From Sphagnum magellanicum (taxonomy: Eukaryota > Streptophyta > Sphagnopsida > Sphagnales > Sphagnaceae): 64,000 nucleotides of DNA. The position numbers and the translations under genes were made by a program. Every line of letters starts with the position of its first letter. Within the stretch, counting starts at the first letter, position 1. The notes under the pieces are model-generated. The model made no database searches. It worked only from the letters and a program-made list of their open reading frames with translations, and had not been told where the DNA came from. Below, one piece after another: positions 1 to 64,000 of this stretch. Location of the stretch: positions 22,637,223-22,701,222 of the forward strand of contig CM038907.1 in NCBI GenBank assembly GCA_021904315.1, read 5' to 3'.

Positions 1-194
1 ATACAACCTGTTCCTCCGCAAGGGAGAAATAGAGCACATAAGTTTGAATCCAAATTCTACGGCCCCGAAGGAACACCATTACAGACGAAGAACCTGCAAC
101 TAAAGGCTGCATTCCTACTGTTCGATTTACCAGAAAGCTAGGATCCGGACCCTGCAAACCCTCAACGCCACCAAAACTTCGTCAAGAGAACCTC

Positions 195-527
195 TCACTT
201 CTTCTTATCGGCGCCTCCAGTGGCACGCATCTTGCGTAGGACGGTCGTCATCTCCTCTCTCTTTCGCTTAGCTCGCAAGTGGGTGCCCAATTTCTTCTTG
301 GCTACCTTGAGTGCCCGCTTGTCCTTACCTACCTTAAGGAGCTCCGTGATCCTCTTCTCGTAAGGGGCGAATCCGACCACTTCCCTGATGAGCTTGCGCA
401 CCATCGACGTACGCTTGCCCAGCTTACCCTTGTTAGCCGACGGCCTCTTGGCCATCTCCCGTTTCGTCACGGCATGCCCCTTGTGCAGGCCCACAGCGAT
501 CCCGCTGCCCGTTGCAGCCGCCACCAT
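195..527 (-). CDS. RPL36: 60S ribosomal protein eL36 (L36e)
   Basis: Component of the cytosolic large ribosomal subunit. A single uninterrupted reading frame of 110 codons runs from ATG at 527 to the stop at 195. The middle and C-terminal parts carry the eL36 signature: [13 protein letters not shown], then [20 protein letters not shown] (residues about 54-73), then [15 protein letters not shown], ending in a basic lysine tail. Length equals the usual plant eL36 (about 110 residues). The N-terminus ([20 protein letters not shown]) lines up with the family's GL.KGH.VT. The coding part has no intron, whereas flowering-plant homologues usually have them; a 5' leader intron ending just before the ATG (CTGCAAG|ATG) is possible but unproved. 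It is divergent from eS19, with 475 bp between start codons. Identity is secure; whether this is the main copy or a retrocopy is unknown. Confidence 0.96.
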
Positions 528-1002
528 CTTGCAGCAATAAAACTTTCGCCAAAATTCTTCTTGCCTTCCCTTCTTTGCCTACAACTGCAAGTGGCGATGC
601 CGCAGCAAGAGATCCCAAACTGCAACAACGCAATCACGAGCAACAAAGAACATGCTCTTGCGACTGCCTTGAGTTTTGACACAGCACCGGCCAACGACGA
701 CAGTCGAACGTCGTCAGCGCGGCAGTCACGGCGACTGCCGGAGACAAATCCACAAAGGAACAGCCGTCAGATCGTATTAGATCGATTTTCAACCGTACGA
801 TCAGAAGCAAGACTACACCGTCAGATCGAGTATCACCTGTTTTCAACCGTCGGATTGGGATCGGGTGAAGGATACCTGTGCGAGGTAGTGCAGATTCGAG
901 TTAGGGTTAAATCCCGGTATCTGTCTTCCCGCAAGCTCTTTCCGCGAAGAGTGTGCGAAGGGGACCGTCACGGCAGGCACGCAGGCAGGCGCTGCTGGAG
1001 CC
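528..1002. promoter_or_regulatory. shared divergent promoter/leader region of eL36 and eS19
   Basis: This 475 bp gap lies between the oppositely oriented starts of two cytosolic ribosomal protein genes, so it should hold both promoters and both 5' leaders. It contains three close copies of a CCGTCAGATCG / CCGTACGATCAG-like word around 765-850 and AGGGTTAAA-like sequence at about 905, which resembles the telo-box type motifs common in plant ribosomal protein promoters. No clear TATA box was found. The regulatory role is inferred from position. Confidence 0.5.
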
Positions 1003-2161
1003 ATGGCAGGGACCTCAAAGACCGTGAAGGATGTGCCTTCCCACGACTTCGTACGTGCCTACGCCGCCCATCTGAAGCGCTCTGGGAAGGTCAGTATCAC
1101 ATGCCCTTCTCCTGGAAGATGAGGATCTAGAAAGTTAATTTGAGAAGTTTTATGGAGATGGCGAAGTTTCTTCGAGAAACTCAACGGTTGTTACGCGGGG
1201 ACTGACATCTGGTGGAATGTCATTGTAAATGCGTATCGTGGAAGCTATGTCTGGCCGTCTTTAGGGGGTTTTCCCGCTGCGAGAACGAATGTCTGCTTCT
1301 GAGGTCATCTGCTCGGCAGTGTGTCAGTGTTTCAGTTCATTTTTCCTGTAGTGAGCACTATTTGAGATGGCATGGAGGCCACCTCATTCGTCTCTTTGGT
1401 ATATGTCTGGCTGTGGTGCAGATTGAAGTTCCAGCGTGGTCGGATCTTGTCAAAACAGCGACGTTCAAGGAGCTGGCTCCCTATGATGGGGACTGGTACT
1501 ACATCAGAGCTGGTATGCTGCCAGAATTAGCACTTTCATGCTTAATGTCAATGTTTTTGCTGATTGTTTCCAAAGTCCCATGCCTGAAAGCAGCAAGGCA
1601 TTGAATATGTTTGGGTATTTTGTTCAGTTGACTGTTTAGATTCAAGAATCAGCCTGGTGATAATAATGGTTTGCACGTGGTTGTATTTGAAGCATCTATG
1701 GCAAGGAAGATCTACCTGAGACAGGGAATTGGAGTGGGTGCTTTTCGCAAGATCTATGGTGGACGCAAGAGTAATGGTGTGAGACCATCTCATTTTGCAA
1801 AGAGCAGTGGTTCCATTGCCAGAGACTGTCTCAAGCAGTTGGAGAGGCTGGACATTGTAGAGAAGGATCCCAAGGGGTAAGTGGTTTTCTATGACTGGTG
1901 ATATAGCTCAGTGGTCCCATCCCATTTTTAGTTTCTTTGCACCATGTTTTACTTACAAGCTGCCTGTAGATGATTTCCTAGCTCCTACATGGTTGATATC
2001 ATGAGGAAATCTTAGTACTTAGGAAGATATCTTTTGTTTTCAATTCATAATGTGAAACTGACTTGGTGAGCTGGTTCTTTGATAGTGGAAGGCGCATCAC
2101 CTCCAATGGACAGCGGGATCTGGACCAGGTTGCAGGGCGTATTACTGTTGCTGCTGCTTAA
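1003..2161 (+). CDS. RPS19: 40S ribosomal protein eS19 (S19e), four exons
   Basis: Small-subunit ribosomal protein needed for 40S maturation. Exons: 1003-1089, 1422-1512, 1693-1876 and 2086-2161, all with GT-AG introns and consistent phase, giving 145 residues. The product starts [20 protein letters not shown] and continues with [75 protein letters not shown] and [20 protein letters not shown], which follows plant eS19 along its whole length (family about 143 residues). The exon 3/4 junction creates the second glycine of KGGRRIT. Introns are 332, 180 and 209 bp. The start ATG sits in a good context (GCCATGG). It is divergent from eL36, so the two ribosomal protein genes may share control elements. 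Confidence 0.95.
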
Positions 2162-2974
2162 GGTTCTTAGATATGTAATTAGGACACAGTGGCCTGTTTC
2201 TGAATACATTGCCTGAGTAGCTATTTTGGCTGTTGATGCAATACAATTGCAGTTGCACAACTGGACAAACTCTCTTTCATAGAATTATTGTTGGGGCGCT
2301 GCATGCACTAGATGTGCACCTGTTGTGTATGCTAGATGTTAATTGTTTTGAAACCCTAGAAGTAAGTTGGAAAACTCATGAGCTTTTCAAAGCTTTGGAC
2401 TGGGGGTCACAGTCTATCAGCATTTATGCAGTCATTTTCTCAAGCTCAAGTACAGTGCTGATAGTCACCATTTCTCGGTTGCATCAGAACTGTCCTGTCC
2501 TCATGTAGGACATCAGGGTTTTTCTGGCAGATATTGAAATTCAATTCACTTTGGCAGTGCATGTCTTTGGATGCATTCTGTTACAGCTTGAATGAGGATG
2601 CTTTTAATTTTGTTAATTATCTATGTCTCTGAGTGCTAGCCAGCATTATGGCTGATCTTCCTGTTGCTTATGGAAGTGTGACAAGAACTCAGGAAGCAGA
2701 TGTGTGTATAATGGTTTGTCCAAACAAAACTTCCAACTAAAGGCAGGACCCATTTGTGTAAGAGTATCACAAGATCCCCATTCCTGAAGAGTTTTGATGC
2801 CAGCGACACCACATTGAAACCAGAAATATCCCCCACTTCTCACTTAAGAGTTGTCAGAAGTGGGGGTTGTTATCAAAAAAAATGTGAAGGTAAACTGCTT
2901 CATTGTCTATTGTGAGGATTTAACTCATTTGATTGTATCAAGGTTTGCTGTGGCATACAGAAGATGGTTGTAAT
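2162..2974. other. 3' flank of eS19, no gene recognised
   Basis: Holds the eS19 3' UTR and spacer. A short hairpin with arms of about 8 bp (CCCCCACTTCT ... AGAAGTGGGGG) lies at about 2829-2867. Short open frames here do not resemble known proteins. Confidence 0.5.
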
Positions 2975-3560
2975 ACCATGTTGATGATGCAGTTGAAGTT
3001 GTAGCTCGTGACTTTGAGTTTGTTCATGAACAGAGTCAGAAAATTTTGCAGTTTTCACCTGCTCTTTGGAAATATGGAGGAGAGCTCAAGCTAGAAGTTG
3101 ATAGCCTTCAACAAAAAATAACACTGAAACTGTTGCACAAGCAGTTCTTAATCTTTCTTGGAGAGTAGTTCTTCAAAGGTCAATCCAGAAGCTCAAAGAA
3201 AGCTCCCTGCATTCTACAAAAATCCTGTTAAATGAAGTTGCAGTTGAAGGTTTGGGTCATGATGGCAAGGCAGCTTACCAATGACCTCACCATGCTCACA
3301 AGCCCAAATTGTCCTATTCCACAAGGAATGCCACATTTTGCTCACCTATTGCTGTTCATGTATGAGAAGAGGTGAGTGGAGGACAGATAATCAATCAGCA
3401 GCAAGGTTTATGAAGTCATGCCTTCATGGACGAAATCGATATCCAGGAGGAGGCAATGCAATGTATTGTTAGTCTCCTCATAAAAATGGAGCCATGGAAA
3501 ACAAGTCAGGTGACCACCAATGCTATGGTGAAGGTTCGAAAGGAGATCTTAGTGTTATGC
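2975..3560 (+). pseudogene. broken gene-like segment, family not recognised
   Basis: The plus strand has protein-like stretches that change frame without splice signals. One frame reads VEVVARDFEFVHEQSQKILQ and PALWKYGGELKLEVDSLQQK. Just after an A-run at about 3113 another frame continues TETVAQAVLNLSWRVVLQRS, then LKESSLHSTKILLNEVAVEG. Later bits (about 3280-3360 and 3425-3545) again look coding, in other frames. Base composition and codon choice match the neighbouring genes rather than the AT-rich desert. The best reading is a decayed gene or intron-poor retrocopy. I do not recognise the family; the helical, Glu/Gln/Lys-rich composition suggests a coiled coil. A poorly modelled live gene is less likely because of the in-frame stops. 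Confidence 0.35.
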
Positions 3561-6500
3561 TGACTTGAGATGATGTTATCTAAACATCGGTACTGTAGTG
3601 TGATGATCTATGTGCGCAGTTGTGGCTGTAGGTAAGATGATGTACACTGATCATCAACTTGGCAGCACTACTACGGATGGTTTAACATTCAGTCATGTCA
3701 CTCTTCTCCTGTCCTTAATCTAAAGAGACAGCATTCCTCGAAATGGTATGGCAAGACTTGGGTTTGCAGAATATTGTGAACTGGAAAGCAAGCTGACAAT
3801 GTATAAGAGGGCCTGGTGTATCATGCATTTTGTCCACTTACCCCACCCTTTTCTGCACTAGTTTGAACATGGTGTGGCTGGCAACGAAACTCTTGTCAGG
3901 AGTGGGGATCTCACAACAGCTCTTACACAAAGGGTTCTTGCCTTCTTCTGTTGTGAGTAAACCCTGCTTGCAGTTCTAACCAGGCCAGTTGAGATACATC
4001 CACTTTCCAAAGCACTAGTTTTATTGTAGACTGGTATTTTTCTTCTCTTGATGATTCCATGTTATGGTTATTTTGTTTTTAAGTTCATCTAAGATTTTTT
4101 TCGTTGGTTGTGGTGGTCAAGTGATTTTCTTAAGTTTCTAATGTCATTTTGGTGTTATCTTGTACTATTTTGTTTTGATAATGAATTTGTCAATATTAGA
4201 CTATTTATTGTGCCTTTCCATTTGAGAAATTTTGTAAAATTTAACTATCTTCAAAACACAATGTACTTATTTCAACATCAAGAATCCGATTTTTGACTAA
4301 ATCATAAACATTAATTTAAATTCTTGTCATTCAAACATGGTTTTCTTGTTTTTATAAACATACAAAGATATTCAGGATTTATTGAGATTAATTGTTTTTT
4401 GGTCATTGGCACACATGGTAATAATAATAAACATACAATTTAATACAAGTACTTGGCATGATAATCATCTAATATTATGTAATTGATGTAATTGTTTCAC
4501 CAAAGTAAGAAAATTATCAACGACCAAGGACCTTTTCTTTATACTTCATTCATGCACTTCTAACTTGTCAAGATTCAAGTTAAGATTCCTTGATTTGGAT
4601 GTATAGTATTGTTTTGAAACGTACATCTGAAATTATTCATTTCACAAACATTCCTCATCACCTCCATTACACAAAGAAAGAAAGGCATTTGACGTAATTG
4701 TTTTTGGGTGTCTTCATAAATTACACACAAACTCATTCCTTGAGCAAAACTCTTATGTAAAATATTCAAACGCATGTAAAAATACCTTCTCCATGAAACA
4801 CTGCATTCACCTTGATTTAGAAGGTTCAAGATGAGTTTCCTCACCTTAGGCACAACTTCTCTCCCTCAACCTATTGCTATGGATACGCTCATGGAATCAA
4901 GATGGCAAGCCCATTCTTTGAAGGTTGCGCATTTGCTAGTCTCTAGTTCAAGGAGTTGGTAACAATTTCAAAATCCACATAACCATTCATTTTTAAATGA
5001 ATTTTCCTTAATGTTTCTACATTGCAATTTATATTTTTTTTTCTTATTTAGGGGTGTGAAAAAAATGTCATCTTCATTCTTCTCTCCATCCCATGCCAAC
5101 CTCTCATCAACAACCTTAACCTTATCTATTAACACTATTATGTACATGGCAAAATGTTCTAAATTTTAACGCTCCAAACTCCAAACAACCCATTCTATCA
5201 TCTATCCAAGGTTGTCACAATGTTTGGGCATTTATTAAGACAGACACATTTATTTGGACACCAATGTTGTCCAATGTCATGTCAAAATAGGGTCGACTTA
5301 TGTTAAAGCCTAGGTCAAGTTACTTGAAAACGTCACCAAAGTCTTTTGATGATCAATTTTTTTTCAAGCAATGATTGAATTCTTCATCAAATGACAATTT
5401 AAAAAAATCTAGGTAGCAACCAAAAAAATTCGGTCATTGGATCAATGGTGAAAATTGAGTCATCATTGACGAGATGAATGAATATTTTCGGGTGATGACC
5501 AATTTTTTTCCAAATAACAATCAAAAAAATTTAATCACCTATTTTGATGATCAAAATTTTTTGATGGCTTGGTTTGGTGACTAAAAAATTTGGCAACCAA
5601 AAAAATTTCAATTGTTGAAATCAATTCAACTAAAAAAAATTCATTGAAAAAAATGGTTAATGTATGATCTAATAAATGAAATTGACATGTCTAAACAAAT
5701 GTCAATAAAATAATTGATGCAAAATGGACATGTTACATCATTTTTGACAACCCTCCATTTGCCAAACCTACATTACAAAAAGATGGACAAAATGAACTAC
5801 ATTTGAGAACTTGATTAAGTATTTTGCACTTTAGAAGCGACAAACAATATCACCTTTTCTTTTCTTTTTTCTCTAGTGAGCATAAGCATCTTCCCATTGC
5901 TTTATCAACCACAAGTCAAACCACCAAGCACAACTAGAAAGTGTTCTTGAGCAAAAGAAACTTTAATCATGATTAAAGAAGGCATGCACCTTTGCAAGAA
6001 TGTGCCAAGCCGTGGTGTACCTATGAGTTGGATATAAAGTGTTAAAAGCTAAGATTCACATAAGAAGGAGAATCCTTAACACATCTATTACATGTGGTTG
6101 TAAAATAATAATTTGTTATTTTGGCTATATAGCCAAAGCTATATTTAAATTAGTCAACATTTAAATTAGTGTGGTGTTTTGATTCAAAAATGATCTAACC
6201 TTAGTACACAATAAAAACACACCTAAACAACACCACCAAGGACAATGAAAAGTGGAGAACAACAAAAAATAAAATGAAAATGTCAATGAGGAACAACAAA
6301 GTAACAACAAACAATAACAAAGGTGTTAAAAAAACACATTAGAAACACTAAATGTGCTAAATTGGACATGAGAATTTTCTTTTCCAAGAAATAGGGGACA
6401 CCAAGATGTTGAAGGTTGAAAATGTTAGATTGAATGTCAAAGGACACCAAAAAATACATAATGAATGTTGTAGGCACTAGAGTAAAAAATTATATATATA

Positions 6501-9500
6501 TATATATATATATATTCAAACCAAGGGTTGTTGGGAAGAATGAGAGGAAAAGCATCGAAGGACATTTGAAAAACCTAAAAAATTGTTTTTGAAGCAACAA
6601 GGAACAGCCCCAAAAAAACCATCATGTGTGCTAAAAATATGAATGTTTTAGTAGATGAAAATTAAATCTCATATTCTAAAATAAATACAAGTGAAAATGA
6701 TTTCATGGACAATTTATATGATCATGGATTGCCAATGTTTGGTAACTAATTATTTTTTAAATAATTTATTTAAGTAACTTTTAAATGATTCATATTTTGA
6801 CCTTATGTCAATCGATGACTCTTAGTAATGCGAAGCCCAAGTTAGTTTTGCATATGTGAGTGAATTTTTTGAATTATTATGTTGCCAATCAATCCTATAC
6901 ATTGTACATGTAAATTAATGAATATAGTAATATGTTGATGCCAATTCCAAGGAGAATAGCTGCTATCTGATGGGTCCATGCCAAAGCTTTTTCTTGTGTA
7001 CAAAGTTTTCCACTATTGCAGAATTTTTTGAATTTTTGGTCACAAATTCAATCAAAATTTGAAAATAAGAAAATAAATAATTTTCAATTTAAAAAATCAG
7101 CAGATTACTACTATACATAGTTAAAAGTAGGTAGGAAAAAATATAAAAGGATATTACCCCAAAAAAATAAAATCATATTTTTAGTATCCGATTTTGGCTA
7201 TATTGGCCAATGGATGGTCACCACCTTGCCTACATCACAAAATTGAAAAAGAGAAGTTCATGCCTGCTTTATTTTTTTACTTTTTCCATCCTATTTTTGG
7301 CCATGGTGGTTATACCTCATTTCCCTTTTTTTTTACTACCTACTGACTAACAACCCACAAGCAGGTAGGTAGTGAAAAACAGCCCTTACCTATGTATAAA
7401 CCATCTAGTTACCAAGTAATTGCCTATTTTCCTACCTATCTACCTATATATGAGACCAAGGTGAAACCAAATATTAACTCCACAATTGAGGTTCATCCAC
7501 AATTGAGTAATAACAAACATCCAATGGATGGTGTGCTGGTGGTGGGTGCTAGTTCTTCTTCACTATGCCCATCACTTGCAACTTGCAAGCAGATTGGAGA
7601 TCTAAACCCCTTTTGGATCAACCAATAATACATCACTAGTGTTGCGGAGTCAAAAGGATTTCATGGAAGTTTTGATTCTTACCATATATATATAAATTGA
7701 CTTAATGTGTGCATTTATCAGATCAAGCCAATATCCCAAATGCTTGGGACCCATGACATAATTGTATGGTAGGTGTTGTAATTTGTGAGTTGAATTTATA
7801 AGTGTTATGAGTTATGACCAACCCTTGTTAGATAGATGTCACTCACTAGAATCAACCAAATATTCAATCATCTAGTGGACCTAATGACCATAGACGAAGG
7901 TCAACTAGGGTTAGTTGGGTAACTTGATCACCCAACTTAATGCAATTATAATGTGAGGTCTAATTAGGACTTTGCTATTGTATGGTTTTGTTTATTGTGT
8001 TTAAAGTCATGTTTTTTTTAAGCTTTCTTTTGAGCTTTTTTCCATTCCTCTTTGGCACCTACGATAGAGTTTGGACCACTTTTAGAAGGAGCCTGCAAGA
8101 TTATGTAAAGGAAGCTGTAAACCATAGAGAGGCGAGTCCCCAAATGGTCAAATGTTTGTTGGGAAGATCTTCCCATAGGGAAGAGACTATGCATTAGTGT
8201 AAAATTTGGGCATAAAATTTTGACTGGAGCTTGATCTGATATGTGAGTGCCATTGCATCTAGAATGTTATGTATGCATTCGATGGACAAGAATGTTGCAT
8301 AATGATGCATGCATCTAGATGAGAAGCTTTAGGTTTAGGGTTGAAACCCTAAAAGCTTAAACATTAGGCAAACCCAATATGAGGTGCTTTGCAATGTAAT
8401 TTCACATTATCATGAAATTTAAGTGTTAACTGAATTTTTTAGTTTAAGTGAGAGTCACTATAGAATGCACTGCTTGTTTTTCCAGCAGATAAAAATGTCT
8501 CTTCTTTTCTCATATTTTCACGTTGTACTTAGGATGGCTCCAAACAAAAAAAATTGTGTGAAATCTCACCAAAATGTGAAAAATAAAAAGGGAATAGTCT
8601 ATCACAATATCCCCCCCCCTCACCCCCCAAATTTTTTTGGTGGAGCCAAATTGGGGATCATCCACAAGAGGGTTTAGCCAAATTTGGCTACAGACCATAT
8701 ATGAAGCCAATTTTTTTTAAAGAAGCCTTTTACATTTCAATTACATGCTGGAGCCTATTGTTGAAATCTGGCAAGTCATTTTTTTTCTCCCAAAACCAGG
8801 CGAATTAGGGCCATTTTTCCAGAAAAATGATGATCTTAAGAAAGTAAAATTTAAATAATTCAATGATTCATTGATAGAAGAATAATAATTTTAAAATTTT
8901 AGTATGTGACATAATGTTATTAATTTGGTATTGATGAATGATGATGTTTTGTAGAAATGGATAAATGAGGTTGATAATTTATCTATTTTTTTCAAATATT
9001 TAAAGGGGGTTGTGAGTGAAGTTTTGAGCTCATTTTTCAATTTATGAGTTTGTGTTATTAGTATGAACCCACTACAACAGGCCACTCTAGTAAGAGATGT
9101 AAAATTGAAAGAAACGGAAGCATACAACAAATCATACAACATTGTTTGGATTCTAAGCACAAGATTGCATTGCAAAACTGTCAAGACCAAATTCGATGGA
9201 AAGATGACAAAATGTTTTGGGAATGGATCCATGTCAAAGTTGGCCTTATCAGCTGTGGATATGTTCAAAACATGGGCACATGAGTTGTGATGTGCACACT
9301 ATATAACGAGCATTATTACTACGTCTGAAGTTCAATTGGAAGAACATTTAGTGGCCTTGGTTTTTTCATCTAGGTTCCTTTCTCATCTAAATGCAGATTT
9401 TGTGAGCTTGAATGCCATTGTTGTTTCCATTGTAGTCTAACTCACATATGCAACAACATTGGTTGGTCAATTGCAAGCCCGTCACCTCCATTATTTGTTT

Positions 9501-10200
9501 TCTTCTTTTTTTTGGGTTTCTTTAGTTTACTAATTCCATCACTTATAGAGGAGGAGGCGACACCAAAAATTGTGTTTTCAATGTTGCCAAAGAAAATACA
9601 TTTGCCCACAAGGCACAATTGGTTTTTATTTGGGTTTACCGACTATACCAAATATAGGGAGGCATATCGCATAGGCCATTTGACATATCAAAACATATTG
9701 ATCTCTAAATTTTATATGTGTATATTTTTTGGCACAAATTATTTCTGAAGAACTTGATCTCTAAATTTTGAGAGCAAATGAGAATAGAAGGATCCTTTTT
9801 TCTTTTTTTTTTGGCTTTCATATTTGTTTTATAGCCAAACTTTGCAAATTTTCATTCTGGATGATCAACAATATGGCTAGATCACAAAAAAAAGAAAAAA
9901 AAACACTAGCTATCACCTTAGTTTTTAGAGAATGCCCTCACACAAGGGCTTTACCATATACACTAAACATGGATAACATGTTTTTCTTTCACCTGAGAAA
10001 CTGCAAAAGATAAAAAGCTCGAGGATTCAAAGGGGATTGATTTATTAACCCACAAGAATCTTCTTCTCAGAGATGGTTTGTGCAGCTGGTTGGTTGATGG
10101 GGTTTCAGTATTAGAAGGAAGATTTGGTGTTTGAGGTGTGTAATATGATGATGGTATGTAAATTGTTTTGTTTTGTTCTTTTGTGGAAACAACTACTTGG
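3561..10200. other. AT-rich gene desert 1
   Basis: No gene is supported here. From about 4,050 the sequence becomes strongly AT-rich with no long frames. About 5,330-5,640 is dense in the words TTTTTTGGTGAC, GCAACCAAAAAAATT and TGATGATCAA on both strands, which looks like a worn subterminal repeat of a DNA transposon. About 7,325-7,450 carries ACCTACCT/GGTAGGTAG words like those in the later AGGT arrays. 8,610-8,640 has C- and T-runs. The fragment at 4575-4853 (minus strand, 92 codons) is not recognisable. Confidence 0.6.
6490..6516. repeat. (TA)n microsatellite
   Basis: About 13 uninterrupted TA units inside the AT-rich desert. Confidence 0.95.
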
Positions 10201-11070
10201 GTGGTCATGTCATCATGACTGACACACTACTACTTATGGTGGGACTCCATTTTCGTTGCATCAACAGAGTTGGGGCATATGAAGTTGCAACTGCTGTCAA
10301 TACCACGTTCTAAAAATCCAAGTTCAGAGTTGGAAAACAAGCAAAAGCAATGGAACCGCCACCCCCCCCAATTCAACCAACTTTATCATTGGGATTCCTC
10401 CTCTTTTGATTTTGATGATACGTTCGTTTTATGGGCAGAGGGTGTCAGTGAAGAGCGCAGAGGAGGGTGTCAGTGGCTCTTCAGAAAGCCCAGGCCGCCA
10501 CTAATCTTACATCAGGGAGTTGTGGCAGGAGGAGAGAGAGAGAGGCCTCTTCTAAGCTTTTGGTGTCCTTCCAGGTTTTTCTTTTATCTCCTTGCAGGAC
10601 TTGCTTCGTGCTACTGGTGATGGCAGGACTTGCTTCCTGCTACTACTGGTGATGGGTTTTTTAGATCCTTGGTTTTGTGTTTTCTGCTCTTAAGGCTCCT
10701 CATTGTGGGTTCTGCACTTTGGGATGTGATCTTTTGTTAGGACTTCAACAATCCTTTCCTTTTTCTTCTTTTGTTGGCTTGCTGATGTTTTTCATTCAAT
10801 TCATTAATTATTCAGACTTCATACTACAAAGTTGCCCAGTCTGACCTAACACCCCCACAAATTACTGCCACATGGCCCCCCTCCTTCCCCCCCCCCCCCC
10901 CCAAAAAAAACCAAAACCAAAACCGAAAGCACCTTTCTTGGTTCTTAATAGCCCCACTTTCTTAGCTCCTTTTGATGAAGAAGTCCTTTCCACTCCCAAA
11001 AAAGGCTCCTCCTTGTGCTCTTCATAACCTCCCTTTTTATCGCTTCAAAGCAATTACCTCCTTCATTTCC
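10201..11070. other. spacer upstream of tandem repeat
   Basis: Composition returns to that of the gene islands, but no conserved protein is visible. Contains a 16-base C run (10887-10902) followed directly by A8, and a duplicated phrase GGACTTGCTTC(G/C)TGCTACT at about 10598 and 10626. Confidence 0.5.
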
Positions 11071-12090
11071 AAGCTTGTGATGAGAGAGAGCTTCATCAAC
11101 TAGTGCAAACAAACATTCTGAAGGTAAAGTTAGTGTTAAATGCCTACATTTTGCAAGAGCTTTTTTTGCTGCTTCACACATTTTGTAAGCTGCTTCTGCG
11201 GGTCTTTCTTCTTTTGTTGTTGTTTTGACAAAGGAAGTCTTCTTCTACTACACCTGAAGAAGAAGGAGAAGAAGAATGCACAAGTGTTGTAGACTGTAGT
11301 AAAATAGCTAGCTATCTATCATTTGTTGCCTCACATTTGCAAGTTTTCTCGGAGACGGTTTCGCTCATTTACACATTTTGCAAGCTTTTTTTTTTTTGTT
11401 TGTGACCAAGCTTGTTATGAGAGAGAGAGCTTCATCAATTAGTGCAAAAACATCTGAAGGTAAAGTAGTGTTAGGTTTCCCCATTGTTTTGCCTAATTCT
11501 TGCAAGAGCCTTTCCTTCTTCATATATTTTGTAAGCTTCTTCTGTGGGTCTTCTTTTTGTTGTTGTTTTGAAAAAAAAAGAGTCGTCTTCTATTACACTT
11601 GAAGAAGAAGAAGAAGAAGAAGTAGATTGCACAAGTGTTGCAGACAGTAATTAAGGTAGCTATCATTTGTTGCTTCACATCTGCAAGTTTTTTTCTGGGG
11701 ACTTCTTTTGCTCATTTACACATTTGCAAGCTTTCTTTTGTTTGTGAGCAAGCATGTCATCAGAGCATCTTAAGGTAAGTAGTGTTAGGTGCCCCCATTG
11801 TTTTGCTTAATTTTTGCAAGAGTCTTTGCTTCTTCACAAATTTTGCAAGCTGCTTCTGTGGGTCTTCTTTTTGTTGCTTTGAAAAAAGAAGTCTTCTTCT
11901 ACTACACCTGAAGAAGAAGAAGAAGAAGAGGAAGAAGAAGATTGCACAAGTGTTGCAGACAGTAGTAAAGTAGCCATCTATTATCGATCATTTGTTGCTT
12001 GACATTTGCAAGTTTTTCTCTGGGGAGTTGCTTTTGCTCATTTACACATTTGCAAGCTTTTTGCTTGTTTGTTTACAAGTCCTACGTTTG
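11071..12090 (+). repeat. three tandem copies of a ~340 bp repeat
   Basis: Copies start at AAGCTTGTGATGAGAGAG (11071), AAGCTTGTTATGAGAGAG (11408) and AAGCATGTCATCAGAGCA (11750), giving periods of 337 and 342 bp. Each unit has the same order: the GAGAGAGC/CATC block, a GTGTTAGG...CCCCATT block, TTGCAAGAGC, a GGGTCTTCTTTTTGTTG block, a GAAGAAGAAG purine tract, GCACAAGTGTTGCAGAC, then CTCATTTACACATTTTGCAAGC. Divergence is moderate, so the array is not recent. It lies about 570 bp upstream of the GT31 start codon and could be part of its promoter or leader. Confidence 0.85.
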
Positions 12091-12655
12091 TTTTCTGTGT
12101 GTCGTGTTGCTTTTGTATGGAAATCCTGAATAACAATGGAGCTGATCAGTTGCAGTTTGCTTCCTTCTCTAGGGTTGTGGGAAGAGCTGGAGAAAAGGAG
12201 ACGATCGGAAAAGCCTTGAAGAAGGGGAATGACTCAGAAGTAGAGGAGGAGGAAGAGGAGGGCAAAGGGATCTAAGACTAGAGGGAAGGAGGAGTTTCGT
12301 GATCAGCAGCCAGCCGTCAGTTCTTTATTGTGCTACAACACTGAGACGGAAGAGCTTTCACCGCGAAAATCTGGCCGGGAGGTTGTGAGTGGTAAGTTGG
12401 AGTTATTGGTCCTGTGTTCGCGAAAAGGGCAGATCTTTCATGCAGCTGTGTGCACATGCTGCGGCGTGGAAAACTGGGGCGGGAGGTGGAGCAGGTCCCG
12501 TGAGGAGCAGATCCAGTGCAGGAGAGAGAAGGGGGGATTTTGGACCTTTTGCCAGGATAGGCGAAAAGGCTTGCTGTTGTAGGACATAGAAAAGCGTTGG
12601 CAGAAAGGTTTCCGAAGGAGGGGAGGGGGCGGAATAGGCAGCTGGGCCAGCAGAA

Positions 12656-13870
12656 ATGCGCCTAAGGTTGGGAGGTGGAGGAGGAGGAGGAGGGGGAGGT
12701 AGAGGAGGGGCAAATAATGTATCATGGAAGGGCATCATGGTGTTGTGTTTGGCGAGTTTTGGAGTTGGGTTGCTATTTACGAACAGGATGTGGAGTGCCT
12801 TGGACGAGAGTGAAGGCGTCAGACAGGATTGTAATCCAAAGCCAAAGCCCTCGTCCAACAACGAAGAGGCAACACAGAAAGACATCTTTGAGGAAGTAAG
12901 CAAGACGCACCAAGTGATTCAAACTCTGGACAAGACCATTTCATCTTTGGAATTGGAGCTTGCAACCTCTCGAGCTCAACAAGAAAATGAGAAGATGGGG
13001 ATTATTCCTTTGCTGGAGAATAATGCAAGGGAGCCTGCTGAGGGAAGACAAAAGGCCTTCATGGTAGTAGGAATCAACACTGCTTTCAGCAGCAGGAAAC
13101 GAAGAGACTCGGTACGAGAATCCTGGATGCCACAAGGAGAAATGCTCAAGCGATTGGAGCAGGAGAAAGGCATAGTGGTCAGGTTTGTGATTGGTCACAG
13201 TGCCACACCAGGTGGTATTCTGGATCGAGCAATTGAGGCTGAAGATGCACAGCATTCTGATTTCTTAAGACTAAATCATGTGGAGGGCTATCTTGAGCTT
13301 TCCATAAAGACCAAGATCTTCTTCGCTACTGCAGTTAACAAATGGGATGCGGATTTCTATGTCAAAGTAGATGATGATGTGCATGTAAACTTAGGAGTGC
13401 TTGGCACTACCTTGGCAAGGCATATTTCAAAACCTCGAGTATACATTGGCTGCATGAAATCAGGACCTGTCCTTGCACAAAAGGGAGTGAAGTATCATGA
13501 GCCAGAGTACTGGAAGTTTGGTGAAGAAGGCAACAAGTACTTCAGACATGCAACCGGACAGATCTATGCAATTTCCAAGGAGCTTGCAAGGTACATTTTG
13601 GTCAATCAAGCTATGCTACACAAGTATGCCAATGAAGATGTTTCATTGGGGTCCTGGATCATTGGCTTGGATGTGGATCATGTTGATGACCGCAGCATGT
13701 GCTGTGGTACTCCACCAGATTGCGAGTGGAAGGCACAGGCAGGGAATGTATGTGTTGCATCATTTGACTGGACTTGTAGTGGTATTTGCAAGTCTGTAGA
13801 AAGGATAAAAGAAGTGCATCGAAGATGTGGGGAAGGGGATGGGGCTGTGTGGAATGCACTACTTCAATAG
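12656..13870 (+). CDS. Golgi beta-1,3-galactosyltransferase (GT31, DUF4094 type), intronless
   Basis: Likely transfers galactose in beta-1,3 linkage to glycoprotein acceptors (arabinogalactan-protein glycans) in the Golgi lumen. The 404-residue frame begins with a short basic, glycine-run cytosolic tail (G6-G15). It has one membrane anchor (about 26-43, [18 protein letters not shown]) and a helical stem (about 71-112, the DUF4094 part). The GT31 domain starts near 134 ([20 protein letters not shown]). The metal-binding motif VDDDVHVN has its aspartates at 239-241, followed by ATGQIYAIS (299-307), NEDVSLGSW (326-334) and a cysteine-rich C-terminus with [10 protein letters not shown]. Length is typical of plant B3GALT1-8/HPGT proteins. 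Known plant homologues have several introns; this copy has none, so an old retrocopy that stayed intact is possible. The leader from about 12,100 has no long frame. Exact paralogue and acceptor are not decidable. Confidence 0.92.
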
Positions 13871-14984
13871 ATAGAAAAGAAAAATCTCATTGTGTCTTCA
13901 GCAAAGTATTTAGGGTTTATGTGTATAAGTTTGATTCAAGCAAAGGCTTTTTGCATCAACATTTCCTCTGCAGCTGCCACGGGAATTTGAGGCACCCATT
14001 GTGCCCTGAGTGTATTCAATATGTTTAAAAACCATAAGCAGAGTAGAGCCAGTGGAGCAGCTGGTTGAAATTGCATTTCAAATGAAGAGTTCTCTTTTTC
14101 TGAGAAATTGCATCTGCAAAGTGAAAACCTAAATCTATTACTTAAGGATGTAGCTCAAGGCAGATACTCAGTTATGCAAGTTTTGTGTACAGCAAGTGAT
14201 GTGCAATTGGATGAAGTAGTCAATTGAAGTTGTAGAGCAGATAAGAGTAGATCAAAAGTCTTCCAGTGATTCCATGTTTTGTTTAAGAACACCCCACTGG
14301 CAGTTCCCACGCTGGATCGTCATACAGCCACCTCCCAATCTCAAGTTCAGATTTGTGAAATCAGCATGTTTGTGATGGTTCTCTACATGACTTTCATAGG
14401 GATTCCTGTGGCAAAGTTATTTCAAGTATCACAGCTTGGAAGTGAGGGAAGAGAGACTCTCAGACTAGATTTCCAAGCTGCAGTTTCGCCACTTGCGAAA
14501 TAACATACTAAAATACCATACTAAAACACTCTTCCCATGATTATAGACATGAACATCCCAATATATCCAATGGACTGCTCCACAGTGATCCAGTCTGTGC
14601 AGGCAGCATTAGCTTTAAAAACTAAAAGTGACTATACATAAAATCTAATAGCATCTGCCATCAACTACAAAATGATCAGAGATTTGAATGACAGTTCAAT
14701 GCAAATTTTTTTGCAGATATTTATGATTTAGGTCCACCTGAACAGAATTGAGATATGACTGAATCGCAATTGGGATAGATGTCTCCATAAATACTGAGAG
14801 CCTGTCCATACTAATGATTTAGGTCCACCAGGACAGAATTGAGATAATGACTGAATAGCAATGTCACAGAGATGTCAGATCTGAAAACATATCAGCAAAC
14901 AGGAAAGAGAACAAAACCCAACCCCAAAGAATAGACAACAACATGAACAAAGGAAAATTAAAACTGAGACATTTGAAAAACAGC
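13871..14984. other. 3' flank of the GT31 gene with a short duplication
   Basis: No gene seen. A ~50 bp phrase beginning ATGATTTAGGTCCACC occurs at about 14725 and again at about 14814, 89 bp apart. The part from about 14740 to 14930 resembles a VPS26 intron segment at about 44175-44300. Confidence 0.5.
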
Positions 14985-15372
14985 AGATGTTTCAACAGAC
15001 TTTTGACAGCAACATGTATGAATATACCAGCTACATCCCCACTGACTTCATCAGTTCCTAGCAGCAGGAAGGGTCAATGTCATACCATAACCAACCCACA
15101 GAGTTCCTGCCAAGACTAATAGCAGTAGGAAAACTCAGGCATGAGGCTGGCTCGTACAGTAGGAACCAAATGAGAATGAGAACCAAGGAAACCAGGAAGA
15201 AAGAGGAAACACAAAAAGAGAGAAAAACAAAAACAAAACACAAAAACTCAAGAAGAAATTCAAAGACTCGGATATGAAGAAAAAGTTGGCCTTGAAAAGC
15301 TTCCCACTTAGGATTGAGAAGCCCTTGAAATAGTCCATTTGAAGATTCCAAAGGCAGAACACAAAACAGAAA
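14985..15372 (+). repeat. dispersed repeat family R, copy 1
   Basis: Shares ordered blocks with the VPS26 intron at 43195-43612: GCAACATGTAT, AATGTCATAC, GAGTTCCTGC.., AGGAAAACTCAGGCATGAGGC, GGAAACCAGGAAGAAAGAGG and TTGAAGATTCCAAAGGCAG. Upstream blocks extend the match to about 14895. No coding frame and no clear terminal repeats. Confidence 0.75.
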
Positions 15373-15686
15373 TATGTCCTTCTAATTCAAAACAATGGGG
15401 AAACATCTCAATGCATGAGCATGGGAGAATTATGCAGCTGACTCAGGAGTAAGGAGCACCAGTTATTGCAGGGTAAGTTACATTGGTTTCCAGGACAATT
15501 TCTGAGGCCCATGGTTGAACTCAAGGCAAATAGAGCCTTACAGATCAACTTGTGTGGCCTTCACAAAGAGCTTGAAGCACTGCATTGTCCCTTCCAAAAT
15601 AAAACTTTAAACAACAATTTTAGAACTGATCAGCTGGTGATACAGATGCCACATACTTGCCACATACTTGCCACACCTGTAGGAGA

Positions 15687-18485
<2,799 letters not shown>

Positions 18486-21013
18486 CTCGTGACTACACTA
18501 TCCTCAAAACCAACCCCCAAAAACAAAACAAACAAAGCCTCTTCAGGAAACCAAAAATTTGTGCTCCACAACCCGAATCTGAGCGCAAAACCCGGATCAG
18601 TAAGAAGTTCAAGGAAGAACACGAAAGCGAAGGAGAACAAGACCATGAGCGCCAAACCCTAATTTCGCCTGACGTAGATTTTCTTCCAATGACGTCATGG
18701 TCTGCCGACCTAGAACGATTGCCGTTTCTAGCGAGTCGGAACTCGGAATGTAACCGGCCGAATCCCACCAGCGAAAGCCTCAAAAATGGAAAGGTGTGAA
18801 GCAACAGATCCTCGTCACGCCGCGATCTTTCAGTTGGATGACTTCACTGTACATGGCGATTCACGCGATTCCTGTTCAACAAAACGGAGGAGAAAACATT
18901 CCTCCTTTTTTCTCTTGTTACTTACGCCTTCGTGAGGGCTTTGGTTTTGGTCTGATGTCCAGTTTGCATCGACTTTGTTTTCTTGCTGCAAAACTCATGA
19001 GCAGCTAGCTATCCTATACGACTCTACTCAAATGAGTCTCTTATGACCAACATTCCACTCGGCATTCTTTGTTGTCGCTTTCTGGGCTATGCAATTTGTG
19101 CTGCAATTAGCTTTGACCCGGCGTCGCCGCTTCTGATGCTCATTTGTCTCGCATTGGTGATCGTGTATTACAAGTGCCTGAGGAGACTGGGAAACAAATT
19201 ATTGCAGTTTCGTTGTTGCAGATCTGTATTATCATTTTTTTTCTATGGCAATTGTAAGTTATCCGCTGCCCTATCTCGTGCAGGAAGAAAACCAGTCCAT
19301 CATCATCGCAACCGCGGCAAACAATCGTATCAAATCAAGCAAGCTTCGCATCATATCAATGAACCACCAGTGTACATCGATTGTGATGAGTATACCCAGT
19401 AGAAGACCATCCGATTCAGATACGCATCACAATTCTTGAATTCAATTCCGCAGCGATCTCTTTGTATCTTTCCCTGTGGACTATGGACATCCTGTGACAA
19501 TAGAAAGATGTAAGCCAAGAAAAATCCTTCTGCAGATTGTAATACAGCTGCATAAGAAAAGCAACATTGATTTGCTGCAGCAGGCACTCGAGCAATTCAA
19601 AACAATCCTCAGTCTTTGTTCTCCCAAAACACAAAACAAGACAATTGCATGCTGGAGTTGAACACTGCTCAGTTTTTGCGCACTCTGAACAAAAACAAAT
19701 AATAGCATGTTGTGTCACAACTGTGATCACATTGTCAGGCAGATCCACACATGTTCTTTGATTTGAAAAGTTGAAGACTTCTCACCTGCACATGCAAATT
19801 TGATTGGTATATTGAGTGTGATAGCATTTGTGCACTACAAATGTACTGCAAAGAAGACAAACCATGATAAAATAGGTACTTCATTTTCTTTGTACTGAAC
19901 AATTGCAATGAGAGAAGCTGCTAATGTGTACTGCTTACCTTTTGATGCTGAAGATATTAGTTCAAGTCTTCTTTCATCATACATGATCTTCCTCTTTGCA
20001 AGGAGGTGCAATGGTTGGCAGGCCAATTGTTATCATAATGCTATCCAACCACCGGTGGATTGCAGAAGGGTTCCCTTCTCTTCTTGCAACTGCACACGGA
20101 GTTTTCATCTATTGTCCAATACAATGGCGGTTAGTTGCAGAGTGACCATTTCTGCATTCTCTTTGGTAGAGTTTCTGACCTTGCAGGCAGGTACCTAATG
20201 AACTTTTTTGCAAAATCATAATCTGCAGATCTGCAAAGAAAGCTTAATGATATATTAATGGATGCAAAGAAAGTGATGCCTGCAAATGAACTTGATAACT
20301 AGCTTCTTAATACTCTTTTGTGTTTTAAGCCAGAAAATTAAGCCACCATGCTGGAGACTGCATCAGAATACATGGGAATCCTGGATCATGTGCCAGAAGT
20401 AGATAAAGATTTGAAGGAAGATCAGATTCTCAAGATTACAGTTCAAACACCAGCACTATGGTGGCTAAGTCATTCTCTAACATGACTCCCCTGGGCACAG
20501 GATCTGATGAATGAGGACTACTACAAATGCCTATGCTAACATGAAAGACCAGAATCTAGAGGTGTTTCTTTTCATTGTCTGATTTCTAGTTAGGCAACTG
20601 GCAATTAGAATCATGTAAAGAGAAACTCCAATTCTCTTTTGCATTATGAGAGTGTCAACAGTGGCTAGGACTCATGGCCACCTTGCATGGTTAGGTACCC
20701 CATAATACCTGATCACAGCTTTAATGGGTGTCATCAGATGAACCAGCCATCCAAGTTTTTCCCAGGGCTTTAGGGTTTCAGGGGAAGCAACCCCATTGGC
20801 ATCATTGTGGCAGTAAGATAGTGTCCAACTTTGGAAGGTGCACCTAATGCTCAAGTCAATCCATTCAATTTCTATTATGTGGTGTTCCAACTCCAAATAA
20901 CCTTCACTTTGTTTATTCTTTGGTCTTTTACTTATACCACTATTTTTTGCATCTACTTAGGGTTGGTTCAATTACCATGGTGTTCCAAATTCACAATCAC
21001 TTGACAATACCCA
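18486..21013. other. spacer between RPT6 and SirB, possible gene remnant
   Basis: 18486-18800 is the RPT6 promoter/leader side. No complete gene is visible in the rest. A protein-like fragment on the plus strand at about 20230-20460 reads LQRKLNDILMDAKKVMPANE and, after stops, ASEYMGILDHVPEVDKDLK. It is too short and interrupted to name. The open frame at 19043-19402 has two hydrophobic stretches but no family match that I recognise. Confidence 0.4.
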
Positions 21014-23251
21014 TCAATTGTTGCTTGAGTTGGTTGATATAGTTGGTCTTGGATTGGAAGTTAGCTGTTGGCAACGGCCAGTCCCAGCACACATACTGCA
21101 CTCTGCAACTTTGCCTGCCACATGACTCATGCAGTATTGCATTCTATCTTCCACCACCCTCTGTCACAATAAACACATAAATAAATATATATTGTGAAGA
21201 AATGGCACAGGACCAAATTTCAAACTTATGATTCTTTGAGTTTGAGCAGCCTCACCACCATGAGCTCATGAAGGCCAATCGGGGCTGTCACAACATATGG
21301 CACTCCTGTATGCTGCTCTGCTGCTTGTGCTGCCAAGGCAGGAATGTCCTGCACTATCAATAAATGGAATGTGATACATGACTAGGAGTGCAGGAAAGAG
21401 GGCTCTACATCCCAATCTGTCTTCTAATCCAATGAACCAACCATCTCCTCCATGTGAAATTCATGAAATATTATCATCAGAAGAGATAATCAAACCTTAT
21501 CCCAGTGTCGACCAGGAAAGAGGAAGTACGGACATATTATGACACGGGTGGCCCCCTGCTCCACACAACGTTTGAAAGCAGTCCCAATTGATGGCTCTGC
21601 TAGCTCCTGCAACCCAATGGCTGAGTTGCAGCATCAGAGACCCAGATTTCCAAAGTACCTTTCTCGCCACTATTGTCAAGAAAGCAACTCCATAAGAGTA
21701 CAGTAACTCAAATTTATCTCAAATGGTGATGGATGTTTGTACTTCCAAGCTTCCCTTCAATTTAATTCATGACACCAAGAATCCCTGAAAATGGGCCTCT
21801 CTGTTTCTGAGAAGAAAACTGGCACACCATAAGTCTTGAATGAACAATTATGTCTAGAAAGAATGGGATTTCAATGACTTTTGAAAGAGGATCACCATGT
21901 GTGCAGGTTCAACAATTGGATGGCCAGTTCTTTGTTTGTAAAGTTCCACAAATTCATCTGCATCACCACTTCCTGATCAATGACCATGATCAGTAGTACC
22001 GTACATTGGGTTTCACTTCACGCCATGAATACAAATCAAGATGAGGTATGAATTGCACTTCAATTCCTCCCCATGGCAAACTAATTGAGCAATTTAGACT
22101 GCATCAATGCATATCTATCAGATTGCAGAGAAACCTCCAGAACAACACTTTGTAGGCTTACAGTTATGTAAGTTCTGGCCAAATTAAAACAAACACAACA
22201 AGAATGAGTGTGGTCTGAACATATGAGTGTCACTCAAAATGCATCAGACCATCACCTTCATTGTGAATGGCAGTGACTAGCTGCATTTACTCCCCACTGA
22301 ATTCATCCACTCCCAAAAGTAAGTGTAGATAAGGATTTGATAATCTGTTCAAAATTTCAGGCAAAAATCAGTCCTGCAAGTTCCTGCTGCACTTCCAGAA
22401 GCAATGAAGAATCAGGTATGATTTGGCTAGCACCCAAGAGACATAGGCTAATAAGCAAAGTTAATAGTATCCTCACTTAAGAGAATATCCTCCATATCCT
22501 TCGTGAATAGCAATGACAAGCTCACATTCCCCTGTAACTTCATCATCTACCCATGGGTGTAGATGAGTATAATGTAATCTGCCCAACAGTCAGGCAAACA
22601 ATTATACGAACATCCACATCCTGAGTTTCTGCAGCATTTCCCGAAGCAATGGGAAGACTCAGTCATGACATTGGTTAGCACTCAAGAGACATAGCTAACA
22701 CTTAACATAATGTGCTGTCTACAGAGGCAAAGGTATGCAGAGGAAAGCAAGAGACAATGCAGGGGATCAATTTCTAAAATTGAGAAGTATAAACTTAAGC
22801 ATAGCCCATGAGTTGTTTCCACCAGCGAAGGATACCAGGGCTTCAAGGTTAGGAAAACTTTACGTAGCATCACATTTGACTCCGGGCGTCTCGACCCATG
22901 GTCGACTATTACCACTGCATCACCAGCCTGCACCAAATCTTGTGCTTCCAGAGACTTTCCATTTATTCCACACACAACAACACCCTTCCCGTTCCTAAAC
23001 CCTGGAAACAGTGTTGGTTTCAGAACCCTAGCTCCACAACCAGACTGAACTCTATCGGCACGACCTTGAGCTCCCCAGCCATATCTCCTATACCGTTCTT
23101 CCAACCCACAAGAAATCCGGGCACCATTTTTTTGCACAACTGGGCAGCCCAAAACCCTCGCATTCTGCCTAGCTTTCTGAGGCTTGACTGATGAACAACA
23201 CGAAGACAGCGACACAGAAAACGTACCACCAGAACGCAAACAAGACGCCAT
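21014..23251 (-). CDS. SIRB: sirohydrochlorin ferrochelatase SirB (CbiX-like), plastid, five exons
   Basis: Inserts ferrous iron into sirohydrochlorin, the last step of siroheme synthesis for plastid sulfite and nitrite reductases. Exons: 23251-22864, 21957-21896, 21606-21496, 21348-21256 and 21160-21014; phases agree at every junction. 266 residues. Residues 1 to about 105 form a Ser/Arg-rich, poorly conserved stretch consistent with a chloroplast transit peptide. The CbiX core starts VVIVDHGSRRPESN, with the metal-binding/catalytic His at 118. It continues EFVELYKQRTG, IVEPAHMELAEPSI, CVEQGATRVIICPYFLFPGR and HW (His184), then DIPALAAQAAEQHTGVPYVV. The C-terminus has ECSMCAGTGRC (Cys239, 242, 248) plus Cys228; in the Arabidopsis enzyme the matching cysteines hold a [2Fe-2S] cluster. 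The donor after exon 4 was chosen as ATGGTG|GTGAGG to keep phase. Intron 1 (906 bp) carries two repeat copies. Confidence 0.93.
22255..22695 (+). repeat. dispersed repeat family R, copies 2 and 3 in SirB intron 1
   Basis: Two related blocks lie in tandem, about 22255-22445 and 22485-22695. Both share GTGAATRGCARTGAC, CTCCCC..GAA/GTAACTTCATC, a GTGTAGAT word, CAGGCAAA, then a C(C)GAAGCAATGRGAAGACTCAG-like block ending TGGYTAGCAC.CAAGAGACATAG. The TTCCTGC ... CAATG.AGA.TCAG ... GGCTAGC order also matches copy 1 (15100-15150) and copy 4 (43320-43375). Confidence 0.65.
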
Positions 23252-23654
23252 AAATCCAGCACACAGATAACCAATTTCTCAAAATTCTACACAAGCGCGT
23301 GCTTCAGAATTCCTCCAAATCTTCACAGCAGCAACAACTACTCCCCCTCATCTCTCATCAAAACCACCTGCCTCCACAACTCGATGATGTTTGCGTAACG
23401 TGTCCGGATATATATATATATTGCAAGCGCCAGAAGGTGCACAAGTGCAACCGACGAACCAACCCTCCCTCGCAGCAACAACAACGCTTGCAATGGTGAT
23501 GGGTTTATGCTAGGGTTTCCTTGCAAGATTTCTGGAGCAGGAATTGTGAATTTTGATATTGGTAGATTTTTGATCTTGCTCGAGAGGAAGATAAGAAGAT
23601 CTTCGAAATGGATTATGGATTTGGATTTAATCCCATCTACTTAATGCAATGCCT

Positions 23655-24149
23655 GCATTTTTCCTTTGTATTTTCAGCTCCATTACCTGCCTAAAGAAAC
23701 CTGTTTTCAGCCGGCCTGGGCCAGAGATCTCAAATCTCGGAAGGGTCTGTACTCAGGCCCTTCTCCTATACATAATTTTAATTTTATGCCACCCATTTGA
23801 CAATTCACAAAATTCCTTTTTTAATTAGGTAATCATTTTTCTAATTCTTGAACATGAAATTTAATTTTCATTCACTTACTAGGCTATACACTTCCAGTTT
23901 TGGATTTTTCCTTTGTATTTTCAGCTCCATTACCTGCCTGAAGAAACTTGTTTTCAGCTTGCTTGGGCCAGAGATGTCAAATCTCGGAAGGGTCTGCACT
24001 CAGGCCCTTCTCCTATACATAATTTTAATTTTATGCCACCCATTTGACATTTCACAAAATTCCTTTTTTAATTAGGTAATCATTTTTCTAATTCTTGAAA
24101 ATGAAATTTAATTGTCATTCACTTACTAGGCTATATACACTTCCAGTTT
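23655..24149 (+). repeat. tandem duplication, 247 bp unit
   Basis: Two nearly identical copies (about 23655-23902 and 23903-24149) are offset by 247 bp (TTCCTTTGTA at 23661 and 23908). Each contains CTCCATTACCTGCCT, GGGCCAGAGAT, CAAATCTCGGAAGGGTCTG, CTCAGGCCCTTCTCC and TTTAATTAGGTAATCATTTT. High identity suggests a fairly recent event. It lies in the SirB upstream region, about 400 bp beyond the ATG. Confidence 0.92.
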
Positions 24150-24206
24150 TTGCCTACTTTGAATTTATTTGTCTTGAATGCCATGTGCTATCAAATTGCT
24201 GTTAAT

Positions 24207-24520
24207 TAGGTAGTTTTTGCTTGCTTGAATTTATTTTCCTTAAAATGCAATCTCTTATGGAATTACCGGATTTTGAGTGATGAACATTTCAAATTTGATG
24301 TTTCACTCACAAGGATAAAAAAAATTCAATTCAATGTTTCACTCACAAAGATAAAAAAGATGGTTTTAAAAACTTGTAATTAGGCAGTTTTTTTGCCTTG
24401 TCTGAATTAGTTTTTCCTTAAATGCAATCTCTTATTGAATTGCTGGATTCTGATTTGATGAACATTTCAAAATTTGATGTTTCACTCACAAGGATAAACA
24501 ATGATTTGAAAAACTGGGAT
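24207..24520 (+). repeat. second, more diverged tandem duplication
   Basis: Copies at about 24207-24380 and 24389-24520 share TTTTTGCTTG/CCTTG, TTTTCCTTAAATGCAATCTC, GATGAACATTTCAAA and TTTGATGTTTCACTCACAAG. The first copy has an extra local repeat of TGTTTCACTCACAARGATAAA. Confidence 0.8.
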
Positions 24521-24639
24521 TCCAAAGTCCATTCCATAAATATTCAAATCTCAACACATCTGTCCATGTCTTAAGTACTAAGTCACAAATCTGTGCTAGA
24601 AACAACTTACCTACTATACTGAAAAAATATAGATCTTAA

Positions 24640-26156
24640 TAACAACTAGTGGTAACCCGTGCCTGCAAGGCTCAGCACAGCACTGAAGCTTTTTAAAATT
24701 TTCAAACAATCGGTGTGGCTATATAACCACGGTTCCCAAATTTTCAGGAAAAAAAAAGAAAGTCTAAGAACCAGTGGGCTTTTTTATCGATTTTTTCATA
24801 AAACCTCTGGTTCTTTTTTTGAAAGAACCAGTGATTCTTTGATTATGGGAAAAAAAATTCAAAGAACCGGAACCAACACTGGAACCAACCACCATTAGCG
24901 GGTTATTAGAAGGGTGGTTCTTACCATTCGTTCTCAGTATCAATTAGGGTAGATAGGCCAGTCATCAAACACTTAGTAGCTCCGAGAGCTAGGGTTCAAT
25001 GACCATGCATTTGATGATCTTGACTTTCAAAGGCTTTTGGCAGGGCACTAACCCCAACCAACTATCAAAGCCAATGTTCAAAAAGTGATGTTTGGTAATG
25101 TTGTGATGACTTTGATGAGTTGTTAGAGGCGTGATGATGCTTGTTGGACTATTTTTCTCTTTCTTATTATTTCTTTTGTTTGTATGTCTCGGGATAAAAT
25201 TTTCCCACTTACCCATTTGTGGATAGCATATTTCTTGTAATTGGTCAAGTCTTTCAAAATCTTTGAACAACAATAGTCAATTACCAAATGTTTGATAATA
25301 AGAGATTTGATGCATGATTACCAATACTGAAGAAATATTTAAAAGGTATTTTTCACTCTTCAATTCATGTTTCAAACCTTCATTTTAAACACATCATTTG
25401 TTGTATTTGTTTCTTCATAGAACTTGTATGTCTATGCAAAGTTGTATATTTTCAAATATGTATTCCTCATTTTATTATCATCATCATTTCCTTGAAAATT
25501 AAAATTTTCTTGTTTATATACGAAAGATCTGAAGTTTGAAATGGAATCAAAATATTGGTTAGTAAAATATTGCTAGTAGAAAGTAACCAATAACAATGTT
25601 TGGTTCTAGGTTATCTACCAATTATTTACTACATATTTAACAATCTAAAGGTAAAGGTACATTCACACAAGAAGATGACATGGTTGATAAAAAATGTGAT
25701 GATTAAATTTGTTCAAACATGAAAAAATAACGTGTAATTAGATGATGTCGCACATGATGTGACAATACTAAAGTTAAGCACACTTTTAAAGTTAAGCAAG
25801 GTGTTAATACATTGCTACAATGTTTAAAAAATTCAAAAAAGGAAGGTCTTAAAGCTTGTCACCATCATTCACCTAATAGCCCAAAATCTTATCTAATAGT
25901 TTATTGACAAGGTTACCTATCAACAAGGTCTACTCTCTTACACCTCGCCATCACTTCTACCTTGCCCCCACTCTCTACACCTACTTCACTCACCATCAAC
26001 CCTACACATCTAAGCTTTGAAACTTTGTACATATGTCACAATGTCAACTACAATGGACAATTTAAGAGCAATTCCATACCAAACAACAACAAAGGAAAAA
26101 ACAAAGACAAAGTAGGTGGAAATAATTAACAACACTACAACTAGAGCCAAGAAGAG
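24640..26156. other. AT-rich spacer with GGTTCTT/AAGAACC hairpin cluster
   Basis: 24755-24880 holds four AAGAACC or GGTTCTT words, with a 10-bp-arm hairpin at 24807-24831. The rest (24900-26150) shows no gene. Confidence 0.5.
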
Positions 26157-27292
26157 ATGGATATAATGGATAATTTAACAAATAATTCAACAAACAATGT
26201 GAAAGGAAAAGGTAGGAATAGAGGAAGTAGAGGTCTTTTGTGCCAACACAACACAAATTGGGGTCATGAAAAGGTCATGGCCTTGATTAGTTATAAGCAT
26301 AAGAAACAGATCGCATTGAAACAAGTCATCAATCCACATGCCAACATGATTCCTACAATATAGCGATGGAATAAGTTATCAAACGACTTGCAAGCAATCA
26401 CACATTCCAAACTCAAAAAATTGGCAAAATGTGCCAAGACAAGTGGAACTGCATCCATGGTGATTAGAAGTAGATTTCAAATTACCACAAAGGTATTTGC
26501 AATAACACTTCATCTTGGGATTTGAAACAAATTCCATTTGCCAAAATAGTACAATGAAGATTGATACAATGTGATTGAGGCTTTCCAAAGGGAGAGAAAA
26601 TTCAATGTTTTAATCCATGTCCAGAATGTGATGGAGTATATGCACCAAAAAACAAAGGAGGAAGAACATTTTCCTACACAACCAGCTATTCGATCTCTAA
26701 TGCAAGAGTTACTAGCAAAAGATAATGTTCTTGAGGAGAACCAAGAGGTACCTCAATTCAATAAGGGCATAAATCCAAATAGCATAATCAACCTAGATGA
26801 CTTTTCACAATCTTTTGGACCAAGTAATCCTCTACTTTGTCCTGCATTTATAAATCTTGGTACTGATTTTGATTTTACAACACCTATGAAACCTAAGACA
26901 AATCCAACACATGGAGCAAACAACACGTGTCCAACACATGCAACAATAACAATTTTTGGAAACATTAAAGTCAAAAGGAAAAGATCATTAACTTTTTCAT
27001 GCCTATCATTGAATCCTCTAATAAAAATAGCAAGGTAATTATTGATGCCATGGATCAACTCAACACAAGTTAACTTGAAATTGACGATAATAACATCAAG
27101 TCTCATGAGAAGATTTTTAAACATCTCAAGTATTTGAAGGAAAAGGACAAAAAGGTTTACAAAATGAACCAAAATATGGTGAGTGTTTTAACAAACTTCA
27201 ATTCTGCGATGTGTCATGCCCTCATAAAATATCAAATTCAAATGCCTCCACCAAAAAACACTTCATTATCTGATGAATCTAACCACTATTGA
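26157..27292 (+). mobile_element. PIF/Harbinger-associated MYB/trihelix-like gene, decayed (element 1)
   Basis: Plus-strand coding relic in one frame with a few interruptions. It starts near MDNLTNNSTNNVKGKGRN, then NWGHEKVMALISYKHKKQ, RWNKLSNDLQAI, EAFQRERKFNVLIHVQNVME and QPAIRSLMQELLAKD. It ends KVIIDAMDQLNTS and KIFKHLKYLKEKDKKVYKMN. A tryptophan-spaced helical domain followed by an acidic/helical tail is the layout of the DNA-binding second protein of plant PIF/Harbinger elements. A transposase relic of that superfamily lies downstream on the opposite strand, as expected for one element. The assignment to this partner protein is inferred from layout, not from a decisive motif. Confidence 0.5.
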
Positions 27293-28379
27293 ACAGTTTG
27301 GACACAAATGAAGATTAATTGCAACTAATATTGATCTAAAAATAAAAACATTTCCAAGTTCAAATGTTAGTCTGGCATTTCACTATATTTAAATTAGAAA
27401 ACAACATTACATTGAACAAAACAACAAGAATGAAGCTTACCTTTGATCCTCATTGAACTAGACAACAATAATGAGTTAAATAGTAATAGTGAAATTTTAC
27501 CTTCGATCTTCATCAAGAGTTAAACAACAAGTCGAACTAAAAAACAACAGTGAAATTTACCTTCAATCTTCATAAAAAACTAGACAACAACATCGAGCTA
27601 AACAATAGTAATGGAACTTATTTTCAATCCTCATTAAGATAAAAAACAACATTTGAACTAAACAATAATAATGATGCTTACTTTGAATTCAACATTTTCC
27701 ATTTCAATTGTAAACTTGAAACAATTCTAAGAGGATTCAATCAATTAGTTTGTCATCTAAGCATCAAACCTAACAAAACTTAGAAATCACTTCATTTCAA
27801 TCCAACTGCCATCTTCAAAGCACATCAATTCAATACCATGACTAAGTTCATTTCAATTTCATTTCAACATTGCAACATTTTAGCTTGTTCATTCTATATG
27901 TACTCTTTTATTCCCTAAACATGCCTCAAATGTCACTCTTTGGTTGTCTTGAAAGTTCAATACCTTTTAAATTAACTTCTCCCTCATTATGTCCACTACT
28001 ACAAATCATGATTTTTTCTACTAGAAATTTTGACCAAAATGTACCCCTATTGGACACCAATAAAATAAACCACTTAATCATTTTGGTTGTTGTTTTTGAC
28101 ATTATTTACTTGATTGGTGGTCTTTTTGACTAATCGAGTGGCGAGCTATTTGATTGGTCAAATCAGCCAACAAAACATTTGGGTAGCAATTTTTTGGGGT
28201 CAATTTTTTAATTTCTAAAATGTGTACCCAATTTTTTAATTAAATGTAGGTAGGTGGGTCATAAAATAGGTTCATAAGTAGATGCTAACTACCCACCTAG
28301 GTCGTGGTGGGTAGTCATACATTCCATAGCCTAAGGAAGGGTTGTAGTACACCATCTTCACATATTACCTTAGGCATGT

Positions 28380-28455
28380 AAAGAATGGGAGTTGAACTTT
28401 GACCTCTTTAGACACATGTTTTATCAACTCCTTAACCAACTCACCACACCTCTAT
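28380..28455 (-). repeat. tRNA-like (SINE-like) segment in element A
   Basis: Read on the minus strand: an A-box-like TGGTGAGTTGGTTAAGG, then about 30 bases later a B-box-like AAGTTCAACTCCC. The spacing fits a tRNA-derived promoter. It is not a folded tRNA: no acceptor stem or CCA-side pairing was found. No A-tail or target duplication is visible. Confidence 0.45.
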
Positions 28456-28729
28456 TTTGTTAAGATTTGTGAAAATTTGTTATTAACATGTTCCATTTCA
28501 AAAAAATTCCGACATTCAAATTTTGAAATGCATTTTCTTCTTCATGTTTTACTCAAATAAAAAAAATGAATATTTTTTTTCAAGATCTTTCAAAGATCTA
28601 TTCATTATACAATAATGTATAAAATTTTAAATGATTTGTGAAAAAAACTTTCTTGAAATTGAATTGTTTCACAAACTCAACATCTATTTTTCCTTCAAGA
28701 TTTATTTTGTGTGTACATGTAAACTTGTT

Positions 28730-29345
28730 AAGTACTATTAAGTAGGAATTAATAAGTATTAGGTAGTACAATTAGTATGTAGTAACTAGGAACTAGATAG
28801 TGACTATGTAATATAAATTACCTAATTAATAGACCTACCTAATTACCTAAATAATAACTAATAGCTAGTTAATAAACTTAAATATAATTATAATTGCCTA
28901 ATAAATTAATAGGTATTAGGGAGATAAGTATAAGTTGGTATGTAAGTATACCTAGGGTAAGTAAATAGGTTTAGGTGGGTAAGTATGTAGGTAGGTTGTC
29001 AGGGTATGTATGTACATAAGTAGGGAGGTAAGGAGGTTGTTAAGGTGACTAAGTTGGTATAAGTAGGTAGGTTGGTTGGTTGATAGGGTAGGTATATTTG
29101 ACCTATTTAACTAACCTAAAACTAGGCCTTGAGGCAATTACGTACCTTGTTAAGTTTAACTTGGCTACCTAGCTTAAACTGTTAAATTAGGTAAATAATA
29201 AGTACTTAAGTTTTATTATTAAACTATAAATTATGTTAGGTAGGTGACCTAGGCCTAATTAATAAGCTAGTAGGCTAGTTATAGTAGGTTAGTTAATTAC
29301 GTATGTTAAGTATGTAGGTAGCCTTAACCTAGGCCTCCCTAACTA
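28730..29345. repeat. degenerate AGGT-word array in element A
   Basis: About 600 bp made almost wholly of TAGGTAGGT, TAAGTAGGT and TAATTAGGT-type words. It is G-rich on the plus strand until about 29,100, then changes to CCTAACCT/ACCTAGG words. No exact period; it looks like an old tetranucleotide expansion. Confidence 0.8.
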
Positions 29346-29802
29346 ATGTCAAATCAATATGTTCAAATTGACTAAAGCATGGTCATTTTGACTAACCTTT
29401 TACTTTTGTTTATCCCTTTAAACTATATGACCAATTGACACCTAGTCAAAAAAATCATTTTAGCCAAATGTACTAGTAAAAAATGACACATGTCTTTCAT
29501 GCCCTTACCCACTAGTTGATGGACATCACTTCTAATCAAAACAAATATTTTGGTCAAGTTGGACCTTCTAAAAGGTTATAATTTGTAGTAATGCTCATGC
29601 ATCCATCTTATGGTGTTGATGCCTTTTTATTCCACCCTACAAATCTTCATGTTCCAACTTCTACATCAATGCATTAACATCAACATCCCTCCCATTCAAT
29701 ATCATATTGTATAACAAACAATAACATGCAACAACATTAGGAAGAAAAAGGGTATGTAGATTACTTTTGACTAGTAATTTTCTAAAGGTGAATGTACGGT
29801 AC

Positions 29803-30540
29803 AGTGATTCAATAGCGACTAAAAATACACTCCTTATAAATCCATGTAAGATTCTTTAAATTGATTCAAATGGATATGGTTGTTACTTTTTTAAAAATTA
29901 TTATTTTAATCTTTGAATAATATATGTTCAATCATTTACAAACTTTCCCAAATCTATGTGAAAACTTGTATTGAATGTAACTGATGTCATTTTTTGGTTT
30001 GGAAGTCCTAAAAGGAAAACCCACAAAGTGTGAAGGAATAATACCCCATCTAAAACTTTCAAAAAATACGCTTTTGAGACAAAAAAATTGAAAAACAAAC
30101 AAAAATTGAAACTCATATGGATTTATGAAAATATGGTCAAATTTCAACCATTCAAAAGTCCTTGTTTCTATTAAATGGTTAAGGTTTTCAAAGAAAAGAT
30201 TCCTCATATGAGTTTATCATATTATATTACATTATATATTGAGTCCCAATAACAAATTCAGAATGTGAATTAATATGATTTTCTTCATTTTGTGATGTTT
30301 GAGTCAAATAATTAGTCCATATTTTTTTACTTCAAAAGTTCATCACTACTAATAAACAAATTATTTATCAATAAATAACCACATAGTTCTCTTCATAATG
30401 AAATTGTTAGGGTAGATCCAAGTCCCAATTAGTAGATCTAAGGATATATTAATCATCACATGGATTTGAATAAAGGGTACCAAGGAAAAAACACATTTTC
30501 ATCACAAAAGTGAACCACTATAATTTGCATTTTAGAAAAG
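29803..30540. mobile_element. probable ~0.73 kb insertion inside the Harbinger transposase
   Basis: Transposase homology stops at about 30535 and resumes at about 29800, so the sequence between is extra. Its edges look weakly inverted: GTACAGTGATTCA near the left and, inward from the right, TATAGTGGTTCAC. No coding frame and no clear target duplication, so the class is open. Confidence 0.45.
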
Positions 30541-30582
30541 TTTTTTTTAATATCCCAAAAGCATTTTCCACCACACTCTTCT

Positions 30583-31558
30583 TGTCGTAACCCTAGCTTT
30601 GGGCTCGCGACCAAGGCTAAGGGGGTTGCAAGGTTGCGGGCCAAGAGGAAGGAAGCCCGAGAGTCAAGGCAAAGGCATTGCAAGAATGCGGGCCAAGAAG
30701 AAGCCCGGTAGTTAAGGCAAGAGGAAGCCCGGGAGTCACATCACATACTCCCGGGAGTGTTAGAAAGTGCGAGGGAGTGAGCCCTCACACTCCCAAGGCA
30801 ACTCCCACTTGGGGAGATGGAGTCTTGGTGGACTCCCGAGACTTCAAAGAGCGATTACAAGGGTCAAACCTCAATGTCTTGTGGCGTTCCTTATATCATT
30901 GGAAAGCTCTTGAAGCGTAAATGCCTAAAATGGGCTCGCATTACTCATTTGGACATCTGAAACATAGGTTATGGCCAAAAGAAAGGCCAAGAGTCGAATT
31001 GTTAGTTTGACTCCCGACCATAAAAAGTCGGGAATCGACCCGATTTACTTAGTTGGAGGGGGCGTGCCACATATCGCTGGAAAGCTCTCGACAAGATCTA
31101 CAACTTTGCTTTAGAAGACATCGCAATCCGAGGTCTGCTCGCAAAGTTAGGGGGCTCCAAAGTCCCGGGAGTCCCATTTGGCGCGATTTCGGGACTCCCG
31201 CGTAAAATAGCCATTTGGATGTAGCCTCCATGGAGAGCTGCAGAGTATACTATAAGGGGGAAGGTGGTGGCTTCCCTCAAGTCCGGGCTGTGGTGAGTCT
31301 TGTGTGTTCGTGTTGCCTGTGGCTCATCCTAGCACCAAGGGTGCTCCAACTTTGTACTAACCACTTTGTGTGGGTTGTGTGTAGGCCCGTGTGAATGACT
31401 AAAGCTTGTCAAGTCTTCCTAATCCCATCCCGGAGCTCCAACCCGCCCTTCTACCCCTCAAAAGGTTATGAGCTAGGGAGCGTGCTCCGACTCCTCCTTT
31501 TCCGTTGCTTTCTACTTGGGCTCACATTTGAGCCCTTTGAGGAGTTAGGAGTGCGTCA
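30583..31558. mobile_element. solo-LTR-like retrotransposon fossil (976 bp)
   Basis: A GC-richer block with sharp edges sits inside the Harbinger transposase relic. It begins TGTCGTAACC and ends GTGCGTCA (TG...CA ends). It is flanked by CTTCT and CTTCC, a near 5-bp target duplication. A TATA-like ACTATAAGG lies at about 31249, in the second half as in many LTRs. No internal region or partner LTR is present, so it is read as a solo LTR. Family (Ty1 or Ty3) is not decidable. It is younger than the transposon it interrupts. Confidence 0.6.
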
Positions 31559-32729
31559 CTTCCCCTCCCCTTTGGAAGATGTCTATTATACAATTTTCCA
31601 AAAATGTGTGCCTGATGTTCATGTTTAGTTTATGGGGGATCACGAAATAAGGCAAAAGAAAATAGTCCTTATCCCCAATGATGTAGGGGTGAATGCCATC
31701 TTATGATCCATGTTCATGATAAAAAAATCCATCAACGTTTTCCTTTTGTAAGCTAAACAATCACAAAATTCTAAAATCATTGATGGATCCTCGCAATCAT
31801 GATCATGATCAACATCTACTTACAATTACATGATGTAAGCTTCGGATTTGTAGGAAAAAACATTACAACAAAAACTCCTTTAGGTTTTTGAATATTGATT
31901 TGTGTGGAGTCAATTGCACCTTAAACAAAGGGAAGGTCACACCAATCTTTAAAGCTTATCATAACCTTCAATAAATCTTCACTATATGGCCATCGATTTG
32001 ATTCTTGAGCACAATGTTGATAGTAATAACAAATTCATGCATAACCATGTTCATGGAAGATTTGTTGATTGTAAATATTTTGCTGCATTGAAGGTAATCA
32101 ACTCCATGGGTGAGCTAAAAAAATGAATGTGGAACTTTAATGCCAAGACAAAAAGAAATTGTAATAACAAGCAAATAACAATTCCACCATCACAACATAC
32201 ATGTAGGAATTATGCAGCTATAACTAGTGTTTTGCTTTCCAATCCATGGTTGCAACTTCTTTGTGATTTGAAACACAACTTCTTTGGTGATGCAAAAATC
32301 TTCAACTGAACTCTAATTTTTATATTGAATCATGACGAAATTGGAATACTAGGTGGTGTTTCAAGCTTTAACCCAATCATCAACCTCCACTAATAGAAAT
32401 CAGTCAAAATGTAACCACTCCATTTATGACTACATGCGACTTGTAGTCATTTGTGACTACATTTGGGAATATTTGCAACTACAAGACCAAATTTCAACTA
32501 TTTTGGTCATTTTCACAACTATGATGTAATTATTAAAAAAATTCATCCTATCGATTGGATCGATTTTACATTTCTTTTCATCCATTAATAGGTTGATATG
32601 TCCCATTAATCACAATAGTCACCAAATTAGTTACATCGTAAAGATATTTTATAATGACATAAGGGTGTATTTTAATGTATGTACCAAAATTGTATATATA
32701 TAATATGCATACGTATGTATATTGTTCAT

Positions 32730-33530
32730 ATAATGAATCTCAGAATTAATATTTGAACATTGAATTTTTAATTCAAATCTGAAAATTGTTATTTCAATTT
32801 AGAAATTTTTTAATTGATTATAAAAATGGACATTTTAATTTTGAATACTTTTATATGGATATGAAACTATATATTTCAACTCTGAAAAAATTTCATTTAA
32901 AATTTAACTAATCACTTGATTTGAACCTGAAATTTCAATTCCAAATTATTATTTTTGGACTCTCAAAATTAATAATTCATTCTAAAAATGGACATTTCAA
33001 TTTTAAATATTTTTACTTGAATCTGAAAATTGATTTAAATTCTGGAAATTTTTATTTAAATTTTAAAAAATTATTTGATATAAAAATTGATATTTGAATT
33101 CTAGATTATTATTTTTGAATCTAGAAATTAATATTTCAATTCAAAAAAAATAGTTGACTCTAAAAATCAACATTTTGATTTTAAATATTTCTATTTAAAC
33201 TTGAAATTTGATATTTGAATTCTGAAGGTTTAAATTTAACTTTTAAGAAATTATGTGACTTGAAATTGAAATTTGAATTCCAAATTATTATTTTGGATTT
33301 TCGAAATTAATATTTCAATTGAGAAAATTATTAATTGAGTCTTAAAATGGACATTTTATTTTGAATATTATTATTTGAACCTGAAAATTGACATTTCAAT
33401 TCTGAAATTTGTTATTTAACTTCAAAAAAACTTATTCTAAAATTTCATATTTGAATTCTGAATTACTATTTGGAATCTTAAATTTATATTTTAATTCAAA
33501 AAAATACTGATTGAATTTTAATTTTTTTTT
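32730..33530. repeat. decayed AT-rich tandem array, 160-180 bp unit
   Basis: The block CCAAATTATTATTTTTGGA..C/AAATTAATATTTCAATT recurs at 32941, 33101, 33280 and about 33460 (spacings 160, 179, 180). Between the blocks the order AAAATGGACATTT..., TGAACCTGAAAATTGA, ATTCTGAAATTT is also conserved. About four to five units lie inside element B. Looks satellite-like but heavily diverged. Confidence 0.75.
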
Positions 33531-34508
33531 ATACTAGTGTTATCCATAATAAATCACTTTTATAAATAATTATAAATGATTATGTTTATTCAATCGAAGG
33601 TACACTAAATATTTATTATTATAACATAAATTTTTATATTATTTAATTTATATTCTTACATTAGAATAAATTAATTAATGTAATTAAAGTGACATTACTT
33701 TAAAATCATTGTAATTACATCAGAAAAAAACTAATTAGTATGTGCATAATTATTTTCTATTTGAACATAATTATTCACACTCTTTAATTTATAACTTCAA
33801 ACCTGAATTAAAAATTTGGAAAAATTATAGTGTAGTTCGAATAATTATTTTACTGGTTTTAATTTCACGAATAATATTATTAAAAATTCTGTGATTAATC
33901 ATGTATGATAAATATTTTACATTAATTATGAAAATTAATGTTATGTTAAAAAAATTATTGTATTTAGAGTTGATTATTACCAAGAGAAAAAATTAATTGA
34001 CCTATAATAATTTTTACAGAAATGAATGTAATTATCCAATAAGTAATGTAATTAGTTGAATAATAAAATTAAAAGAATTCATGTAGGAATTTATTTTCTA
34101 ATAACAATTGTTAATTCATTACCTATAATTTTAACATAAATATTTAAAATAGGTTATTTTGAAATTATAGTCATTAAATTAAGTTTACATTAATTCGATC
34201 AAATTCTAAAAAATAATAAAATATTTTAAAATATTTTAATTATTTAATTATTTATGAATTATGTATTAATAACTTGTGAGTAACTAAATAACTAACTGTT
34301 AAATATTAATAAGTTATTGCTTATTTAAGTAATTAATAATGAATACTTAATATTTGTAGTGTATAATTTATAATTTAAATATATTAAAATTTAATCATTA
34401 GATAACAATCATTTTGAAATTACAACTTAGTTTGTGAGAAAGTTACAACTTCAAAATTTATCCCATATTGTTTGTTCTTCATTTTTATTTTGAACACAAT
34501 ATAAACAA

Positions 34509-34582
34509 GAGGGTGTGGTCATCTAATTTCACATTAAGAAATTTGTGCACATGGGATGAGGTAATCAAAAGTCTCAACTCAA
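34509..34582 (+). repeat. weak tRNA-like segment in element B
   Basis: GGGTGTGGTCATCTAATTTC resembles an A box; GGTAATCAAAAGTCTCAACTC, about 45 bases on, is a worn B-box-like end. Weak alone; listed because elements A and C have a clearer tRNA-like segment at the matching place. Confidence 0.3.
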
Positions 34583-34614
34583 GAAAAAAAAAATTATGCA
34601 CATTTCTAAAGTAC

Positions 34615-34845
34615 TTACCTTCCCAACCTACTTATCTATCTAGCTAAGTAGGTACCTAGTTTGACCTACCCACCTTGGTCGACCTATGTACCTACCTACC
34701 GAAATACCTACCTATGTATTTGACCTAAGAAAGTAAAACCTACCTACCTATTGTTTTACTTAAATAGGTAGGTTGGTATGTAGCCTAGGTTTGTAGGCAC
34801 TTATTTATGTACCTACCTAGGTACCTACCAACCTAATATATATAT
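34615..34845. repeat. ACCT/AGGT patch in element B
   Basis: About 230 bp rich in CTACCTACC, GTACCTAC and AGGTAGGTTGG words on both strands, followed by a short AT run. Confidence 0.75.
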
Positions 34846-35258
34846 ATAATTTTTTATTATATATTTTAATGCCACATGGCATACTTACATTGGGCCACAT
34901 GTCATAATATAAAATCATCCAAGTATTTGAATTGAACATCCTAGATTATTTCAAAATAATAATAGTAATAATATTTTAAATTATCAAATATTAAGACACG
35001 TGGTAACACATCATTTGTCTTCAATTGTGACCAAAATAGTTGCATCTTAGTCGCATGTGACAATACGTATACAATGGAGTTAAAGGATGAAATGTATTTG
35101 TTAACTTTTTATTTCATACAATACCTTTTGTCATTTACGATTAATTTATCACATGCGACTTGTCTTAGGTGACGAAAAGGATTTTAGTTGCAAAATGTCT
35201 CTTGCGACTAAAATTTAATCATGAGGACTAGTTGAAAATACATGTTTTTTTTCTAGTG

Positions 35259-37685
35259 CTCTTTTGTTATCAATAAATCAATGTTCCAAAAAAATTGAAA
35301 GTGATGCAAAACAACACTATCCTTTATACATTCAACCAACAATCTTGTACCATGTGCCATGAAATTTGTTGTTAAAAATGTAATCAACTTCATGGTCTCA
35401 TTTTCAATGTTAAAACACACAAAACGAAACTCCTACAACCACAAAACAATGTGAAGAAAAAAAATCAACAATAATAACTTGGGTGGCATCGCCATTGCAA
35501 GCTACAATTGAACAAAATAAAACAAATAACAAAAGATTAAAAAGCATGAATGGTGAACTATCTTGTGCACATGTGCAGTAAACAAAAGAGAGAATTTGAA
35601 TGATGGAAGCTTTAGAGCACATAACCAAATGATGAACATTCTAGAGCAATGAGAAAAGTTTTAATGCGTAGCAATAAAAAACTAATTAAAAAAAATGAGA
35701 AAGCTTCTCAAGGATATAGAAGATTGGAGAGTTTGATAGGCGAACAATCTTGCAAATAGATGCAATAAGCAAAGGAGCAAACTTGAATGATGAAACATTT
35801 GAAATGCATATCCAAATAATGAACACTCTATAACAATGAAAAAGCTTTAGTGTGTAGTGATAAAAAATTGACAAAAAGAAAATGAGAAAATTTCTCAAGG
35901 ATGTAAAAGATCAAAGAGCTTGAGATGAGAACTCTATAAAAAAAAACTTGAAACCAAATTGCTTTTGACCCTAAAAATTATGGATTTTGAAAATGTGACT
36001 TTAACAAAAATTGTTCATATATATGTGATAAAGGGCATGAATGCATAATATACATGATATAAAATCTTGTAGTCAAAATGTATTTATATCTAAAGTGTAA
36101 TGTTAAATGAGGTATTCAAAATACAAAATTATATATTATAAACCAATGCAAAAATGACATCTATCATGTGTAGTCCTTAGAAAAGGACTTTTACTTTGGC
36201 GTGCGTAACTCCTTTGATCATGATTTCATCCCCATACCTACCATGGTTAGATATTGAACAACAATGTAATGAAAAAATGCTTCATGTTTAACACCATCCA
36301 CCTTGCATAGTGTTGCATTGGGTGAATATCCACTTTAACTTGGATCACACATTATATTCAAGTTCTAATTAAGCTTAACATCCCTCCCTTCTCACTTTCA
36401 AAAGAATGAGTGTAATATCTAATGTTGGGTAATTATTAAAAATAGGAACAAACCAATGTTAGTCGATTATTGTTTTCTAGCAATAATTGACCAAATATAT
36501 TATCACCAAAAAAATTCAAAATGTAAACATGTTGGTTAAAGATATCAACATAATAACCTTGATTATCAACTTGCTCAATTACTTTTGAGTAGTAACCGCT
36601 AATTATGCATAAGGGTTAATTTTCAAATACCTAGTTGAGAACGATTAATTATATTGCTAGTTATACTTTGACTATATGATTATAAATTTTTAAATGTTCA
36701 TTAAAAAATTTAAATGTTTTTAAAAAAAATTTCTCATAAAAATGTTTAAATTTTAAATATTGACAACTTACCTTGATGATAATTGGGTCATCCAAGTAGG
36801 TTATCAAAATTTGAAAACTCAATACTAAGTAACTAGGTTATTTACCGAGTTGTAAAAAAATCAATACATGATTGTGAAGTTATTAATACTCAAACTTAGA
36901 CCCATCCAATTGCCCAAGCGAAACAAATAATAATCAACCAACACTAGAAGATACCTTCATAGTTATCAAAACAACTCTTAATATTCATAATCATGACTAT
37001 CAAAAAAATCAAATACACAATTGTGGTATATAACCAAAGTTTTTTAAAATATGAAATAATCGACTATAAGACTATTTAATTCATTGTCAATTCTTTCATG
37101 AAAATTGTCAAATGTTTATGAAGTAACTAGGACCATGTTTTTTTTTATTCTGCAAATATTCAAAAAAAATGGAACCAATTGTTTTTCACAAATTCAAATA
37201 TTGTCACAACATTGGTAATATCCCTCCTTTCTTTTTTAATGGATATTCACATATATAAAACCTACTTTACACTAAAGATCAAGGCCAAAGTTCAATTCAA
37301 ATTGAGCATTCATGTTGGTGCATTCATTGAAATTAGCTTCAAGTTACATTAAGAGTCAAGGTTGAAAAATGAAACAAAACTTTTAATCCAACATTATATG
37401 GCCTTGTATTAGCCCCAAGGATTGAAAAAGGTACCTATCAACTTGGGAGACCAATTTCTAATTCCTGAAGCCAATGTTACAACAATGAATTAAAAAGTTT
37501 GATGAAATCCACACCGTATGATCAAACTAAACCTTATACCAAACCCTATATATTATCCTTCTCCATTTCATCTCTATCCATTTTGTTTTCTTGGTGAACT
37601 TTTTTATTTGTTTGTGAATGATGGATGGAATTTTTGAGTTATTTACTTAGTATATGAAAGATGTTGGAGTGTTCCATGAAAGGGT
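35259..37685. other. AT-rich spacer, nothing recognised
   Basis: Only short frames. A ~120 bp phrase is repeated: GCAATGAGAAAAGTTTTAATG...GAAAGCTTCTCAAGGATATAG (about 35645-35720) and ACAATGAAAAAGCTTTAGTG...AAAATTTCTCAAGGATGTAA (about 35830-35910), with a GAATGATGGAAGC / GAATGATGAAACA block ahead of each. This is a diverged tandem duplication of about 190 bp. Confidence 0.5.
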
Positions 37686-38334
37686 GTGTCAAGTGTAGGT
37701 TTTCATTCATTTCAACCTTTTGATTCACCTCTTCAAATGCCAATAGTTACAAGAGTTAATTTGGCCATCCTGACTTCAAATCATATTTTTCCAAATAAGA
37801 AAGGCTTGGAAAGATTAGAGAAATTTGTGCCCAAGAAAGAATCATCAATTAGAAAGTTCATAATTTTCAAGACACCCAAGAAGACAATGTTCAAGTTGTG
37901 TAGCAAAAAAAACAACCTCAAAAAAAGGTTTCATCCAAAAAAGGTGGTGAAGGTTGAAAAAGGTGAAGCAAAAGGAGATGAATAAATTAAGAAAAATTGA
38001 AAGGATTGCTATGTGAAGGCTCTAATTGCTATTTGTGGGGAGATGGAGTTATAATTTGTCAAGAATGCAAAAAAAAGGTAAGATTTGAATCCTTACTATG
38101 TGTTTCAATTCACACTCATTTGAAACTATATAAGCAAAAAAAAATTCAAATTCAAATTAAGCCTTTGCAGCTCATGTTCATTTGAAATTTTAAAATCAAA
38201 AGATAAAATTCAGATTTAGATTAAGGCCAATTAAGGCCTTTAAAAGGCATTGGCCTTAGCCATTTGATTTTGCATCAACTTCTCCCACATTGTTTGCCTT
38301 CCTCATTTTTACTTTGGATTCACACCATGTGCCT

Positions 38335-38395
38335 TGAATTCACATCCCTTAAGGGGGCAGAGAAAGAGCCTAACCACCAAGCCATTCCATTCAAC
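38335..38395 (-). repeat. possible tRNA-like segment
   Basis: On the minus strand TGGCTTGGTGGTTAGGCTC resembles an A box and GGGATGTGAATTCAAGGC a poor B box, about 30 bases apart. Could be the head of a worn SINE. Confidence 0.3.
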
Positions 38396-38603
38396 ATGTA
38401 TTGAGGTAAAATTTGTTTTTTCATGTATAATTTCAATTGCTGATTTTTTTTAATAAACGATTATTTTTGCACTATTTCAAACTTAAATTAGCCCATAGAC
38501 TACCATTTGTGACTTCTAAACAACATAAGGCCCATACATTAACATTTTCTACTTTTAGTTTCAATGTTTAGAGGTTGATGTATGGTTAGAATTACATGTT
38601 TAC

Positions 38604-38801
38604 ATGGTGACAACAATTCCTAGATTTACAAGGATAATTAAAAGATGCAAGAAGGAGTTCAATTTGTTGTTGAAGACTAACAAACTAACAAATGGCATTT
38701 CAAGGGATGAAAGACATGAATGCAAGTTTTATGAATCCAATGATCAATGGCAGCATCAAGGTGTAATGAAAAATGTCATTACATTTGCCATTGACACATA
38801 A
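38604..38801 (+). mobile_element. PIF/Harbinger-associated MYB/trihelix-like gene, C-terminal fragment (element 2)
   Basis: Short plus-strand frame ending CKKEFNLLLKTNKLTNGISR, DERHECKFYESNDQWQHQG. This matches the C..KFN...K..K....GISG.. RH.CKFY..LD.W.H layout of the MYB/trihelix-like partner protein of plant Harbinger elements. The open stretch at 37686-37985 (Lys-rich, 99 codons) may be its upstream part, but that is uncertain. Confidence 0.5.
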
Positions 38802-39245
38802 TTACTTCAATTTGAGGACATCACTAAGTTGTTGGAAAAACAATTGACTTTAGAAGTGACATCATAGTCTTCAATTAAAAATGATAAAAAGAATTTTCAT
38901 AAACAAGTAGTTGTCATGTTCACCAAAATTGTGGAAAATAGTACCATCATGGTGAAGGATTTTGAGAAAACCAATGCTCTACATGAAAGAGTTGAGATCA
39001 TCAAATGGATTGACTCATAAATAAGTTATAGGTCCATGAAACCTATTTTGATTTAAAATCAAATGGTGTAGTTGGGAAAAACATTTTACTTCCACACTTC
39101 AATTTTGTTTCATAAAATGTGTTGGTTAATACCTCATGAACTTGTGTGGCTTCCAATAACATTTTTAGAATTTTGATTTCTTTATTTTTCTTTGATTTTG
39201 ATGCTTTTTCAATTTTTCATCTTCTTCAATTATTTCCACATTGTC

Positions 39246-39246
<1 letters not shown>

Positions 39247-39283
<37 letters not shown>
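39247..39283 (+). repeat. 37-base poly-C tract
   Basis: Uninterrupted C37 (poly-G on the minus strand) between the two Harbinger gene relics. Such runs are prone to length error in sequencing and can form G-quadruplex or i-motif structures. Confidence 0.95.
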
Positions 39284-39409
39284 TTCTACTTGAATAATGT
39301 TTTCGAGGTGTTGTGGTTGACGCATTTCTTTGATAGCTTGTTTTGTCACATGAAGTGCTTGCGCTGAAATTATTAGAGGAGATGGTTGACTTCCATTTAT
39401 ATTATTTGT

Positions 39410-40280
39410 TCAGCTTCTTGAGCCCATTCCATGTCAAAGTTATTTCCATGGATAGTGCATAGGTTATGAAAACAAATGCAAGTCATAACCATATCTAGTA
39501 TATTTCATAATGACATATCCAATCTTTTCAATAGGATCTTCCATCGTCCTTTCAAAATTTCAAAAGCCTTTTTCACTACCATTCAAGTATTAGATTGTAT
39601 GAAGTTGAATATGCTTTTGCTCTTCACAATCCTTCTTTCTCACCTTTGAATGGGGAATCAATTTCAATGGCAAAAATGTGCCCTTCATTATTTTCTTAGC
39701 AATGTCGAATTTTTGAAACAATGTCAAATCATGGTAGCAACTAGCCTGTCCAAAATCATAGTTTCAAAACTTACATTTTGCATTAACCACACCTTGTAAT
39801 AAAACTAGATAGGAGCCTTTTCAACAATAGTAAGAAGTTAACATAGATGGTGCAATAATCGAAACGTGACTACCATCTACTACCCCAAAAACATAAGATA
39901 TGCTTCGAAGTTCTTCAAATTCATTTGTCATTCTTCTTATGCTACTAGTTAATTTTTATATCACTAAAGGTTTTCAATGTTTTCTAATACAAAAGTCTCT
40001 TACAATGATAAATGCAATGCTTTCAACCACTTCATACACTTCGCCACACATTTGTAAAGTGTTACCACTACTTAAATGAAACAGGGTGATGGTTATTTGT
40101 GTTTCAAATGGAATGCAAGATTTCATATGAAGAATTGCCCTACCCAATGATAGAGCTACAATATTACACAAGTAATGAAAAATTTTGGGAATTAACTTTG
40201 TTCATTGCTTGAACATCTTCACCGTATAGCCACTCAAAAGTGAAGTGGGAGCATATTAACTTTTGAAGCCACTTGTTCAT
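39410..40280 (-). mobile_element. PIF/Harbinger transposase relic (element 2)
   Basis: Minus-strand blocks in N to C order: IPFETQITITLFHLSSGNTL (about 40120-40060), FEELRSISYVFGVVDGSHVS (about 39925-39870), GVVNAKCKF and YDFGQASCYHDLTLFQK (about 39790-39700), KAFEILKGRWKILLKRLDMS (about 39570-39510), then MTCICFHNLCTIHGNNFDME (about 39485-39425). These are HARBI1-type signatures, including the region around the first catalytic Asp (VVDGSH) and the second (CYHD). Several stops and frame changes show it is inactive. It is convergent with the trihelix-like fragment at 38604. Confidence 0.82.
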
Positions 40281-41254
40281 AACTCCATACAAATCTCTCT
40301 CTTGCTACTCCATTTACTTCCGTAATGAAAACAACCATCATCATCATTGCACTATATTATTAATGAAGTGCAAGTTGTCACAATTATAATAATAACATGA
40401 CAAATCACCATGAAAAACACTAAGAGTTACAAGAATATTGTGTGTATGCTCATTCATGGTGGTAGAGGACATGGTGCCCAACAGAAAAAAGTTTTCCTCA
40501 AAAACTATGGATTTCATAGCAACTTAGAGAGCTCTCAACAAAGATTCATGTTTCGGCTTAAATCATATTCTCTTATGTTTCCAATGCCAATTTCCAACAC
40601 AAGTAGTTAAACTGCATGGAATATTTCTAAGAGAAATGCAAAGTATAAGATGCTAATAGAAGGATGAATTCCGAGGCAATTTTTGGCTTTTTGACAGTGT
40701 GGGCATGTGGAGAAAAAAACCTAATCTAAGTATATGCTCTCAATATCAAGACTATATTAGGGGTTCTACACATAAGAAAAAAATTTGAGAAGATTGATTT
40801 GTTAGTTCTTTTGACAAAAGAACCCAACTGGCTGGACAATCCTGCTTGAAAGGATCCTGGCTTTTGCTCCAACTTGCCCTACTCAATTGGTGCAAATTGA
40901 TTACAGATCTGCAGAGTCAGAGTGAGATCAAATTCATAAAGTGTTTTGACCCCAACCTTTCTCAGTGACTTGCACTGCACTGTTTGGCTTCTTGTCGCTG
41001 GTGATATGCAGCACAAACACTTGAAACGAAATCCTGAAACCTCTTGAGAACATACGTCTTTTTGTCAGTTGGTGAACTCAGCATCTGAGCACCTATGGCC
41101 TTGAGAGGCATCACCTTCAGTTGCAGATGTTGTTTCTTGCACCAAAAGAAGCCATCTTGTTTAGTGGGATATGATCAAAAGGCATGTAAACAATAATATG
41201 CTCCCACTCAAAAACACAGAGAAAGAAAGCAGATACTGGTGTGGCAATCCAAAG
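40281..41254. other. transition from transposon desert to gene island 3
   Basis: No gene seen. From about 40,800 composition matches the gene islands and probably includes the VPS26 3' UTR. Confidence 0.5.
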
Positions 41255-44200
41255 CTACTCCAGTCGATACATGGTGATTTCTTGCTGCTTGAAATATCGT
41301 CGGTCTTCCTCATCCACTAGCACCAAATTAAGGTAGTACTTCACACTAAACTTGTTGTTGATGTTGCGGTAAGTGGGTGTCAAATCATATGGACTCAGGA
41401 ATAACCGTATGGGTATAGACTCCCCTGCACCAATGATTTTCACATGGCAATCAGTCAATTTTTGCATGGAAACCAATCATGTATGGAGGGCAAAAGGGAT
41501 AAAGTTGGGCTGATGTTGCGTTTAAGCTCCCAATCAGCCAATAAGTTGAGAAACTGAATGTTAAACATTCAAAGTCAAGACTCCAAAGTGAGCGGAAGGC
41601 ACAAATTGGCTAGTCAATATCTAAACCCAGATTCCACAAGTCAATGGAAATACCACGAACTGGAGCGCCATCCATAATCTCATACTTAGCCAGAGTCTCG
41701 CTCTCATTGTAAGTGTTTGGTCCAGATCCTGTCGACTCTCGTCGTCTTACTTCAAGCTCCATGTGCTTTATTTTGATCCGCACTAGCAAGAAGTAAATCT
41801 TTCCCACTATCACATCCTTCAGATGGTATCTGCGGAAATGACACATCCAGTCCAAGTGTGAACAAATTGTCACTTCAATTTGGCGTGCACAATTTGAAGT
41901 CACCAGTGACACATGATGAAATTGCATCAGGCTGGTCACTGCATGTGCTATGTAGCATACAAGACTTGTACAGTTATAACAAGCCAGTGTGGACTCTGAA
42001 AATCCTGTGTCATCAATGAAATTCTGGGAAAAATAAAATATAAGAACCATGAACAAGAGATCCAGGAAAACTGTATCTCACTTGCTTTTGCTGTATTCAA
42101 ACTCAATGTGTAGGCAGTCCTCAATCCCAACCTCCATCTGACTTTCACACCCATCATTTTAGCCAAGAAACTAGAAGCCAGAAAAACCACATAAATAGCC
42201 CTAATGGCTTTGCCCTGTACATGGATCAATCCACTACTTTAACCCCTAGGTCCTAAATGAGGAACTCCTTTCTCTCCCAAAATTATGTTCCTTGTCTCCA
42301 TGATACAGAAACTTTGAGGGGACTACACTAAATACTGGTGTTGAAGAATAAATCAGAGAATACAAGCTCACCTTGATGCTGTTATTGATCTCAGGTTGTG
42401 GTGAGTAGTTATGTACCTGCACCAAATTTATTCCAGGTGTATCTTAACCTGTCACTACTTCTCATGAAAGAAAAGATAGTGCAGACTTCACACAGTAATT
42501 GCTACTTTAAAACACTTATGAAAGGCCTTACCCAAAAATCTCTGTACTCCACAATGTTGGTTGCATAACTGCGACTGATTGTCACTTTCAGCACATATCT
42601 GCATGCAGAGGCAAGGATGGAAATCACATGATGGGCTCTTCACAGATAATCACAAAGCTGCAGAAACTCTTTATAAAACCATGAACATCTAATGTGGAAC
42701 TTGTAGTGAAAGATTCCCTTGCATTTATCCCTGCAAGACATAGGAAAGCAGAGATGGCTAACATAGAATCAAGTAATCTCAAGATCTCCTAACCCACCTC
42801 CAATCATGGCCCCATCACCAACCACCCCAAACTAGACCTTAAGATAAACCACTGTGCTTGGATTGATTTGTCATAGGGCAGCATACTGTACCTGAGTCTG
42901 ACATTGACACCATTGTAGGATTCATACTGCATTTCAACTGTGGAGAACTCAAAAGGGTAGGTCTTGCATTCCAAGATTTCACCAGGCACATCAAGCTCTC
43001 TGACTGTATTGTTCCCCCAACCATACAGGCCTCCCTTTGTTACTTCAGTTTTTCTTGCACATAAGTTGTGATGACTTTGTAAGTATTGAGAATTTCAGAT
43101 CCATCAACATGTTAGTGAACAGGATAAAGAGAAGATCCAACCCTAAAGAACACAGAAAAACCTGAGGAGCCATTTAAATAATGACAACAGTCACAAAAAC
43201 GGTTAAGTGACCTGCAACAGCAACATGTATAGTGTGACTGGCTACCATAACATCCCAAGTCACTTCCTCAGCTCTCAGCAGTGAATGATGGTGAATGTCA
43301 TACATTAGTCAACATACTGAGTTTCTATCAATACACTGGCAGTAACAGGAAGACTGAGCCATGATGCTGGCTACCTCAACAAAATGTGGAAACAAAGGGG
43401 ATGACCAGGGAAAATAAGAAGAAAGAGGAACATGAAAAGAGAAAGAACAAAAACAAGAACCAAATGAGGGAAGAGAAAGAGAAAAGGATTTAGCAAAACA
43501 GAGAAAAGAACAATACTTTGCAAAGATCCCCACTCATAATTTGAAAAACCCTTCAAATAGTCATTTTGAAGATTCCAAAGGCAGGAACACCAGACAGACA
43601 TCTTTGTTTGTTACGCAAATCTCTGGTTCATTACAAGAGAAACTTCAAAGAGTGATTTATTCTTTTAGAACGCTAATTAAGCTTGCCATTTGAGCTATGT
43701 AAACGCATTTGAGATATAAATCGGGAAAAAAATGACTATTGACCATTCCAAATTTGGCAGTTCCTGGAATATTGGAATCCACGTGAGGCATATGCATCAT
43801 GCTAATATCTGCATATTTGCTGTGGACACTTGTAAGAATGTCAATGTTCAATCCTATTGAGTCCTTTGCTAATTGAAAAATCCAATAAATTTCAAGAGAG
43901 CCATTAGATAAGTCATTATAATTGAAGAGTAGGTCTTCCAATAACATGGATGGAAGGAGAATTCACAGCTTACCAAGAGAGGTGAAGTCATAGAAACTGC
44001 CCCTGTCAAAGTAGAGCTCTGCACATGCATCACACACAATGTTCATTGAACAAAGAATCTTCTTCTGTATTTGTAAGGTCACAACAGAAATATTCCAAAA
44101 CTTGCAACAGTCGTTGAGCAAAAAAGCTTCATTTCATCAAACATGTGAAAACATTTTCAAAAGTACAAAAACTTCTTACAGTTTCAGTCAACCTGAATAG

Positions 44201-45324
44201 AACTGAGAGATGGCCCAAGAACAGGGTTATAGAGATGTTAGATCTCACAACATGTCAGCAGATAGGAAAAAGAGAAGACACAATGCTATGAAACAGAAAA
44301 AAAAACAGAGGAAAAGTGAGGAAAGTTTAGAACAACAGTGACCAACTATGCAAGAAGGAACAGTACCTATTTGACCCAGAAGCTCAATCTTCACCCCCAA
44401 GTGCTCCACCTTCTTACCTGGCAAGGGTTCAATGCGAACCTGCAATCACAAAATACAACCAATTGATACACAGAATTTTGACAATTTACAGATTCCTTGA
44501 CAATGGAAAAACACACCTAATCTTTTCCTTCTCCTTCAACCAGGGAAGGGATTGGAACTCAAAATTCCCAAAACAGCTCATTCAAATGTCCATGTGGCAA
44601 AGGTATGAGGCTGAAAATCAGGGAACTCTATTTGGTTTCAAAAGTGACAAATACTGAAAAACTTCTGACAAAAAAAAGCCACCATGATGACAAGAATAGT
44701 TTCTGAAGAAGAACTTACCTCCCCAGCAACACTGTCTTGGCCGAGGAACAAAGGTACCATAACAACTTGCCCATTTTCCTTCTTCACAGATGCCTGCACA
44801 AACAAGACAACAATCTTGTGCTTATATACATAATAAGCTAGTAGTAGTCTATTACAGCAACAACAGCGTAGAAACCCCACATGTGATAGATATCACAAAT
44901 GCCCGCATCCACTGATGGAGGATTTGAGCTCCTTTGCAAGTGCAACCATTTTGTTGTCAACCAAAGATTTGCATCTCTGCTTGGATGCAGAATCATGACC
45001 CAAGAGCATCACAATTCTTCCCAATCTGTTGACAGACTTTAAGCATCTTTCAAACACCATGGCATAATCAACACCTCATTGCAGCAAAGTGAGTGTGTGC
45101 ATTATCTTTTTCTTTCACATACCAAAAGCCTGAGATTTCCCAGCAGCAGGTGGGTGGGAGCATTACTTACCTGCTTTCGTGTCTCTGCATCAGAGAACTC
45201 AATGCCAACTTTGCATGGTGGCCCAAAAGCTCCAACCAGAAAGTTCTGCAACACAGACTTGCAAAAAGAAGGGAAAAAAACATCACTCACTAGTATCAGA
45301 ATGACTATGCAAAGAACCAACCAT
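41255..45324 (-). CDS. VPS26: retromer subunit VPS26, about 11 exons
   Basis: Arrestin-fold subunit of the core retromer, which recycles vacuolar sorting receptors from endosomes. Exons (minus): a tentative 45324-45322, then 45245-45171, 44793-44719, 44439-44367, 44018-43974, 43003-42892, 42598-42532, 42416-42372, 42137-42082, 41829-41654 and 41424-41255. From the second exon on, every phase fits. The product is about 298 residues (Arabidopsis about 302): NFLVGAFGPPCKVGIEFSDA, KKENGQVVMVPLFLGQDSVA, KKVEHLGVKIELLGQIELYF, DRGSFYDFTSL, VPGEILECKTYPFEFSTVEM, YNGVNVRLRYVLKVTISRSY, NNSIKMEVGIEDCLHIEFEY, IYFLLVRIKIKHMELEVRRR, FSVKYYLNLVLVDEEDRRYF, ending KQQEITMYRLE. The start is the weak point. ATG|GTTGGT at 45324 would be a three-base first coding exon joined to AAC TTT (MNFL..., as in the family's MN-); another upstream first exon is possible. 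Confidence 0.93.
43105..43612 (+). repeat. dispersed repeat family R, copy 4 in a VPS26 intron
   Basis: Lies in the 970 bp VPS26 intron 43004-43973. Shares with copy 1 the ordered blocks AACAGGATAAAGAGAA, CAACCCTAAAGAA, GCAACATGTAT, GTGAATGTCATAC, ACAGGAAGACTGAGCCATGA, GAAGAAAGAGGAACA, CACTCATAATTTGAAAAACC and TTGAAGATTCCAAAGGCAG. A further partial block (about 44175-44300, the next intron) matches the left part (14740-14930). Confidence 0.75.
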
Positions 45325-45640
45325 CAGATAAGTGTGCCATAGACTTAGGGTTTCAGCTGGCACCAGTAAAAGAGCTGCAAATGCTCCCTTGCTTCCCTGG
45401 AGAATCCAGCTTCTGGTTTCACTTAAAGAAAGCTCAGCTGACAGAGAAAAGCTACATCAGAAGAGAGAAGCTCACAATGACAAGAAAAAGCTACAACTGA
45501 CGAGAACAGTTCACAACAGTCTAGGGTTGCAACCGATTGCAAGAACGGAACAGAGAGAGAACCAGCCAGCTATCGATCGCAGCCAGACCCTTGCTTTCCG
45601 GCTCTCCAGTTGCGATTGTCTGTGAAACTTGGAAGAAAAA

Positions 45641-45644
<4 letters not shown>

Positions 45645-45709
<65 letters not shown>
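45645..45709 (+). repeat. (GA)n microsatellite
   Basis: 65 bp of uninterrupted AG units; the flanking AAAG/AAAC runs continue to about 45770. It lies in the probable VPS26 5' leader or promoter. Confidence 0.95.
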
Positions 45710-45711
<2 letters not shown>

Positions 45712-46259
45712 AAAGAACCGCGGTTGCAAAACACAAGAAAGAAAGAAAGAAACAAACAAACAAACAAACAACATGGGGAAAGAAGAAAAGGATGGAGCTA
45801 AGGACCATGTCTGTCTGGTGTGCCGAAGACTAACACGTCGTGATGCGCCTTTCGTCTCAATCTGCGTTACGTCTCACTCAAGGATCCTCCCTGGGCCTCC
45901 TTCTTGTTCTTGATCTTGTTCTTCTGATGATGACGGTGATGGTCCTTCTTTCCCTCCACAAGGCACAGGAGAAGAGAGACGATTCTCAAGAAGGAAGACG
46001 GACAGAATAATGAGTCGAGGAAACGGAAGCTGTTGACAAAAGAAAACGCCCCCGCGTGCGCGTGCGCGCTCTCCAGAAGTCGATCAAGAATAACTCCCAC
46101 ACACTTGCAAGTGCTTGAAACCTAGAAAGCCGACGAAAGTGCGTTCACAGGAACACGCGGGAAACAAGGGTCCGCCAGTTCGTCAGATCAACAGCTTCCG
46201 ACGTTCCAATGCCCCTTGATCGATCGAGCGATCACCGAAGGCGACGCCTTCTCTCCGGG

Positions 46260-46261
<2 letters not shown>

Positions 46262-46299
<38 letters not shown>
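46262..46299 (+). repeat. (TC)n microsatellite
   Basis: 38 bp of TC units in the probable leader of the SUMO protease gene. Confidence 0.95.
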
Positions 46300-46301
<2 letters not shown>

Positions 46302-46842
46302 GTTGTCGTTAGGGAAGGGAAGTTCGAAGGTTTCGCCCGCTCGGACAGCTCGGACATGCCGAAACCGTCGTCGTCGTCGGCGGCGTGGGTCCCTCTTCTC
46401 CGTTCTCCCTTCCTCTCGCTTCCCCGCGAGCGGAACGTTCGCATTTCAGGTGGTGGTACTTCAGGACAGCATATTTCCGAGCAAGTTTCAAGCTTCTCTT
46501 CTTTTGGGGTAAGTCTCTTCTTCTTTCGATTCTTGTCGGGAGCTTGCCGTAATAGTGCCTCGCATTGGGGTAGTTGCTGCTATCGCTTGCTTTCTCGGAA
46601 TGTCTTCTTCTATCTGCGGCGGGTACAAGAGAGGTTTTGTGTGATTCTTCCGGGAGCGGATTGAAGAAAGAACTGCTATCTGTGTGTGGTATGGGACTAG
46701 GGTTTGGAGGGAGTCAAGAAGCTTGTTGTTGCTGGCTTCTTCTTCTTCGTCAGTAGTATGTGAGCAAGAAAGACGCGTGCAAGAAGAAGCTTGCGCTTGC
46801 GTGCGTGAAACCCTCGCTCGCAGAGACGGGAATCCTTTGAGG

Positions 46843-48202
46843 ATGGGCGGTGGTAGTGTGCTGAATGAGTCGCATCTACAGTCTTCGCGGAAGCGGCCGC
46901 ATTTGTTCAAGATGCAACATCAAGGTTCTTCTTCACATTTTCTTCCGCACTCTTCTTCTTCTTCAGGAGGACCGCCGCCGCTGCCGCAAAAGGCTTCGGC
47001 TTCTTCTTCTTCTTCGGGAGGTAATAACAACAACGACCAGCATCATCATAGTTTTGTTTCCTTGGGATATGGATATGGCGTGGAAGCCAGTTTCCTCGAG
47101 CCATTTGAGAAACGGTTGAGAACGCTGGTGAGTAGTCCTCGTACTCCTCCTCCTCCTCTTCTTCTGCGAGGCCACCAGGAATGGTTCTCTTCATCTTCTT
47201 CCTCTCATGGCAATGGCATTGCATCACCTGCGGTGGTAGGAGAATGGTTCAAAGAAAAACTTGTAGTGAATACTCCTTGGCATCGAGGAGGAGGAGGAGG
47301 AAGAGAAGGACCAACACCTCAGCTCCGATTTCTTTCACCTGCTCTGCCAAGTTCTACTGTGAAAGAGGTGACAAGGGCAAGGAAGCAATGGGAAGCAAAG
47401 CTGCAATCCTCCAAAGTACTAGCACAAGAGGCTCTGAGCAGCATTAGAAGAAGACCAGCAGAGGCGGGTCTGAGACTCACAGATGCTCCTCATCATGAGC
47501 CACTGTATCAGCAGAAGGACTTGGAGATGAGACGGGAGTTAGAGGATTACAAGCGGGTTGTGAACATGGTGAATTCCATGGTTCCACTTACAAGTGATGA
47601 AGGAATTGCATCTGTCTCTTCGCCCTTGAATATCCTCCGAAGGCACAGCAGCAACCTACAACAGGGGCCAAGCCGGCTGTTCAGCATTCAACAAGATGGA
47701 GTAGGTTCTCCTCCAACAAATGGCACAGCTTGGAGCCTTCCAGGAGCTTCTGGTAGATCCTCTTTGCAAAGAAAGAAGGGGGTTTTGTTTTGGCAATTTT
47801 TCTTTGGTATTCCATCACCCAAGAAGCTCTTGTGTTGTAGGGGAGAAGGGAAAGGAAAGGGTACTACACTTACATACCCAGTTTGTGTTTTGCCCATTGA
47901 CAATTTGTCTCCAGGAAGCCACAGTAGTAAACCACAGACACAAAATGGTGATAATGGAGGAGAGGGAGTTTCTGGAGATGATACCACAAAAGGCACAGAG
48001 AAGGAGATCAGTGGGGCTCTTGCCTGGAAAGCATTGCTGGCAAAGGCATACAATCATACAAGAGAGGCTCGGCTCAAGACATTCGACAATGATGCAGACT
48101 ATCTCAGTACTCATCTGAAGAATTTGCAGATCACACGAGAGGAACAGACAGCAAGAAGGGAGAAACAGAGGCAGGCCAAGAAATTTGAAGAAAAGGTAAT
48201 AT

Positions 48203-48251
<49 letters not shown>

Positions 48252-51200
48252 TTCAGCTGTCTGTGTAGCATATTGTATATACCTGTTATATGATATGCAG
48301 AGGATAAAAACATGGAATATGTTAACTCCCCATTTTTTATAGACAAACAAACAACATTCTCAAACAAGAATATGTGAATTTCATCAATCAATGTAAGCAC
48401 TACTGCTGTATGAGGGATGACCACAACCAGATATACTGGCTACCATATTGCATCTTTCTGTGTGAAACAGACTGTACACACAACAACATATCATCTACTC
48501 ATCTCAGAAATTGACAGGTAGACAGACTTCTGTGATGTAAGATTGGATGGGACCAGAGTTAGTTTCTTGCACATGAGAGAACTGTTTTGTCTTTAGAGTG
48601 GTTTTTGAAAGGTTTTGTGATTTCAGACGTATCCCAAGCAAGCTATCAAATTTAGCTATGGAATGACGTACCTGAACTGAGTCAGAGATACAGGCTTTTA
48701 CATCTTCTGATTGTCATGTGCCACCTTACTTGTGCAGTAGGAATGCACTCTAGTTCTAAAAAAGTTACAATGGTGCACACTGCATTGCAGACTTTGTAGT
48801 CTTCCCATGAGTTTGTACTGGTACTGCAACTCATGGGAAGACTACAAAGTTCATAACATTCTCTGAATCTCTGCATATTCCCCATACTCATCATATCCTA
48901 TTTTCTGTTCTGCTCTTTCAAAGCAGACATAAAACACCTTGAAGGTCATAGGTGATTTTTGCTTCTCTCTCTTGATTACTTGGTAACCTAGGGCCAGGGT
49001 AAACTCAGCAAACTTGAAGGAGAAGAGAGCCTTATGTGCTTTGCTGTTTACAGTTTCATTGATTTACATGCGTTGTAGACTGTGTGGCCCCTAAATGCTC
49101 ACTGTCAGTTTGGTCTCCAACCTCTAAACCTGAAACTCAAGGTTTATTGCATGGAGAAGTTGATCTAATGGCTGGCTTTCATTGTAAAACATAGCTGAAA
49201 ATGCTTTGACTCTTGGATTGATTCATTTGCATTCTCCCACAGAGTGAAGCATTTACTCCACTTTCAAGGGAAGCAGAGGAGGCAGTCGACAATGCATTAC
49301 GAAGGTCTGACAGGTCAGTTATTAGGAGTAAATGAGGGTAGGTTATCTGCAACTTTTGTCATGGTGAGTTTGTTTATACAGATAATGAAGGAGAAATGTT
49401 TTGGACAGTCTGGTGTAATGGATCTTACAAAAAGCTATGTCTGTTTGTGCTAGCCACATCAGATTTTTTTATAATTATCAATACTCACTGGATTGAGCTG
49501 ATAAAGTTGGTGGGGAGTTATGGCAGCTAGTCACTGCTGTTTGTGATGAAAGCAATGGTCTCATACTATGTGAGCAATACTCATAATGTTATGACCACAC
49601 TCATTCTAGTTCTGTTAGTTTTTTGGTTTTGTTGGAGTTGGCTGAAGGGTTACCTTCCAATTCAGAGCATGTTCAGTATGTGTGGCTGCAGAGATTACAT
49701 GTTTCAGGGTATGCCAGTGCAAACTTGAATCTTTGACAGGCACCTAATGTATTGTGTTTGTCAGGAATGAGGTTCTTGCTCTTCATGACAACTCCAACAT
49801 AGAGGTGACAAGGGCTGTCATTCAGTGTCTTCTGCCAGGTGCATGGCTCAACGATGAAGTAAGAGTCAAACCATTGATGTCTGGATCAGTTGAACTAGCC
49901 ATATCAGGTTTACATTGGAGTCATCTAGTTGCCCAATATTTGTGCTTGATCCAGGTTCATGAGATTGTGGTAGTTGTGAGAAGCTTGTTTCTAGGAGTAG
50001 TTACAGGCAATGATCTAAGGGGTCAAAACAAGATTGTGGACCAAAGAGTATTTTTGTGGATCTAGTATTTAGAAGAGCAAAATTGGAGACTGCAATTGCA
50101 AAATGTGGCCATGTGCTTCCAGCTCTCCAGGAGGTTTTTGCGTTGCAGCATTTTCACATCACAGACAGGTTTTCTGGATTCCACCATCCTATACTTTGCC
50201 CACATGTGTGAAGAGATTCTAAGTTGTCAGTCTTTGTGTGCAGGTCATCAACCTATACATGGAACTACTGAAAGAAAGGGAGAATCGGGAACCAAAGAAA
50301 TTTTTGAAGTGCCACTTTTTCAATACTTTCTTTTACAACAAGGTTCTGTCACAACCATAGGGTGAATGGACTTGTCTGTGGAACATCCAATTGTGTCTCT
50401 ACAGTCTTATGTAGTAATCAAGTGCTCGTTCTAGTGCTGACTACTGTTGAAACATGTTTCATTGAGCAGCTCTACAAGGATAAGCGAAGCTATGATTACA
50501 AATCAGTTCGAAGATGGACCACTCAAAAGAAGATTGGTTACAGTCTTGTGAAGTGTGACAAGGTGACTTTGATTCCTGTTCACAGACATAATGGCTTGGG
50601 CAGTTTCTTTCCTTCAGCTTCAAAGAATTGCATGTGTTTTTGTCCAAGCTCACAAGAATTTTGGTTTTGTATCCCTACAGATCCTGGTCCCAATCCACCA
50701 AGATGTCCACTGGTGCTTGGCAGTCATAAATATCCGTGACAAAAGGATTGAGTACCTTGATTCTCTGAAAGGTGCAGATGACACTGTTCTTCAAGTCCTT
50801 GTAAGCTGACCAGTTGCCATTACAACTGTGACTTTCCTCTGTTTATTGCACAAGTGCCAAAGTTCTGTGTTGATACTTCTCTTTTGTAAGGTTAGGTGAA
50901 AGAAGGATGCACGGGAAGAGAATTGTGGACTGTTGCCACAGGAACATGCTGGTCCCTTTACTCAGTTTGAAGGATTCTGAGAAGTTGTCAGAGGAGATTG
51001 AGTGATGATGTTAATTTTAACTCAAGCACTTGCTGGTTTTGGGAACATAGAATGGCAGGCATGGTATCTGACAGAGCAGAATTATAAGTGTGGTCAGGAA
51101 GAGGGAACTGGAAGGTTTCATGTGGCAGGGAACCCATAGATTCTTTGTGTGGTTCCACTATACTCTATAACCTCCACATTTGGCTTGGATAGGGAAGGTA

Positions 51201-52128
51201 CATTGTGGATGAGGCAAGGGATAAAGGGGATGAAGTGCTGGATGTGAGCACATGGGAGCGCTCCTTCCCTGATGATATCCCTGAACAGCTAAATGGGTAT
51301 GCACCTTCAAAGCTCTATCTCCAGCAAGAAGATTGTAAGGGTTATATAGATCCCTGATGGGTTTGAACTCAATCCCCGAGAAAAGCTTTGAACATGCCTT
51401 TCAATGTACTTTGTTGTTACCTCATTGGAGATAGTTAGTACCATGAGAATACTTTTGCCCCTGGAAAATGTATTTTTCAATCTTGCTCATGGAGGTAGCG
51501 TTACTCCAAGAACCACCAATCGGTCAGAAATCCAGGAGGTAGAGTTAAATAATGTGGTAGTTGCTAAATGCTCCAATCTTTAGTAGTCTGGTGCTTCCAT
51601 CATGCCACATCTATATCCACTTACAAAGTCAAGGGGTTTTTTTGGAAGTGAAACTGACAACTGTAAATACAGTATGATGGTGACATCCTTCCTTTTGGCT
51701 CATTTTGCTTGATGTTGCAGCTGTGACTGTGGCATGTTTATGGTGAAGTATGCAGACTTCCACAGTCGTGGCAGCTCCTTATGTTTCACACAGGCAAGTT
51801 TTCAAACATGCAAGAAGGCTGACAGCTTCTGGTATTCCACCATGTGTATCAGAGAGTTTTTGTAGTAGGGAATGGCCTCTATTGTGAGGTCACCAAGATC
51901 AGATACAATCCTGTCCTGCACCAAGAAATATATCAATCATAGAGCTTGTTCAGTTCTGAAATGTATTTGTTTTGCCATTCATGAGTTGCACTTGATACTA
52001 TATAACTATACCTTTTAAGCAAACTCAATCCATATTTGTTTGGGTGTGTGGTTTGTTGATGCCAGGAACATATGGAGTACTTTCGAAGGCGCACAGTTTA
52101 TGAGATTCTTATGTTGAAGGCTTCTTGA
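46843..52128 (+). CDS. SUMO-specific cysteine protease, ULP1/ESD4-like (C48), ten exons
   Basis: Matures SUMO and removes it from conjugates, probably at the nuclear rim. Exons: 46843-47752, 47915-48195, 49243-49313, 49765-49858, 50244-50342, 50470-50562, 50681-50800, 51193-51296, 51721-51793 and 52066-52128, all in phase; 635 residues. The N-terminal half is Ser/Pro/Gly-rich and probably disordered, with a helical stretch near 250-300. The C48 domain starts near 398 (SEAFTPLSREAEEAVDNALR), then CLLPGAWLNDEVINLYMELL, KCHFFNTFFYNKLYKDKRSY, RRWTTQKKIGYSL and IHQDVHW (His526). The triad is completed by YLDSL (Asp543) and EQLNGCDCGMF (Gln588, Cys594). The end is EHMEYFRRRTVYEILMLKAS. ATG 46843 (MGGGSVLNES) was chosen because ESD4 also starts MG; the in-frame ATG at 46684 would add 53 residues. 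Intron 9 uses a GC donor. Divergent from VPS26. Confidence 0.94.
48207..48249 (+). repeat. (TC)n microsatellite next to a splice donor
   Basis: 43 bp TC tract starting 11 bases after the exon 2 donor of the SUMO protease gene. Confidence 0.95.
48791..48850. repeat. perfect 23-bp hairpin in an intron
   Basis: Arms 48791-48813 and 48828-48850 are exact reverse complements (starting ACTTTGTAGTCTTCCC), with a 14-base loop. Lies in intron 2 (48196-49242) of the SUMO protease gene. No terminal target duplication recognised. Confidence 0.92.
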
Positions 52129-53944
52129 TGATGTTAAAACCAGGCTGGCGGTATTCTCCTCAATCAAAGTTTACAGGATACAAAATTGACTTCCAGTGCA
52201 GGTAGCTCATGCCTTGCATTTTGGAGTTTCTTTTTGTCCGGGTTTGAGTTTTATTTATCATATCAAACAAACGAGACAAGGAGCCAATGAGTAAAACAGC
52301 ATGAAGTCCTAAGTGATGGGCAAACATCAAATCTGCACCATGACAAGAATGGAAAAGATAAAGATCCCACTGATTAAACTAATTCATTTGCAACCCATGA
52401 GACATTCTTCTGTGTTCTGCAGCAAAACTATAGTGAGCTTTCCATGTGAACATCTTGGATATTTAGATGTTAAGACAGGTTGGGTCCTGTATCGTGAATG
52501 TGGAATTTTGTGCTCACAAGTTCTTGTTCTGAGCATGAACCTACTCACATCAGCCCATCATGGGAATTATTGTTGCTAGTATCATGGAACTCACTTTGAG
52601 AGAATTAGGATTGATCCCTTTAAATTAATTGTCACACAGTACAAACCTAGTGAAATTCCAAACCTCAAGTTCTACTCAAATCAATCTCTCATGTGACTTG
52701 ATCCAAAATTGCATGTGATATCAGGTGGAGTGGGGCATTTGAATGGTCAAGTTTGTGTGGAGGAATTGTAGATCAAGGAGGGCCACAGATCAGGAAGGCC
52801 CAATCATCCCACACTCCAGGAAAGGCGGGAAGTAAGATGATCCCTGGCTGATAATCAAGGGTGATGAACACCTTTTCAATTGCGCATTCTATTTGTACCC
52901 TGACCTAATGACCTGCGATTTCACATAGCCTGCTTTTTTCATGCATGACTTTTACAACTGTCAAACCATTGTTACGGTGAAAGCCTAGAGCAATTGATGG
53001 ACTAAATGCACCCCTTAGTGTCATCTGAAAGCTGGAAACCTTGCATGAGGTAGAGTGGAAATGGGCGGCATATGGGTAGGAACTGTAACCTTTTCCATGG
53101 GAGTTATGATTCAATTTCCATGAACTACCCAACTTCACTGTTGCATTTGTACAGCTGCCAATGTTATGACCTAGCTATTACATGGGTAGATTCAATTCTG
53201 CATATACATCAATAGGGTATTATTGACTGAATTTTGGCTCAAGGTTATCCAACAATGATGCTAATATTGGTCCTTAGACAGCACAAAGTATTTTCTTGAT
53301 TTTCTATTTCCATTTTCTTTTGAGATACTCTCCACTAGTTGCCCTTGTGATACCTGGTTGATACTTGACATATGGGTTGAACATGCAAACCACATCAAGC
53401 ACAGTTCTGCTGTCATAGATAGTCCATTACGAACATGAGCGGTAGGTCTTTGAGATAACCAAGGCAACCACTAACTTCAGCAAATTGTTCAGCAACAGAA
53501 GAGCTATGAAGTGGAAGTAATGCCTCTTTTCCTTAGCACCATTGAAGGTATTGCTTTTGTTTTGGAAGTGGGGTTTCATTGCAGGATCTTGTATGTCTCT
53601 TCAGAGAACTACTCATCCCAAGTTTGTTCACCTTCAGGGTAGGGCACTGCATTTGAACCTTGAAGTGAAATGGAATTGGTGAGTGCAATTGTATGCTGTA
53701 CAACAATGGTGAGTGCTGTATAGGGGAAGGCCCGGTTGTCAGTGCCTTTCAGCCCATGTACTGAGGGAAGAACTCAAGGTCCAGGGTACAAGGGCACTGA
53801 CAACAACGGTTATGCATTTCCCTTGCATAACAACTGAGGCATGAAGATCGATGTTGTAAATCACCTTACACCCCCACTCGCCCTAGGGTGTTTACACTTC
53901 ATGATTCCCCACTCCAATCTGGAGCGAGAAATTGTGTTGTGTAA
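52129..53944. other. 3' flank of the SUMO protease gene
   Basis: No gene recognised. A hairpin with 12-bp arms GTTGTCAGTGCC (53735-53746) and its complement (53793-53804) is followed at once by GTTATGCA...TGCATAAC at about 53809-53831. Confidence 0.5.
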
Positions 53945-54062
53945 GAGCATCTCCACTGCACACCAGCAAACAACTCCTTTACATCTGGACGAGTAATAGT
54001 CACTGTCCAAATCCATAGTAGAAAAAAGGGGTGTTTGCTGGTGTGGGGTGGAGGAGATGCTC
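53945..54062. mobile_element. Tourist-like MITE 1 (118 bp)
   Basis: Terminal inverted repeats GAGCATCTCCAC...CACCAGCAAACA at the left; the right end read inward is GAGCATCTCCTCCACC. Flanks are TAA and TGA, a worn version of the TTA/TAA duplication made by PIF/Harbinger-mobilised MITEs. No coding capacity. Confidence 0.65.
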
Positions 54063-56572
54063 TGAGGCACACTCCAATTGCACTGCAAACTCATCCACCC
54101 GAGGTTTGTTATGTTGTGAAAAAAGAAGCTGTTTCTTTGACTGGGATCTGAAATTTTTGTTGCACCTACATTACATTGCAATGTGATGATGGCTCAATGG
54201 TATGAGGACCCCCAGTTTGGTACCATGAAGCAAAGCTTCCAATTGCTGTCTAGAACTGCTCTCAGAAAGTTTTGCACATTTTCACCGAATTGGGTGAATG
54301 AAAGTGTGGGCTCAAGAGTGCAATTCATAAAAATGCAGCCCTTAATAAGCTGTGTGTGTGTCCAACCAACACCTTCTGTGTTCCTAATTTTTCCAGTTAA
54401 GACACTTACCGAATTTGGGGTTCTTGAACAAAAAGAAGAGGCAAAAGAAAACATTGCCAGATTTGTGGGTTTGTGAATCTCTCTTCTTGGGGTTTCTTGT
54501 AATTTGCCCTTTCTCCAGTCCCTTAAGAAGACAACCCAAATTTTAAAAGAGGACAAAAATTGTACCATAGATCGATCTGCTTGCTTCTTTCCTTCCTTCT
54601 GTGCACATTATCATCATTTGTGAATATGTCCCAAAACCAGTGTGTGCATATGTGTGTGTGTGTGTGTGTGTGTATTTTCTTCTTTTTTCAGGAATTTCTG
54701 ATGTAGCATTGGTGGCAATTATCCCAAATACAACTCCGCATCAATTGGCAAAATCATTTGTAGAAAACTGTCCAAACTCTTTAAAACTGGTGAACTGAAA
54801 ATATTGTGTTGAAGTGTGACAAAAAAAAAAAAAAAAATCCCAAAATTTTATTTTGTTTTCTCCAAAATTTGGCATGCTTTTTTTTCCAGCTTGCAACAAT
54901 TTTTTTTTGAGGCTGAATTTTTGCTAAATTTTGCAAAAGAAAACCCCAAAAAGTTGATTGTTGAAAACCTGCCAATAAAACATCAATAAAACAAAGCAAC
55001 TCAACGAAAAGGGAGAGAAAAACATACAATTGATGGAAGGACCCAAGTCCTTGCAAACGAAGTACATTGCAATTGAAGTCCTTACAAACAGAGAATTGGG
55101 ACAAATCAAGTACCCAACAACCCTTGCCGCCCCTCAAATTGCAAGAAGCATATCAGATAAGGAGAGGGGAGTCAAAATGTTTGGAAAAAAATGCTTAGCC
55201 TAAAAATCAAACTCTCACCTACAATAGTAACATGCCTCAAAATAGATGTCACAAGCGATTGATTGTTTGTTACAATGGCAATTGACGCCCTTTATTTGTA
55301 AAATGAACATAAAACCAAAAAAATAGGACTTCCGAAAATTGCTTTTCATTTTTCACACCATGTTAGCACATCAATGAAAAAAACCATCGACTTTTGTTGG
55401 ATGCAAACACTCAAAGAAAAGACCTCTTATGACCAAAAAACAAACACTGCAAATAACACTTTTGTCTTAGTTAATTGTTTTCTCGTAGAATTGACAAGTG
55501 TATGTTTCACAAGAGGCTTTCATTCATGCAAATGAAAAGGGTATGTACACTTTGTGTCTGTTGTTGAACACCGATTTGTTGAATAGATCGGTGTGTCCTA
55601 GTTTGCTAGATTGTTTTCCTTGCTAGTGAGCATTCTAAACTCTTATGCTAAGTGCGGCTCAATTCTCATTAAGCTTTCTCCCAAGGGCTTTACATAGGTT
55701 AAAAAAATCAGTGTGATTTTAGAAAAAATTCCATTGATGCCCCAGTGGGTACCTCCCAAATACTCGCCGGGTATCACAAGGGGAAATTTTTTTGGTAAAA
55801 AAGTTAGATTTTTGACCGAAAAAACATGATACCCATAGAGGTGGGTATTACAATTTTTGAAAAGCCCGCTAGCCTATTATGCTATGTAAGGGTACTTACA
55901 ATGACACACTAAAACAATTGGCCTCTCAAATTTTTTTTGGAGTTTGGACCCATACAAGTTAGGCATTGTTTATATAAAAACTTCAAATTATAAGAGTATC
56001 CAAGCGTTTTTTGCTTCCAATTTGGAACCATGATTTGAAGCTTTTACTCTCTTTTTAAGTGGCTTGAAACTGGGTGTGAAAGAAAGCACATGAATACTCG
56101 TATAATTTGGAATTTTTATAAAACAATTGTGTTCATAAACTTCCACAGGTTCAAACCTCATGCTCAGATTCGAAAAACTCAATCCTCAAAATCACAAACC
56201 CCCCATGCTACAAGTTTGAAATCATGGGCTCCCAGTAATAATAATATAAATGAGAATCTACCTCGATTGGGAAATTGCTGAACTGAACCCACAACGGCCA
56301 CAGATTGAAACTTACATGCATGATCTGAAGTATATTCTCTCACCTCCATGTTTCCTCACTTGCACGACCAAAATGGCGAAAGATATGAAATTTGCATTTT
56401 CAAAATCTCCACTATCTAGCTCCTTCCTTCATTGGGTCGATTTCCTTTGTGTCTAGCCAATGCATGAACCTTGAGCTTTTTTTTATCAAAAGAATCTACA
56501 TATATATAGATTCTTAAAATTTTGACAAAAGTCCAAAATTGTTGCCTCAAAGTAAGTAAGTATCTGGGAGAA

Positions 56573-56604
<32 letters not shown>

Positions 56605-56887
56605 GATACTTAATAATTCATAGTTGGCAATGACAAGAAAGCACAGAAGGTGATGGTAGTAGAACAAATTGAAGCAAATTGCATAACAACAACCCTGACA
56701 TTTGACAGCCATAATAGCATTAGATTTTTATGTGACCATGTGTTCTGACACCCAATTGTGCTTAGGAGAATGCAAATTTGAGATCTACTTGAGTCAAAGA
56801 CTTCAGATCAGCTAGCTACATGGGTGGTTAGCTTCTATGAGAGGCGTAATCTCTCTTTGAAGTTTGTACTATCTAGGAAGTACCCAA
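54063..56887. other. spacer with microsatellites, no gene
   Basis: (GT)n at 54651-54673 and 56573-56601, and A17 at 54821-54837. AT-rich again from about 54,800. Short frames resemble nothing known. Confidence 0.6.
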
Positions 56888-57100
56888 GACCATCTCCACC
56901 CACAGTAGTGAATTTTGTCCCCTACATACACAAAATGCACACTATTTCGGATGATGTATGTATGTATATACAGCTTTCAAGTTGTGTGAAACTTAGTTTC
57001 AGGCTGGGGGGGGCGAACAATTTAATTTACAGTGTAAGTTGGATGTGGTAAACATTGTTGACAAGGAGCTGAAAAATAGAAGGAGTGGGTGGAGATGCTC
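56888..57100. mobile_element. possible Tourist-like MITE 2 (213 bp)
   Basis: Left end GACCATCTCCACCCAC; right end read inward GAGCATCTCCACCCAC (15 of 16 bases match). Flanking triplets do not match (CAA, CTC), so the ends may be slightly misplaced or the target duplication eroded. Confidence 0.5.
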
Positions 57101-58366
57101 CTCTTAGAAGGACAGACATATCTTTTTTGCCAGCAACAAAAAAGGAAGAGGAGCAACAACAACAGCAACAACCCACTAGTGTTTTTTAGACTGGAAAGTG
57201 TTGAGAGTCTCACTACTGACATGACTCCAATTTGTCATTCAATTTCAATGACTCCCAACGGTCCCTTATGTGGACAAAGTGGTTTATACAAAGAGAAAGT
57301 TTGTGTGGCTTGTTTTCCTTCAAGTAGTCAGGAATTTTTTGCAAGTTCCGAGATGAACAGATTTTTTCTGCAAAGCACAAAGCCCATGTAGGCTAGTGGT
57401 CGTGGTGGTGGTACTTCACCTGCCATAGTGGGCGGCGACTGGGCAGTTGGTGAGGGAGCTAGAAACATTTTAGGCTGGCTGACTGGTTGGCTGGCTGGCT
57501 GGCTGTTTGTTTGTTTGGCTTCTCAAGAGTGTGCTAAATTATAATTAAAACCGAGTAACTTAAGTGTTGAGTACAAAGGTCCCACTAAGTATTTTGGATT
57601 ATGGTAACCGATGAGGGCGAATTCTTCTTTTCATAACCATAAGTACCATTAGAGATGCTTGAGCATTCCTTGCTCTAGTGTGTGCCAACTAGAGTTCTAT
57701 TTCATGTTGCAAAATCAGTGGTAGAAGCAAGCTTGTTTTGGCCACTTGGCAAAAAAAACAATTCCAGTGCGACAACCCATGTGATGAAGGATTTTTGTGA
57801 AAACAATGCACTGAAGTTGCCAGATTTTGAGAAAATTTTATCTCAAGTTTTTTTTTCAGTGACCATTTTGAGATTTTTGAGAAAAAAATTATCTGGCAAA
57901 ACCATGAACTTTTGAACCTTTTCAAGGACATTAGGGTTCAAGCAGGTCATCAAAATCTATAACAATTTATGCTTTCATGTGTGACCTGTAACCAAATTTG
58001 GCTAATTCCTCTTGTGGATGATTTGCCCAGTGTGTGTGTGTGTGTGGCTACAACACAAAATTGAAAGATAAAAAAAGATGGTTAAAAGGATACGACATAA
58101 ACCCAAGGTCTACTACCAAAATGATATGTGTGTGTGTGTGTGTGTGTGTTTGTGGATATTTTTTGGAAACAAAATTTCAAGCCCATATATCCTTATCCAT
58201 ATGTGATTTTTAAGTATCCCTACGGATAGATATCCTCGTTTCGCTTAGGATCAACATGTTCATTAAGAGGACAAAATGATAACAAGGATATCAACATGAC
58301 ATGAGGCAAGACATGAATGACTTCTCACAAATGTTTAGTTCTTCCAAAACCCTCCAATGAAATGAT
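57101..58366. other. spacer with short repeats, no gene
   Basis: (GGCT)n-type tract at about 57474-57512 running into (GTTT)n; (GT)n at 58030-58047 and 58127-58150. No gene seen. Confidence 0.6.
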
Positions 58367-58427
58367 CCAAGTTCAACTTTTGGTCCAAATGTAGTAGCTA
58401 GGGTTTAGGACCAAAAGTTGAACTTGG
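58367..58427. repeat. perfect 20-bp inverted repeat
   Basis: Arms 58367-58386 and 58408-58427 are exact reverse complements (CCAAGTTCAACTTTTGGTCC) with a 21-base spacer. Function unknown. Confidence 0.92.
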
Positions 58428-58615
58428 GTGAGTCTCATGTAACAAATTGGGCCACCACACCATCAACCCCCCTTCCTTCCTTCTTGTGGTCTTGGCAGAT
58501 TCATGTCGACCTCAATGACTCTTTGAGCCATTTGGGTGGCTGTAATCTCTTGATGCTTTCATGGAATATTTTGTTTCCAGTTTCTACAAGTTCACACCCT
58601 AGTGCACAACTCTTA

Positions 58616-59003
58616 GAGCGTCCCCACCACCCAGTGCTTAGTATGTGACCCTGCAGGAATATTTCTCACATTCAAGTTTTAGTTATTTAGTTTCTTCCAA
58701 CCCCACCCCACCCCTAAAACTGAAACTAGGACTGCAAATAGGTGGGACCTACTGATAGCAAACCACCTGTACGAATCATTATGTTTGGCCAATCAAAAAC
58801 AGGGAGTTGCAGTCAGATCATATTTATTACACTCTACTCTAGCAGGTGCACAGCTTTGCTGCGCCCTTTACGAGCCTCATCATCACATTGACCAGATATG
58901 CAGGAGCACAAACCATTTCCCTGACCTAAACCGGCACATTTTGACTCTTCTTCATCTCATTTTAATGTGCAGTGTCACATACTGAGCACCAGTGGAGATG
59001 CTC
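58616..59003. mobile_element. Tourist-like MITE 3 (388 bp) with TTA target duplication
   Basis: Left end GAGCGTCCCCACCACCCAGT; right end read inward GAGCATCTCCACTGGTGCTC. The similarity runs on through AGTATGTGAC.CTGC on both sides, so the inverted repeats are about 37 bp. TTA flanks both ends exactly (58613-58615 and 59004-59006), the PIF/Harbinger signature. No coding capacity. Confidence 0.85.
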
Positions 59004-60352
59004 TTAAGATCTACAACTCTAGAAATCAAACACCACTAGTGTTAAATATTGGGCAGAGCAGCACCCAAGTCACTAAATAAATTAGACATCAAATTTTGCA
59101 AGGAATTATGCTTCTTCATTGTGCTGGGTTAGTGGGTACATCTTGGAGTTTCATCACTTTCTAATGGCCGCAATTGAGACAACACTTTTCAACTTTCCAC
59201 CCACCAAGTGTCGCATGGTTTTTGAGTGACCACTCCACTTGACCAACCATCTTATTATACTTGAGTCCATCACTATATCTAACATATAATATAGTTGTGG
59301 AATGAACTCGAAATCACTCACAATTTGGCTATTAATCATAACCATTTGGGTAGCTAACTTATGCTAAAGCAATATTGTTGTGTCGTGTATATGTTTATAA
59401 CTATGCCATAATGCTGACAATTTTATGCACACAAGTATTTAATAATGACACCATCTCCATCACCAAGTGCGAAAATGGAGGCCATGTACATAGTTTTTTT
59501 GTAATTGCAATAGGGAAAATTTTGTTAAGTATATAAAGAATACCTACTATTTTATTTTATTTTTGCTTACCCTTGTAGTAGGATGGTGCTCTAAGAAAAT
59601 ATTATAACAGAGTTGGCATCATATTATTTGTTTGCCTTTAGTAAAGCAATTCAAAAATAAACCTCTATCCATATGGTTATTTGGAAAGATTTATCCCAAA
59701 ATTATCAAATTAGATTCATATCCAACATCTTCCCCTTTTTTTTCCCCCTTTTTTTTTCGGTCATATGTCATATATCATGATAATAAAAAGTAAATGGAAA
59801 ATAAAATTATTGAATCTGAAGGATTTGTCATCAAGAAAAATAAATATTGCATCTTCAAAATTGACAAATTTTTGCAAGATCATGTATCTTCCCAAACTAG
59901 ACTTTAAACAATTTTAGGTGTAATCATTTTTGGACAATTATAAATTTCCAATTTTCATTAAAAATTATATTATATTATCATTCGGATATAATATATAAAA
60001 AAGACTACTTGCCCCCGGGGAGAGACACACACACACACACACACACACACAACTCCCAAGTGAACACTTTCAAGATTCTTTGCATTCCACTTGATTGTTT
60101 GTGTTAACCATGTGTCCACTTGAGCCTAATGTCTGCAAATTAGCATTGTACTCCCATTGTTAATTAAGGGGTGCAGACATCACATGTAACCCACATGTAA
60201 ACCCACATGTAACCCACATGTTTAGGGCTCTTTTCTCATGGTTGTTGTTGTGGTGAAAGAGAGAGAAAGAGAGAGAGAGAAAAGTGTGAATATTTAGGAA
60301 TGTGCACAACCTCATCAATGTGGTTCATCTTGGGTAAAATGGTAGCTCATAC
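59004..60352. other. AT-rich spacer, no gene
   Basis: (AC)n at 60027-60050 and a CACATGTAACC/CACATGTAAACC triple repeat at about 60180-60220. No coding sequence recognised. Confidence 0.6.
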
Positions 60353-60590
60353 TAAACCCTAAACCCTAACCAAAAACTCTATCTATTACATATACATCTC
60401 TACATCTGCATGGGGGACTATATATTCATTGGGTTAATTTTTTAGGTTTTAGGGTGATCAATAATAACCCTTCTGAGAATTTGGGTTTAGGGTTTTAGGG
60501 TGGGATCATAATATAGGTCACAATAAGTACCTAAAAGTGAGTGGGTTTAGGGTTTAAGGTTGGTTGTGATGTATATTATTACGATCCCAC
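60353..60590. repeat. interstitial telomere-like words and a palindrome
   Basis: CTAAACCCTAAACCCTAACC at about 60353; on the other strand TTTAGGGTTTTAGGG at about 60485 and GTTTAGGGTTTAAGG at about 60545. The last two fall in an imperfect inverted repeat: GTGGGATCATAATATA (60500) pairs with TATATTATTACGATCCCAC ending at 60590. TTTAGGG is the common plant telomere unit. Confidence 0.75.
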
Positions 60591-61835
60591 TTGGAGAGCC
60601 TAAACATTAGTATTGTTCGGCATATTATTATTCATTTCAACTTATTTGTTTAAAATCAATCTATTGTAATGAAATGCATATTCAAAAGTATGTAAATCTG
60701 AAATTTTATATTTTATTTGTAACCTTGGATGTATGTAAGAAATACCTATACTCAAAATTAGATACGATTTGTCACCAAGTAAATAAAAAGGGGTAAGTAT
60801 GACTTGAACCATAAAGCTTTGTTAAATTTTTCCCAAAAATTATAAGTATCTATGTGAGGATGCCTCCCTTTGGCCACCTCAAAAGGGGAGAAGAGAAAAT
60901 CTTTGGGCAAACAATATGGGATAAAATTAAGCACTAGTAACATATAATAAAAATGCACATGCTAGTCATGGATGAATCAAACACTTTGATTATTGAGTTT
61001 TTTACATTAGAATTGACCTTTAATGTCTTTAAACATTTAAAATTCAAACATTTGTTTCATTTTCATTTTTAAAAATTTATAAAAAAAATACTAATTTTTA
61101 CTTTAAAAAAAGGTATGTAGTAAAGGACACCCTAAACCTTGCCCACATACTAGAAAACTTAATCTTTGTATACTTGCACCCTAACCTAATGATTTTTTTA
61201 TTAATGGTAATATACTTTACTTGATGACCAAGGATACACTAAGAAACATCATACTTGCACAACATTTGTCATGACCTCTCTTCTTGACTAGGTGGCAACA
61301 AACCCCTTATTTGTCTACCTTGTGTAGACCCTTATTATGGTAAAAATTGGGGCTTCGAGCTTTATCATGTAGAAAGACCTAAGCAAATTTTGATTTTTTG
61401 AACTGGTGGGAACTAATAGTTTGTGATCATGAGTGGGGATGGATGGGAAATGCAAAAGAATGGGCTTTACCAAAAAAAAATTGTTAAGATCCATTGATAA
61501 AACATGAAGTTGTCATCATCACACAAGTAGTTTTATGTGTAGTAACATGACCTCTAGATGCACGAAGGAAAGTGTGCAAGGTTTTTATGTATTGTTGAGC
61601 ACCTTAAATACCAAGTAGGTCTATACTCATAAATCTAGCCCAACTTATCGTAACCTTTGTTCTTATCTAGGTGGTAACAAAACGCACGTATGTGTGCACA
61701 CATGTTTAGCAAGCTCCATCTTTAATTCTCCATTTTCCTTGGTTCAAACACATTTGATTCATTCACAAAATGAGAACATTTTATGAGTTGTTTTTAGAGT
61801 TTTTTTCATCATTTGCCAAGTACTCGAGTATTGGA
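60591..61835. other. AT-rich spacer, no gene
   Basis: No recognisable coding sequence or structured repeat. Confidence 0.6.
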
Positions 61836-62254
61836 CATTACAAGAATCTTGTCCATTATAACATCATGTTTGCAACCCTTGGTGTGACTAATGTCCAAGT
61901 TAACTAACTCTACGACTATAATTGTTACAACCCTATGTGTCCAAAAATCACATGCAATTCTAGTCACATGTGCAACTCAAATTTGGCACGTGTCAATTTG
62001 TAGTTGTAGATGCAATAATTTGTTGCAATTGTTGTGCATCTCAACTGAAAAGATGAATAAGAAGTGAGTTCATGTCAATCATAATTGATCACCTTGAGTG
62101 ATAAATGATAAACAAGTTGTTTTTGCAATTGTTATATGTACTCTTGAACTTTTGTGTCAATTTTTGACTGTAGGCATGACCATCAATTGTGACTAATGTG
62201 TACATTTGAATGAATGTATGGAGTAAAATGTTAGGGGGGTTGATAATTAATAAG

Positions 62255-62940
62255 CAAGTAGGTAGACATGTTGGTAGGTTATAGGTGGGTAGGTTTTGAA
62301 TGATAGGTAGATTTGGGCTTTGTAATAAGTACGCAATTAAATAGGTTAGATAGGTAACTAAGCTAGGTAAGTAGTTAGGTTAGGTAGGTAGGCAAACTCA
62401 ATGGATAGGTAATTAAGTTATGTAATCAAGTTAGGTATGTAAGTTAGGTAGTTAGATATGTATAAAAACACTAAGTAAATAGGTAGGTACAACCTAGGTA
62501 GGTTAGGCTATAAAAATAATTACATTAAGCATGTGCCTAAGTAGGTAAATTAGACTAAATAATTCTATATGTAGGTAGATAGACTAAGTATGTAAGTATG
62601 TAGGTTAGATGGATTAAATAATGTAGGTGGGTCAATATGTAGGCTAGGTACTTGGGCTAGGTACATAGTTAGGCTAGGTGAGTAGCTAAACTAAGTAGGC
62701 TAGGTTTATATGTAACAAAATTACATAAACAGGCTAGGAAAGTAGGTAGATACATTAACTAACTAACTAGTGAAATAATTAGGTTAAGTAGCTAGGTAAG
62801 TAGGCTAAACTAGATAGATTTAAATGTATGTAGGTAGCCTATGTAGGTAGGTACCTAAGCTAAGGGGGTAGTTAGGCTAGGTGGACAAAATAGACTGAGT
62901 ACCTAAATTATGTAGGGTAACTAAACTAGGCTACCTAGGT
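62255..62940. repeat. degenerate AGGT-word array in element C
   Basis: About 690 bp of TAGGTAGGT, TTAGGTAAGT and CTAGGTA-type words with strong G-over-C skew on the plus strand. No fixed period. Confidence 0.8.
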
Positions 62941-62990
62941 CAATTAGAAAAAAATGATCATAATAAATATGACACAAGATATTTTTTATT

Positions 62991-63062
62991 AAGGACGTGG
63001 TGCATTAGTGAAGGACTTTGTTCCCCATCATGGAGGTGAGAGGTTCAAATATTCAACCTCAC
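62991..63062 (+). repeat. tRNA-like (SINE-like) segment in element C
   Basis: A-box-like TGGTGCATTAGTGAAGG starts at 62998 and B-box-like AGGTTCAAATATTC at 63041, the usual tRNA promoter spacing. It lacks a convincing acceptor stem, so it is not called a tRNA gene. Confidence 0.45.
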
Positions 63063-63425
63063 AACTTATTCAAATTTCAAAACTAAACCTAGGTTGGTAA
63101 CTAGGTTACCTAGTCTAAACTACTTACCTACTCTTTTTTAACTTACATAATAGGTATGCACACATTTATATGTTCAATCATAGGTGAGTTGTAAAAGTAG
63201 TGGCAAATGTAATCACAACCTTGGTGCAACTAAACATATCACCATCCAAAACAATGAATGAAAAACCTTGGTCAAGTTGTAGGGAAGATGTGATTGCAAT
63301 TGAATGTCACATAATGTGTCATGTATTGTTTTATGTGACTAATTTTTTTGCAACTTGTCTAAAGATATTGAACATTGATATTTATGACTTAAAACTAGTC
63401 ATTAATATTTAAATTCTTTGTATTG

Positions 63426-64000
63426 CAATAAAAATTTTGAATTCAAAGTTTGATAGAATAAAAAGTAAAAAGCCAAAAAAAACAATTGCTTGGGAATTCA
63501 AAGGTTAAAGTAAGAATGTTTTTCAATAGGATCAAGTTGTGCCTCATGTCATTATAAGATCCTCAAGTAATTTTCTATATTTGTGTCAACCCTTAAACAT
63601 TGCATGCAATTTTAAGTTGAGAAGAAAGCAAAAACAATCAAATTTACATTTCACATTCCCAACAATAGACTATGGACCTTATGCATGAAACAACCATTGG
63701 ATGTTGTTTGCTTCACGTCACAATCTACATATTGCCAAAGCTTCATTATGATCTCAACCAAAATATGAGTGAAATCCAAGTGTGTTTACAACACTTATGT
63801 GGTGCATTGACCCTCAATTTCCCATGTAATTTGATTTGACTAGCCCAAGTTATCCACCAAGTCTAGCATCACAATTTTGTGAAGGTATTTATTTATGTGC
63901 CTTATAAACTTCATTTCAATAGCTTGGGAAAATTTATTGATCTTAATTGGAAACACATACTCGAGCAACATCCTTCAAACACTGGACATCTAAATTGAAA
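63426..64000. other. AT-rich end of window, no gene
   Basis: No recognisable coding sequence. Confidence 0.6.

Follow-up and report, generated by a model that had tools for sequence, protein, structure and literature searches.

The 64,000-nucleotide stretch of Sphagnum magellanicum DNA analysed here (the window) contains three transposable elements, A, B and C, all of which are non-autonomous DNA transposons of the CACTA (En/Spm) type (Table 1). No transposase gene is visible in them, as the initial annotation had stated; this was judged from open reading frames, none of at least 130 aa being present in any of the three. The proposed layout, a CACTA element with a built-in tRNA-like module and runs of the word AGGT, is largely real. 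It is supported for A and C and recurs in two further CACTA families of the genome, D and E, the elements of all these families measuring about 1.1-3.2 kb. A, B and C had been described as one family. They are three different families, and among the best 60 BLAST rows only simple repeats are common to them.

Table 1. Features of elements A, B and C (positions in the window).
Feature	Position	Strand	Remarks
Element A, CACTA transposon, 1,600 bp, no transposase gene visible	27994..29593	+	flanks GTC/CTC, not identical
A terminus CACTACTACAAATCATGA, module-side end	27994..28011	+	127 sites in the genome, 1 mismatch allowed
AGGT/ACCT patch of A, partly palindromic	28245..28320	.	between module and end; limits by eye
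tRNA-like module of A	28373..28453	-	A-box-like word from 28446, B-box-like word from 28398
AGGT-rich array of A	28725..29340	+	dense block 28901-29250; limits by eye
A opposite terminus	29576..29593	-	15/20 terminal bases match other end in inverted orientation
Left target-site duplication of B (CTC)	32385..32387	+	end reading
Element B, separate CACTA family, 2,871 bp	32388..35258	+	no tRNA-like module found; 4 full-length relatives
AT-rich internal repeats of B	32744..33529	.	self-BLAST; tandem repeats, period 19-22
AGGT/ACCT array of B	34609..34840	-	dense block 34526-34900 with 6 AGGT and 18 ACCT; limits by eye
Right target-site duplication of B (CTC)	35259..35261	+	end reading
Element C, third CACTA family, 1,590 bp	61836..63425	+	flanks GGA/CAA, not identical
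AGGT-rich array of C	62226..62945	+	dense block 62226-63225 with 40 AGGT and 9 ACCT; right limit by eye
tRNA-like module of C	62991..63078	+	A-box-like word at 62998, B-box-like word at 63042
AGGT/ACCT patch of C	63088..63150	.	between module and end; limits by eye

The CACTA-type ends proposed for the three elements coincide with or approach the ends of relatives elsewhere in the genome. The first base of A is the alignment start in seven of eight fetched A relatives (the alignment of L034 is 7 bases longer), and CA[CT]TA stands at its place in all eight. The last base was reached by BLAST in three of them (L029, L030, L036), and the right ends of L031, L034 and L035 were read separately, that of L033 being eroded and that of L032 lost. 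Copies across the genome keep the ends of A; its 18-base terminus has 127 sites, compared with 5 for the reversed pattern. Both ends of B coincide with those of four full-length relatives (L018, L019, L023, L025), and the left end of C is approached to 13 bases or less by five of eight fetched relatives (L043, L044, L045, L047, L048). L050, considered as a possible long element, was rejected as such: it is a copy of A interrupted by retroelement-like sequence.

Identical 3-bp flanks, as expected of target duplications, are found in 14 of 21 elements read at both ends, compared with 0.39 expected by chance, or in 13 of 20 when L031 and L035, a duplicate pair, are taken as one element. By family these are 5/5 for B (B itself and its four full-length relatives), 4/8 for A, 1/2 for C, 2/4 for D and 2/2 for E; in the window the duplication is present at B and absent from A and C. 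The C relative L044 has the flanks GTG/GTG, its right end having been chosen with the flank in view, so that this row is not blind. The end strings of the 21 elements were chosen by eye, and the count leaves aside L032 with its lost right end, the C and E relatives L042, L043, L045-L049 and L058, in which the two ends are not both placed, and also L056, L057 and L060-L063. In 20 of the 21 the termini match in inverted orientation at 11-20 of 20 bases (15-19 in six A relatives), the exception being the eroded L033 with 5 of 20. GTCAA/TTGAC, the sole motif scored, is concentrated near the two ends of elements of families A, D and E, with 12-32 occurrences per kb in the terminal 250 bp compared with 0.7-3.2 inside, and there is no clear end clustering of it in C (4-8 per kb) or B (0-12). 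The terminal ~200 bp are common to A, D and E, and in the cross-family profile comparison the termini of C are not common to these three.

A tRNA-like segment had been noted in each of the three elements; A and C do carry it, B does not. The best match of the A and C module profiles in B has an E-value of 0.68, for which B was rejected as a module carrier, and the same profiles reveal no module within the B copies of L018, L019, L023 and L025. A C-type module match in L025 (6358-6531) lies outside the B copy (2443-5472). In A the module points to the left end, its 5' end lying 459 bp inside it, and in C to the right end, at 434 bp. This outward direction holds for every A, C, D and E element with an end read, and the module start lies 355-523 bp inside the end in 15 elements; for another 18 D places the distance is 412-555 bp. 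The module of A is matched at 38 places in the genome. The A left end lies no more than 400 bp away from 33 of them, a right end accompanies 24 and both ends accompany 22, so A-type modules are not found mostly outside such elements. The C module has 21 genome matches, and C-type sequence continues beyond it in seven of the eight fetched. Family D amounts to 711 first-look candidates; four of four hand-picked D module matches lacking a listed terminus continue to a CACTA-type end, which is eroded in one case, and a D end was also matched on the right side and strand at 19 of 40 scored D-type places, L055 included.

Between the families two main islands are conserved, the module and the terminal ~200 bp, with weaker scores, up to 15.6 bits, for the AGGT patch. 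The module consensuses of A and C, A and D, C and D, and A and E resemble each other better than 500 of 500 shuffles, and the similarity is not significant for C and E or D and E (53 and 44 of 500 shuffles). The C module profile matches the D element at L055 at 3.4e-12. The four family consensuses show 16-17 of 18 box letters (17 in A), and a background of 254 kb holds four matches at 16 and none higher. A box score of at least 15 is reached in 19 of 25 single elements, the other six, the C element of the window included, being below; on the opposite strand no box pair was found in any of the 25 at the same thresholds. The B-box-like word follows 42-51 bases past the A-box-like word.

Relaxed ARAGORN called three of the four module consensuses compared with 6-11% of shuffles, but these settings are noisy, with 62 calls in the 25 elements, many of them off the module. 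Neither the window nor any of 46 loci yielded a tRNA with strict ARAGORN. The Rfam search covered the window stretch with A, B and C and 16 relatives of A and C, and at E 10 no tRNA was reported there; in L031 it returned a 13-base tmRNA fragment (E 1.7). Of the 21 base pairs predicted for the module of A none covaries, and no structure was obtained for the C module. With neither covariation nor an Rfam tRNA, the module as a conserved cloverleaf RNA was rejected. One genomic tRNA, called as tRNA-Tyr, is no clear parent, its similarity being equalled or beaten by 41 to 443 of 500 shuffles. A second tRNA-like stretch lies beside the main one in L042 and L049, that of L049 with a box score of 16.

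Arrays of AGGT/ACCT occur in all three elements. Long arrays had been thought to be confined to A and C, but B has a dense stretch too, and weaker blocks of 7 to 9 words each lie outside the elements (7301-7500, 17551-17700, 25826-26000). An objection raised at the outset stands: the G-rich strand of the main array is opposite to the module in A and runs along with it in C. In the genome an AGGT 16-mer has 4,900 sites compared with 1,522 for the reversed control. In eight fetched A copies the dense stretch measures 550-975 bp; measured likewise, that of A itself has 350 bp. Attempts to pair CACTA-like ends de novo on either side of arrays were uninformative (15 of 20 loci compared with 7 of 20 in the reversed control), and a stricter pairing gave pairs in five of 20 loci, three at true B ends; array loci were finally scored with profiles of known termini instead. 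Among 20 array loci taken in order along contig C1, a terminus of A-E is present in 10, four of which are B copies that also served to build the B profiles, and in none of the reversed control. Neither of the two observations named at the outset as refuting the layout, copies with other true ends and arrays or modules mostly outside such elements, was made. Some arrays may nevertheless lie outside recognisable elements, because nine of the 20 loci show neither terminus nor module.

CACTA is the most abundant classified repeat type, at 6.8%, in the accessible part of the Sphagnum genome paper (PMC9946827). For the transposase domain PF02992 the genome gave 657 candidates and 152 matches, every one among the matches listed being over the cut-off. 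Comparison of 150 PF02992 places with 100 termini among the matches listed yielded four pairs within 25 kb. The PF02992 place of the nearest pair (on C7) lies outside L055, for which it was rejected as a partner, and the other three pairs are 16.6, 18.5 and 23.8 kb apart. No autonomous partner was found, no PF02992 place having been shown inside an element with A or D ends. Mobilisation of A, B and C presumably occurred in trans, by transposases from other loci of the genome.

The best reading of these data is probably an ancestral capture of a tRNA-derived sequence that was inherited and spread by CACTA transposition, the module being mainly an inherited passenger. A, C, D and E would then descend from CACTA elements that captured, presumably once, a stretch of putative tRNA origin shaped like a type-2 pol III promoter, an A-box-like followed by a B-box-like word. 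In later families it would have kept its position, about 355-555 bp inside one end, and its outward direction, and it would have spread with whole transposing elements rather than as a free SINE. Slippage and unequal exchange are the most likely source of the long arrays and of the AGGT/ACCT patch beside the module, because array length varies between copies and the ends stay fixed. One line of descent is strained by the termini of C, which differ from those of A, D and E while its module is similar. This would be accounted for if one tRNA-derived SINE had inserted several times independently, in different CACTA families, and had then been amplified with each host. The doubled tRNA-like stretches of L042 and L049 would fit such insertions, a DNA transposon with a SINE domain is on record (MER6, in the available part of PMC6887750), and the lack of free copies is qualified by places without assignment, 5 of 38 for the A type and 20 of 40 for the D type. 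However, the same direction and a similar end distance in four families would have to recur by chance, and no free-standing population is seen, 33 of 38 A-type and all four tested D-type copies belonging to CACTA elements. We consider independent insertions unlikely.

The module might also have been kept because it is useful to the element, by binding TFIIIC or pol III at its position inside one end and thereby resisting silencing, blocking spreading chromatin or driving an outward transcript across the terminus. Its place as one of the two main conserved islands beside the terminal ~200 bp, its outward direction in four of four families and the lack of a box pair on the opposite strand would agree with a kept module. 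In family A, however, its mean pairwise identity (0.862 in 8 copies) hardly differs from that of the flanks (0.848 and 0.859), six of 25 elements miss a box score of 15, and family B spreads without a detectable module. We regard selective retention as improbable. As conservation in family A is no higher in the module than beside it, a present function of the module is unproven. That a branch of CACTA elements would have retained a working pol III/TFIIIC module, located inside one end and directed outward in many copies of several families, and would use it in its life cycle as a tRNA-type promoter or boundary element seems, judged from sequence, quite doubtful. A chance likeness in AT-rich repeats, with only the CACTA elements and arrays being real, would agree with the negative Rfam, strict ARAGORN and covariation results, but the box letters of the four consensuses exceed or equal the best of the 254-kb background and the cross-family profile matches fall on the module segment; we regard it as very improbable.

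Should the module bind TFIIIC or pol III, a DNA transposon would have distributed numerous ready-made pol III sites across the genome, with a bearing on silencing, small RNAs and chromatin boundaries. Even with the module as a passenger, the case is still a clear one of a DNA transposon spreading tRNA-like sequence, and the module would also serve as a marker for sorting CACTA families.

With non-autonomous CACTA (En/Spm) elements the present families share inverted termini of CACTA type, 3-bp target duplications, a genome that contains PF02992 transposases and, in A, D and E, putative subterminal repeats; to these they add the built-in outward tRNA-like module and the AGGT arrays. Among the listed titles and abstract openings of open-licence PMC literature we found no description of a tRNA-like module in CACTA elements. 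Plant SINEs derived from tRNAs have A- and B-box-like words at tRNA-like spacing, as does the module, but for the latter no free dispersal was seen and the tested copies end at CACTA termini. Jozin of Chenopodium, as described in the available parts of two papers (PMC8978399, PMC7320549), is a CACTA element with an internal satellite array, and a tandem array inside the element near one end is common to both systems. Its monomers are 171 bp long in a 16.5-kb element with a transposase domain, whereas here a 4-base word is repeated in far smaller elements, and the term tRNA is absent from the available Jozin text (PMC8978399), whereas A, C, D and E carry a tRNA-like module. The MER6 MITE with its V-SINE domain, in the accessible part of its description (PMC6887750), likewise has a SINE-derived stretch spread by a DNA transposon; it is of Tc1/Mariner type, occurs in mammals and carries the SINE conserved domain, whereas here it is a tRNA-like promoter stretch that resides in CACTA families.

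The genome searched comprised 438,994,042 bases in 31 contigs, with the window at C1:22637223-22701222. The ends proposed for the CACTA-type elements A, B and C by the initial annotation were borne out, but its view of the three as one family was not, since among the best 60 BLAST rows only simple repeats are common to them. AGGT arrays, said to be confined to A and C, also turned up in B, which is dense in AGGT/ACCT words too, and three weaker blocks of 7-9 words each lie outside the elements. No tRNA-like segment was found in B or in its four full-length relatives. A profile search (E 0.001) of the remaining 57,939 bp of the window gave no terminus of families A to E and no tRNA-like module. 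According to PMC9946827, CACTA elements are the commonest classified repeat type in Sphagnum genomes.

Coordinates of elements, modules and neighbouring observations (L, fetched locus; C1 to C13, contigs)
Feature	Position	Strand	Remark
Element A	window 27994-29593
Module of A	window 28373-28453	-
Element B	window 32388-35258
Element C	window 61836-63425
Module of C	window 62991-63078	+
Inverted repeat	window 48789-48852	both	matches mir-3688, score under gathering threshold
Tandem copies	window 23657-24150		247 bp x2, 95% matches
C run	window 39247-39283		37 C
Four A modules	C9:1.65-1.77 Mb
A copy L050	C7:2478450-2487650		interrupted by retroelement-like insert near A position 302-313
Second tRNA-like stretch	L042:794-880	-	beside main module, at AGGT/ACCT patch
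Second tRNA-like stretch	L049:1313-1400	+	beside main module
A-type terminus	L047, C-oriented 2134-2248		starts near C-type element

Read along the module, families A and C and two further CACTA families, D and E, present one order: interior, module, AGGT/ACCT patch, terminal region and CACTA end. Measured from that end, the 5′ end of the module is at 355-523 bp in 15 elements drawn from the four families and at 412-555 bp in a further 18 places of family D, and the module points outward in all elements and places measured. The initial annotation had raised against its own proposal that the array does not turn with the module, and this was upheld: in A the main array has its G-rich strand on the other strand from the module, and in C the two share a strand.

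For family A, the tRNA-like segment has 38 matches genome-wide, the left end at least 40 (40 scored of 80 candidates) and the right end at least 41 (40 scored of 185 candidates). The left end lies at most 400 bp from the module in 33 of the 38 segment matches and the right end at most 3.5 kb from it in 24; both are present in 22, with spans of 1,391-3,388 bp. All eight copies fetched have a CACTA-type start at the first base of A, where the alignment also starts in seven (7 bases earlier in L034). In L032 the usual right end is missing. Identical 3-bp flanks were seen in L029 (AGA), L031 and L035 (CAT) and L036 (ATG), and unequal ones in window A, L030, L033 and L034. Because L031 (C9) and L035 (C13) have their surroundings in common, as one duplicated stretch, their flanks count as one event. 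The array-dense stretch measures 550-975 bp in the eight copies, whereas in window A it measures 350 bp.

The module of C has 21 matches genome-wide and its left end at least 40 (40 scored of 48 candidates). Among eight fetched relatives (L042-L049), C-type sequence extends beyond the module in all except L049, and five reach the left end; L044 is flanked by GTG/GTG and window C by GGA/CAA. Relatives of B came from 20 stretches of about 10 kb, fetched around AGGT 16-mers in order along C1, four of which (L018, L019, L023, L025) hold full-length copies. B and all four show identical 3-bp flanks (CTC, GGA, TAA, TGA, TAA).

An 18-base A terminus, with at most one mismatch allowed, occurs at 127 genome sites, compared with 5 for the reversed control. 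Sites ending in CATGG, among 100 listed, led to nine loci, L051 included, which comprise family D (L051, L054, L055, L059), family E (L052, L053, L058) and two loci (L056, L057) with neither module nor dense array within the fetched stretch. Flanks are identical in L051, L055, L052 and L053, and unequal in L054 and L059. The C profile matches the D modules at 2.5e-5 to 3.4e-12 and the A profile weakly those of L052 and L053 (0.035, 0.0072); the module profiles gave no match in L058. A search with the D module yielded 711 first-look candidates, and all 40 scored matched. Searching with a longer query found the D end, on the expected side and strand, at 19 of these 40 places (L055 included); the other 21, among them L063, gave no such match. 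Four hand-picked D hits with no terminus among the 100 listed all run outward into a CACTA-type end, which is eroded in L063.

Scored for 18 A- and B-box letters, with the boxes 42-51 bases apart, the family consensuses reach 17 in A, C and D and 16 in E, where two sequences were available; in 254 kb of background four places score 16 and none higher. Among 25 single elements, six, window C included, do not reach 15. Relaxed ARAGORN calls three of the four family consensuses against 6-11% of shuffles and is noisy on whole elements (62 calls in 25). Strict ARAGORN gave nothing in the window or 46 loci, Rfam no tRNA in the window stretch or 16 A and C relatives, and no covariation was found in the modules of A and C. 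From these box scores and negative results we infer that putative tRNA-type promoter words are present and a tRNA fold is absent.

Module similarity exceeds 500 of 500 shuffles for A-C, A-D, C-D and A-E, and is equalled by 53 of 500 for C-E and 44 of 500 for D-E. A, C and D were also divided into 90-column windows, whose profiles were searched against the remaining families. Module windows gave signal among A, C and D and weakly in E, with scores of up to 27 bits; windows of the terminal ~200 bp reached 34 bits among A, D and E, and no more than 9 in C. AGGT patch and array windows scored up to 15.6 bits, and isolated windows elsewhere about 11 bits or less. This conservation between families hints that the module may have been retained for long. 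Within family A (8 copies, the duplicate L031 left out) the module has a mean pairwise identity of 0.862 and the flanking stretches 0.848 and 0.859, which argues against the module being under strong constraint at present.

A terminus of families A to E was found in 10 of the 20 array loci (L009, L010, L011, L016, L018, L019, L022, L023, L025, L028); four of these are the B copies from which the B profiles were built, which leaves 6 of the remaining 16 as independent cases. In L027 only a module-like match was seen, nine loci have neither terminus nor module, and the reversed control gave no match. Arrays lie often, not always, within recognisable CACTA elements.

A genome search with the transposase family PF02992, aimed at a partner for these elements, returned 657 candidates and 152 matches, all those listed exceeding the cut-off. 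When 150 of these places were compared with the listed A and D termini, four had one no more than 25 kb away, the nearest on C7 just outside L055 and the other three at 16.6-23.8 kb. In kind the elements are ordinary, being CACTA elements without a transposase of their own; their content is unusual, with an outward tRNA-like module common to several families together with AGGT arrays. This combination in CACTA elements did not come up in the searches made of open-licence PMC text; tandem arrays within CACTA elements (PMC8978399, PMC7320549) and a SINE domain within a DNA transposon (PMC6887750) are already described.
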